Assembly (NCBI GenBank): GCA_963920765.1
Contig: OY987245.1
Span: 20,476,727-20,540,726, forward strand
Length of the DNA stretch: 64,000 nt
Direction: 5' to 3'
Origin: Ulota crispa
Lineage: Eukaryota > Streptophyta > Bryopsida > Orthotrichales > Orthotrichaceae
In this document: piece after piece, positions 1 through 64,000 of the stretch
Numbering within the stretch: position 1 is the stretch's first letter
How the letters are laid out: every line of letters begins with the position of its first letter
Notes under the pieces: generated by a model
The model's input: the letters and a program-made list of their open reading frames with translations, nothing else
Databases searched by the model: none
What the model was told of the DNA's origin: nothing
Translations under genes and position numbers: made by a program

Positions 1-205
1 ATTTGTCACTTTTGCGTTTCCAGATTGTGCGGCGGCATGGATGGAAATTCACCGTTTAGGCATCTTAAGTTTGCCTAACGAACGCCTATCAAGATGGATT
101 ATGTTTGTCGTTTCTGCGTTCTCAGATTTTGGGATAGCAATCATAGCATGGATGGGATTTCACAGTTTAGGCATCTTTTGCATAACCAACGCTCACTTGG
201 ACTCT
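1..205. repeat. Imperfect tandem duplication, ~105-bp unit
   Basis: Two diverged copies lie at about 1-96 and 106-200. Both contain the series TTTGTC, GCGTT, CAGATT, GCATGGATGG, GTTTAGGCATCTT and CTAACG/CCAACG in the same order. An open frame at 41-403 crosses it but resembles no family I know. No gene was found in the first 1.2 kb apart from short shadow frames. Confidence 0.6.
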
Positions 206-424
206 ATCGCAATCAGTTTCTCCCTGTGGCGCTCGGCTCAGTTTACTGCACTTACTAACGTCGTTGTGGGGGATTACGGTGGAAAATTTCTAACTTTTTT
301 TTGCAATCAAGTGAGAAGTAATAATCTGCCGCATATTTTGGCGGTGTTTTGTTGTATGCTCCTCTTTGGTTTAAGAGTAAGAGCATCTCCTGCAACCCGC
401 TAAATGAGCCCCGCTGGTTCAACC

Positions 425-516
425 AGTAATGGCTTCTTTGTTTCAAATCTCCAACAACATTATATTTCAATTAGTAATGGCTTCTTTATTTCAAATCTCC
501 AACAACATTATATTTG
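425..516. repeat. 48-bp tandem duplication
   Basis: The block beginning AGTAATGGCTTCTTT is present twice, at 425-472 and 473-516, with one G/A difference near the start and different ends. The rest of 517-1228 is the promoter-side flank of the oxidase gene and holds nothing else I can support. Confidence 0.85.
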
Positions 517-1228
517 TCAATGTGCAAGCGCTGAGACTTCAGGTTGACCTTCATTCACGACAAATTCCTGCTTTATACAGGACCCCTTCATGGCCACTTG
601 CACATGCTCTTCAAGTACTTGAAACCCACATTTTGATTTCCAACTTCCAAGCCAGATTGCAGGGGCTTGCATGATCATGTTGCAGGGGAATTTCATGCCC
701 TGTCTTGCTACTTTGACATGTTACTTCCTGTTTCCATCTCCTCGAAACCTCATTTGCAAGGCTTTTCCAAGCGGGTGGCAAGAGATGCTCTAAAGCAGGG
801 TTTCTGAATCCAAATGTGAACTCAAAATATTCCTGATTCAGTCTCCTGATGATAAATATCGAAACTATAACTTTTCCTGGTGGGTGAGAAAGCCGTTTCA
901 ACATATGTGCAGTAAAGTGAGCCATGGCGTTCATCGAATATTACGTGCCCGCAGACTTAGCCTATGATTATGGCAATGCATGATCCGTGCAGGCTTGCAG
1001 GATTGACTGTAGCTTCGCAGCCCAAGGTGTAGCCATACAAATTGCTTTGTGAAGAGGCAGCTCCGCAGAGCAAGGTGAACCTATCGAAGGGATTCGAATC
1101 ATTCGACCAAGCCCTTCATGAGAGGCTTGGGTACAAGTAAACCAGCAAGCAGTCCATCTGCCATATCCAACCCACCAGCTACGGATTGCATCCTCCCAGA
1201 GTAACAGCAGAGAGAGGACAGGGATACC

Positions 1229-3462
1229 ATGGCTTTCACATTGGCAACAGCCAGGATGACCTTCGTGTTGGGAATTCTGGCACTCCTATTTGCTTTTGCT
1301 AGTTCTCAACTACTTGAATTTCCACGGGTACCTATGTCCACTGATCTCTAAGTCGTTTCTTTGAATCATTTCTTTTTACTAGCCCCCCTTTAGTTTTCCT
1401 CACCAATGAACCTAATTTGTCGACGTACTTGAAACCTTGCGTCTTGTGTTTACCGCCACTGAATTGTGGACACGATTCACAAGGCTATTTTGTGGCTATT
1501 AACTCTGTGTCAATGTGGCAAGTAGGCTGGTTTTGTGCAGTGAAGGGCATTCCCTTGGATCGGTTTTGTTCAGGCCGGGATCGAGTCACTAAAAGTACTC
1601 GGTTGTGTACGATTTTGTGTGCAGGATGAAGGAGTGCTGGCATCCGAGACTTTGCGGGCAAGCTTGGCCACTGCAGGGGCCCGGACATTGTTCCCAGGGA
1701 GCTCAGAGTACAACGATGCAAGGGCGGCGTGGAACTCGAGGAGTCTATACCGACCCGTCGCCTTCGTATTTCCCACCACTGTCGCGCACGTGCAGAACGC
1801 CATCTACAGCTCCGTTCAAGCAGGCGTGGGGATTATGCCGCGTGGGGGAGGTCACTCTTTCGAAGATTACTCTCTAGGTGCAGTAACCCAGTAACCCAGT
1901 TTCTCTCACTGTGCTAACACAGGTACAAAAGATCAAGCGACACATTTGAAATGTTAGCTGTTTTCTGTGAGTTTCTAGCCTACACATTTTAACCAAGTTC
2001 TACAGTGAAGATACTCTAAACCAGGCTGTAGCCTCTGTCATCTCCTCCAGTCGTCCAAAAGTTGTTGAGTGTTTGTACATGTTAGCATATGTGGAAGCTT
2101 CTATCAATTCAACTTCAAACAAGACTCTCTTAAAGGACCATGTATAAAGTGCTTATTTGAAAGATTGTACGTGCAGATTAGTTTAACGTTAAAGAATGTT
2201 ACAACATAGACGCGTTGAAGCACAGTAGGGAGTTTCTAATCTTTGCCGGTGCATGTCTGTCACCCAAGTTATCTACAGGTGGTCGAGATGGGGTGCTCGT
2301 GGTGGACATGGCCGGCTTTCAGCAACTCTCCTACGACAAGGCAACCAAAACGGCCAAAGTAGGAGCAGGGTGGAAGTTAGGCCCTTTATTTCTAGCGCTC
2401 TGGAATGCCGGCAAGGTGGCCATTCCTGCCGGGAATTGCCTCACCGTGGGCATTGCGGGCCATACGCTGGGAGGAGGCTGGGGCTTCACCTCCCGCAAAT
2501 TCGGCATGGTGTCTGATAACTTGCTGGAAGCAGAACTGGTGATGGCAAACGGCACGGTAGTCACAGCCAACGCCAACCACAACAGCGACCTCCTCTTTGC
2601 TCTTCGCGGTGCCGGGGCCGCGTCGTTTGGCATTGTCACGCAGTTCACGTTCCGAGTGCACGACGTGTCTGGTCCCGTCACGCATTTCGAGTACACATGG
2701 AACGTCCCCGCCCTCCAGGTCCAGAACCTCAAGGCCTTTCAAAGCTGGAGCCTCAATTTGCCACGGGAGATTACTGCCACGTTTCTCATGGACGCGGCAG
2801 GGAGAAGTCGGTTGGAGGGGACGTATTTAGGTCCTCTAGCAACCCTGCCACCTTTGTTGACATCGTTTCTCTCTGCCGCAGGCGCTAATCCAAAGACCAC
2901 TGTGGAGCAGCTCCCGTGGATTGAGCTTGTTCTTGTGAAGGCAAGGCTTCCATCGAGCACACATCCTAACATTCTGAACAACCCGCCGGTTGAGTCGTTT
3001 ACGAGCAAGGGAAAGTCTGCGTTTGTGAAGGCTCCAGGCTTGTCCGGTGCTGGGATCGATGCTATGATGACTGCCATAGCAGCCATACCGAAGAATGTTG
3101 CAGCGTTTGTTTTGTTTGATCTCTATGGATCACAGTCGGCCATCAACCAAATGGATCCCGCGGCAACTGCATTTGTGCATCGTAACTCGTTGTACGCCGT
3201 TCAGATGGTAACTCGTTGGGATCACGCAAACGACGCGGCGGCAGGTACTGATTTCATCGAGAATCTTTGGAACGCCGTCAGGCCCCATTCTTCTGGCCAC
3301 GCTTATCAGAACTATATCGACCGTGACATGCCTTTGACGGCGTACTACGGGTCGAATCTGAATGTGCTGATTGCAGCCAAGCGGAAGTGGGATCCTAAGA
3401 ATGTCTTCAACTTTGCTCAGAGTATTCCACTCAAGGACGAGCGCTTGATCAAAGATTCCTAG
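1229..3462 (+). CDS. Secreted berberine-bridge-enzyme-like FAD-linked oxidoreductase, three exons
   Basis: My model is join(1229..1327, 1625..1877, 2279..3462), 511 residues, normal for this family. Junctions are GT-AG and the frame closes: the last exon-2 base G joins GT of exon 3. Exon 1 (33 codons) starts at the ATG at 1229 and encodes a hydrophobic signal peptide (core about residues 11-25), so the enzyme is probably secreted or vacuolar. The PCMH-type FAD domain follows. His110 in RGGGHS and Cys171 in GNCLTVG match the residues that bind FAD bicovalently in BBE enzymes, with spacing close to theirs. The C-terminal BBE domain carries NYIDRDMPLTAYYG and KRKWDPKNVFNFAQSIP. The family oxidises alcohols, sugars or alkaloids with O2; the substrate here is unknown. 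The motif GGGHSFEDYSLG looks more like microbial carbohydrate-oxidase relatives than the seed-plant consensus. A 5'-truncated duplicate lies at 9942-11497. Confidence 0.9.
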
Positions 3463-4087
3463 ATCTGGCCTCTTTATCAGCTGGAGAGTGGATTTGTGAA
3501 GGTGATACGTTTTTAGACTCTTGCTTTTGGAGCACTTGGAAGGCGCACATAATCTCCTGCTCTTGACAGCTGGAGTTGTGTTTTCTAGTTTGGATTCAGA
3601 TAGAGCCTTACAAGCAAGGTTGCCTCACTTGCCTGCAAGAGAATCGCAGTATATTATGTAACTATTCCTTGTAAGATCGTCAAAGCTCGTCATAGCTCAT
3701 GAGTCGCTTATGAATTGTCAAATAGATGTACAGCATCCTAAATAAAATTGGGTTTTGAGTAACACATGTGAACCTTCAAACAAATCTTCTGAAGTATGAT
3801 GTTTTTTTTTTTGGTAATACTAAATCATTGAGTGAAGTTCAAATTGGATCAATTACTGTAAGTTTGATAAGTCATGTTCAGCTGATTTTAGATTATGATA
3901 GCAAATTTGGACTGTGCAAGGGGTATGTGATTGGGAGGAATTCTAACGGCATACACAGCTTTCACTTGATGATGAAACTCTCCTAAGTATCAAATTCTCA
4001 AAGGATGGATTAGCCGGCTTCAAACAAGGTTCCTGAATTTCTCTCTTATTAGACCTCAGCTTGTACAATGTATCCAACTACACATGG
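2190..4087. repeat. Segmental duplication, copy 1 (partner 9942-12118)
   Basis: The end of intron 2, all of exon 3 and about 600 bp of 3' flank recur 7.75 kb downstream. From 2190 to 2892 the copies look essentially identical (one T/C difference seen in the intron); past 2893 they differ often. Both copies stop matching where related AACRCCATATT-type MITEs begin (4088 and 12119). Confidence 0.9.
3463..4087 (+). other. 3' flank of the oxidase gene
   Basis: No second gene is visible. Similarity to 11498-12118 shows this flank was part of the duplicated unit. An AATAAA-like hexamer (AAATAAAATTG) near 3739 could be the polyadenylation signal. Confidence 0.4.
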
Positions 4088-5265
4088 AACACCATATTAG
4101 GAAAATTGGGGAAAAAAAGTGCATTTTGGGACTTTCACTTTTTTTTGTCATTACGTAAAATTCAGCACATTACAAAAAGAAGCATACAATTTCTTGTACA
4201 CTATTGAAATCTCAGTGATTGCCTACACTCTACAAGAACTTCAAACAATTTTCAACTTTAAGATATAAGAATGCCTACAATTATTGTATGTAAGATTAAC
4301 TCCTAAATGATCATTGTCCCTACGGAGGACAAATGGGATTTCGGGCAGGTACCTACGGCCTCAATTTTTGTCCTAATTTTTTTAATTTTTTTTGATAAAA
4401 AAACACATTAGCTTTTGAGGAATATATTTTTTATTCCAATTGATGCCAAGAGCAAAAGTTATGCTCAAATAAGCACAAATTTGGGGACTAGGGGCAGCAA
4501 AAAAAATTCTTATAAAAACTTGAAAAAAAAAATTTAATTTTTTTTCTTATAGATTATATCTTTATCTACATCTAAAGGTTTGCTCCATTCCATTTGGACT
4601 AGTTATGAGAAAGTTATGGACAATCTTGTTTTTTGGACAATTCAAGCATCTTCTTGAAAAAATAACTTATAAACTTCATTTTTGAATGCAAGTTTAACAT
4701 TTTTTCAAAAAAAATTGTTGGAGAGGGTGAAGTTAGCTTTCTAGAACAATCTTGCCATTAGGATTATTGCATTTCAATTCCATTGCAGGGTTATTAGCAA
4801 TTTAAGTTTTTGTTCAATCTCATACCTTCTTCTACCTAATGTTTTTTTAAAGAATGAAAATTAAGTATTCTTTTTGGAATTTTTTTAGCAAGATTCCCAA
4901 CTCAACTTCCCACCATGCAAAAATAGAACTATAAACTCTGTGGTGAAAAATTTTCAGTTAAAAATGTTCAAAGTTAAAAAATCTAGTCAAGCAAGGTGCA
5001 AAAATACTTGTTTATTTATACTTTAAATACATATATCTTCCAATCTGTGAGGTCAAAATTCTTGAGCTTTGTATGACACATTCTTATAGTAGTCTAGCAC
5101 AATATCCTACGGTCAAATATGCAAAATGCCTAATTTGCAAACTTTTTTAATCTTTGCCATAGAGGTGACAGTTTTGAATGTCTTTTGACAAAATAAAGGC
5201 CATGGTCCCCTGGGTGGAGTACCAAATGGTACCTCTTATTTTCCAAATTTACCTAATATGGTGTT
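4088..5265. mobile_element. Composite TIR element, AACACCATATT family, ~1.18 kb
   Basis: The left end reads AACACCATATTAGGAAAA and the right end is its inverse, ending CCTAATATGGTGTT. Flanks are ATGG and ATGA, a near-match to the 4-bp target duplication of sister elements. Subterminal blocks (CATTTTGGGACTTT on the left, GGTGGAGTAC near the right) match the ~257-bp copies at 9653 and 12497. The middle differs: a TTAA-type element begins at 4300 (TTAA then CTCCTAAATGATC). Sequence to about 5205 is homologous, inverted, to 33235-34080 and to the start of 63775-64000. So a TTAA-type element probably sits inside a smaller MITE. No coding potential. Confidence 0.75.
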
Positions 5266-5400
5266 ATGAGCTATCTATGTAACATCACAGATCTAATGTT
5301 TTAAAGCATCTGGCAATTTGTCCATGTCTATATGTAACTCTCAATGGATTACAAGTATGTTTCAATTCAAACGTATATCTAGACTACCAAATAAATTCAC

Positions 5401-8400
5401 TTGCATATCAAAATTGGGAAAAAATACAATTTTGGGACTTTTAGAGAAGATTCACTAAATGCACTAAAACAAATTTGGATTATTTGTGAAACATAGAGGT
5501 TGCTAATTTGTTCAAGAGGAAAATGATGTTCATGATTTACTAATGTCATACTAAACCTTCCTCAAACAACCATTTCGAAAAGAAAAGAACTCAATTATTG
5601 TAAAAAGAAAAAGATGCTCACTTTCCTTCACAACAAAATCTTCAACCTTCATTTTACATGGGATAGATTATTTTAGCAAACTTTGCAAAAAGAAGCCACT
5701 TTACAACAACCTATTAGGTGTCATTACCTTACATGTTTGCACTAAATAATCTCATGAAATTGGCTAATTTCTAATGAAGTTGATTTGGTACAAAATGAAC
5801 TAATTTCACTAAAAAGTAGGCCCTAACCAAGCAATCCCAATCAGCACAATGTGACTTAATCAACACAACTTTGTTGAAAATATTTAAATCAAGACCTTCT
5901 AATGGACACAATAATTTGATTTCCATCCAACTTTTTAATGGCAATTCTCACCACGTGGATGACATTGGAGGTATGCTACAAGAGGACATAAAATCAAGGT
6001 ATTTGAATTAGGTTATTCTTAGTAAACAACATTATAAGATGGAGTTTTAAAAATTCAATTGTACTATCCTAAAAAACAATTGTATGAGATTTACCAACTT
6101 TGTAGTAGTAATAGTTAATATATAGTACATATGGTTGTCAAGCAAATATGATGGTAGCTTCAACTCATCAATCATTGTCTTTTTTGTTCTAATTGTTCTT
6201 AGCATCAGTTGAACTAGATGCACAGTAGAATGCATTCAAGAAAGGAAAACATGGAATAAAATATCAGCCACTTATGCATAATAATTAGTGAAAAAAGTTA
6301 ATAAATTTACTCTTTCAAAAGAGACTTTGCAATTTCATCTAGTGAGTTTTTAGGTCCAAAGTTTTAGTCTTAGCAAATAGGAAAAAAACTTTAACAAGTC
6401 AACATATCATTAGCTCAAGCAAGCCGTCTCCATCAAAATGCAATAGTATTCTATTTCCATCAAAATGCAACAGTATTCCATCTCCTTCAAAATGCAATAG
6501 TATTCCGTCTCCATCAAAATGCATCAAGTCTCCATCATCAACTTTATTCATTTGCATATCAAAATTGGGAAAAAATACAATTTTGGGATTTTTAGAGAAG
6601 ATTCACTAAATGCATTGAAATACATTTGGATTATTTGTGAAACATAATTGTTGATAATTTGTTCAAGAGGAAAATGATGTTCATGATCTACTAATGTCAT
6701 GTTAAACCTCCCTCATAGATAACCATTTGAAAAAGAAAAGAATTTGATTATTGCAAAAAGAAAAAGATGCTCACTTTCCTTCACAACAAAATCTTCAACC
6801 TTCATTTTACATGGGATAGACCATTTTAGCAAACTTTGCAAAAGAATGCACTTACCAACAACCTAGTAGGTGTCATTACCTTACATGTTTACACTAAATA
6901 ATTTCATGAAATTGGCTAATTTCTAATGAAGTTGATTTGGTACAAAATGACCTAATTTCACTAGAAAGTAGGCCCTAACCAAGCAATCTCAATCAGCACA
7001 ATGTGACTCAATCAACACAACTTTGTTGAAAATGCTTAAATCAAGACCTTCTCACTAACACAATGTTTTGATTAGGATTAAAATTTCTAATGGGAATTCT
7101 CATCACATGGATAACATTTGGGGTTTGCTCCAAAGAGAAAATAAAATCAAGGTTTGTGAATTAGGTTACTTTTGGTAAACAACGTTATTAGACCAAGCTA
7201 TTAAATTCCATTTGTGCTTTACTAAAAATCAATTGTGTGAGAGTTACCAACATTGTAATAGTCATAGTTAATATGTAGTACAATATGGTTGTCAAGCAAA
7301 TATAATGGTGGCTTCAACTCATCAAGCCTTGTTTTTTATATTTTATTTGTTATTATCATTGGTTGAACTAGATGCACAGTAGAATGCATGCAAGTAAAGC
7401 AAACATGAACTAAAATGTCATCGGCTTTTGCACAATAATTAGTAAAAATTGTCAATAAATCTACCTTTTCTAAAGTGACTTTGCAAATTCATCCATTTGG
7501 CTTTGAAGTCCAATTTTTAAAGTTTGCAAATCCTAAAAAAATGTAACTAGTCCACATATTATTAGCTCCTAGGTGGAAGGTACAATCACAATCAAGTCAA
7601 GCCGTGAAGCAAATAAGTAAACCGCAGTTGGTCTCTATCAAAATGCAATAGTATTCTGTCTCCATCAACATGCAACAATGTTCCATCTTAATTGCAAAAG
7701 TTTTCTATGTCCATCAAAATGCAGCAGTATACCATCTCCATCAAAATGCAGCAGTATACCATCTCCATCAAAATGCATCAAGTCTCCATCACCACTCTCA
7801 TTTACTTGCATATCAAAATTGGGGAAAATTACAATTTCAGGAATTTTTGAGAGGAATCACTAAATGCTCTATAACAAATTTGGATTATTTGTAAAACATG
7901 GAGGTTGATAAAATATTCAAGAGGAAAATGTTGTTCATGTTCTACTAATGTCATATTAAACCTTTCTCATAGACAACCATTTACAAAAAAAAAAGAATAT
8001 GATTATTGTAAAAAGAAAAAGGTGCCCACTTTCCTTCACAACAAAATCTTTAGCCTTCTTTTTACATGGGATAGACCATTTTAGCAAATTTTGCAAAAGG
8101 AATGCACTTACCAACAACCTAGTAGGTGTCATTACCTTACATGTTTACACTAAATAATCTCATGAAATTGGCTTATTTCTAGTGAAGTAGTTTGAGTCCA
8201 AAATGAACTACTTTCACCAGATAGTAGGCCCTAACCAAGCAATTTCAATCACCACCATGTGTCTCAAGACTTTGATGAAAATGTTTAAATCAATACCTTC
8301 TAATTGACACAATAGTTTGATTTGGATCCAAAATTTTAATGGCAAATCTCATCACGTGGATGACATTTGGGGTTTGCTACAAGAGGATATAAAATCAAGG

Positions 8401-8930
8401 TTTGAATTGGGCTATTTTTGGTAAACTAAATTATAAGACTTAGCTTCCATAATCCAATTGTGTTTTACTAAAAATCAATTATGTGAGAGTTACCAACCTT
8501 GTAGTAGTAATAGTTAATATGTAGTATAGTATGGTTGTCAAACAAGTACAATGGCAGCTTCAACTCATCAAGTCTTGTCTTTTTTTTTTCTTTATTATAA
8601 TCATCAGTTAGACTAAATACATAGTAGAAGGCATGCAAGTAAGGAAAACATGAACTAAAATGTCATCCACTTTTGCATAATAATTAGTAAAAAACGTCAA
8701 TAAATCTACTCTTTCTAAAGAGACTTTACAATTTCATTCAATTAGTTTTAAAGTCCAATTTCTTAGTGTTAGCAAATTCTAAAAAAAGGTAACCAGTCCA
8801 TATATTATTAGCCCCTAGGTGGAAGGTACAATCACAATCTAGTCAAGCAGTGAAGCACATGAGTAAATAGCAGTCGGTCTCCATCAAAATGCAACTATAT
8901 TTTGTCTCCATCAAAAATCAAGATTTGTTC
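5401..8930. repeat. Three tandem copies of a ~1.2-kb repeat
   Basis: The phrase TTGCATATCAAAATTGGG opens each unit at 5401, 6552 and about 7806, followed by colinear landmarks such as CATGGGATAGA, TAGGCCCTAACCAAGCAAT and CAACTCATCAA. Each unit ends in a minisatellite of about 26 bp built on CCATCAAAATGCA (6425-6540, 7630-7790, 8878-8925). Copies differ by substitutions and small indels. I see no intact reading frame and no protein similarity on either strand. Confidence 0.85.
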
Positions 8931-9114
8931 AGTCTAACTCAAAGTTTTACTACGGGATATTGGTAGGTTTAGTACCAGTTGATAAGAACACATACCGGTT
9001 TTTGTGGAGGTCAAAGATCTCACACAATATAGGTCAAAGATCTCACATTTTATACATTATTACTAAAACATGTTTTTGTTTTACATCTTAGTTTTGTAAT
9101 GCTTATGGTTTCTC

Positions 9115-9400
9115 AATCAAGCATACAGAATTATTGTTTCAAAAATCCCAAATCCCGTTTATTGCTGAATTTTTTTGTAATGAACTCATGACAATTAGTT
9201 GAAAAACATTGGTTGTAGATTTTTGAGATTTGATTGTATGGGTATGTACTATGTAGGAAACATCCTTGTGCACATCCTGCACCCTAATACAAACCCCCAT
9301 AAGGAAAAAATAACTATCTACAAGGAATTCAATGTGATAGGCCCAATTTAGACCATGACGTTCAAAGCCACTAGGCAAAGTCCCTCTCCAGTTTGTCATC
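9115..9400. repeat. Dispersed repeat, copy 1
   Basis: Shares CTCAATCAAGCATA and TTTTTGAGATTTGATT, in the same order, with 15990-16262, 16388-16637 (inverted) and 31826-32010. Other sequence in 8931-9652 shows no gene. Confidence 0.6.
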
Positions 9401-9652
9401 TTGTGGAGTTTGGAGGGGAAATTGCCATATCATCATGAATTTGTCCCACTTGTGATGGCAGTTACACCAAGCATCAGACGTGTGGTGGAGGAGCACTTTT
9501 ATTCCTTCTATTCTTAGTTGGAATAATTTTGTATTTACCTCACATAAAGTGAGACGGAGTGTTTTGTCCGCCTAGAATCAATTTTGGAACATACTTATGA
9601 TAAGGCCTTCAAAGTTTGTTTTTATAATGTCCAAAGAATGCATTCTAAGAGG

Positions 9653-9910
9653 AACACGTTATTTGTTAAATTGGGAAAAAGCTTACATTTTGGGACTTTT
9701 GAAGGTTTCAGGAGGCCTTCTGAAATTGAGCTCAACGTTTTTTTTGGTACACGTGTCCTCACTTGAAAGGAGAAATTTGCGAGGGAAAAAATCTTAGTGG
9801 CTCAAACTGAATCTCATACCTTTGAATCTGGTTTAATTTAAGGTGACTTTTTGGGTTTAAGGTGGAGTACAATGATACCTCCGTTTTCCCAATTTCACAA
9901 ATAACGCGTC
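9653..9910. mobile_element. AACACCATATT-family MITE, 258 bp
   Basis: Begins AACACGTTATTTGTTAAATT and ends in the inverse (AATTTCACAAATAACGCGTC). Flanks GAGG and CAGG are a 3-of-4 match for a target duplication. Subterminal blocks are shared with 12497-12753. It lies ~30 bp upstream of the duplicated oxidase segment. Confidence 0.75.
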
Positions 9911-9941
9911 CAGGATGCAAAATCCCCTTATAGCTCAATGT

Positions 9942-11497
9942 TAAAGAATGTCACAACATAGACGCGTTGAAGCACAGTAGGGAGTTTCTAATCTTTGCCG
10001 GTGCATGTCTGTCACCCAAGTTATCTACAGGTGGTCGAGATGGGGTGCTCGTGGTGGACATGGCCGGCTTTCAGCAACTCTCCTACGACAAGGCAACCAA
10101 AACGGCCAAAGTAGGAGCAGGGTGGAAGTTAGGCCCTTTATTTCTAGCGCTCTGGAATGCCGGCAAGGTGGCCATTCCTGCCGGGAATTGCCTCACCGTG
10201 GGCATTGCGGGCCATACGCTGGGAGGAGGCTGGGGCTTCACCTCCCGCAAATTCGGCATGGTGTCTGATAACTTGCTGGAAGCAGAACTGGTGATGGCAA
10301 ACGGCACGGTAGTCACAGCCAACGCCAACCACAACAGCGACCTCCTCTTTGCTCTTCGCGGTGCCGGGGCCGCGTCGTTTGGCATTGTCACGCAGTTCAC
10401 GTTCCGAGTGCACGACGTGTCTGGTCCCGTCACGCATTTCGAGTACACATGGAACGTCCCCGCCCTCCAGGTCCAGAACCTCAAGGCCTTTCAAAGCTGG
10501 AGCCTCAATTTGCCACGGGAGATTACTGCCACGTTTCTCATGGACGCGGCAGGGAGAAGTCGGTTGGAGGGGACGTATTTAGGTCCTCTAGCAACCCTGC
10601 CACCTTTGTTGACATCGTTTCTCTCTGCCGCAGGCGCTAATCCAGATTTCACTAGTGTGGAGCAGCTTACGTGGATTCAGCTCATTGTTGCTAATGCAAG
10701 AACGCCATATTCGTTAAATTGGGAAAACGCAGTTCCCAAATTGAACTTCACCTTAAACCCGAAAAGTTACCCTAAACCAACCGGATTTGAAGGTTTCAGA
10801 TTTAGTCCGAGCCACTAAGATTTTTTCCCTCGCAAATTCCTCCAGGTGAGACACGTGTACCAAAAAAACGTTGCTTAAACCTAAAGCTCAGTCTAGAGCT
10901 CAGTTTAAGGTGATCACCTTAAACCTGCAGAAGTCCCAAATTCGAACAAATTTCCCAATTTAACGAATATGACGTTCAAGGCTTCCATCAAACACAGATC
11001 CTAACATTCTGAACAACCCGCCGGTTGAGTTGTTTGCTATTAAGGGGAAGTCTGCATTTGTGAAGGCTCCAGGCTTGTCCGATGCTGGAATCGATGCCAT
11101 GATGACTGCTATATCAGCTATACCCAGCAATGTTTCAGCATATTTTTTGTTTGATATCTATGGGTCACAATCTGCAACCAACCACGTGGATCCAGCGGCA
11201 ACTGCATTTGTGCATCGAAGCTCGTTGTACACCGTTCAGATGGTGGCCTGTTGGGACCATGCAAACAACGCTGTGGCCGGTACTGATTTCATCGAGTATC
11301 TCTGGAACGCTGTGTGGCCCCACTCCTCTGGTAACGCTTATCAGAACTATATCGGTAGCGATATGCCTTTGACGGCGTACTACGGGTCGAATCTGAATGT
11401 GCTGATTGCAACCAAGCGGAAGTGGGATCCTGAGAATGTCTTCAACTTTGCTCAGAGTATTCCACTCAAGGGCGAGCGTATGATTGAAACTTCATAG
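9942..11497 (+). pseudogene. 5'-truncated, MITE-interrupted copy of the BBE-like oxidase
   Basis: The copy starts inside intron 2, so exons 1 and 2 (signal peptide and the His of the FAD site) are missing. From 9942 to 10645 it looks identical to gene 1. After GCTAATCCA at 10645 it diverges sharply, marking a conversion or recombination edge. The frame then runs into a 276-bp MITE at 10701-10976 and stops at 10818. After the MITE the homologous frame resumes (from about 10977) through the BBE domain (NYIGSDMPLTAYYG, KRKWDPENVFNFAQSIP) to a stop at 11497. Between the flanking CAAG copies the exon is otherwise open. Not expected to give a functional flavoenzyme. Confidence 0.9.
10701..10976. 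mobile_element. AACGCCATATT-family MITE inside the oxidase exon, 276 bp
   Basis: Starts AACGCCATATTCGTTAAATT and ends in the inverse AATTTAACGAATATGACGTT. A perfect 4-bp duplication CAAG flanks it (10697-10700 and 10977-10980). Gene 1 has an uninterrupted exon at this site, so the duplication length is read directly from an empty-site comparison. Internal sequence is non-coding. Confidence 0.9.
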
Positions 11498-12118
11498 CTC
11501 TCACTGACCTCTTTATCAGCTGGAGCGTGGATTTGTGAAGGTGAATAGGTGATACATTTTTAGATTCTTGCTTTTGGAGAACTTAGAAGGCGCACATTTT
11601 TCTGCTCTTGACAAATGACAACTGAAGATGTGTTTTTGAAGATGTGTTTTCTAGTTTGGATTCCAATAGAGCATTGAATGCAGAGCTGTCGGCATTTCAA
11701 TTGCAGTATGTTACTGTATCGAGCTTTTCCTTGTACGATCGTCGAAGCTCATCAGTGGCTTATGAGGTGTTAAGTAGATATACTTTATCCTAAGTAGAAT
11801 TGGGCTTTAGGTCGTGAGAACAGTCAACCAGTTTTTTCAAGTAAGATGTTAATCCCTATGGTAAAACTAAATCATTGAGTGAAGTTCAATTTACATAAAT
11901 TACTGGTTGATCGAGAAGTCATGTTTAGCTAATTTTAAACTGTGACAGCAAATTTGGACTGTACAAGGGGTAGGTGATTGGGAGGTATTTTAACTGCATA
12001 CACAGCTTTTAGAATCAAATTCTCGAAAGCATGGATTGACCTCAAACCAGGTTCCCCAATTTTTCTATTTCTGTACTTCAGATTGCATGATGTATCTAAA
12101 TACGTATGGACGATTCTT
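11498..12118. repeat. 3' flank of duplicated oxidase segment (pairs with 3463-4087)
   Basis: Colinear with the flank of gene 1 (CTTGCTTTTGGAG, GTGATTGGGAGG and CATACACAGCTTT in the same order) but with many differences, in contrast to the identical tract at 9942-10645. Confidence 0.8.
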
Positions 12119-12400
12119 AACGCTATATTCGTTAAATTGGGAAAAACAGATTCCCAAGTTTTACTTCACCTTAAACCCAGCGTTTTTCTTTCTGTCGTTT
12201 AAACGCCAATTCAAAAGTACCAGATTTGATATGAGCCACTGAGATTTTGTCTTTGCAAATTCCTCCTCTTAGGTGAGGGCATGTGTATCAAAAAAACGCT
12301 GCTTAAACCTAGAGCTCGATTTAAGGTGATCAGCTGATCACCTTAAACCTAGTTTATTCTCAAAATTGGGTTTCTTCCCAAATTAACAAATATAGCAATT
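12119..12400. mobile_element. AACGCTATATT-family MITE, ~280 bp
   Basis: Left end AACGCTATATTCGTTAAATT, right end the inverse of AATTGCTATATTTGTTAATT. Target duplication is not recognisable. It lies at almost the homologous position to the element at 4088 beside gene 1. Confidence 0.7.
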
Positions 12401-12496
12401 CATGTAATTATGGAATTTCTATGTTCTTGAGCGTTTAGTGATATTTTCCATGTTTTGTATATATCTCTCAATGTTTTGCATGGGTTTTGTATTTAG

Positions 12497-12753
12497 AACA
12501 CCATATTTGTTAATTTGGGAAAAATGGTACATTTTGGGACTTTCAAAAAGTTTGAGGTGATCACCTCAAACCTAGCTTAGCGTTTTTTTTTGTCCACGTG
12601 CCCTCACCTAAGAGGAGGGATTTGCAAGGGAAAAAATCTTAGTGGCTCAGACTGAATCTAATACCTTTGAATCTGGTTTAAAGTAACTTTTTGGGTTTGA
12701 GGTGGAGTACAAAATGGTACCCCTGTTTTTCCCAAATTAACAAATATGATGTT
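12497..12753. mobile_element. AACACCATATT-family MITE, 257 bp
   Basis: Left end AACACCATATTTGTTAATTT, right end AAATTAACAAATATGATGTT. A perfect 4-bp duplication TTAG flanks it (12493-12496 and 12754-12757). With CAAG at 10697, this fixes the family's target duplication at 4 bp. Confidence 0.85.
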
Positions 12754-12757
12754 TTAG

Positions 12758-13617
12758 GTATATCCATGGGTGATTGCAAGAAACACTTGTACTATTTTTT
12801 GTCCCCTTCCCCTCTTGCAGGTACTTTTTGGCTTGTAATTTTTGCTCAGAAAGTTCTTTTGAGCTGAATTTTCAGAGGAAGGTACATGTCATAGTTATAG
12901 ACCTTCCGCATTTTTTGCTATTTTTTTTAAATTATTTTACTATTTTTAAACAGCCCCCAAATATGTATCTACCTTGGCCATTTTGGGGGTTTTTAGTACT
13001 ATTTTGGGTCCAAAAAAGCAAATCTCACGCCACAAATTAGGGAAGTTGTTCATTATAAAGCATTACATGGATACATAAAAGGGTTTTAGGAATTGTGAAT
13101 TCTCTGCCTTCCACATGCTCTCAAAGTGGGCATCCTTTGGTCAATGATTGGAGAAAGAAAACAAACTTCCTCAAAAAAGCATTTCCATTTATACAAGCAT
13201 CTTGAATAGAGCAAAAATGGCCATTTTTTGTTTTATTTTTTTGAATATTTTTACTATTTTCTAAAAAGCAAGAATGAAATTTTCTTTTTGTGGGTAATTT
13301 ATGTCCCTCTATTTTTGTGCATAACTTTTAGAATAAATTTTTTCTAGGTCTGAATTTTCATGAGTATGCTATTTTAAGTGGTTTACAAATTATCCATATT
13401 TTATTTTATTAAAAAAAATTATTTCAAAAGCTCATAGTACTACCTAGTACTACTAATTTTAAGGGTGTTTGAGAAAAAATTGTGAAGTGTTTCTTGCAAT
13501 TACCCCTATAAACATTTTGCAAGTGTTTTTTGATGTTTTGTTAACATGTATTTAGATCTTTTGCAAACTCAAGCAATATCTAAATTCTTATGTGTGGATT
13601 TTGGATAGTATCACATT
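12758..13617. other. AT-rich intergenic, no gene seen
   Basis: Frames up to 88 codons (12774-13040) show no recognisable motif. No repeat family was assigned. Confidence 0.5.
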
Positions 13618-13767
13618 ATCACCATATTCATTAAATTGGAAAAACCAGATTCCCAAGTTGTCTTCACCTTAAACCTCAAACTTAGTTTAAGTTGGTCAAA
13701 CTTAAACCTAGTTAATGACTTAATGCCCAAAATGTTCACAAATTTCCAATTTAATGAATATGGTGTT
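13618..13767. mobile_element. Short member of the AACACCATATT family, 150 bp
   Basis: Ends ATCACCATATTCATTAAATT and AATTTAATGAATATGGTGTT are inverse of each other apart from the first bases. The target duplication has decayed (CATT against TAGT). Probably an internal-deletion form. Confidence 0.65.
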
Positions 13768-14026
13768 TAGTACATAAATAGTTCAATATGACATGATGGG
13801 GACTTTCTATTGAATAGTGATATGCAATGTTCACTATGGACTTTGATGATATGTAAAGGGGTTCTTTCACAAATTCTATTCTATATATTAGAATGAATCA
13901 AACTAGTCCTTTTCAACCATCATTGGTGATTAATGAGCTACAATTACATTGGAAATAGGAGATACTAGACTAGGAGATGGCATAAGAAGATATGATAAGT
14001 ACTCCACAAGACATTTTCATTATAAG

Positions 14027-14345
14027 GGAAAATTTTATGGATACCCCTAAAGTTTGCCATATTTGTATAGATATCCTTGATTTTTCAAAGTTGCACAAAT
14101 ACCCTTGAACCCTAATTTTCAGGCTTGTTTTTGTTTTGCATGCTACTTCCTTCATGATCAATGGTAAAGCAAGGAGTGCAATAGAACAAAAAAGAAACAA
14201 TATTTGCACAAGGAAGAAAGAAGTGGCATACACAATAGAACAAAGACTTGAAAATTATGGTCCAAGAGTATATGTGCAATTTTTGAAAAACCAAGGGTAT
14301 CTATACAAATATGACAAACTTTAGAGGTATCCATTAAAAAATTGC
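14027..14345. mobile_element. Mutator-type MITE, 319 bp
   Basis: Left end GGAAAATTTTATGGATACCC and right end (inverse) GCAATTTTTTAATGGATACC resemble the termini of the 7.8-kb MULE at 35677. Flanking 9-mers CATTATAAG and AATTATAAA agree at 7 of 9 positions, as an aged Mutator duplication would. Open frames inside are shadows of the inverted repeat. Confidence 0.7.
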
Positions 14346-14836
14346 AATTATAAATAAACTAACAAATTTACAAGAAAATTGGACCTAATTAACAATATTG
14401 TGTTGATTTGGACTTCTTGATTAAGGCATTTTGAACATAACAATATTGATTAGGACATGTTCATGTTGATTAGGACTACTTGATTAGGACAATTTTTTTC
14501 TTGGTGAAATGATCCTACATTGAAAAAAATCAAGAGTTGAGGTTTCAAAAAGGTACTATAACCTTCTTATTATCTAAATCCAACATCATTTCATAAAAAG
14601 ATACATCTAAGTCATTATTTTGCATTTCATATCCATATGCATCAACTAGTCAAGTTCCTATTTATGGATCATATTTACACCCTCCTGATATGGTCACAAA
14701 GTTCATGATGTAAGTCATGTAGATATTTAGACATACAATCTAGCTTAATTTTAGAAATGAGTACAAATTTCTTCTTTTTTAAATTACGAAGGTCATTATT
14801 AAATTTATTGACATGTGTTTATTGTGTTAATTTTGA

Positions 14837-15342
14837 GGGAAAATATCAAAAATGCCCCTTATTTCTTTCAAAATATCAAATATACCCCTGTATTATTTGA
14901 AATATCAAAAGTATCCCTGATTTTGTGTCAAAATATCAATTATACCATTAGTTGTCTTTGAAAACATCTAATACTTTTAGTATTTTGTACTTCTTTAGAA
15001 CAAATTTTTGTAAATATTGGGATGCCAATGAAAATTACAAAATCTAGATGCAAGTTGCCTATAAGTCAAATCTTGGAGGCAAGTTTAATATAAGGATTTT
15101 GCATTTAAGTCTATTGTGGCCATGTATTGACTAATCTTTATCACTGCCTTTTGTGCAAAGGTAATTTACAAAAATTTCAGTAAAAAGGAATAAGAAAATT
15201 AAGAATATTATTTGTTTTTGAAAATAATTAGGGATATAATTGATATTTTGACACAAAATCAGGGGTATTTTTGATATTTCAGATAATATAGGGATATATT
15301 TGATATTTTGAAAGAATTGAGGGACATTTTTGATATTTTCCC
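14837..15342. mobile_element. Mutator-type MITE with ~115-bp TIRs, 506 bp
   Basis: Begins GGGAAAATATCAAAAATGCC and the right end is its inverse; similarity continues inward for about 115 bp. A perfect 9-bp duplication TAATTTTGA flanks it (14828-14836 and 15343-15351), diagnostic of Mutator-like transposition. No coding capacity. Confidence 0.9.
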
Positions 15343-15879
15343 TAATTTTGATGGTTGAAAAATAATTCTCTATCAAAGTGTCTTCCTAGCATTACAAGAT
15401 CCAAAGAGCTTGAGTGGCTAGTAGTGGTTGGTGACAAAATAGAATGAATGATTATAATGTTTTAAAATATAAGTGATTGGTTCTTTGTCTACTAATTAAA
15501 TGGACTAGATTGAGAAAAATGAAAAGAGCGTGTTTTCTTATCATGTATCCCACACTCTGTTTGAATAAGAATTTCAGTGTGTACGGATGCAATCAACCTA
15601 AAAGGTAAGATTTCCTCCATTGGTATTTCTAATATACTCATTTTTTTGGAGTGACAACTTTGAACATTTATATCTATTAGTGTGCACCTCCAAGGCTTCT
15701 CCCATGCTTAGTTTGACTAATAACTTTAGTTTATACTGTGTACAAGTGCAACTGGGAGCAACTTGCTTCAGCGCATAATCAAATGTACTTATTTAAAAAT
15801 GAAGAGGTGAAATTGAGAAAAATATGTGGAAATCTTAGGTGAGGGTTTTAAGAGAACTCTAATATAATTCACACTCCAA

Positions 15880-16768
15880 GGTGTAGTGTACAGTTGGGTC
15901 ATTAGTCTTACGAACTGCCGTTTTGAGGCATTCATATTTTTTAATGAAACTTGGAGTACGGATGGTGTATTTTTGTCCAAAAATTTATCATTGCATCCTT
16001 ACGTAATCTCAATCAAGCATACCAAATATCAATTTCAAAAAAGCAAAACTTCATTTGTGGTGAAATTTTAAAGCAAAATTCCGTGGTTTTACATGGTATT
16101 TTATTAAAAACAATTGGTGATGAATTTTTGAGATTTGATTTCATGGGTACAAAGGAAACATCCATATGCACATCTTCCATGCTAAAAAATATTCCCTTAA
16201 GTAACAAAAACTTGATCAATAAAAGATTCAATGAAACTTGTGATAAGCCCAAATCTTGAAAATACATATCTTTATTTTTTAACTAACTTTTCATCAAGTA
16301 AACAAGATATCATGTTCAAAGATACAAACCTAGTTACAATATTTGAGTTAAACAACAAAATTTGATATTCATAAAATAAAATAAAAATTCAAGATTTGGA
16401 CCTATCACAAGTTTCATTGAATCTTTTATTGATCAAATTTTTGTTACTTAAGGGAATATTTTTTAGCATGGAAGATGTGCATATGGATGTTTCCTTTGTA
16501 CCCATGAAATCAAATCTCAAAAATTCATCACCAATTGTTTTTAATAAAATACCATGTAAAACCACGAAATTTTGCTTTAAAATTTCACCACAAATGAAGT
16601 TTTGCTTTTTTGAAATTGATATTTGGTATGCTTGATTGAGATTACGTAAGGATGCAATGATAAATTTTTGGACAAAAATACACCATCCGTACTCCAAGTT
16701 TCATTGAAAAATATGAATGCCTCAAAACGGCAGTTCGTAAGACTAATGGACCCGACTGTACTATACAT
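15880..16768. repeat. Near-perfect foldback: ~385-bp arms around a ~120-bp loop
   Basis: 15881-16262 and 16388-16768 are reverse complements with only a few differences. The same frame, about 102 codons, appears on + at 15951-16259 and on - at 16389-16697 with four residue differences. The arms contain the dispersed repeat also found at 9115 and 31826. A transcript would form a long hairpin. No clear target duplication. It could be a foldback element or an inverted duplication. Confidence 0.85.
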
Positions 16769-17413
16769 CACTGAGCGCAGCATACATGACATCCAAAGCT
16801 GAACAACTCTACAATCCTACTGAGTAGAATTCAGATACATGCGGATAATTTAAGCCTGCAATGAAAACTTGTACCAACTTTACTAAAGCATTGCCAGGTC
16901 ACAAGGGTTTGCAAAAAGACAGTGAAACCTTCATTTCAGTTTTGAACAATTACAGATGGTCAACAAAAATTGGTGTATACGGTTCAACAGTCCTTTGGAC
17001 AAAAGCTGTACAGAACACCTTGAAAACCTCCAGAGCCGCTTTCAAATGAACGCCTGCAAATATATGTCTACACATATATATATGCAGATTACCTTCTAGA
17101 CAATTACTGGTGTATGGAAAAACTAGAAGACACAGGCTTGAGACTCTTTCCATTCTAATCTTACAGAAACTCCGCAGCTTCATCTGAGCCAGTAAATGCA
17201 TCACTGACAAAATACGAGTACAAAATAGTATCCTTCAATGGGCTGCAACACACACACCGAAAACCAAACAGTGTCAAAGAGATTTCACTTGTACATGAAA
17301 ACACTGGAGAAGCTTGTGTAGTAAAATAAAATATTTCTGAAAATTTAAAAAAGAAGTTCAGGAAAAAATATAATGTTGTGAACTTGTGATGGACAAACTT
17401 ACCATTTGAATAA
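16769..17413 (-). other. 3' flank of the JmjC gene
   Basis: No ORF of interest on either strand. Part is likely the 3' UTR of the minus-strand demethylase gene. A short ATATAT run lies near 17070. Confidence 0.4.
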
Positions 17414-20400
17414 CTACCGCCGTTTGCTCCTCCTCAAATTTGTTCTCCCTTCAGGCTGCACGGGTTCATGACCTGAAGAGTCGGCTGACCCAAGTTCGAC
17501 AAGCTCTTCATTCTCTGGCTTCTTCTCCTCCCTAAAAAAATCCACGTGTCAGAGAATCATAGGGCTTCAGTGTTTCAACACGCATGATAAGGTACTCACC
17601 AGTTATACTGATTGATATTCCAATTATACAAGCCCCGTCAAGTGCATGCCCTGTGTCATATTAGTCCAGCTTTTTTCTTTCCTCTTCCCTTAACGAGGTC
17701 TTGAGATTATAAAATTGACAAATGTTGTAGTGGTGTAACTTCGTTGATTTTCAATATAAATAGGTGATTGGATGTTGGAGCTCGTTAGAGTGTAACACAA
17801 GTTCATAAGTTATCTATAGAGCGAACATCTGCATAACCTTGAGACCTCATTCCCCTGCGCCACTGCAGCTTTGATCTTCTTGTATACTTATAAAAACTAT
17901 GGAGGGTCCTTTTCCGGCTTAAATACTCATCCAAAGCCTCTTCAAGGATTTCTTCCCTGTGGCTTCAGAGAAACACAGTTAAACAATTATTCGTACAAAG
18001 GCATAGCGTAGGAGAATCTTCCATGTCACAGTTCAGTACAAATTCACAATTAACGAAATTACAAGCTTTGGGTCAGACAAAAATTATCAATTGTTCATTA
18101 ATTACCCGATTGAATCTTGACGGTGAATCGTTAACGCCACAGGTTCCGGAGTTTCGAGTTCCTGCCTTCTTTTCTCCTTACGAAACTCTTGCAACGTCTC
18201 TTCCCTGTGGGCATTTATAAATAATAGTCAATATTCCCTATTGAAAACCCACAGTACCCAAAATTCAAAGTCTGCAGTGGCGTGCACATTTATTGTAAGC
18301 ATGCTCCTTAAGGTTTTGAAGCTACTTACTTGGGCCTGTTCAATTCGGTCAGTTGATCCAGTGCATGTCTGGCTGTATACAGCATCATTTTCTTCACCTG
18401 CAGTAGAAACTTATTAGAAGAGATTGAACACACGAGTTTCTTACTGAGCTTAGAAAATCTAAGAACAATGCACCAAAAATTACAGAAGAACATTGAATCA
18501 CGACTTGAAACAAACATTTGCAGGAGAAAACAGCTTGGAAGGGGTACCTCGAGTTTATCTTCCTTGGCCCGGTGATCCGCGGGGAGTAGTCGAAACTCCT
18601 CCGTTAGGTCGACACACTGGCTCACATTCTCAGGAGACACAAAGTCCAGGGCCACCTTGATACATGACTGCAACCAAAATTCCAAAATGTCTCAAAGCGG
18701 GCTGTTGAATGTCCTTCCCAACCTAAGTCTTCTCATCATTGGCCACAGCAAAGAAGAGCCAAGGATCGTGTTGTCACCGCATGGAAAGCGGTAAAAAAAT
18801 TTACCTTTTGGTTCCGAACTTGATGAGGGCATCCAGCTGGGATGAAAACTGCTTCTCCATACGCCTGCTCAAAAGTCCATGGCTCAATCCCTGCAAGTAG
18901 TTTAATACTGTAACATACTTTGACAAATAACTGCTCTCGAAACTTAGTAGAGCACGCTCTACTTTAAACTGTCGCCTGTTTTGGGCATTCAAAGGGAAAT
19001 TAACAGCTACCACTATACATGGCCCCTGCAACCCACGTTTGGCCTTGAATATTGCAAACTTTCAATAATTCACCAACAATATACGAAGCTCTCTAGTGTC
19101 TCACCGTATTCCGCTTTCAACTGGCGCTTGTGCTCCTCGTTTAAGAAGAACGTTTGGTCGTGAATAGGATGAAAAATCTGCAGATCGAAGGATCCCACTA
19201 ATTATTATAAAATGCACACACTGCAGAGCATAAACCACATTCAAGCGTATACTACTACTACCTGTCCAAACCTAAGAGCTGGAAATATATATTTCAGTCA
19301 CTGACGTGTGTATTTTAGGAATAGTCGGTGAGAATTCATGCCAGTACTCACATTTTGCACAGGCAAACAATCGACATGCAAAAACTTTTGCCAATGCTTT
19401 TGCACGTACTCCCGAAGCGAGGGTACATCCTCTCGTCGAAATATGTCCCAGACAGCTCCGCCATATGTTTCTGAAAGTTCCTGCCCTTCAGTAGTATCAT
19501 GGCCATCAACTTCTGGTTTCGGAGAACCACACTGAGTTTTGTTGTCAATCTCCGACTGGACAATACCGTTTTCAAGTTTACATTGTTCCTCATCATTTGG
19601 TAACTCGTCCTCAGTTGACGATTGCACCGGAGCTTTAGCATTAGAACTCCCAGAAATGAGTGCTATTTCATCTTTCACCGTCATGAGTGTATCCTCGTCC
19701 TTCGGTATTTTAAATGTGTCCATGTCCATGTTCAGTGGTTCGTCTCCATCCTCTTCACTGACGAGCTCTTTCTGCTTCTTGGCAGAGAAATCTTTTTTTT
19801 TCCTCCCTCTGATCCCAGCATTCGTACCATAGCTTCCATAAACAACCTTGCCCTCCTTGAATTTTGCGAGCATAGACTTGATCTTTGGTAACTTGTCGTT
19901 CGGGAACGTTATCTCTAAATCATGTGTCAACACGTTTACCTGCCAATTCATCCAGCAAAACAGAATTTTAATTCCTAGAGTGATAAATACTTGCACCCGG
20001 GAAAGAATCAAGTACCTTTCTTAAGCAGGCAGAAGACAATATTTATGTGAAAGCAAGCTGACACTAAGTCGAAATCAACACTAATTACAGGCATACACAA
20101 GATCAAAGAATTCAACTAAAATATATATTTTTTAAATCCGGAGAAGAGAGAGAGAGAGAGAGAGGAAGAAAGCTTACTGCATCTGACATGTCGCAATGCA
20201 ACTTGGTAACCGAATCACCCATTCCCAGCTCCCGTCTCCACCCGTAGGCAATATATGTCTTGGGGCCGAGGTCAGGCTTGATGGCCCCTTTGGGCAACTG
20301 AGCGGCCAGGTTGAGCAAGCCCTTGGTTGGGTCAGTATACTCTTGGAAAGGCAACGCTTGCAAAAACTCTGCTTCGTGCCTCGGAAGGCGCTCCGCAAAG

Positions 20401-23400
20401 TGGTTGGATGGCGGCCAATCCTTCAGCTTCAGCATTTCAGGCCATCCCTCCGGTTCATTGTGAAGCCTTCCGTATCCATATCCCGTGAAGAACTGATGAA
20501 TGTTGATCTCCACCTGCAAAAACAGCCCACCTACCCAGTGAGCATGATTCCTCGAAAAGTTGTAAGCAATTAAATAGTTATGGCAGTTCCACCACCATAG
20601 CAATTATAAGAGGCTATGGTAGTGTATAGTCTTCAAGTTTAGAGCGGTACTTTGGACCATCTTAGAAGCTGCAGAGTGACTTACAACCTCCTTGGACATG
20701 GCCACTGCAATTGAACACCCGCAGTATGTTGTGGTACTCGGTGTATGAACCAGAGAAGGAGAAGCAAGTGTTGCAAAGGCATCTCACCTCACGCCAGTCA
20801 AGGCAGTCCAAGGCTTTGACGGTTTTGGTGTCTTCAGTGAACTTGCCCTTGGTCGTCTCTCGAACGGCACGCCACATCACCATGGGGTCCCAGCTGAGAC
20901 CACTGGTGCATTCCAGCACGTCCCGGACAATAACTGGCTCACCACGCGTCCAGTGCTTCTGAAAGTGGCCAAGGCCATCCGCTTCCACGCTCTGCCTGGT
21001 TGGGCAGAAGAGGTAGTTGTCACTCGCACTCTTCCTGTTGGCACAGGAACGCAGGTCCTTCGTATCATTTGCAGCTTCTGCCTCATCACAGGTCGCACAA
21101 TGTGGCACCTCGTTCCACAGTTGCCGTGCACCGTCGTATGCCGAGGTCGCGTCCCTGACTTCGGTCCGGAGCTGGGCCATCCAGTCTCGGACGAACAATG
21201 TTCGCAGACACAAGGAACTCTCACCGCAACCACCTCTGGCTTTAGGGGGGCAGGGAATTGAGCCATCGGCATTCACAGTCCACAGTGGCAAAGGCTTCGG
21301 CTCTGATTCTGGCTCTGGCATTGGCTTTGGCTTTGGCTTCACATCCACCTTGAGGTTATCGTCACCCTCTTCCCCTTGAAGCCCTCTCTTTCTCTGCTTT
21401 GGAGGGTTCTTCCTCTTCCTCCCTCGCTTTTGCTTAGCAGGTTTTTCCTCTACATCCTTCACCTCCTCCTTCAATTCTTCCTCCTCCTCCTCCTCCGGTT
21501 CCTCCTTCACTGCCTCGACTTCTTCCTCCATCGCTTCCTCCTCCTTCTTGTCCTCCTTGTTGTGTGCTGATTCAGCCTGCATTCCGCCAGGCTGAAGTCC
21601 ACTGCGAAGCTCGTGGCAGCAGCGAGGGCACAGGTCGTACCCACACTTCTCACAGTTTCGGTGGTAGTCAACAATGGACGTGCTGCAATTGTTACTGCAC
21701 ATAACAGAGCATACAATATTAGCCATGGGTTGACAGAAACACTTCGCACGGACGTGACATGTGCCGGATACTGCTGCTCAGCACGTACATATTGACCTTT
21801 GCAACAGGTCAAGTGGGTCCAATGCATCCTGCCACTTACCAATAAAGACGTTCATCCATGGGAATGATTGCCTGGAGCACTACCGCAGTATCTGTGCCTG
21901 AACCAGTGCAACAGATAAGGCTCTCAGCAGCTCATCTTCTAAACAGGTCGTTTATAAAGCGCACGGTTCACATTTACAGAGCTATAGTAACGGTAGGAGC
22001 ACGGAAATCAGCGTCGAATCAACCAGAAGACAACCTACCAGTCTCGCAACTAACGTACCATCGAAACCCATTCAAAAACCTCCTGGACAGCTTGTGAAAA
22101 TTTCGACTCCATGAATAGACTTCATCCAAAACGAGAGATAGCATTCTCAATCAGCAATTAGGCAGAATGTGTAGCTTGCCTTGCCTGCCTTGCCAGATCC
22201 GCTCCTCCTTGAGCTCCTCACGCTGCTCCTGGTGAAGTTTCTCTAAGCAAGGAAATATTTTGTCCAAGCAATACAGGAGCAACTTCTTGGTTTCATCATC
22301 AGATAGGGCTGGTTTTTCCTGCCGGAAAAAAGACCACCAGTACCCACGAAAATCAAAGTGCAATACTTACATAGAAGTCGTGCCACAGACTAAATTTGAA
22401 CCCTCAGATAAACTCGACTACCTAATGTGGACTCGCCGCTAAACTCCATCTTGGCGGGCAATGCGCATGGGACCTTCAAATGGGTATGTGTACGGGAGCT
22501 CACCATAATAGGTCCACTGCTACGAAGGCAGGCCTTGCAATTGCAGTTCCCGCGACACCATGGGCAATTCTCAACTACGTCTTCAAACGTCAACAAAGGG
22601 TACCTAGACAACATAAACGTCATGAACGCCCCTGCGATACAAATAGAAAGAGGACAACCTAGAACTGGCTATCATACACAGCACATGAGAACTCAAACAA
22701 CTACAACAGAGGTCGATAGGCGCGTATACCAAGTTCTGATGCAATCGGCACAGAAGCGCTTGCGATTACACTTCTTGCAGAAAGCAACTTTCTCCTTCTT
22801 GCTGCTTTGACACTGATGGCACATTCGGTATCCCTTCACCTTCATTACCAGCAACGACAAGTCATGATCAGGAACTGGAATGAGTAACATATGCATATGC
22901 ATATGTATATATATACTCAAGTTGCAGCACAGAAAGCTAACCCCAGAAATGCTCAACACAGTAAACAGATACTCATAGTTCCCATGCCGAGACTGCCAAG
23001 CATTTTCAATTAAAACGCAGCAAGTCCAAAACTACAACACCAAATCAAGCCTGTGCAATACCTAACAAAAAAATATGTCGTGTGGAAATCAGCCGTACTA
23101 ACCTGTTTCCCATTCTGCGACTTCGGTTGATCCGTTTCGGTTTGGTCGAGATCCTCAGCTTGGTCATCTGCAACCCGAGATATTCTTTGTTTTTGGGTTT
23201 CGCTGGATTCAATAGCAGTTTCAGATGCATTCGCCTTCGTTATCTTAGGTTCCTTTATTACCTTAGGGTCCTTTATTATCTTAGGCGCTTTTACTTTAGG
23301 CTCCTTTACCTTCGGAGTCTTGGGCTCCTTCGCCCCCTTTTGCTTGGGAGTCCCGGCATTCTTACTCTTGTAGCTATTGTAGTGATGTTGGCAATAGATG

Positions 23401-24014
23401 GAGCCTGCTGCCCGTTCCTTTCGGCATTGCCAGGCTTTCCCATCGTTTCGTCTGCAACGTTTTTCATCAAGAGAGGAAGGGGGTTTGTTTTCAGAACCGG
23501 AGTCCATTGTCGACGACTTACGTTTTTTGTTATTGTTGCTGGGAACAGATTCTGATTCTTCTCCCGCAACTTTACTGTTGTCCGAACTCTTTGCACGTGG
23601 CTCTGCCTGTCCCACTTCAGACACATTGTGCTCCTCCGTTAATAGCTCACTCTCGTCTTCGCCACACAGGTTGTCGCTGGACATATCTGCCTTTTCTAGA
23701 CGAACTTGCGCCTCTTGCTTTGCCTGCCGATGCCGCCTCAGGCGATCCACCCCCCTGCACATCAGCGCTCCATTGAATAGACAAAAAAAAAAGGCTGGAA
23801 AACGATACAAAAATCATGGGTGCCAATGCCATCCAAAACACTCTACTAGCCACAAAAAAAGGCTGGAAAACGATACAAAAATCATGGGTGCCAATGCAAA
23901 TCCAAAACACTCTACTAGCCAAGTGACTTGCTGTGCTCATCATGCCACGTACATGATGTGAATACACTGTTACTTGCTTCCGTTTTCTTCAGATGGAAAT
24001 TCGCCTCGTTGCAT
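17414..24014 (-). CDS. WRC- and JmjC-domain histone lysine demethylase (KDM3/JHDM2 group, IBM1/JMJ25-like), 16 coding exons
   Basis: Model: complement of join(17414..17531, 17888..17956, 18106..18204, 18330..18397, 18548..18667, 18805..18890, 19105..19177, 19352..19939, 20178..20513, 20788..21694, 21840..21897, 22180..22318, 22504..22603, 22730..22839, 23103..23754, 23974..24014). This gives 1,187 residues in one unbroken frame. The family demethylates H3K9 in the nucleus with Fe(II) and 2-oxoglutarate. In order: WRC motif (~112-143), Cys4-type zinc fingers ([24 protein letters not shown]), a third cluster (CNNC, CEKC, CPRCC), an acidic linker (~400-440) with RGRKRK, and JmjC. Fe ligands visible are HCD (~776) and the His of GCPHQ (~1022); KVALDF carries the likely 2OG lysine. 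Intron 22179 to 21898 appears to use a GC donor. Least certain: the first exon and the 22839 acceptor (22874 is an alternative that breaks frame). Confidence 0.9.
23782..23921. repeat. 68-bp tandem duplication in an intron of the JmjC gene
   Basis: GGCTGGAAAACGATAC followed by AATCATGGGTGCCAATGC occurs at 23793 and again at 23861. The copies differ mainly by one small indel. Lies just upstream of the WRC exon. Confidence 0.9.
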
Positions 24015-25480
24015 TTGATCTGCTGGTAGTCCAACCCGGCATTTGGCAAAAAAAACATCAACCCGTAAGAAACTCCACATGCAGAAAGATAAATCCCACA
24101 AAATCTGGTCTACACTTGTAACTGTATAATGACAGAGGAGCTATAAATTCACGTCATAAGTATGGCTCAACGAAGAGCTGACCAGGAAACTGTGAGTTGA
24201 CATGGTAAGGGAAATTCCTGGACTCCAGAGAGAGAATTATTTTTAAACATAAGAGACGATATGAGCAACTGAACGTGACTTCTAAGGCGGAGGAGATTTG
24301 ACCAGGAAACTGTGAGTAGACATGGTAAGGAGATTCCTTGACTGCAGAGAGAAATCTTTTTTTTTGAAACATAAGAGATGATATGAGCAACTGAACGTGA
24401 CTTCAAAGGCGGAGGAGATTAGTTTTCAGGGTCACTCAGCACTTGCAACTGAACAAAACAAGCGTCAATGTAGTAAGGTCTCATGCTCTGTGACGAAATG
24501 TTTTGTGCACATTATAACGTACAGATACTTCTTTCAAGGTCATGAATGTGCCAAGAATTTTTTTTCTGCCACCATCATACTACTACTAAAATCACAAGGA
24601 CCTCTGAATTATCACATACCGCCCTCCAATTCCTGCCGTCAAAGCTCAAACCCTTCAAATCGTATCATATACTGATCACACTCCGCCAGAAACTATTCGA
24701 ATGTCAATAATAATCAGCCTTGCACGAATTCACAACACACACTCTAATTGCAAACAGATATAAAGCTCTCGAGTGAACAACTAACTGCAGGCACACCACC
24801 ACCAGCAACATTCTTAAGGACGCTAGGAATTCTATTATTCAAAAAAAAGAAGATTTCACTGCAAGATGACAACGCTCAATGCTGTTACTGCGTTCAACGG
24901 CTTGATACACCAACCAAGCAGTTTCAATGCGCTCAAACTGAGTTAAGACACGAGCAAACCCTGAGAGCACCTGAACAAAAGCAAAGCAAAGCAGGAAGAA
25001 CGGTCGCGGGAGAAAGCATACCGAGTTGGGGCCAACAGCGTCTCGTTGTAATGCGAGGAAAAGTACACTGTGAGAAAAAAAGAGAAGAGCGATGGTGAGA
25101 GCTGCAGCGGATTATCGCAACACTAATGCTCTATGGCAGCAGCGGGGAGCGAATTAGGGTTTCGGGGAAGAGGACAGAAAGACAGTAGCATCGGTGGTTG
25201 CGCGGACAAGGACGGGAGACCTCCAAACAAACAATACAATGAATGAGGACAGACACACACCGACTGCGTCTTTTATAAACCACTCCGTCCTCAATTCCTC
25301 ATCCCATCATCTCCACGTACAATTATACGTCTCCCTCTACTCCCAACTCCCTTCTTTCTCCATTCCCCAGCAACACCACCTCCATAGCCCACAGCCCACA
25401 GCAGCCGCAATGCGAAAGAAAATGTATGCGAATTCCTTCTCAAGAAGAAAGAAAAGAAAGAAAAGAACCGGAATCTGATC
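24015..25480 (-). other. Presumed 5' UTR and leader intron of the JmjC gene
   Basis: No upstream coding exon continues the frame. CT-rich leader sequence on the minus strand near 25425-25470 and a TATA box at 25502-25509 suggest a non-coding first exon, then an intron reaching to near 24014. The exact leader splice sites cannot be fixed by eye. Confidence 0.5.
24179..24420. repeat. ~120-bp tandem duplication, 5' region of the JmjC gene
   Basis: Two units start with GACCAGGAAACTGTGAGT about 120 bp apart and end with GACTTCTAAGGCGGAGGAG or GACTTCAAAGGCGGAGGAG. Located in the presumed 5'-UTR intron. Confidence 0.85.
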
Positions 25481-25501
25481 GGAGATGAGCGCTTTCCAAA
25501 G

Positions 25502-25509
25502 TTTATATA
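25502..25509 (-). promoter_or_regulatory. TATA box of the JmjC gene (TATATAAA)
   Basis: Minus-strand TATATAAA, followed ~30-40 bp downstream by a pyrimidine-rich leader. No competing TATA box was seen nearby. Confidence 0.55.
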
Positions 25510-25599
25510 CTTAGGACTTTGGGTGGATTTGGGTAGGAATTCCCGCGTCGTGAAATGGAGCCGTCCCTTACGATGCGTCCGTCAAAAAAATTCAAATTC

Positions 25600-28018
25600 T
25601 CATGGTTTTTCTTGCATTTGGGAACAACTTGTTTTTTGATGAGTCGATCACACAAATGGGTGAGTTTTTTTAGCAGCTTGCTTGCACATCATCGTTTTGT
25701 GTCATTCTGTGTTCTTCTGTCTTTCTTTCTTCTTTATTCACTATTCACAACATTCTTTAGCAAACATGTGAGACAACCCAAAGAAGATTTGAAGCAAAAT
25801 TTTGAAATTCTGGTATAGCTCGAGGGGCCCTCCCTCCAAAGTTGTCAACCGCCTGAGGGAATCTAAGAATATTCGTATTCAAATTTTGATGACTTTTGAA
25901 TAGAAAAATTGCAACATATCTCCCTTGAAGAGAAAGTATGCATTGTGGGGTTAGTGTTGTCTTTCCTCTATCCATAGCTTTTGGTACCTCCCCTTAGAAG
26001 AAATGAGCTCAAGATTCTGTACAAGAAGAACACAAGAAGAACACAAATAAGAAGAACAGAAATTTCTTCAAATGAGTGTTTGCAAAAGCTTTTTCTAAAG
26101 TAATGTGTAGTGCCCTCCAACAAGTTTTTTGGGTTTTTTGAAACTTGGGCTTGATAGCAACCACCAATGAAGAATAAGCAATTGGACACTTTGAAATGAG
26201 CATAATCTCACAAGATTGTATGTCAATAATCTCAAACCACATATTTACAAACCATATTAATTAAAAAAATACTACCAAAATCATGGGAATTGATATTGTT
26301 TAACAAAGTTGAAATAACAGTTAGCTTAGTTTCAAAAAACTCAAGAACTTGTTGGAGAGCATTGTGTGCAATATTGCTTTACTTTTTTTTTTTTACATTT
26401 TTTTTTTCTCTTGATTTTATTTGGATCTGGTTTTCCGGTTCAACAATGAGAGATGTCCACTGATCCAATCTGCCAAATTTGATTTTCATAATTAGCCTCA
26501 ATTGGCTTATAAAAGCACTGCGCATTCACAATTCTTGTAACTAAAAAACTTGGCAGAAGTTTTGCTGAATTTAGAGAAAAGTTGAGAATGCTGAAAGCAA
26601 CTGGAGAGGATGGGGACTGAGGAGGCATTTCCAAGAATCTACGATGATTTGAAGTTTCCGGGCTGGGCTGTTTGATGATGACCTTGGGGAGGGGGATTTC
26701 CATCCGCATGGAACAGTACTATTTGATCACTCATGAGCTGGAGCGCTGAGAGTTCAGCCATTTAATATGAGGGGACTTTTTATTTTATGACTTTTTTTGA
26801 GTTACTGCTGTTGGGTCTGCGGTGTACAAATCCAGCAATGGTGAGGATTTTGATGATGTGTTGGTGTGGCTTGGAATGGAATGAGCATTATAATGAGGTC
26901 ATGACTTGGGCCATCAAGCTGGACGTCACTTGCACTAGGCCATGGAGTGGATGGGATGTTGTGGGTGCAGGGCCCTCATAAGCAAGGGAAGAAAATTTTA
27001 TAGCTACCTCTATACTTTAGGATTATTGATGGGTATGCTTATGAATTATCAAATTTTTCTGTAGTATGCACCTATGTGTGACTCGTAGGTTTTTCAAAAT
27101 CCATTCACTTGCAATTTGTAAAGAGGTGAGGTGAAATCAAGGAATATAATTGGCACTTGCAATATAATACGCCTTTTTTTCTACCCACTCAATGGCTGAA
27201 AAGGTTCATCAAATGACCACTACACATCCATTCTTGAATTAATTAAAAGGAAGATTTACAAGGGAGGGTTGCAATTTGAGCACATTACCATACGTTTCTT
27301 TCCTCAAACTTGTCATCAATGAAATACATACCTAAGATTCTACCATCCTTCTTCTCAATCTAGATTATTCTTGTTATGTTGTGGACTCTAGATTCTTGCA
27401 AAATGTTCTCCACAATTCTCAAGTATGGGGATTTTTCCATAATTCCATAGGTCAACCAACACACCCTAGAATGCATGCAGGTACCTGAGGGTTTGTGAAA
27501 GTAAGTGAATAAATGAATGTAGTCATCCATGTCAATAAATTCATCCATATAGGTATTTATAGTAGCTTTCATCCAAAAATTAGCTTATCAGTTAGCTGAT
27601 TTTTTTGGGCATATTGTTGCTAGTATCTTACTCCATTTTTACGTTGGCTACCTTCAACATTTTTTAAAGGGACAAAATTGAATTCCCTTTCTAAAAAAAA
27701 TAGGGTTGCCAATATGTAAGTAGAACTGACAAAGAATAGTTCATTATGTGAATGAGTGCACACATGGATGATTTTATTCATTTTTTTGTACAAGCATGTA
27801 TTTTAGAGTACATGTTGCTCATTGCATGAAGACCCACCAAAAATTTAGTAAATTAGGAGGCTCAAATTCTATTTGGGCTCTAATTATATTCCCTATTTAG
27901 GAATGAAGGACATGTTCCTTGAAATATCTTTTACTATTATTGATGAGTTTGGTAGGCTTAACTAACACTAGTTCCTACAGTGGCCCAACATCCAATTTGT
28001 GTTCTTGTAGGTGAAAAA
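25600..28018. other. Gene-free interval
   Basis: Short frames only, none recognisable. Apart from the TIR element at 26105-26376 and a poly-T tract near 26380-26410, I see nothing to annotate. Confidence 0.5.
26105..26376. mobile_element. Short TIR element, CCCTCCAACAAGT ends, ~270 bp
   Basis: Left GTGCCCTCCAACAAGTTTT and right inverse AACTTGTTGGAGAGCA. The same ends bound the ~1-kb element at 31721-32726. The terminal (C)AGTG resembles hAT ends, but an 8-bp duplication is not evident, so the superfamily is left open. Confidence 0.55.
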
Positions 28019-28022
28019 TTAG

Positions 28023-28094
28023 CCCTTGAATGTCCAAGGGATTGCAAAGCCAATTTATATGGTGACCTAACATATCACGTTGAACATTAAAGGA
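28023..28094. mobile_element. Degenerate TTAA-type mini-element, 72 bp
   Basis: Flanked by TTAG and TTAA. Ends CCCTTGAATGTCC and (inverse) TCCTTTAATGTTC fit the CCCYTAAATG family allowing for decay. Confidence 0.4.
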
Positions 28095-28760
28095 TTAACG
28101 TCTGAAGTGCATAAATTAGATTCACACTACCTTAAAAAATTCCCTAATGTCATCATTCCAACAAGACAGTTCAATAATGCTTAGCTTTGGCGGCACTGTA
28201 GCTAATGTTCAATTTACCAATGGATGCAAATATCATTGTCATGCATTGTTTTATACAATGAGTACCAATATACATTACAACAATTTTCTTGAGTTACTCA
28301 ATCACGGATACTCGATTTTGTCAATATTTTGGTATGTAATCACTATAGCTTGTCACCAACTCCATGATATTTCTTAATGAAAATTTTAATTAAAGTGCAC
28401 AAAACTATGCTCACCATTTATTTATTTTAAATCCTACAAAATCTAAATTAACTTAACATAAATAATTAGTTGCTCCTCTACCTAATTTTCCTTTGCCTGT
28501 AATGAAAATTGGGTCAATAAAATTAAATAACTAATAGACTCAAAATCCAAACACACATACCCCACACCTCCCCTAGCATGTGAACAAGTTATAAAATTCT
28601 AGAGGTGAGGATTCTACCAATGTATTGCCTATGCTCCCTTGTTCCAAAATTATAATTTAATAATGTTTAGTTGTTTGTACTTAATAACCTTTAATTGCCA
28701 GTGGATTTACGTTTTATTATCATCCATTTGTTTGGAGGCAAACAACACCTGTATATGTTA
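28095..28760. other. AT-rich intergenic
   Basis: A 76-codon frame at 28147-28377 has no recognisable similarity. No repeat was assigned. Confidence 0.4.
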
Positions 28761-29085
28761 AGGTCAGAGGCTCAATCTCCGTTAGGGCACTAATTCCGCT
28801 CACCACCCCAAATGATCTCCATCAACACATGTTTTATTCATAGTCTCTGCGTAATGTATAAAAGACATACATTTGAGGAGGTGCACTGGTTTAAAGCCCT
28901 ATGACCTTTCCACTTCAAAATTTCATAACTAATTCCACATTACTTTAAAAAATTCAAAATAACTTGAGTTAAATGCCAATTCCTCTTGTCTTTCAAAGAA
29001 AATTTACTGAAAAATATTTTAAGAAGTTCCACCATCCAAAATTTAGTTTCAGCTCTTAGATGGTCGGTTTACGAGCCTCTTACCT
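28761..29085. mobile_element. TA-flanked MITE, 325 bp
   Basis: TA then AGGTCAGAGGCTC on the left, and GAGCCTCTTACCT then TA on the right. This is the AGGTA-ended group also present at 43917, 46148 and 59500. A TA duplication is typical of Tc1/mariner-type (Stowaway-like) MITEs. Confidence 0.6.
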
Positions 29086-29281
29086 TAGTACATGCATTCT
29101 AAGTTCTTTCTACCAAATGTCATGCATTTTCATAATACTTGATTACGTTATCACAACTGATGCAGTTAACAATTTTCCAGTTTTTGGAGTTGTTTCTGAA
29201 TGAACCTATAAGCTTACCAGGTATTGAGCTACGGTCCTTCTGAAGCATACTGATAAGGGTGGAGTAACTGTGGCCCGTTAA

Positions 29282-29352
29282 CCCCACATCACGGGCAGAT
29301 CTCAAAATACATTAGAAACAGGGACAAATTTGTCCCCTTAGGCGATGAGGGG
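29282..29352. mobile_element. TTAA-type mini-element, 71 bp
   Basis: TTAA at 29278 and 29353. Ends CCCCACATCAC and inverse CCCCTCATCGC. Its right TTAA is shared with the next element. Confidence 0.55.
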
Positions 29353-29356
29353 TTAA

Positions 29357-29760
29357 CCCTTAAATGATCACAGGGAATCATAAAATTCTAGCTGTATTGT
29401 AATTCTACGGTGACACAAATCTGATTTTTGTTCTTTTCTTAACGCGGATTGTGAATCCGAGCGATTAGACGAGAGCGCTTGCTCTTGGCGCTCTGGCAGC
29501 GTGTCCATTTTGGGGATCCACCGCAGGGATCTGTAAGTTGCAAAATATGCTCCAGCTACATATTCGTAGCCCACCTCCAATACAAACGCTTTGCAAAGTT
29601 GGAAAAACAATCACAGAAACATGTCAAACATTGCAAAAGGTGGAAACGAATAGCAATACACAACCCTCAAAAATCCAAGCAAAATTCAAAACAACAACAC
29701 CTCTAAATACGGGAAAAATACCCTATTTTGGCCGTAGCAGCACGCTAGGTTGTTTAGGGG
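29357..29760. mobile_element. TTAA-type element, 404 bp
   Basis: TTAA at 29353-29356 and 29761-29764. Ends CCCTTAAATGATC and (inverse) CCCCTAAACAACC. No protein similarity; internal frames are short. Confidence 0.7.
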
Positions 29761-29764
29761 TTAA

Positions 29765-31720
29765 ACAAAAAATAACATTGCTTGCTATGTTTTGCTGGTA
29801 AATACAGTAGTAGACAAAGTTCACAAAATGTGGCTACATGTAATAAAACCTCAACCAATTTTTTCATGGCTTCAAAAAATGTGGATACTACATATTTAGG
29901 GAGTGTTCATGCTATATCTCACATTCCATTGAAACTTGAGAACCTAATAAGTGTATAGTCAAAAGTTGGGACTTGGCATTTCACATTATATTCCAAGTCC
30001 CATGTCTTTATTTGCTATTTTTTACAAGTTAACACTTCTTAAAAATTGGCACCAAAGAAGGTGAAACTTCATTCAAAGTTTAGGACAACCATTTTGCTAG
30101 ATTCAACTTTCAACTCAAATCCCACCAAATCTTTTGCATAAAATACTCATGCCTTTCTTTAGTACTCCATTTAGCCTTTCATCCTTTAAGGTCTGGTTGA
30201 CCACTTTTTGGTTGAATTAAACACACTATCATTGGTAGCCAAAGTTTGGCAATGAATTTGGTTATGGATGAAAGGAGACAGGTGTGGGGAATTCAAAAAT
30301 GAATATAATGGGACAAATTCCATGAAGATCCGTGCCAGCATGTGGTGTAGGGGTTGAAAAATTGCATGCATATAGGCTGACAATACGCAAATGATTGGAG
30401 AAATACAGCCCTAAATGCAAAAGAAAATGATATTTATACTAATAAACCTAAGTTTGGGGAACGCCAAGTTGGAGTACCATATAGTTCTTGATGGTAAAAA
30501 ATGAGAAACTTGGCCTATAAGAACAAAATAGAATTTCTCAACTAGAAATATGTGGCAAAGGTAGCTTGTTGTATGCATGCTCACTTCACCATATACGGAT
30601 TGAGAGATCTAGTATAATTTGTAACAAAAGAACCCTCAATTACCACCAAATTTATTGTGAAGGTCCAAGCATCAAATCCCATTCCAATGGTACGGTTATA
30701 TCTTCATCACAAATCACATTTAGGTATTTCTCATCTTGAGTTTAGAATAGGAAAACCTCTTGCCCGCCCCCCAAATCAACCACAAACCTTAAAGGGTTAA
30801 TAGTTGAGATCTCACATTGAGGTGGGACTTAAAGAGAGATGGGGTGTGGAGTGAACCGCCCCTTAGGCTTGGTTCAAACTACCAACCGGTAGAGACACGG
30901 AAATCTGCACCCCATCCGGTGTTTTACCCAATAGAAACTTTTCAGTGTAATCGCGTGTCATCCAAGAGTGTGCCTTTGCCGGACAAGTTTGGTACCACCC
31001 TTGGAGCAAGCCCAAATCTTCACTATCTTGGGCGCTGACGTGGCTATCTAGGGTGGTCCCTAGGGACCACCCTAGGGTGGTCCCTAGGGTGGTGAAGATG
31101 GATGTTAAAGTACTGGACAAACCCGTTGTCTAAACCCAACAATAAAGAAAAGCCGAATTTCAACCAATCACGTTTGTGAAATTTTTGGCCAAACGCCAGT
31201 CTGAACTAGGTCTTAGCAATGTGCAGGAAAAATCGACTGCTAGTTCATTGTTAGCCGGTAGAATTGAGAAAAAAACCAATTACATTTTGAAATTGCCAAC
31301 AAAAAAACTGGTTAGGTTTTACTAAAAATCTAAATATAGCATGTTACTATGTAAATTTAGAAAAATATCCTGCCCGATCTGGAACAATATCAGTTGAGTA
31401 CAGAAAATGCCGATTTTTAGCTGGTGAAGGCCAAAAAATTTTCCTAACACTAAGACTTGAAATATAGGCCTATTTTGCAGTGTATTTAGCCAGTAGAGCT
31501 AATAATGAGAAAAATGCATATGGGAAGTTGGGAACATTGGTACAGTAACAGTCAGCCCCTGCCCCAAATTTCCAATCCTCCACGGTGCCAAATTAAGCCT
31601 CGCCGTCGTTAGCCCCAGAGTGTCAATTCTGCTATTATTTCTACAGGGCCCAACGGTACTGTTTTGTACTCGGCCATCTATTGTATTCTGGACAATCAGG
31701 GTGTCACGTCCTCGTATGTA
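29765..31720. other. Gene-free interval
   Basis: Frames of up to 88 codons without known motifs. A block near 30810-30910 (GATCTCACATTGAGGTGGGAC) recalls plant LTR sequence but no partner LTR was found. One perfect palindrome is listed separately. Confidence 0.45.
31048..31075. repeat. Perfect 28-bp GC-rich palindrome
   Basis: Half-site CTAGGGTGGTCCCT followed by its exact reverse complement. A further partial copy (GGTGGTCCCTAGGGTGGT) follows immediately. Function unknown. Confidence 0.8.
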
Positions 31721-32035
31721 CAGTGCTCTCCAACAAGTCCTCAAACACCCTCTTTTGATATTCAAATTTTTTTGCCAATATGAAATATAATTGATATTTT
31801 GCTATTTTGAATTATAGAAATTTAATTCTTATGCAATCTCAATCAAGCATATCAAATTTTGATTCTTCAAACCAAAACTCCATTTTTGATGAATTATTTC
31901 GTATTTAATCATGGTTTTACATGATAATTGATTGAAAAATATTGGTGATGAATTTTTGAGATTTGATTGCATGGGTATGTAGAAAGCATCTATACACAAA
32001 TCTTCTATGCTAAGAAGAACCCCCTTAACCCTTTA

Positions 32036-32269
32036 CCCCTAAATGACAAAGCATCCCTTTGTGGCGAGTACGATACGATGTATTTTTCTTGTATTTGGAG
32101 TGCATCCACACCTTTATTACTTTTGAGATCAACAAAGAAGTTAGAATATAGATCAATGATGTTCTAGTGAGGTAGTCAAGATCCCAAATTAAAACTTTTT
32201 GTTGGTAGCAAATGCCAGTTATACAATAGCATATGTATTATGTATTATAGTAGCTTTGTCCTTTAAGGG
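32036..32269. mobile_element. TTAA-type element, ~234 bp
   Basis: Left flank TTTA (decayed TTAA; an intact TTAA lies 7 bp further left at 32025), then CCCCTAAATGACAAAGC. The right end is the inverse of CCCTTAAAGGACAAAGC, then TTAA at 32270. Nested in the TIR element at 31721. Confidence 0.65.
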
Positions 32270-32273
32270 TTAA

Positions 32274-32489
32274 ATGTCCATAGGGCATAGTATATACACT
32301 GACATATAATTGTCATTTGCTACTAATAAGAATTTAATTTGGGATATTAAGTAGCTCACTAGAACCGCATTGATCTATTCTCCAACTTCTTTGTTGGTCT
32401 CAAATGTAGTAGAGGTGTGGATCAATTCCAAATACAAGAAAAATTCCCCGTATTGTACTGGTCGGGCGGCACGCTCAGACATTTTGGGG
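32274..32489. mobile_element. TTAA-type element, ~216 bp, left end eroded
   Basis: TTAA at 32270-32273 (shared with the preceding element) and 32490-32493. Right inverse CCCCAAAATGTCTGAGCGTG. Its reverse complement is homologous to 38267-38484 and 49034-49259 (shared ATGTTTGAGCATGCCGC-like and GGATCCACACC-like blocks). Confidence 0.6.
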
Positions 32490-32994
32490 TTAAGTAACCA
32501 AAAATTGATCTACAAAGAATACAATGTGACTTGTGATATGCCCAAACTTTGTAAAATAGATATTTCTTTGTGATAGTCAAACTTTTCTATCCAATTCTTA
32601 CATTGTGACTAAATTTGTACCTTTGAACATAATGTTATGTTTACTTGGTGAAAAATTTAGTAATTTCTTTTGCAAAGTTTTTTGAATGACAAAATAGGGT
32701 GTATGAGGACTTGTTGGAGGGCACCGTATAGTAACATACGGTGCTATACAACTGCTGAGTCAGCAGCGGATGTCCACGTATGTATGTAGACTATTATCCA
32801 TGCTACTTCTAGAACGCAAAATTTATCTTCAATTGCTCCTTTATGTGATGATCTCGACTGTGTTTTCAAGAGCATCTGCATCTTTACAAGCAATCACTAA
32901 CTCAATAAGAGTTTACACTTTACATACATTTATATTTATGAAGAGTCCTAAAAAATCTTGTCCCCCACTTTTACTCTTCAAACGTGTACCTTAA

Positions 32995-33230
32995 CCCTTA
33001 AAGGACGGTGCTACTATAATACATACTATGTATGCTGCTATATAACTAGCATTTGCTACCAACAAAAAGTTTTAATTTGAGATCTTGACTACCTCACTAG
33101 AACAACATTGATCTATATTCTAACTTCTTTGTTGATCTCAAATGTACAATGAAGATGTGGATGCACTCCAAATACAAGAAAACTACCCCGTATTGTATTG
33201 GTTGCAAAGGGTTGCCTTATCCTTTCGGAA
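32995..33230. mobile_element. TTAA-type element, 236 bp
   Basis: TTAA at 32991-32994 and 33231-33234. Left CCCTTAAAGGACGGTGC; right end TTATCCTTTCGGAA is weaker. Interior shares the GATCTCAAATGTA and GTGGATGCACTCC region with 32036-32269. Confidence 0.6.
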
Positions 33231-33234
33231 TTAA

Positions 33235-34080
33235 CTCCTAAAAGATTGCAGCCTTTATTTTCTCAAAATACACTCAAAATTGCCATTTTTGTGTCAAAAA
33301 GTAAAAAAGTTTGAAAATATGTCTTTTAGCATATCTAATTGTAGGATCTTGTACTAGACTTGTATAAGAATGTGAAAAAAAACTTCAAAAATGTTGACAT
33401 CACATATTGCAATATATTTGTGTTTAAAGTGTAAAAAACAAACTTTTTTGCACCGTGCATGACTAGATTATTTGACTTTGAACTTTTTTAATTTAAAATT
33501 TTTGCACCTTTAATACTGAAGTTTTCAATTTTTATGGTGGAAAATGGAGTTGAGAATCTTTGGAAAATTTTTAAAACAAAAAAAACTTAATTTTTATTCT
33601 CAAAAAAAAATTAGGTGGAAGAAGGTATGAGATTGAACAAAAACTTGAGTTGTTAATAGCCTTGCAATGGAATTGAAACACAATAATCCCAATGGTGAGA
33701 TTGTTCTAGAAAGCAAACTTCACCCTTTCCAAAAAAAATTGAAAAAAATTAAACTTGCATTCAAAAATGAACTTTATAAGTTATTTTTTCAAGAAGATGA
33801 TTGAATTGCCCTAAAAATAAGATTGCCCATGACTTTCTCATTACTAGTCCAAATGGAATGAATCAAAACTTTAGATGTAGAAAAATCTATAACCTATGTG
33901 AAAAAGAAATTAACTTTTTTTTTAAGTTTTTGTAAAAAAATTTGCTGCCCAATCTCCCCAAATTTGTGCTTATCTAGGCATAAATTTTGCTCTTGAGCAT
34001 AGATTGAAATAAAAATTGTATTCCCCAAAAGCTAATGTGTTTTGTCAATGGTAGAGTGGAGTCCTAGAAATAATAAATTG
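33235..34080. mobile_element. TTAA-type element, ~850 bp, right end lost
   Basis: Starts CTCCTAAAAGATTGCAGCC immediately after the TTAA at 33231. Homologous to 63775-64000 in direct orientation and to ~4300-5205 in inverted orientation (for example AATCTCATACCTTCTTCTAC there against its complement here). The distal terminus is not recognisable. Confidence 0.6.
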
Positions 34081-34246
34081 TACCACATTGTACAAAAGAA
34101 ACCCTCTAGCATCAATAATTATATTTCAAAGACTAGAGATTTAAAAGCTTATATATAAAAGCTTTGGATTCAAATTATCCTTTAAATAACAAAAAGCTAT
34201 ATGTATTGCATACGCGGTATGCAAGGATCATAGAGAATTCATTTAA

Positions 34247-34870
34247 CCCTTAAATGCCCAAGCAACCACAACTGGGTCTTTACAAAACTTTGAAGGTGAA
34301 AAAAACCTTATCAAATCACTATTTTCAATATACATTTTTCAATATAAGTTTGTTTTGAAGTCTATTTTCAACATCAAGAATTTGATATTGAAAATGAAAG
34401 TTGATGATTTTTCTACTCAAGATTTTGTACAAGGTATCCATTGCAATCTTGAGTTTTCAAGTGTTGGAAGATTTTAAAAATGAGCCTCAAGTACACTACA
34501 ACTTGAAGAAAAATCCACATTAAAAATTCATTTAAAAAGTATATAGGAATAGATTTTGAAAGTTGTAAATTGATTAAGGCTAGACTTGTAATGACCTTGA
34601 ACCTCATATTTTTTTGCTGACCAAATTTTTAGATTTGAAATGTGAAATGAGGATTTGAAGACTTCAAGTCACTTTTGCAGTTTGAACACCCTCATGTTCA
34701 AAAATTATAATCTTTCAAACTATATGTGATATTGTTGTATTTTCTTTTTCCATGTAATGTCAAACATGTCTAGTTTGAAAAAAACTTGATGAAATTTGTG
34801 ACAAGGTTGATTGACTGTTCAGTTTCATGGAAATTACAAGAAGCTCCAATAGGCCTTGGACATTTAGGAG
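34247..34870. mobile_element. TTAA-type element, 624 bp
   Basis: TTAA at 34243-34246 and 34871-34874. Ends CCCTTAAATGCCCAAGC and inverse CTCCTAAATGTCCAAGG, an excellent 15-of-17 TIR. Interior homologous to 34986-35622 (inverted) and to 51116-52060. Non-coding. Confidence 0.8.
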
Positions 34871-34985
34871 TTAAGAACTCAACAAGGCTAATGCTTTCGC
34901 TTCCATTGAGTTCCCCCTCCTTTATATTGTATTTGTTTTTTCCAAAGATTTCAAAGAGTGTTCCGCAAGAAGGCAAGTGTTTTAA

Positions 34986-35622
34986 CCCCTAAATGCCTGA
35001 GGCCTTTTCTGAGCATCTAGGAACTTTCTCTTGATTGAACAAAAAGCCAACATTTTAATAAGGTGTATCAAGTTTTTCTAAATTGTAACCGTACCAATTC
35101 AAACTAGATATGTTAGAGATCACATAGGAAAAGAAAACACAACAATTTCACTTATGGATTGAAAGATTATAATGTCTGATCATGAGGGTGTTAAAACTGC
35201 AAAAATGATTTGGAGTTTTTCAATCCTCTTTTCACAAGTTGAATCTAAAAAATTGGTCACCAAAAAAATATAAGGTTAAAAGACATAACATACATAACTT
35301 CAATCACTTTATGGCTTTTCAAAATCTCTTCTACAATTTTTTTATGATGAATTTCTAATGTAATATATTCTTTAAGATCTAATGCATTTGCTACTCATTT
35401 CCAAGAGCTCTCAACACTACAGAAAGTCAAGACCCTTGCACAAAGTCTTGAATAAACAACCCATAATCAATCATTTTCAAAATCGGATTTTTGATGCTAA
35501 AACTAGGCTTAGAAAGAATAGTTCTAAAATACAAATTACTAAAAATAGTAACTAAATGAGGTTTATTGGACCTCAAAGTACTGTCATCACCAAAATTTGG
35601 TGCCATAGGTATTTAATAGGGG
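34986..35622. mobile_element. TTAA-type element, 637 bp, opposite orientation to its neighbour
   Basis: TTAA at 34982-34985 and 35623-35626. Left CCCCTAAATGCCTGAGG, right inverse CCCCTATTAAATACC (decayed). A shared interior block (AACACCCTCATG and its complement) shows it faces its neighbour at 34247 head-on. Confidence 0.65.
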
Positions 35623-35676
35623 TTAAAACCTCGTGAGGCCGATCTGTTGAGCTGGTTGTTGTTGCGTTATAAAGAA

Positions 35677-36261
35677 AGGAAAATTTCATTAATACCCTTG
35701 AAGTTTGCCATGATATCACAAATACCCCTACTTTTTCAATAATTTCATGGATACTCTTGGACCATGCGACTTCTTTGCGCTGAGTTGTTTCTTTCCCAAT
35801 ATCTCAAGTTTCTTTCCGCTCTTTTCCCATTACTCTGAACTTTCAAATTTGTCGCGTGACTTTCAGGTTTTGCGATTTGCTTCCGCCTCCTTGCAACGGC
35901 GCCGAAGAAACTTGTCGCCCGCATTCATTGCCTCTTAAAGACAAATTGCATGTGAACAAAGGTTTAGGGTTTTGATCAAACTGCCTGTGAAGTCAAATTG
36001 CTCAAGTCAGATTGCTTGTGAGTTGTGAAGAAACATCGTGGAAGCAAGTTGAAGTCGAATTTCTCAAACGTGGAGGAAATAAGGATCTTGATCAAAAAGC
36101 AGAAGATAAATTGCTGATGAACTAATGGCAAGGGGGTGAAATCCCAATCAAGCAAGCAGCTTGTGGATGACAAATTGCTCCTGAATGAACAGCTAGGGGG
36201 TGAAATCTCAATCAAGCAAGCATCGCCATTCTTCCCATGACCCGCACACCAGGTGAGTTTT
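35677..36261 (+). repeat. Left TIR of the MULE, ~585 bp
   Basis: Near-identical to the reverse complement of 42901-43499 apart from short indels (a 17-bp duplication in the right arm). Includes frames that are shadows of the repeat. Confidence 0.9.
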
Positions 36262-36344
36262 ATCTCAACGCGTGTGTCATTCGTCATTTTCACACGAAAC
36301 ATGGAAAATAGTAGGGATAAAGTTGAAATAAGTAAGCTAGGGAA

Positions 36345-37449
36345 GAACTAATTTACAATCAGATTTACTGCTCAAATACTCTGAAATTCTAGAAGCCATG
36401 ATAATATTGGTCAATGTGCCATCAATAATACTGCCATCGATTACTTTGAATTTCCACACCTTATTGAAAGCAGCTTTCATGCTTAGGTTTGAAGGATCCC
36501 CAGCCCAGTATAGACACCTGCAGTTTGTCTAGGTGAATAAGTTGTCTGTTGTCGATTACAAATACATACTCCACAAATTTGGGAAGTGTAATACACAATA
36601 TGGATCCAATAACAACATAAACATTCTAAATGCTTCTTTACCAAAACAAAATGCCTCAATGAGCCGCTTAGACACTTCCTGACCAACATTACTAGTCACA
36701 AACTCCTTCACCGATTCCTCACAGCCCTACATCAAACAAAAACAAAAAAGTCAAAACTTTGTATGTAATTGTCACCGTGCTCCTCTGCAATGAAATATTG
36801 AGGATTTCCTAATGCAACTACAAGTACCACATTTCTCTGACAAAGATTAGTTCCTATAGGATGTTGCCTACCAAAAGTGTTATTTGTATTTGTACAAGAA
36901 CCATATAGTACTTAAAGAAATGACTATATGACAAATGTTAAAAATTCTCCAAAAAATCCTAGTTGACAAGTAGTATGTCTATGACTTGGCTTGAAACTAA
37001 CAACTCCACTGGGGTTCATGTGCTATCAAAAAACCCCATCCATATACAACTGGGGAGTCTGTATACAAAACAGCAACATCCTTTAGGGGTTAAGAGCAGC
37101 TTGGTGATATTTACATTAATTTGATGAAAGGAGTTCTAGAACTCAAATCCCCATGTTTGATTGGTAAGTGATTAAACTAAAAAGCTTGGGATCTAGAAGC
37201 AGCTGCCAAGACCTTAACCAAAATACAAGATACCATCTATGTACTTCAAAATGGTTGTACAATACAACTTAGCGGATAACACTAAGAATGTCCAAAATTG
37301 CATTATGCCAGTACAATATTGCTCAGCCAAAGGGTAGAGTTCCAGATATGAACTTACTGGAGCAGCCGGTCTCAATCCCATGGCTCCAAAACCAGCCTAA
37401 AGCTCTCCAAAAATATTGAGAATATCAAAAACTCGTAAATCAACCAGCC
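36345..37449 (-). pseudogene. Captured fragment of protoporphyrinogen IX oxidase gene (PPOX, HemG/HemY type), introns included
   Basis: Minus-strand exon pieces match PPOX in order. About 37449-37357: VDLRVFDILNIFGEL, then AGFGAMGLRPAAP and a GTAAGT donor. About 36727 down: GCEESVKEFVTSNVGQEV and RLIEAFCFG, then GTAAAG donor; after an intron to CTGCAG near 36530 come GVYTG and DPSNLSMKAAFNKVWKFK, GSIIDGTL. Seed-plant PPOX has RAGFGA.G.RPP.P, EESVEEFVRRNLG, RLIEPFCSGVYAGDPSKLSMKAAF and GSIIGGT at the same place. Introns remain, so genomic DNA was captured rather than cDNA. A stop between GEL and AGFGA and a small frame slip in VYTG/GDPS make it non-functional. The intact parent gene is not in the window. 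Confidence 0.85.
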
Positions 37450-38266
37450 CTACAAGAGAAAAAACAAGTATCAATAACAATTACAGCAGTTGACGTCCTG
37501 TGCTTGCTCAGATGTGCAGTAATGTCATTGTAAATTTCAAGAAACAAAAGTTGAACACAATATGTATTTGAATGAGCGTTTAGTCATGCTTCCAAGATAG
37601 AAGTACATGTCATGAATGTGTTTGTGCAAGATAAAAAGTTACCTGCAGAAACATGTCTTAAGTTCTATCGATGGCAAGTTACCAAGTGAAGTACTAGAAT
37701 TACTCAGGGTGCTAGACTATTCTTCTGCAAGAAGCGTCATATGGTGTCAAGGCATGTGACTGGCTGTCTCTTGATTCCACAAGGGAGGAGCCATTCATTT
37801 TCACATGATCTGGCAGTATGTACAAGATTTGCACCTGCAAACAAGCAACACAACACGTGCTCAATTGCCCTAGTTCTACCGTCACTCAACAGTTTATAAT
37901 GAACATACTAATGGACACTATTCGTCTCTTCAATGGAATTACAAATGAGGTTTATTTTTGAAGCTTTGCTACTAATGTTATTTAATCTGAACTAAAACCT
38001 TAATTTGATTGAATTGTTGCATGACCACTTTGCAATTGTAATACGCGCTCATGGGAAAGACTTTATTTCCGTTTTCAAAGGCAATGGAAATTTGCAATAG
38101 TGTTACCAGCAACAAAAAGAATGTAGAGTTCGGACCTGATTCAAAAATTCATCTCCATTTCTTGTAAAAGGTACCAACATTGTCTCATTTTTTTGTTGAA
38201 GAAGCCCCAACCTCAGACTTTGCAATATAGAATCAGACATTAGCAACTCGTGCGCAATGTCCTTAA

Positions 38267-38484
38267 CTCCTAGATGTTTGAGCATGCCGCTCCAACTTGT
38301 ACAATACGAGATATTTTTCTTGTATTTGGAATGGATCCACACCTCTACTACATTTGAAACCAACAAAGAAGTTGGAGAACAAATCAATGCAATTCTAGTG
38401 AGTTACTTGAGATCCCAAATTAAAATTTCTTATTGGTAACAAATAATGCCAGCGTATATACTATGCCCTATGGATGTTTAAGGG
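38267..38484. mobile_element. TTAA-type element nested in the MULE, 218 bp
   Basis: TTAA at 38263-38266 and 38485-38488. Ends CTCCTAGATGTTTGAGC and inverse CCCTTAAACATCCATAGGG. Inserted after the MULE arrived, which dates this family's activity later than the MULE insertion. Confidence 0.8.
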
Positions 38485-38488
38485 TTAA

Positions 38489-39023
38489 CCTCAAAAAGAA
38501 GAAAAATACTGTACAATACTCCTTACTAAGCATGCTAGGATACTGCACAAGAAATTAGCAAGGTGCATTAATAGGGAAATGAGACGGAGGGAAAAATCAT
38601 ATAGGAAATAGTCATTGATATTTCACAGCTCACAGGAAAACTGTGAAGAATTATAGAAACTAGTACAGGGAGTTCACTAGTTACATCAGTTCAAGATATC
38701 TAAACATTCAGAATTATTTGACCTTGAGTTCTTATGAATGTGAGGAAGAGTGGAAACCGAAAATTAGAACTCTTACTAGTTGCTTTGCTCCTTATTCTAA
38801 CTCCGACCCCAACCAGATGCCCATCTCATAACTTTTCTTTCTAAAGTCATTTTTTTTCCCAATTCATATACACAAACACATCAATAAAGCCTTCATCATT
38901 ATAAAATTGTAGAGTCTGTAACTTATACGTCAACACTCCACCTGTTGCAAATGAACTCTTGCTCCAAATGGATTGTAGATGACTAATTAGTTCTTTTGCC
39001 CTCCATCTGAAATTTAAGAATTT
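38489..39023. other. Non-coding interior of the MULE
   Basis: Nothing recognisable between the nested element and the 3' end of the transposase relic. A weak right-end motif (TTTAGGGG then TTAA) at 37082-37093 may mark another eroded TTAA-type copy. Confidence 0.4.
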
Positions 39024-40905
39024 TCAAATAGGTGAGCAATAGGTACGACGCGAATGACCTCTTCCTCCGTAGCGGCTACAAGTAAATGATCGCTTCTCAC
39101 GTCCAATGTCTTTTGTTCGGATCCGCTTCTTTTTTGGACGTCTCAGAGGCCTTTGTGTGAGTGGCAGTTTGCAAAAGGATGCTTCAATGTCTTCAGACTC
39201 CCCATCTGATCCATGAACATAGACTATAGTTTGCAACTCTTGCAATGCAATAGGCTCAATAGTACGCGCATAAGTTTGTTGGTAACTTGTACCTGTAAAA
39301 AAAGAACCAACATAACTCTGCACACGTTCTTTCCAATGTAAGATTGCAGCACCAGCATGTGCACATGGCACTTCACTTTGTTGCCAGACTTGGCATGTGC
39401 AGGAGCGGTCATCAATGTTGACTACATTGTTACCACGGGATGATACTATTTCATACGTGCTTGCATTTGCTTGAAAAATCTGGTATCGTTAGGCAGTTTG
39501 GACAACTTTTTGAACCTCACGCTCAGCAGATGTGCAAAGGCCACCTACTAGCAAACATGCGGCTTGCTCACGGTGCTTGGCAAACCATATCATCAATTCA
39601 CAACGTATCGTGTCAATCATAAGAAGAATATTCTAATTACGTGCTAGCAAGAGCCATGCATTTAGAGATTTTGTAATATTTGATGTCAAATGCCCAAAAC
39701 GCTTGCCAGGGAAAAATGCAATTGCCCAAAACAATTTTGAGGTTTTGCATTCCAACCATGGACATGTTTGCAAATGAAATCAGCAATAATAATGCAATGA
39801 GTTTGTAAGATAAAGTAAAAAACAAATGTACTTGAAAAGAAGCAAATACATAGTGATGTACCGAAATTGTGAAATGAAACAATTATCATCAAGCATTGTT
39901 TACCTCTCTATTTATCTTGTCAATGTTGGCCATACATTCTTCAAAAAGAGCTGGAGTTTGTGCATATGCAGCTTTCCATAAATGTGCAACAAATTGCACA
40001 TTTTTGAAGGCACGTCAAACGTTTTCAACCAAATGACGCATGCAAAACGCATGGTGGCAATTTGCAAAGGTTGCATTTACACCCTCAACAAGACCTTTTT
40101 GTCAATCTGACAAAAATGTCAATTGAGGCAAAGTAGTGCAATTGGCAAGTAATGCGGCGAGCAAGTTAGCAAGGAACCACATTCAATTGCTATCATTCTC
40201 TGTTGTGACCACGCCAAAACAAAGAGGGAAAAGAGATCCTTTTGCATCAAGTGCAATTGCACATAAAAGCACACCAAGGTACTTCCTTTGGAGGTGAGTT
40301 TAGTCAATGGCTATCAAAGATATGCAGTATTAGAAGCCCACTAAAGAGGGACCAAACGCAACAAACAGGCGAGAGAAACGACTATCGTCCACTTCAAGTT
40401 TTGTAATTGTCGAAGGCATTGTATTCTCTAAGGCTTTGTAGTACTGGCAAAGTTTGTTATATGCATCTTCATGTGACCCAGTGGCCATGCTCACTGCTAG
40501 TTCACGAGCCCTCCACATTCGAAAGTATGGGACAGATACACCATGGTCTTGCCAAATATCATTAACAATCTCTTTTGCAGAGTAGCCATGAGTTTCACGT
40601 ACCTTGTCGTTGATTGCAATTGCAACAAACATAGATGACGCATGCTTATTGTCAAGATGATTGATGCCGGTGCATGTATGTTGCAGCTTCACAGATTTTA
40701 TTATAGTATGTGGACCACATGCAGCATTCTCCAATGAGGCATGTAACCTCCAACCACAATCTTTGTGGCGACAAGCAACCGTGTATCTGGTAGAGTCAGC
40801 TGCAATGGTCCGCATTTCAAAGCATTGAGTAACCGCCACCCTCACAACATACTCACATAGCTCTTGCATTGATGAGAAGCATTGGCCAACTTCTAGAGTT
40901 TCCAT
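39024..40905 (-). pseudogene. Decayed MURA/MuDR-type transposase
   Basis: Reads from 40905 down. The first 191 codons (40905-40330) hold the MuDR-type DNA-binding domain with CRHKDCGW and a CxxC...H pattern, ending RLFVAFGPSLVGF. The DDE/MULE domain follows with visible relics (GVLLCAIALDAKGSLFPLCFG, then KGLVEGVNATFANCHHAFCM) but broken by stops, including TGA at 40183-40185, 40102-40104 and 40015-40017. After an apparent intron starting near 39903 come IRCELMIWFAKHREQAAC, a SWIM zinc finger (CTCQVWQQSEVPCAH near 39360) and a terminal CSRYGGRGHSRRT knuckle whose second Cys is Tyr. Several frameshifts. Cannot encode active transposase. Confidence 0.9.
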
Positions 40906-42900
40906 AGTAGGAAACGTAATAATCTATGTCATTAACAAAAATTTATGTCATAAATAATGCAACAATGAAACAAAATGACAAAGAATCAAATATGAAGAAT
41001 GTGCAAGCAAAAAAAAAAACATGGCGGAAAATGCAATGACTAAGGGGAGCAAAGTGATGCAAAATAGTATCTTGTAAGTTGTTATACTACACAGAATGGC
41101 TATTAGAATTGGACATGCTCTGTATTCTGGGTGACCAAGGTAACATTATCAAAAAGTAGGATCAAAGGTGAGTTAGTAAGGTTTGTTATGCAGATGAGAG
41201 AAGTATTTGCAAACTTATAAGGGAGTTTCACTTATCTTTTAAAAAAACAAAGCAAACTTACAATCTTAAAGATACTGGTTGCTTGAAGTACAAAAGGACC
41301 AACAATGTTTCTGCAAAAGTGGAGTTACAGCAGAGCTGTGGCTGCATATTTTGAATCACCTTGTTAATTACTCCCATAAAGATGCTCAATACGCTCACAA
41401 TGAAAATCACCACAAATGTAAAGTGTTATTCAAAGTCTTCTCTTCATGACAAGTTTTAAAGAAGTATTAAGATGGTAGGTTATTATTCTTTGATTTCTTT
41501 TCAACTTCTTTAAAATATGGTTGTAAAGTTGAAATAGAAGAACTTCAAATAAGTTTTGACTCACTTGCATTTTTCATGGATCACGCCCCTCTCGTTATCA
41601 AACTAAAAAAGAGGTTTTTTTGTGTGAAATATTAGTAATTGAAAGTTGCTTTTTAGGAAATTGAGTATGTATCATTTGAATACTATTTGCAAAAATTTTG
41701 GTTGAACAAGTTAGACAACCTTTGTTGTGCACAATATATAATTTGGTGGTGCACATTTTTATTCTAAATTCATTGTCCGAATTTGAAGAATTGTCCAAAT
41801 TTGAAGAATGTTCAAATTAGGACTGTACTAGAACTCAAATCTTAAATGCAAACACATCATAACAAAGGTTTCTCCTTCCATTATTCCCAAAGGAATTTTC
41901 TCTCCGTATCCAAACTTCATAAGTGTCCATACAAAGAAGTCCTCATGCGTTTTACTGTTTGGCCACTTTACCTTTAGGAATCAATTCATCAAAAATTAAT
42001 GGATGATATAAAAACGTAAAGACATGTAGTTTTGAACTAGACTAACGTAAAGATACCCAAAGGCCATGCTCACTCACCTGAATGTTCACAAATATAGGGC
42101 TCTTGATTTGTGCAATAACAGTAAATTCCTCAAATGTCGCAACCTGAAATTTATCTGAGCACAAACTAGGTAGCTGTGCAAAATGTGATATAAAATGCTT
42201 CTTAACTTAATCAAGTTACAATGAAAGGCAGGCACTATGCAATTTAACTCACATGTATTACATAGTCATTAACTAAAAGAAATCTGAAACTGCAATAAGC
42301 AAATTTTGTAAGGGCGGGTAAGTAGGAATTTAACCACATTCGAATAATTTAGCCCAGCTGCAATGAAAGAATATGCAATTTTCTCTACTAGTTTAAAAAT
42401 AGAAATTGACCATTTCTAAAATAAAAACACGCTACATTATCCTCTCTCTATTTCCTCAACACTCTGGAAAGGGCTTGTTTTAGTCTATACATCTGCTATG
42501 TTCTATCTCAAACACTAAGAACGACACTCACACTTAAGATTTGCTTTAATCATGGTTTTGTAACACACCTGCTAGTGGAGAGCAAAAATGATGGCAATGT
42601 AGTCACAGACAAACCAAGTGCTCAATACGTTCCAAGGAAAAAAAAGCTGCACAAAATTTGCCAAAAATATTTGCTTCATGAATGCAAAAAAGAAAAGACT
42701 TGTTGAAAGCCAGGCAAGGGTTGCGAGTTGCTTCCACCAAGTTGATCATTGAGAAAATGCAAGTATTGGAACTCAAGTGACTTGAAACTAATGGGGCAAA
42801 GCCTTTCCTAAGTGATTGTGACATAAAAAACAAGCATAGGATCATGGAAGCAAGAAAATTATAAACAAGCTTAGCACTGTCCGAATTGGAGAACAGATTT

Positions 42901-43499
42901 AAAACTCACCTGGTGTGTGGGTCATGGGAAGAATGGCGATGCTTGCTTGATCGAGATTTCACCCCCTAGCTGTTCGTTCAAGAGCAATTTGTCATCCACA
43001 AGCTGCTTGCGTGATTGAGATTTCACCCCCTTGCCGTTAGTTCATCAGCAATTTATCTTCTGTTTCTTGATCGAGATCCTTATTTCCTCCACGTTTGAGA
43101 AATTCCACATTCGAGAAATTCAACTTTAGCTTGCTTCCACGATGTTTCTTCACAACTCACAAGCAATTTGACTTGAGCAATTTGACTTCACAGGCAGTTT
43201 GATCAAAACCCTAAACCTTTGTTCACATGCAATTCGTCTTAAAGAGGCAACGAATGCGGGCGACAAGTTTCTTCGGCGCTGTTGCAAGGAGGCGGAAGCA
43301 AATTGCGAAACCTGAAAGTCACGCGACAAATTTGAAAGTTCGGAGTAACGGGAAAAGAGCGGAAAGAAACTTGAGATATCGGGAAAGAAATAGCTCAGTG
43401 CAAAGAAGTCGCCTAGTCCAAGGTATCCATGAAATTATTGAAAAAGCAAAGTATCTGTGATATTATGGCAAACTTCAGGGGTATCCATGAAATTTTCCC
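42901..43499 (-). repeat. Right TIR of the MULE, ~600 bp
   Basis: Reverse complement of the left TIR. Its outer edge is 197 bp upstream of the UBL5 start codon, so any distal promoter elements of that gene are now supplied by the TIR. Confidence 0.9.
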
Positions 43500-43508
43500 T
43501 ATAAAGAA
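43500..43508 (+). promoter_or_regulatory. Downstream copy of MULE target duplication; likely TATA box of UBL5
   Basis: TATAAAGAA lies 196 bp before the UBL5 ATG and its twin is at 35668-35676. TATAAAG is a good TATA-box match, so the MULE seems to have inserted into, and duplicated, the core promoter element. Confidence 0.5.
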
Positions 43509-43633
43509 TCCTCGCTTACTTCGTGAGACATCGTGCAGGGGAGGGGTTCTTGTCCAGGAGCCTCGTCCAGGCAAAGTGCTCCTCACCGGGTTTGCGTTCT
43601 TGGTGCTCCGTAGAACACTAGAACCGGTGTGGC

Positions 43634-43654
43634 TAGGGTTAGGGTTAGGGTTAG
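43634..43654 (+). promoter_or_regulatory. Telomere-like repeat in the UBL5 leader
   Basis: Three copies of TAGGGT plus TAG, about 40-60 bp before the start codon. Short telomere-like motifs (telo-boxes, AAACCCTAA type) are common near the transcription start of plant housekeeping genes. Here the repeat is TTAGGG rather than the plant TTTAGGG. Confidence 0.5.
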
Positions 43655-43695
43655 TGAGAGCAAGCAAGGGGCAGGAAGGCAAGAAGGCAGGAACC

Positions 43696-43917
43696 ATGAT
43701 GGAGGTGGTGCTGAACGACAGGCTGGGGAAGAAGGTGCGCGTCAAGTGCAACGAGGATGACAACATCGGAGATGTGAAGAAGCTGGTGGCCGCGCAGACT
43801 GGCACGCGCCCTGAGAAGAGCCGCATCCAGAAATGGTACACCATTTACAAGGACCACATCACTCTCGCAGACTACGAGATTCACGACGGCATGGACCTCG
43901 AGCTCTATTACAAGTAA
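43696..43917 (+). CDS. UBL5: Ubiquitin-like protein 5 / Hub1
   Basis: 73 codons from the ATG at 43696, the usual length of UBL5/Hub1. The protein starts [19 protein letters not shown], has [17 protein letters not shown] and ends [13 protein letters not shown], with the di-tyrosine in place of a diglycine tail. Hub1 is a non-conjugated ubiquitin fold that binds spliceosomal proteins and tunes splice-site choice; it is nuclear and cytosolic. The frame is open further upstream to 43429, but that reaches into the MULE TIR and lacks family similarity, so the internal ATG is the start. The TAA stop is made from target TA plus the first base of a MITE (43917-44394). Without the element the frame would read three more codons. 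Confidence 0.95.
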
Positions 43918-44394
43918 GGTAGGAGCACCCATAAGCGTGAATCTAAGGGTTTTGGGGTAGAAAAATCTAAGGGTTTTGGGGTAGAAAAATCTAAGGGTTT
44001 TGGGGTAGAAAAATCTAAGGGTTTTGGGGTTGGAAAAACAGTTGATGAACATTGAAAAAATGGTGTTAAGTTAGGAAGAGGAAATAAAAAATATTGGCAT
44101 TAACTTGAAAGTTTCAATTGCAAGTATTTGTTTACAAAAACATTTCTAAGTCCTAAATTACTGAACATGTATAGTTGTGTGTAGGAGATGTCTTTAGTGT
44201 GCTCATAGTTACGCTCATAATACTAACTTGAGGAGTTCTTAAATAGTGAGATGGGCCACTTGGCATGTTACCCAAAACCATGACTTTGTCACCCATAGCC
44301 AATCTTTTTAATTGTCGATCATTGATATCACTAACACAAGTAGGCATCGGGGATGCAGACACTAACGATAAACGATGAGGGGATGCTCCTACCT
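43917..44394. mobile_element. TA-flanked MITE at the UBL5 stop codon, 478 bp
   Basis: Ends AGGTAGGAGCACCC and inverse AGGTAGGAGCATCCCC, flanked by TA (43915-43916 and 44395-44396). The left part carries a four-copy tandem array. The sister copy is at 59500-59813. TA duplication suggests Tc1/mariner-type mobilisation. Confidence 0.8.
43940..44035. repeat. Tandem array, ~24 bp x 4
   Basis: Unit AATCTAAGGGTTTTGGGG plus TAGAAA, four nearly identical copies, inside the MITE. G-runs of four on the + strand could support quadruplex formation. Confidence 0.9.
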
Positions 44395-46147
44395 TATACA
44401 GTATGACAAGCAGAAGGTCCTCAAGAATGTCGTGTGCAGTTCTGGATGAAGGAGAGATCAACATTACTAAACACTCAAATCTTCCTAACTGTATTTTGTC
44501 AATAAACCTGTTAGTAGAACAAAGAAAGCTCAGGGTTGAGAATTACCGACCAAATTCACGACAAGCGTAGCTACTCTTGCGTCATTGCTCAGTCCATTGC
44601 AGATAACCTGGTGAATAGTGTAGACAGTCTCTCAGCATAAAAGATACACTTGTCTGCATTTTCTAAACGAAAAAATCATAGTGGTAACTGGTAACCTACC
44701 TTCACAGTAACTGGCTTGAATATTGAGCACCGACTTGCTCCAGGGACCGCTTTAGAGCGAGATACTCATCTACATCAGAATTAAAACACACTAGCATAAA
44801 CAAGTTCGCACCCTAAACATAAGTTGGAATTTGAAGTCCCACTCCCAACGCCCAGGCCCACTTGTTAGGTTCAGTACCTTCTCAATTTTGATGTTGTAAC
44901 TGACTCCAGTAAAAGTTGCAGGCTGTCTTCATAAAGGTTCTCACGAAGTTCGGTTGAGTTGAAGTGATGATTTGCAAGAGAAGACAAGCTAGATATTTCA
45001 TCTCAGAATCAAATTGACAGAGGCATTCAGGATTAGTCGTTTATTTTATCGTCAAGGGTACCCTTCGCAGATATGGCATGGTTAAATAAATGCACTACAA
45101 AAAGATTTGCATATGAAATTATTGTTATTGACAGTCCAGTCACCAGTAAAGATTCTCAACATACACCTACACGACAAATGCGACTTAGGAATGGTCTTGC
45201 TTTGCACTGACAGCCATAACATATGGGGATTCAAGCAATGCAATATCTACAACCGCGCTCACCAGCATTTAGAATTTGATGACGCTGATGAAGAAATGGT
45301 ATCTGGATTCGATGCTTCTTCAACTCGCTTACTCCATGTTGACGACTGCCAGAAATGGTGTCTTGAGAGATCTCAAAGGAAGAGCACCTCTGTAAACATC
45401 TCCAAATGCGTCACTTAATTCGAGATATAGTGCTGCTCTCCAGTGGCACATGTTAAGTCAACGACAAAAGTTCACCGAAATCTCAAAGATTCTCCATAAC
45501 TCCTCGTTGGAGATCAAAGCTGGCGAAGTTTCAGTAAACTTAACATTGGCACTCCAAGTTGGTTTAACAGAGGCAGCTCTAGCTTAACAGAGGATTCCGT
45601 TATGAGCCTGAGCACAAGAAAGATTGCAGCAAGTTTGCTCTCAAAAACCGCTGCTCAAGTTCCAGCAGGAAGTGGAATTTTCAATCAGGTTTTGGTGGAC
45701 GAAACAATTATTCCCCCTCGAGGAAGAGAACGCTGATGACTGTGCCAATGAAGATACAGGAAACGAGGCAAGCAGACACTGGCCATAACCACAACCAGCG
45801 TCTGCCCTTTTCGCCAGAAGAACATGAGAAGACTGTAGTCCGCATTGCTAATACATAAGTTGCTATTCAACAACCATTGCTGCTGAGAGTGACGTCAATG
45901 TAACCATCGCAGAGATCATTCCAATGCACATACACGATCAGACGCCCCGTTGTTGTAATAGTAACAAAACCTCAAATACCATATAGAAGTAGGTCTAGTG
46001 AATAGGCAGCTGCCACAAACATGAAAGCCACCTCATGCTGGAACTACTCTTCCTGTCTGACAATCATTCTTGAAAACTTAAAATATAATGGACATTAGAA
46101 GTTCCTGTGAGGGAATCGATCCTTACTCCGGAGGATAATTGTCACTA

Positions 46148-46464
46148 AGGTAGTGAGCTCATAAACCGTCCAAATAAAGGCTGAAACTGAATTGGGGTGA
46201 AACTTCTTGAATTATTTTTCAGTAAATTTTCCTGGAAAAACAAGAAGAATTGACATTTCATAGTTTCTAGAAGTTTGTGGAATTAGTTATAAATTTTTGA
46301 AGCTGAAGTGACATAGGTCTCTAAAATCGCCCACCTCCTTAAATGTACACCACTTGTACATTTTGAAAACCTATGAAAAATTTATGTACAACAAGGGTAC
46401 AACAAGGGTACATTCGAGAAGGTTGGTGGTTTTAATGCCTGGACGGTTTATGAGCAGACTACCT
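46148..46464. mobile_element. TA-flanked MITE, 317 bp
   Basis: TA, AGGTAGTGAGCTCATAAACC on the left, and GGTTTATGAGCAGACTACCT then TA on the right. The outer CAC/GTG also pair, so a CACTA reading is possible, but no 3-bp duplication was seen. Confidence 0.65.
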
Positions 46465-47435
46465 TAGTGTAGCATAGGACAACGGCCTTGTCGAAGCATT
46501 GCGAATTCCAATGTCTGCCTAAAAAGATAGATCCTACTGTACCAGCATTGCGATTGCATACCGATCATGTCCATTACAGTACACCGGTGACACGCCACTC
46601 TCCATTCTCAGTTATACTACCAAAATGGTTTATGATCGCAATAAGATTGCTAAAGCACTGTCTCTACTTCAAACTGCATAATCGCAGCAGCCCGAGCGCC
46701 CGACTAAATCAGTTGCTAAGCGACCAACGAGACTGACCTATTGGCAACCGACATTAGAACGAGCTAAGCTCTGGACCCTGAAGTCAAACCCTAACAGCCT
46801 TTTAGAAGCTTCCTCGGGCCTGGAGCTGAAAGCTGACATGAATTTGTGATGTGTGCCAGGCACTCATCAGAAGTTTGGTTACTGCAACAGTTGGAACACG
46901 ACACAATTGGTCACCTGCAAGTTTCTTATCAACTAACTTAGAATACCTGGCGAAGTCAATTCCTTGCAGCGATAGTGCAACTCTCTCCGCCCTGGAGCAG
47001 AAGGCTGCCATATCAATTGCTTTCCACCAGGCACTCATCGGACGTACAATTATTGCAACAATCGGAACATGAATTATAGGATTGGTCATTTTTAAATTTG
47101 CATGTGTCATCGGAATATTGGATAAGCTTACTTTACAAAATCTTCAACAAGTGTGTCAATTCATCAGAGACAGGCTTCCCAGCAGGCTCTGGAGTCTCAC
47201 GCGTGCTGCAATACTACGCCATTTACCAATTGCCATGCGCAGGAGTATTACCCTGATCTCATATTAAAGTAGTGCCGCTACAACAAGAAATCTTCGCATC
47301 TGCAGCAGATCGCTGGCGTAAAGTTGAAAAGAGCCGGAGGAAGAGGAAAATGGATGACCTATATCGTCCAAGTTTCGATGGACGATGCGATTTGCCGACC
47401 ATGATGAATGAGTACTGTATGTTTGGGTCCCACTG

Positions 47436-47480
47436 AGGAAGTTGAGAGGGGAAGTTGAGAGGGGAAGTTGAGAGGGGAAG
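47436..47480. repeat. Minisatellite, ~15 bp x 3
   Basis: GGAAGTTGAGAGG repeated three times in a row at the edge of the unresolved gene-like region. Confidence 0.85.
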
Positions 47481-47490
47481 GTAGCTCAAC

Positions 47491-49029
47491 TAACTTAATT
47501 GGTGTGATGAAATGGCTTAGGTTGAGGGGTCACATCTAGACCAGCTAGTGGCGGTTTAGTAATGGAAATGCATGAAATTATGAAAGGAAGGTATAATAAC
47601 AAATGAAAAGCACCATTCTTTGCAATACAAAAGTGGGGCAATCAACTTTCAACCTTTTGTTTATGCTAATAGTGCTTTGCTATCCTTTATGACCTTGTGA
47701 AAGGCTTTCTGAATAATCAACTCTTGTGTGTAGCACTAGTATCCACTCAAAACCAACTATTTAGCATGTCTTCCTATTGATGTTTTTTCACAACTCCTTT
47801 TTAGCTTGGTATATTGCTCATGTGTATTTGTGGGCTGCTTGAAGTATTCTCTATACGAATTTGTGGGCATAGGATGGAAAAAGTTTATATTTTTCACCAA
47901 ATGGAAAACATTGGATTTTAAGATAACTCAAGAAAATTGTATTGGGAAAGTGTGAATTCATTTTTGGATTCAAAGACCAATTGTTTTTGAAGGAGGTAAG
48001 ATGGGCATACTCCAAAAGCAAGGGCAAATTTTTACTTTAATTGGTCATGTGAAGCTATATGACAACAAAGAGAACACTAGAAAGGATAAAGACGCTAAAC
48101 AATTATGAGAGCATTAGTATGACCTATGTGTCTTATGGACACACTTTGGAAAATAACCCATTAAATGTAGTAAAAAATTTATCTTTTTAAAACAAAAATT
48201 TCCTTGCATTAAAGCATTATTTGTTTTGTACCCACAATTTTTTTTACCCACATAGTAAAAGGAACACCATCGTTTTCTCACGCATAAAAATATTATTTAT
48301 TCTTTACCTACACAAATATTTTACCCCACATAGTAATCATTCATATAATTTTTACATATATTTTTTTTTTACCCAAGCAATTTTTTTACACATACCACTT
48401 TTTACTCATGCAATTTTTTACCCATGAAGCAAATTTTCCATACGCAAGTTTTTCCATATGCAAGTTTTTCCATATGCAAGTTTTTTTACCCATAAGTTTC
48501 CATTATGTTGCAACTAATACAAACCGACAAACAACCTAGTCTATTACATGTATGCATAAAAATATTATGTGTTGTTTACCTACACAAACATTTTACTCCT
48601 TGAGTTTTACCCACATAGTAATCATTCACGTTATTATTTTATATTTTTTGTTTATTACCCACGCATTAAACCCAACCCATGTAGTTGGTTTTGCATTTTT
48701 ACCATCACAACAAGTTTTAATAAAAAAAAGCCCGAGCATTGGTGGAGTGCCACGTACCCGTGTCAGACCAACCGACACAACTGAAACCACGTTTATAAAC
48801 AAAGGCAGATCTATTATTAGTATAGGTATAGAAAGCCTTGAAGAAACTAAAAATATGAATGTTGATAAAATGAGGTATTTTTATGAGCTACGAAAGACTC
48901 ACTTTATGAATGAATGACGCTCTATTCAAAAATAGTATCCTCAAGGAATTTTGAAATTTGTCAAAGTGCAAAGGAAAAATTCTTTACTAGCTTCCTAACA
49001 TGTAAATAAGCCAATGAGAGTTTCATGTG
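47491..49029. other. AT-rich repeats, no gene
   Basis: Contains three tandem copies of about CCATATGCAAGTTTTT near 48438-48489 and repeated TTTTACCCACATAGTAATCATTCA phrases near 48320 and 48605. Near 48815-48835 ATTATTAGTATAG resembles, in reverse, the 5' end of the Helitron-like element at 50514. Confidence 0.5.
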
Positions 49030-49033
49030 TTAA

Positions 49034-49259
49034 CCCTTAAACTACCAAAAGGCCATTTGCAACCAGTACAGTATGGGGTGTTTTTCTTGTATTTGGAATG
49101 GATCCACACCTTTACTACATTTGAAACCAACAAAGAAGCTGGAGATTAGATTAATATGATTCTAGTGAACTATTTGAGATTCCAAATTAAAATTTCTTAT
49201 GGGTAGCAAATGACAATTACACGTCAGCATATGTACTATTCCCTATGGTCGTTTAAGTG
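49034..49259. mobile_element. TTAA-type element, 226 bp
   Basis: TTAA at 49030-49033 and 49260-49263. Ends CCCTTAAACTACC and inverse CACTTAAACGACC. Homologous over its length to 38267-38484 (shared TTTCTTGTATTTGGAATGGA). Confidence 0.8.
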
Positions 49260-49263
49260 TTAA

Positions 49264-50513
49264 ATAAGAGTTTTCTTGAGATGAACCTCTACAACTATGG
49301 GCTTTTTGGTGGGATCCTTTTCTCATGTGTTTAGTAGTTAAAATTATTGACAACCATCACAAATGAAAATGTTATGAAAACAACATAATATGCCATTATC
49401 AACGTAGAGGTTGTTTACATGTAATATCAGGAATGAAGCATGTAGAATGAAGATGAAAATTATTTACACTTCCAAAAAAATCTCAATAATTGAAAACATA
49501 GTTAAATTGTTCCAAAATTGAGGAGAACTTAACAAATTTGGTTCATAAAATCCGAAGTTTGTTCTTTTTGGGGTCTAAGTTTTAATGGAGGCACCAATAT
49601 TAGAACTTGCCATCTAGGTCCACAAAGCTTAGATAATTGAACCATTATCGAAAATTGCTTCATTATGCAATTCTTTAAGACTAGAGGTAGCTCTCTTTTT
49701 CTTTTCTTTTTTCTTTATCCTTTTATTGATTCCAAAAGAATTTCCCTACAAATAGTATTTCAATAGTAAGATTTCAAAAAAATTATAGGTAGTTATTTTC
49801 TTGTTAGCAAAATTACAAATCCATACTACTTATTGATTTTGTATTTCGAACATGTTTTTTTACATTTCATTGACTTTTTTACACCTAAATTCATTCTCTC
49901 TTGAAATTTGAAGTAAATTGATTGATGTTTGATTTTACATGGCTTTTTCGTATTAAAATTTATAATTTGGATTAACATCTTAACGTTTTACCAAATTTTG
50001 TTGATAGATACAATGTAGTAGCAATTTAGATTCTAAAAATATCACCAAGTTTTTACAAAAGACGGAAAAAGGTAATACTCACAAAATTCGTTTTACCAAT
50101 GCATATATTTTAGTTTTAAGTCAACGAGTTTAAGATAATAATACATACTTTATCATTAGAGGATTAAATGGATTTTGCTTATATTTATGCAACTTCAATG
50201 ATAAAAGCCTTCATATCTCAAGCAATTGTGTTTTGGAAATTTTCCTTTTAAATTTATAATCAATAGTTTCTATATAGAGAAACTTTGATTTTGGTAAGTA
50301 TAGAGACAAAATACATTTGAAAATTTAAAGTCCATTGAGTTGTCAAGCAATTACCAAATTTGACACTCATAAGCTTAAGATCTTCTAAAACACGAGTGTG
50401 AGTGCCAACAATAACTACACTAAATAGTGCAATTAGGTTGTCTCACACTGATTTTCTTTCTTGACATTCTACACTATATAAATATTTACTAATACTACAA
50501 TTTTTTTAATCTA
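49264..50513. other. AT-rich intergenic, no gene seen
   Basis: No frame of interest on either strand and no repeat assigned. Confidence 0.5.
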
Positions 50514-50917
50514 TCTATACTAATAATAGGCTTGGTTTCATTAGTTGGGTAGTTGGGTGTTTGTAATAGAATAAAATCTCTAATAGTTGGATAGTTGGGT
50601 GTTGTTCCAAGAAAATTCAAAGGCGGTTATGTGGTGGTTATTCTGATTTGTATGGTTATGTGGCAATTATTCTTATTTGTATGGTTATGTGGCGGTTATG
50701 GTTGTTCTTGGAGATGAAGTATACATGGGAATAGGGGGTGGACACTTAGAGAAAGAGGCAAAGCGCATAGGTAGGCATAGTACAAGTAAGCTCATTGTAA
50801 CGGAAAGGTGAAGAAGCCTGAAGAAGGTGATTATGAGGAAGGTCATGTTAATATTTTTGCAAGGACCCCCTCCCGTGATGGCCCTCCGCCGGAATGGTGG
50901 GTACAAGGGTCCACTAG
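50514..50917 (+). mobile_element. Candidate non-autonomous Helitron, 404 bp
   Basis: Begins TCTATACTAATAATAGG after an A and ends CTAG before a T, with a GGACCC/GGGTCC stem enclosing the terminal ~50 bp, the expected Helitron layout. Internally a 33-bp tandem repeat around TTTGTATGGTTATGTGGC. No Rep/helicase coding. The stem is short of the textbook form, so moderate confidence. Confidence 0.45.
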
Positions 50918-51412
50918 TATTCACTATAATATACAAATTTTGACAACAATAAGACCCTAACAACAACAACAACTTTAAGGGAAAACAAACTAGTGACCTC
51001 CAAGTTGTAAACCATGTGAAATCCTAATATTTAGAAAGTTACATGTGTCTCCAAGTGGCCAATTCAAGTAATGAGTCATGAGGTAACTTTCTAGAGTAAG
51101 ACACCTAATTGTTAACCCCTCATTGCCCAAGGGGCTCAAATTGGGCCCCTCTGAATTTTATTCAGCAATGCTCAACTTCTTTTCAAGATTTTTTTAGTGA
51201 TTACTATTATTTTTAAATTCTTATTGAATTCTAGTTTCAGCATCAAGAGTCTGATTTTGAACATGAATTAAAGTGATTTGTCTATTCAATACTTTGTGCA
51301 ACACATTGCAAATCTTCACTTTCTAGTGTTGAAGGCCCTTGGAAATGAGCCTCAAGTACACTAGAACTTGGAGTAAAAATCACATTAAAAATTCAATTTA
51401 AAAAATTGTAGC

Positions 51413-51722
51413 ATTAGGAAAAATATGGGGCCGCAATAAGGCCTTGAGTTTGGGGGGGTCCCTAGCCATGGGAACTCGGTTCCCAATAAAATCATGCGCA
51501 GGCTGAGGTGGCATCATTGATGCCACCTCAGCTTTTTCAAATTTTTTTATTTAAAAAAAAAAAAAAAAAAGGTTTCTTATATTTTTCTAAGATTTTTTTG
51601 GATTTTTTAAATTAGTTTTTTCTTGCCTTTTGCAAGGGCTGGTTCCCCACTTTGGGAACAAAACATATGGAGGGCTAGATTTGTTTATAAAAGCCTTATG
51701 GACCCCTCATATTTTTCCTAAT
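51413..51722. mobile_element. Nested TIR element, ~310 bp
   Basis: ATTAGGAAAAATATG and the inverse CATATTTTTCCTAAT bound it, with AAGGCC/GGCTT similarity further in. A target duplication was not identified, so the superfamily is open. Carries a perfect hairpin at 51502-51532. Confidence 0.6.
51502..51532. repeat. Perfect hairpin, 15-bp arms, 1-nt loop
   Basis: GCTGAGGTGGCATCA, T, then the exact reverse complement, followed by a T-rich run. Part of the nested element. No evidence it is a terminator. Confidence 0.85.
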
Positions 51723-52064
51723 GAATAGATTTTGAGAAGCCCTAAACTAAATGGGGTTCTGCATGTTATACTTTACATACTCGTACTTCTTTGGTACCCT
51801 CAATTTTAGGTTTGAGATGCAAAATGAGGATTGAAAGACTTCAAATCACTTTTGCAATTTTAACACCCTCATGATTAAACATTATAATCTTTCAGTCCAT
51901 AAATGATATTGTTGTGATTTCTTTTTCTATGTGATTTATAACATGAGAATTTGTATGACTGTACTTGAGAAAAAATTAATAAAATTGATCAAAATGCTGG
52001 CATTTTGTTCACTTTCAAGCAAATTCTGAGATACTCAACAACATCATGGGCGGTGAGGGGTTAA

Positions 52065-53134
52065 GGCACCCTAATTGCACTATACTTTGCGGGTATTCTG
52101 TGTATGATATCCAAAAGTGGGCAAATGCTTGGCCCCTAACTACCGGCTTTGGCAGAATGTCTTCTAAGAACCTTCAAAAAGGTTGGGAAAATGTTGCTTG
52201 GACATGACGAAGGAATATGATTTCCTCCGAGTGGCTAGAAAAATGAAGGGTGAACACTGCTTTAGATAAGGAAGTTGTCTTTTAATCCTTTACAGACAAA
52301 ATTCTCATTTTATGAATAGCAGTTGAATATAAGGACGTACCATATATACATGAAATAAACTTTTTCATCTATCCAAACATGATTAGATTCTCATCTTAGT
52401 TCTTTTAACATTAATTCGGTATACATCTCCAAACATTTCCTTTGCAAATACTTCATATGATTCAAAATGTACAAGTAACATTTACGTCAAAAGCAAACTT
52501 TTTTATTGAAAACAATGACCATTCAAAAGCATCTTCACGCAGGTAAAATGCAAGAAATCTTAAAAAACACATGACAATTAGAATTTAGCATTTTAATCTC
52601 AAAGGAAAAAATTCCTCACAAAAATCAGTAAATTTCAATACATAATGAATTTTAGATTTTTTAAAAATAATTCCTATCTTCTTTTATTGATAAACATTGA
52701 GTATTGATGAATACACTCAATGCCAATTGTAAGGGTTACCAAGTCAAACTCTTGAATTCTTGTTTGAAAGTCATCATCTAAGGTGAAAGTATCCATTGTC
52801 AACAACGTCCCATTCCCAACTAATAGGGTGTGCTATTTCCACCATGAACAAGGATAGGTGCTTTGGAATGTGTTTTTTTTTTAGCTTTTTCAAGGTTGGG
52901 CTACTTAGGTCACGTCCCAAGATGAGGTAGGAAGTAATGAGCTGAAATTAGTTTGGCTAATTTAAAAATTGTAAACATCTAAACATTGACAATAAGTGTG
53001 GAACACTTTTCCAATAATTTCAGTTTTGCAAATAAAATTTTGAAAAAATTGCAATCCCAATATTTAGAAAAATATTTTTTTCTTTGTAATTTTCTGCATA
53101 ACCACTTAAATTATTGAATATGAGTGCTTCCACC
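52065..53134. other. Intergenic, no gene seen
   Basis: AT-rich with only short frames and no recognisable repeat. Confidence 0.5.
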
Positions 53135-53138
53135 TTAA

Positions 53139-53236
53139 CCCTTAAGGACCGGACTGCTCCCAGCGGGCTGGGTCGCGATCCAGTGTATTATTTCAGATTT
53201 CAGCGGACGATTTTCGTCCTCGTGGTCGTTCAAGGG
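53139..53236. mobile_element. TTAA-type mini-element, 98 bp
   Basis: TTAA at 53135-53138 and 53237-53240. Ends CCCTTAAGGACC and inverse CCCTTGAACGACC. It lies at the upstream edge of the U-box gene's leader. Confidence 0.75.
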
Positions 53237-53240
53237 TTAA

Positions 53241-55661
53241 TTAATCGACTGAACTGCTTCTTCTGTTCGTCTAGATTGTTCTCTTTCAATAAAATCTAGA
53301 ATGTACGTCTGGTCCTTCAAAATTGAACTCGCGGAAAGGGACATCCAAAGTGTCACAAAAGGTCTGCGTAACTGTCGGCGGGCAGCACCCTGCCCGTACA
53401 GCACCTGACAGGATACAACCCCATTCACACTGTTCGAAACATTTCTTCTTCCGTTCCAATCGACCTTCGTGTTTCCCTCCCACTTTGCCGTTCTCCAGTT
53501 CTTCCTCGTCAACGTCCTCGTACATGCTCTTGCCGAATCATTCACAGCTCTCTTCCAATATCGACCTCGTTGCTCGCCATCAGAACTCCAGCTCTGTAAA
53601 TCCGCATCTCCTTGTTAACATTTGTTTTTCAGGTACCTCCTCCTGCCTTTACTGCTTTGATTTTTGAACTCGTGATTTTCTTTGTTTTCAGTCGGCAGGC
53701 TATGCTTCCCGGTGCTAGTTATGGCTGACGGCCTGAGTTGCGCCAGTGCTGTGTAGGAGCTTGGATCTTATCTCGAATCGTTCGTTTCTGTCGGTAACAT
53801 TACTGACCAGTTTGTTGTTTTGCGAATTTTGTAATAGATTCGTAGATGAGCTTTTTTCTCCGTAAAATGTGGCTGAGAAGAGTGAGGCAGTAATCATGCG
53901 AGTGAGAGTGATCGAGCGGGACTTAGGTTGTAATCGTGCTGTGAGCTACTTCTATTGAATAAAGCTTTATACTTTAAATGTGCTTGACTTGCAGGTAACG
54001 CTTGTAAGCAACTTTGGTATTATCGGTAGTGGCTCAGTGATGTTTATGAGGTAGAGAGCAGACGTTGTTTTGTGAGAAGTTTAATAACTCAGTCTTACAG
54101 CTGTGGTTTTCATGTTGAAAATAATTTAAGACAGCAGTCTTTGTCCTTCGTGACCTAAAATCTTCTGCGAACCTCTTCAGTTTGTTTTAAGTTTTCTCTT
54201 CAAGATCTAATCATTGTGTATCCATGATTTTACCTCAAGTATTAGGAGTGGCGGCTAGCGTTTGTTATTCGTTGAGCAGACTTAATTCAAGGCCAGGAAT
54301 GTGCCTTCGAAGGCAACTCATGTTGCTTTCCCGGTGTTCATTCCTAGCGAGTCTCATTTTTCCCACTGAACTTTGAAATTTGACACCTGTAAAAACTTGC
54401 TATTTACAGTTGTTTTGGACACATGTGGCAATTACACATACACTGGGGAAAGTGAGAGTCACCGTGAATTAATACCGGGAACGCATTATGAGTTTCCTGT
54501 GTTCAATAGCCTTGATTTCCATCTTTATACACATCGCAAGCTTAGATTCTATCGGATTGTTAGGTACCGAAAGGATACTAGAATATCATTGTTGCGAATA
54601 TTTTTGTGTCAAGGTCGTTATGATCTTTGTATGCTATGTTTATCTGGTTTGGAGTTGTTGACTTATTTCCTTCTACCACAGGAAATTTTACAAAAAATTA
54701 CAGCTGAGTTAGTGAAGAGTTGAACCGCGAGATTCTTGTGAGCAGCTGTTGGGCTTTTAAAAGTGTGGCCTGGTTTTGGAGACAGTTCGCATTTTAATTT
54801 GTGTGCACTCTGAAACATCACATGTTGTTTTGGAGCATTGAGCTGCTTGCATTCAAATGATTATTAACTCAGCTTTGCGAATTCTTATGACAGAAATTTT
54901 ATAGGTTTTCGTTTATTAGTATGCTTTAAGTCAGAATTGACATTGGCTTTTGATCAGGAGTTTGAGAATTAGGCAGTTATTATGAAATCGCCATGAGTCA
55001 TGCTTGAGCGCAATCAGCGCACACTGAGAATGTGCGCGGTTCACCTTCGAGACTAATGGTATGTGTGCTCATTATGCAGGACTCAAGTTTATTGTGTTCC
55101 TGTGCGGATGTTTAAAATGGGCAAGTTGAGGGTGGAGCCGTTCAAAAGCAGTTTGTGTCGAAAGTGAACGGTGTTTTCCAGCAGTGGAGGTACTCACATA
55201 TTTCCTATTCTGCGGTGCTCTTGTGCTAATGGATGACTAATGTCTACATTTATAATTGCACGCACACATGCACATCGTAATAACCCAAAGTTTTGTTGTA
55301 GTTTTTGTATAATTATAATAGATTCAGCGGAGTTTTGCTCGACTTATCTTTGCAATTCAGCACTCTTCATTTTAGCCTCAAATGAAAATATTCTTTATCT
55401 TGGTGTTTTTTGACAGTAGAAACACGTCTGGTTTGTGTAGGTAGTGGAATTTTTAAACTATTGGTTGCTGCACGAGTGATTTACAAGGTCATCTGGTGGT
55501 CTGAATGCCGTGCGTTTTCTTACAGATCCCAGAAAAAGCAAGTACTCGGGTCTTTGTGTTGAAAACTAGAAGGCTGGGACTCTGTTTCTGTAGAAACTCA
55601 GACTCAGTAGAGTTAGTTGGTGTGATTGAGTTGTGAAAGTGGTGTTGTAAGAGGGCGTGGC
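53241..55661 (+). other. Presumed promoter, 5' UTR and leader introns of the U-box gene
   Basis: Less AT-rich than the repeats upstream, pyrimidine-rich near 53430-53520 (TTCTTCTTCCGTTCC), with acceptor-like TTGTTTTCAG near 53690 and GACTTGCAG near 53995. The 116-codon frame at 54373-54723 has no similarity and probably lies in an intron. Transcription start is not determinable by eye. Confidence 0.4.
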
Positions 55662-58203
55662 ATGGCCGGATCCATTTCCCATGGTTTGCATCGGTTACAT
55701 ATTGGGAGAAGGAAGACAGGGGATGCGAAAGAGAGGGAGAATGTTCAGGGTTCCTCTAGCCACGGATCTGCTGGAGCAAGGACCGAGTCTCCAGCATCCA
55801 GCGGCTCGGGCATCACACCAATTGGCTCGCCAGGGTCAGTCACTGTGCCTGCAAATGCTACGGATGTTCAAGAAGTAAACGAGAAGCCAGAAATTGAAAA
55901 GAAGAGCTCATGGTCTTTTCAGTTTCCCAAGTCCAGGAAGTCAATGAAGAAACCCCCGAATGAGTTTGTATGTCCGATTTCCAAGAGTCTGATGGCTGAT
56001 CCCGTGATTGTAGCGTCTGGAGAAAGCTACGAACGCCTGTGCATACAGATATGGCTCCAGCAAGACAATCGGCATTGCTTTAAGACAGGACAAGTCTTAG
56101 ATCATCGAAACCTCACGCCCAACATCGCATTGAGGACTGCCATCCAGACCTGGTGCTCAAAGCAAAAGGTATCAGATCCCGAGGCTCCAACTGTTGAACA
56201 CGCAACTCGATCGGTTGAGGGCGTTGTTCGAACGGCGTTTGTAAGTGACGGTAGTGACCCACCGACTCCGACGCGCTCTGGTGACGATGGTAGACCTGGA
56301 TCAAGTAGCGATCCAGCACGACCTGGATTTGGAAATGACGATGAACGGGAGGGCGATGCTCGGAGTGCTCACCACAGTGGGAATGACGGGCTGAGGTTTG
56401 ATGCGCAGAGTCCCGCTAACAGTGGTGGTTTAGACCAAAGAGAAGAGCACTATCCGAGCCAGCGGAGTCAAGGTGACGAGGTCGGGCCAGCTGAGTATGC
56501 TGGCCCGCCCACATGGTCATCTCCGCGAGGTGGTACACAAGATGGACCTCTTTGGACCAGGAGGCCTCAACCTTCTCACTCTCGAATGAAATCTTCGGGG
56601 TCTAGAGAATCCTCTCGTGACTTTGGTAAAGGCCCGTCTTCGACTGAGTACACTGGAAGTCCGGGCAATGGGAGATCTCGGCAAGGATCCAGTGATTATG
56701 GCAACGATAGTAGTGACTGGCCTTCTTCCACAAGCGGTCACGCTCCTCGGTACGTCCATTCAGCATCAGCGAGCACGCTTAGAGAAACCGTGGAATCTTT
56801 TCATGGACGTGGCAGAACTCCTCTACCCTTAGAAACGACTCCTTCGTCGTACGGAACGGATAGAAGCGAAGTGCCGGGACAAATTCAGGAAGGCGATGGT
56901 ATTGAGGGCGAGCTGATTTATAAGTTACAGCATCCTCAGCCGTTAGAGCAAGAGGAAGCTGTAGCCGAAATTAGGCGGCTTACACGAAATACGGAACCTG
57001 GTATAGATTACAGGCTTGCGCTTTGTACACCCGGTCTCTTGGCTGCGTTGCTGCCCTTGTTACAGTCACGGTATGTGGACGTGCAAGTCAACGCCGTAGC
57101 TGCAATCATGAACTTGACTCTGGCAAATGAAAACAAGATCAAAATTGCGCGAGCTGGAGTGGTGCCTATCCTCGTTGAGCTTCTCAAGGGACGTTCCGAT
57201 GCAGCTCAAGAGCACGCTGCCGGCGCGCTGTTCAGCCTTGCCTTGAACGATGAGAACAAAATGGCCATTGGTGTGCTCGGTGCCATCCCTCCTCTTATTC
57301 ACGTGTTGCGGGCGGGACCTCCTGGCACTCAAAGGGATGCCGCCATGGCATTGTATCACTTGTCTTTTGCCCATATAAACAGGAGCAAGCTCATCAAGGC
57401 GGGTGCGGTTTCAATATTGTTGCAGCTGGTGCAAGAAGCATCGTCGGATGTAGTGAGTAGGGCCCTTTTGATTCTTTCCAACTTGGCCGCAACCCAGGAC
57501 GGTCGTTCCGCAATCAGCGAGCGGCACGGGGTTTCCGTCTTTGTTCGCCTTCTAAGTGCAGGGATGGAGGGTTCGGTTGGTCCAGGTACAGGTATGCCTG
57601 AAAAACTGTCCTATTTCAGGGATTCGGAAGGAAAACATAGAGGAGAGTAGTTATTGTTTTAAATGCTTTCTTACGTGAATGCTGTTTTCTGCATACAAAC
57701 CGTATTTCCAGCGTGTTTAGATCCGTCAATCACCAGAATGAACTTGATATTCTTCGTTGCTATTTACTTGTTGTCGATCTGGATGTTGGATATGTTAAAA
57801 GTTGGAATGTGATGCTATCAAGCTACTTGCTAATTGATAGGGGCTGTGATCAGACGGTGATTCAGATTCTTCGAGTAAAGGGGGATCAGCTGACTGGGCT
57901 TCTGTACGAGAGCATGCTGCGGCTGCCCTCCTTCAACTCGCCAATCAAAATTTTCGTTTCAAGGGACAGGCATTGCAGGCCGGCGCTTTGGAACCTCTAG
58001 TGGCTCTGCAAGAGCACGGAACGCAACGTGCTAGGGATAAAGCCACTGCGCTGCTCCACATATTACGAGATAACCAGCAAAATGGTCAAGGTGAGGCTCT
58101 TTACTCACGCGCTTCATATCAGCGTAAAGTTGTAAGGAATGGTGACAGTCGCAGCAGTGTAGATTATTCAGCGAGCCAAAGGCCAGATTCTGCCCAATTC
58201 TGA
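55662..58203 (+). CDS. U-box / armadillo-repeat E3 ubiquitin ligase (PUB-ARM)
   Basis: Model join(55662..57585, 57890..58203), 745 residues. The ATG at 55662 is the first in the frame. The donor after CCAG and the acceptor ATCAG give the family-typical VREHAAAALLQLANQN in frame; reading through instead stops at 57650. The U-box (~98-170) has NEFVCPISKSLMADPVIVASG, ER.CIQ.W and ALRTAIQTWC, which recruit E2. A long Ser/Gly/Asp-rich stretch (~175-405) is probably disordered. ARM repeats run from about 412 to 735 with VNAVAAIMNLTLANENK, EHAAGALFSLALNDENK and RDAAMALYHLS. Most like the Arabidopsis PUB38-41/45 type group, cytosolic or nuclear ligases in signalling or pollen; the substrate is unknown. 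Confidence 0.93.
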
Positions 58204-59499
58204 GACAGCAGTTCCGAGATAGTCATGATTTTTAATCCGCCATCTGCGTTTAGCGTATATTTAACATGTGCTCTTTTGTACAGTGCCTCATTGTGGTTTG
58301 CTAATTGTCAATGCTGCTGTGTTCTATTTGGCAGTGTAGACATACTCATGTTCACAGGAATTTTTTTTCCTTAGTTTCAGGAATTCAAGTTGAGAGTTCG
58401 AGTCTCTAATGTTTGTCGGATTTGTCACAACTGCACAAGAAACCTTGGCTTGATTTTCTCCCTGCTCAACTCCTAAGGTTGCACTGTGCCTTAAATTATC
58501 AGGACAATACCTTGAATGATGATTGGTTTGTTGGATGAATTTGCTCATTGTCGAGTCCAGCTTGACATTAGAGTGCATATCTTCCTTTGCCATTAACATG
58601 CCCCTTTAGCGGAAATCAATACCGATAAGTCAGGGATACCAATGAATTTTTCAATCGATTGGAAAGGGGATGCGAGGAGGTGTTCTTCTCGTCTAGAATT
58701 TGGATGTTTTTTGCTAAATTGAACAAATCATGATTTCGGGGATTTTTCGGGGATTAAACTCATTGAAGTGTTGCTCTTGGGCAGAGTAGTGATTCTAATC
58801 TTCAATTTTCTTTTACAGCATCAACATGATACCCGTGATCTCTTGTAATATAGGCATTTGAATGTAAACAGTTCATTTATTTGAAGCAGGATTCATAATT
58901 TCGTTGGATATCAAAGAAATATCCCATGACTCGAGGACAGCATAACATTCAGTAGCACTACCAGAGGCTGCCCTCCCTCCAACAAAACTTATCCTCTTTG
59001 GAGTGAAAACCCACTTATAAAGGAGAGGCCTTGCCCAAATAATCCCTTCTTCTTTAGTTTAAAAAAATTCTTGATAACTTCTTCATTAAATGTTGAAATG
59101 AGGAAAAAATAAGATGTCCACATAGATTTTTGAATTCCTCATTGTGAACAAAACTTTCAAAAGATCACAAAAACTAGTTTAGTTCTTATGGGCACAAGGT
59201 GTGGACATTAACTCATTTTTTTCATTCACCAGATTCCAGATGCTGTTGATTCATGGGATAATAGATGGAGGGAACCAAGCATATTGGCCCAAAGTTATCA
59301 ATATTTTGCCAAACTGGTAACAAATTGCCAAAAAAAAAATCTGTTGGTGGCCACTTGGGCAAAGGAGAGTGGAGTGGAAGGTGCCCTTTTGGGAAACTCC
59401 CTAGAATACTTGTGGATGGATGGATAATACATGTAGAGCTAGCTAGTTTTAGAAGTAAGATCCTCCTCAAATTTTTATTAGCTACAGCGTTTAGTCATA
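58204..59499 (+). other. 3' flank of the U-box gene and intergenic
   Basis: Early part likely 3' UTR. No further gene. The 91-codon minus frame at 58324-58599 has no recognisable feature. Confidence 0.4.
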
Positions 59500-59813
59500 A
59501 GGTAGGAACACCCATAAGTGTCAATGTTCCCAGAACCGTCACCTTTGAAATCTTGGAAAATTTGTGAAAGTGAATAGATGTAATGACAAGGATGTACAAT
59601 ATGTGAACATGAAATCTTAAAAATGGTTATGGGTGCAATGGCAATTTGCTCTTTAAAAATTCACAACTTATTCTCATAGTATCCATGTAATACATATGAA
59701 AGTGCAAACTCATTATTTTTCTATTCCCAATAGGATCCTGTAATTTGCTAGTTGTTTATTAATAGTCATCATGTTCAAAACCCTTAGTTTGATGTTTAAA
59801 GGTACTCCTACCT
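59500..59813. mobile_element. TA-flanked MITE, 314 bp
   Basis: Ends AGGTAGGAACACCCATAAG and inverse AGGTAGGAGTACC, flanked by TA at 59498-59499 and 59814-59815. Left end matches the MITE at the UBL5 stop codon over 19 bp with one mismatch. Confidence 0.8.
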
Positions 59814-60243
59814 TACCTAAGTTTCTTTCCATTCAATCTAAAACCACCACAAAAGTGTTTAACACAATAAGATCATATTTAATAAAATTTAGGTTACTCA
59901 TGTAATTTTGAGCTTTGCTTACAAAACATAGGACAATCTTCCAATGCTAAGGGACAAAAGTTTCGAAATATTTTAATTTATTTGTATGAATCTAGTGATA
60001 CTTTATGTATAATACTATAATACGTGCACAACATTGGGAGATCTCCCAATGTTTTGTATATGAATTATTATTTGTGAACATTGTGTAGTCATAAATTAGT
60101 TAGATATGTCATAATATCCAAATTTCAATTTTAAACTTTTTTGAAGAGTTACATATCCCCACAATTTCAAGCATGTGTTTAGATAATGTAAAAGTACAAC
60201 ATATACTATTAAAATGCATTCAAGCAAAAAAATTTGTTTTTGC
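59814..60243. other. AT-rich intergenic
   Basis: Nothing recognisable. Short direct repeat GGGAGATCTCCCAATG forms a palindrome near 60035. Confidence 0.4.
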
Positions 60244-60247
60244 TTAA

Positions 60248-60983
60248 CCCCTGAGTACCCTAGAGGACCGAAAGTGTCCTCACGTGATTTCAAAGTCTTG
60301 AGGCTCTAGATCTACATTTTTGATCTTTCTATAAACTACAATTAGGAAGGTATTCAAGTTGTTCATGCCAATGGACTAATGGCAAGGCAAACCAAATGTT
60401 GTACAATTGCCTCAAGAGATTTGATTTGGTGTAACACCATGCAGAGTGTGGTGGCAAATAATGTTTTACAAGTTGCAATTGATCAATACCCCTTGCAAGC
60501 TTCCTTGTGTGTGCTTTAATTGTGGTACCAAGTAATCTATTGGCAAGGGTTCAAACATGTTCTAAACTCTTATTGTGGCAATCCTTGATGATTATGTTAG
60601 TTATTGTTTTCCGTGCAATAGCAGTTTAAAGCCCTAAAATTTAATATAAAAAGAAGTACAACCTTCAATAATTTGCAAATGTGTTCATTCACATCTAATC
60701 TTGTTGCTCACCTAAATTGAGATGAATCTGGGACTTATAGAATTTCCCAAAAATCTTTAAATAGCTACTACCTACCAAAAAATGAGATTTTGCCATCACA
60801 TGCTATTTGATCAAATGTTATAATCTCCCACCTACCACGGTCAATTGTTCCCAAAATTTACAAGCTGTTTTCTAAGTAGGAGTTCCACTACTTTCATCAT
60901 CCGATTCACTGAAATAGGATGCATCAAAGTTGTAGGTCTCCCAAAACCCTGATTATGATGAAAGTGACCTGGGCGCTCAGGGG
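60248..60983. mobile_element. TTAA-type element, 736 bp
   Basis: TTAA at 60244-60247 and 60984-60987. Ends CCCCTGAGTACCC and inverse CCCCTGAGCGCCC, 11 of 13 matching. No coding capacity. Confidence 0.8.
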
Positions 60984-60987
60984 TTAA

Positions 60988-61699
60988 ATGGTGTTATTGT
61001 ATTCGGCAATCAATATCGATGATATGTATCAAATCGGATATTTCTTTTTCTTATGTTACAGCATAAAGAATATTGTGCAAGTACCATGCATATCAGCTTT
61101 GCAGCTCAACAGGTGCACACTCATAAATTTCCACCTAGTCATACACAGACATATCATGTTAGCTTTGTAACTCATACTAGAAGAAAACCGCCTTGATTAC
61201 ATGATGTTCTTCCGACATTATAGATACAGTTTATACAAGCATAGCTAAGTTTTTCAGATTAAGATAAAGCTGTGTAAAGGAATTGGCCAAAACCACCACT
61301 TAACATGGAGTTTTATTGTAACACAAACAACCAGGCACTCATATATTTTTCGTGGTTGGTGTACGATAAATGCTACACCCCATAACTCAACTACAACATT
61401 CACTATTATAAATCTCGCAAGTGCACCGCTTTCTAAAATGGGAAGATCTCGAATACTGTCTTTATTAAGTGATTAAATGGAGCCAAAACTGATGGCTCAC
61501 TTTAAACTTTAAGTCCTCGACCATGAACTCTGGGAAGCGGGACTAGCAGTATGGTCAAGCTAACTATTCCGAAGTCATCAGGCCATGGGAGCCTCACTTT
61601 TAAAACAATGAATGGTGCAGTGTCTGGGGGCTACTTAATGGAGTTTCCGCCGACTGCAAGTGAATGAATATAATATGAAGCCATTGATAGATTCACATC
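60988..61699 (-). other. Intergenic and 3' flank of the germin-like gene
   Basis: Likely includes the germin-like 3' UTR on the minus strand. No other gene. Confidence 0.4.
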
Positions 61700-62365
61700 C
61701 TAGAACTGCTTTCGGATCATGTCGACGGTCTTGGCGTCGATCATGAACGCCTTCTCCAGCACCTCGTCCTTGATGTCGGGGGTGAACAGCGCCGCCGCCA
61801 CCTGCTGCACGCCCGGGTTCTGGCTGCTCAGCGCCGCGAACGCCACGGCCGCGCCCTTGCCCACGTTGAGCTGGAAGTGCACCAGCCCCTTGGGGAACAC
61901 GAACAGCTCGCCCGCCTTCAGCACCGTGGCGAACAGCGTGTTGTTGGTGGTGCTCACGAACCCCACGTACAGCTCGCCCTTGGCCAGCACCAGGATCTCC
62001 GTGGCCCTGGGGTGCGTGTGCGGCGGGTTGATGCCGCCCTGCGCGAAGTCGACGCGCGCCGCCGAGATGCCCAGCGTGTTCAGCCCCGCGAACTGCACCA
62101 CGGACGCCGGCGTCACCATTGCTTTGTTGGCGTTGTTGGTGTTGCCGGCCTTCACCAGGCCGTCGAACTTGAAGTCGCTCACGGACACCTGGGCGGCGGG
62201 CTTGCAGGCGAATCCGTTGAGGGTGACGCCGCTCTTGGGGTCGGCGACGCAGAAGTCCTGCAGCGGATCGGCGTCGGCCGCCAGGGCCAGCATGGGCGCC
62301 GCGAGCGCCAGGGCGAGCATGACGGCCACGGTGGCCCAGAGGCTGCGGCGGTCCATGGCGCCCAT
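61700..62365 (-). CDS. Germin-like protein, secreted cupin, single exon
   Basis: 221 codons, the usual GLP length, reading from 62365. A second in-frame ATG three codons on (62356) is an equally possible start. Residues ~8-30 form a signal peptide, and mature protein starts near DADPLQDFC. Cys39 and Cys54 are placed for the conserved disulphide. Cupin box 1 is GINPPHTHPRATE with His116, His118 and Glu123; box 2 is FPKGLVHFQLNVG with His163. These four bind manganese in germins. The family acts in the cell wall as oxalate oxidase or superoxide dismutase; activity here is not predictable. Coding sequence is strikingly GC-rich against an AT-rich surround, and antisense frames of 197-221 codons are codon-bias shadows. 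Confidence 0.95.
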   Translation of the reverse strand: MGAMDRRSLWATVAVMLALALAAPMLALAADADPLQDFCVADPKSGVTLNGFACKPAAQVSVSDFKFDGLVKAGNTNNANKAMVTPASVVQFAGLNTLGISAARVDFAQGGINPPHTHPRATEILVLAKGELYVGFVSTTNNTLFATVLKAGELFVFPKGLVHFQLNVGKGAAVAFAALSSQNPGVQQVAAALFTPDIKDEVLEKAFMIDAKTVDMIRKQF

Positions 62366-62566
62366 GGGGAGTCGATTCGATTGATCGTCGGGTGGAGCTG
62401 GAGTGGGGAGGATGCGCTGCCGCGTCTGAGCTGCGAATGGAGCTGTGGGAGTGAGTGTGCAGGAGAGTGACGAGAGATTGGAGTGGAGTCCAGTGATGAA
62501 GCTGGAGGAATGGAGGCTGAAGATAGGGAATCGTTGCTGGAGTGTGGAGTACCTGGGTTGGGTGGG

Positions 62567-62572
62567 TTTATA
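62567..62572 (-). promoter_or_regulatory. TATA box of the germin-like gene
   Basis: Minus-strand TATAAA about 200 bp upstream of the start codon, leaving a leader of roughly 170 nt. Confidence 0.6.
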
Positions 62573-62765
62573 TTCGAATGCATAATAAGCGGAATGATCT
62601 CAGTTGAGAGGCGTGTTTTCCAGGACGCGGGGTGGCTGGTAGGAAAATCTCCAGGAAAACCTGGTCGAGAATAGTGGTGGACCCAGACGACAAGAGAAAG
62701 TCAGGCCGGGGTTTGAAGAGTATCAAGTCCAACAGAAGTCAGGTTTAGACGAGTGAGCAGCCTAA

Positions 62766-62940
62766 AGGCCGGATTCTATTGAGGACCTGGACGCCCAGGT
62801 CCTGGAGGTCCAGCGGTATTCTATTAAAGAATTCTTTTTTCGTGTATGGTCAATCAGACCTCCAGGCCTCCAGTCCGTGGAAATTGGCTTTACAAGACCT
62901 GTAGGGCCTGGAGGTCCATGCTCTCAATGGAATCCGGCCC
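62766..62940. mobile_element. PIF/Harbinger (Tourist-like) MITE, 175 bp
   Basis: TAA flanks both sides (62763-62765, 62941-62943). Ends AGGCCGGATTCTATTGAG and inverse GGGCCGGATTCCATTGAG. A 3-bp TAA duplication with GGCC-type ends is typical of Tourist elements. Interior is rich in CCTGGA/TCCAGG palindromic blocks. About 200 bp upstream of the germin-like TATA box. Confidence 0.8.
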
Positions 62941-62943
62941 TAA

Positions 62944-63770
62944 GAGCACCTCCAACCTTTCTCGCCATACCGCAAAGTAGCTGGCCCGAGCTAGTGAGAA
63001 GCCAAAATTTGGGTCCAGCGCGGATGCGCCACACGCAAAATGAAGGCCAGGCTCCTCAAACTTCTCTTTTGAAACTGCAATTCTCAATGTCTTCTGTAAT
63101 TCTTAGCGTGCTTGATTTTTGCAAGTTTGCAAGTTGTGGCTCAATTTGATTTGTTTGCAGTTACAAAAAAGCAGGAAGGTCATGGCAAGTGCTTATTTTT
63201 ATCCTGCTTTTAAGGCTTGGCGTGCATGTTTGGAGAGGAAGGGTGGCTCTCCAAACCGGAGTTGCTCTCTTTAAAACAAAAAGCGCTCTCCAAGCAAGTT
63301 TTGGCATGCACCGTGTGACGGGAAAGGCTGGAGAAGCTCTAAGCAAGCTGATGACTTAGGTTGACAAGGGTTTTCTTGGCCGGGTGGTGGAAATGTGGAA
63401 TCTGCGGATGTGAGCTCTGATTGTGAAGCAACGGCAGAACGGCCTCCCAGTCTAGTGACTCTGGTGTATCTGGTGGCCAAGCTTTGGGTAATTTTGAAAC
63501 GTCTCAATTGTCGGAGACAAAAGTTACAACCTTCAGCTAGTTTTAAGGTTGGACAATAGTTGAGCAGCAATGAGCGCACGCACATGGAATCATGGATGAT
63601 TGTATCGGCTTTAATTCTTTCCGTTTTCTCCAAACTTGCGTGCATTCCAGGGTCACAGGGTGCGTGTCGCTTAGCCAACGAAAAACAAAACAAATACAGT
63701 GTCCTCTTGAATTTCAATTTAAAACACCTTCAAAAAAAGTGCCAAAAAATAGCCTATATTTCAACTCTAT
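62944..63770. other. Intergenic, no gene seen
   Basis: Short frames on both strands (148 codons at 63271-63717, minus) lack known motifs. Confidence 0.4.
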
Positions 63771-63774
63771 TTAA

Positions 63775-64000
63775 CCCCTAAATCTTTGGGGCCTTTATTT
63801 TGTCAAAAGGCACCTAAAATTGCAATTTCTATTGCAAAAAGTAAAAAAGTTTGAAAATTGGTCCTTTTGTATATCTAACTATAGGATCTTGTACTAGACT
63901 TGTATAAGAATGTACACACAAAAATTCATAAACTTTGACCGCACAGATTGCAAGATATTTGCAATTAAATTATAAAAAACAAGTTTCTTTGCACCTTGCA
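63775..64000. mobile_element. TTAA-type element, left end only (runs off the window)
   Basis: TTAA at 63771-63774, then CCCCTAAATCTTTGGGG. Colinear with 33235-33460 (shared AGTAAAAAAGTTTGAAAA and AGGATCTTGTACTAGACTTG). Confidence 0.75.

Follow-up and report, generated by a model that had tools for sequence, protein, structure and literature searches.

The TTAA-flanked elements dispersed through the window, a 64,000-nt stretch of a moss nuclear genome (C4:20476727-20540726), are very probably non-autonomous piggyBac elements (MITEs) of several families that would be mobilized in trans by DDE_Tnp_1_7 transposases. We assign the host to the mosses from a germin-like gene of the window: among the 120 matches listed for it, proteins from unnamed contigs stand at up to 81%, Ceratodon at 76% and Physcomitrium at 71%, with Sphagnum at 59% and named proteins of flowering plants at 41-58%. 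Each MITE is a stretch of DNA whose short inverted ends are of the CCCYT type and which inserted at TTAA, leaving TTAA on both sides. The enzymes that most likely cut and pasted these segments in trans are transposases of the piggyBac type (DDE_Tnp_1_7), encoded by larger elements (~5 to 7 kb) elsewhere in the genome that carry ends of the same kind. A first, sequence-only reading of this DNA had likened the elements to piggyBac, and that reading is supported by the TTAA target, the CCCYT ends, the plant host and the PF13843 genes found between ends of the same kind.

Elements of the window and their genomic copies

We inspected all 16 coordinates given by the sequence-only reading, which comprised 14 elements and two relics. 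Both ends lie at TTAA or a one-base variant in 12 of the 14 elements (ten directly, the element at 34986 and the split copy at 32274), a single end was resolved in the other two (33235 and 63775), and the two relics (28023 and 4300) are eroded. The features, in window coordinates, are as follows.

4296..5210, plus strand: family B relic, with TTAA and CTCCTAAATG at the left and an eroded right end
28019..28098, unstranded: 72-bp relic, listed as 28023-28094, with TTAG at the left and TTAA at the right
29278..29356, unstranded: 71-bp element E3 (29282-29352), with TTAA at both ends
29353..29764, unstranded: 404-bp element (29357-29760), whose left TTAA is common with E3
32025..32493, minus strand: split family A copy, interrupted by the copy 32036-32269 in the inner TTAA of its own end; the element first placed at 32274 is the remainder of this copy, with TTAA at 32025 and 32490
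32032..32273, plus strand: nested family A copy of 234 bp (32036-32269), with TTTA (mutated) at the left and TTAA at the right
32991..33234, minus strand: family A copy of 236 bp (32995-33230), with TTAA on both sides
33231..34246, minus strand: family B copy with a clear left end and a right boundary that is not delimited
34243..34874, plus strand: family C copy of 624 bp (34247-34870), with TTAA on both sides
34982..35626, minus strand: family C copy of 637 bp (from 34986, ending at the TTAA at 35623), with TTAA on both sides
38263..38488, plus strand: family A copy of 218 bp (38267-38484), with TTAA on both sides
49030..49263, plus strand: family A copy of 226 bp (49034-49259), with TTAA on both sides
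51112..52064, plus strand: family C copy of 945 bp (51116-52060), with TTAA on both sides
53135..53240, unstranded: 98-bp element (53139-53236), with TTAA on both sides
60244..60987, unstranded: 736-bp element of the E15 family (60248-60983), with ends CCCCTGAGTACCC and CCCCTGAGCGCCC
63771..64000, minus strand: family B copy (63775), cut by the end of the window

The terminal inverted repeats of these elements are short (~10-17 bp), and further unpaired ends are present at 30796 and 37089. An unrelated inverted-repeat element of ~330 bp lies inside the 945-bp family C copy (51112..52064). The ends of the element at 60248-60983 are of the same type as those of a 7.0-kb transposase-bearing element on C8. 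Across the window and the sampled sequence, 41 pairs of facing ends had at least 9 of 12 matching bases, some of them overlapping; three longer pairs (L018 3806-7166, L020 7107-9316 and L001 6930-8381) contained no frame of at least 140 aa between their ends.

The ends had been described as CCCYTAAATG-like. CCCYT-type ends were indeed found, while the 10-bp motif proved loose: only five TTAA-anchored ends exactly match one of its three forms, and a few depart from CCC altogether, as at 33230 (TTCC...). The window has 368 TTAA sites, at which we counted 5, 7 and 8 ends with zero, one and two mismatches, compared to means of 0, 0.1 and 1.2 in 30 random first-order Markov sequences; at three mismatches the excess was weak (15 observed, with a random mean of 9.0 and maximum of 15). 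Given that the motif was derived from the same window, this enrichment serves as a check on chance and not as an independent test. Self-comparison revealed interiors common to the copies within family A (~220-240 bp), family B (~0.9 kb) and family C (~0.63 kb), and interior homology thus confirmed at least three families whose ends are alike and whose interiors differ. With 12 of 14 elements two-ended, interiors shared and copies recurring across the genome, the earlier view that about 14 TTAA-flanked elements are true copies holds, as does their reported size range, the 71-bp and 945-bp elements both having TTAA ends.

We searched the assembly (274,817,297 bases in 157 contigs) for further copies. 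About 40 candidates were scored per family out of 3,360 (A), 5,755 (B), 4,602 (C) and 2,116 (E15) at first look, numbers that are not copy counts, and the full query was matched by 22 of 41, 33 of 40, 35 of 43 and 23 of 41 scored candidates, respectively. The full-length copies are located on many chromosomes, and the copies listed differ from their query by 8-24%. The 71-bp element E3 had 16 genome matches including itself, 12 of which span all 79 queried bases, suggesting that E3 moved as a 71-bp unit. A sample of C1 (207,300 non-N bases in 21 stretches of one chromosome, with matches merged by eye) contained six A, four B, four C and two E15-type copies, B-like matches that are only partial (63-131 bp) being left out of the count. 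Were C1 typical, this small sample would correspond to ~20,000 copies genome-wide. Roughly 4% of the sampled sequence belongs to the four MITE families, as estimated from the 207 kb of this one chromosome. The passengers in this moss genome thus apparently number in the thousands.

The TTAA target

Insertion into TTAA is shown by two independent cases. In the nested case, the end of the host A copy reads TTAACCC-TTTA-[insert]-TTAA-ATGTCC, where the insert is the A copy 32036-32269, and removal of this insert together with one tetramer restores a normal family A end. In the second case, a family B copy (L015:633-1552) sits inside another repeat, and its flanks, once joined, can be aligned through the insertion point with copies of that repeat that lack the insert. 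Six such uninterrupted copies carry a single tetramer at the junction, which is TTAA in three, TCAA in two and TTAG in one. The target thus appears to have been duplicated on insertion, although a TA duplication by an enzyme always landing in TTAA would look identical by sequence alone. Another joined-flank match (L013) was gapped at the junction and was not used as an empty site.

TTAA was present at both ends in all eight family A loci that we fetched, one of which is the window copy at 32995; in three of the eight, it was found a few bases beyond the point where the BLAST alignment stopped. Both ends retain the outermost T and A of the tetramer, which rules out PIF/Harbinger elements, with their 3-bp TAA/TTA duplication. 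A separate TAA-type element is present in the same genome.

Transposase genes and their ends

The sequence-only reading had found no transposase encoded in the window, and our searches agree: no transposase fragment below E 1 was detected in the window and 297 kb (tblastn with the T. ni protein on 271 kb and an insect piggyBac profile on 297 kb), samples that are too small for such genes. A genome-wide search for DDE_Tnp_1_7 transposases, in line with the check proposed at the time, yielded 120 PF13843 (DDE_Tnp_1_7) matches from 116 scored loci, drawn from 528 candidates at first look and distributed over C1 to C11. All are above the curated cut-off, with a best E of 1.3e-73, and the same search found none in 14 control genomes. 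Three ORFs rechecked against PF13843 gave E values of 8e-60, 2.3e-64 and 6.1e-61, and one moss ORF matched the solved structures of piggyBac (PDB 6x67, E 4.1e-20) and piggyBat (9c0f, E 5.8e-17). By eye, LTCDE, CVDNFF and GVDLVDQ can be read in the C2 frame and GGVNVGDQ in the open C4 frame, the latter with N where T. ni has D; we take the residues compared here to have catalytic roles. Most scored loci carry stop codons, and only 10 of the 120 matches are stop-free. Together with the 8-24% divergence of the MITEs, this suggests that the main burst is probably past.

We next looked for ends around these genes. Among eight transposase loci with 1.5-kb flanks, a right end was seen in two (C3 and C2) and a left end in none. 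The C3 and C2 loci were extended to 5.5 kb upstream because their right end had already been seen, whereas C8, C4 and C5 were chosen for having few stops and were read over 3.2-3.8 kb on the upstream side and 2.6-3.2 kb on the downstream side. In C3, C2 and C8, the domain is enclosed by the nearest facing ends, giving elements of 5,027, 5,102 and 6,996 bp with 12/14, 12/14 and 11/14 bases matching within the pair, respectively; C4 showed a right end only and C5 none. Both ends were therefore found in three of the five extended loci, two of the five having been preselected on the right end. TTAA/CCCYT ends are common (0.32 per kb), and random 1.1-kb intervals were bracketed at 11/14 in 475 of 6,000 cases (7.9%) and at 12/14 in 117 (2.0%). 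Because ends are this common and C3 and C2 were preselected, bracketing alone is weak evidence.

Evidence from position is stronger. The left TTAA lies 2,525 bp from the domain start in both C3 and C2, two elements whose DNA showed no similarity in BLASTN. Searched genome-wide, the leftmost 120 bp of the C3 element have three other matches, each beginning at the first base of TTAA. One (C10:11524996, 91% to the C3 end) is 2,525 bp and another (C8:14769128, minus strand, 84%) is 2,508 bp upstream of a PF13843 locus on the same strand, both loci having come from the independent profile search; the third covers the outer 36 bp only. The recurrence of the C3 left end at a fixed distance from a transposase indicates that this TTAA/CCCC end belongs to a transposase-bearing element. 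For the C8 element (L042), the first 120 bp gave 40 scored matches out of 78 candidates, all starting from base 1 (TTAA). Apart from the element itself, the 39 matches extend over 35-71 bases, most of them over 39, a pattern expected if many elements have only its outermost end in common. A whole-genome search with the C2 left end matched only itself.

The same ends connect the transposase-bearing elements to those of the window. The right-hand 35 bp of E3 align with the outermost 36 bp of the C3 element at 88.9% (E 4.4e-8), and the element at 51116 aligns with the C3 terminus over its opening 23 bp at 91%; in all, the outermost 36-39 bp are common to transposase-bearing and other elements. 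That these transposases moved these MITEs is our inference, and so would be any pairing of a transposase lineage with a MITE family, which is weakest for A and B. Families A and B had only short end similarity, and no interior link, to the transposase-bearing elements seen.

This short similarity and the unlinked interiors are what favors an arrangement in which piggyBac is responsible for the CCCCTCATCGCC and CCCCTGAGCGCC types, and another enzyme with a convergent TTAA target for A and B. We consider such an arrangement unlikely, given that A and B have the same CCCYT start and TTAA insertion site and that the right end of the C4 transposase locus, CCCTTTAGCGACCATGG, is near the B end, CCCCTAAAGGACCATGG (13/17 by eye). 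Kolobok elements also target TTAA, with 5′-RR/YY-3′ termini where piggyBac has YY (PMC9587614), and a Xenopus table lists their termini as AG-type (PMC6004289). It is nonetheless highly improbable that the moss elements are Kolobok-superfamily MITEs, likewise duplicating TTAA, because they start with CCCYT or decayed forms of it instead of 5′-RR, the window ends have the 5′-YY termini of piggyBac (usually CCCT-like), and PF13843 genes lie between ends of the same kind. Sola3 elements, too, prefer TTAA targets. Sola is present in the repeat table of the fern Ceratopteris (PMC6890710), and a Sola3-type origin would be just as hard to credit as a Kolobok one, the transposases found between these ends being PF13843. 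Chance motifs or a non-mobile AT-rich repeat, to which the short, loose motif and its weak excess at three mismatches might lend themselves, are already refuted by the enrichment at zero to two mismatches, the common interiors, the full-length copies on many chromosomes and the empty site. The moss elements appear to work like a cut-and-paste TTAA transposon, and the defining features of piggyBac that sequence can show are seen in them, the catalytic residues having been read only in part.

A coding segment upstream of the transposase was detected in addition. C3, C2 and C8 have such a segment in common, placed ~630-750 bp inside the left end (best E 3.8e-20); C4 matches it in part, and C5 gave no match at 1e-4. 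In both C3 and C10, it is located 640 bp from the end. In the genome, it has 91 matches including itself, 37 of which (and 31 of the best 50) lie at most 10 kb upstream of one of the 116 transposase places on the same strand. The chance of such a placement is ~0.2% for each match, and a single match out of the 91 was placed on the opposite side or strand. The module has no Pfam match and no PDB sequence match, each at E up to 1, and its AlphaFold model is all-helical with a mean pLDDT of 55, too uncertain to use. The module could represent an N-terminal exon or a gene of its own.

The moss elements among known piggyBac systems

The moss elements resemble T. ni piggyBac (IFP2) and animal MITEs in their TTAA target, CCCT-type ends and DDE_Tnp_1_7 transposase. 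Small passenger elements are typical of animal piggyBac. The moss system differs from T. ni and animal piggyBac in its host and in the extra conserved upstream coding module, and its proteins are no more than distant relatives of the T. ni type. CCCT is the most prevalent element start in beetles, where intact elements measure 2,074-3,465 bp (PMC12732532), compared to 5,027, 5,102 and 6,996 bp in the moss. The piggyBat element of Myotis lucifugus likewise has simple short TIRs, of 15 bp (PMC8086355), and the alignment of its transposase to the moss ORF spans residues 44-434 of the latter; piggyBat differs in its distant sequence and mammalian host.

An open moss ORF had 16 relatives, without species names, in a collection of 5.8 billion proteins, a search that needs shared five-residue words and that named distant relatives may escape. 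T. ni piggyBac had 887 matches in the collection; those named among the 120 listed are insects, which carries no information on plants. In a tree of five moss copies, the relatives and, as the only animal proteins, ten of the T. ni type from insects, which carries a long-branch warning, the moss copies fell into three groups with good support; these were separate from the insects and interspersed with proteins of unnamed hosts.

The superfamily, familiar from insects, had been thought rare or undescribed in land plants. Labels do exist: a 2015 survey counts PiggyBac as one of the superfamilies present in every taxonomic group it covered (PMC4438587), which by our reading include land plants, a 2023 review names it among angiosperm MITE superfamilies (PMC10004981), and the Ceratopteris table has 1,230 PiggyBac entries (PMC6890710). 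These surveys share the superfamily label and plant hosts with our elements, but the excerpts covered here give PiggyBac as a label or mention it in passing and describe neither empty sites nor elements that bear a transposase, so that "hardly described" fits and "undescribed" does not. Our search of the open-licence literature found no paper on piggyBac in mosses; both matches in a Niphotrichum paper were to the word piggybacking. What is new here is a moss representative of a superfamily already known, in a host where little of it has been described.

We regard it as an evenly balanced proposal that mosses host a long-resident, deeply diverged piggyBac radiation, to judge by the three groups among five copies of this one genome, with elements of 5-7 kb that carry the upstream module and that have given rise to thousands of MITEs, a 71-bp one included. 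The module, being without annotation, represents a testable addition to the anatomy of the piggyBac superfamily. While piggyBac has found wide use as a tool in animals and has been applied to marker excision in plants (PMC12732532, PMC10794571), resident piggyBac of land plants otherwise appears as labels only in the excerpts of the literature covered here. With more than 100 transposase loci and apparently thousands of passengers, this moss genome offers a native plant system for studying TTAA transposition, its silencing and its age.

A conserved coding segment preceding the piggyBac transposases of the moss

A conserved coding module lies 5′ of the piggyBac transposases of this moss, as seen in three transposase-bearing stretches outside the window (L039:3602-3976, L038:3616-3987 and L042:959-1303). 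This module has no match in Pfam or PDB; a scored transposase locus, defined by PF13843 (DDE_Tnp_1_7), is found downstream of it at 37 of its 91 genomic matches.

Mutator-like and Harbinger-like elements

A Mutator-like element occupies 35677-43499, with inverted repeats of ~600 bp (91%), DBD_Tnp_Mut and SWIM domains within it, and the 9-bp sequence TATAAAGAA at both flanks. The distinct repeat used as the empty-site background (59639-59815 and L020:2061-2375) is Harbinger-like, with ends of the AGTAGGAACACCC type and an apparent TAA target duplication.

Inverted-repeat insertions and tandem repeats

Berberine-bridge-type oxidase genes form a duplicated pair, the second of which is broken by an inverted-repeat element (10701-10977). 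Another inverted-repeat element, with CATTAGGAAAAATATG ends, is hosted at about 51405-51740 by the 51116 copy of family C, one of the TTAA-flanked piggyBac-type MITE families. Four almost identical 24-bp tandem repeats containing CTAAGGGTTTTGGGG span 43940-44038. L016:2804-4180 is a long minisatellite in coding frame with EALNHSWRSFTWK-like units.
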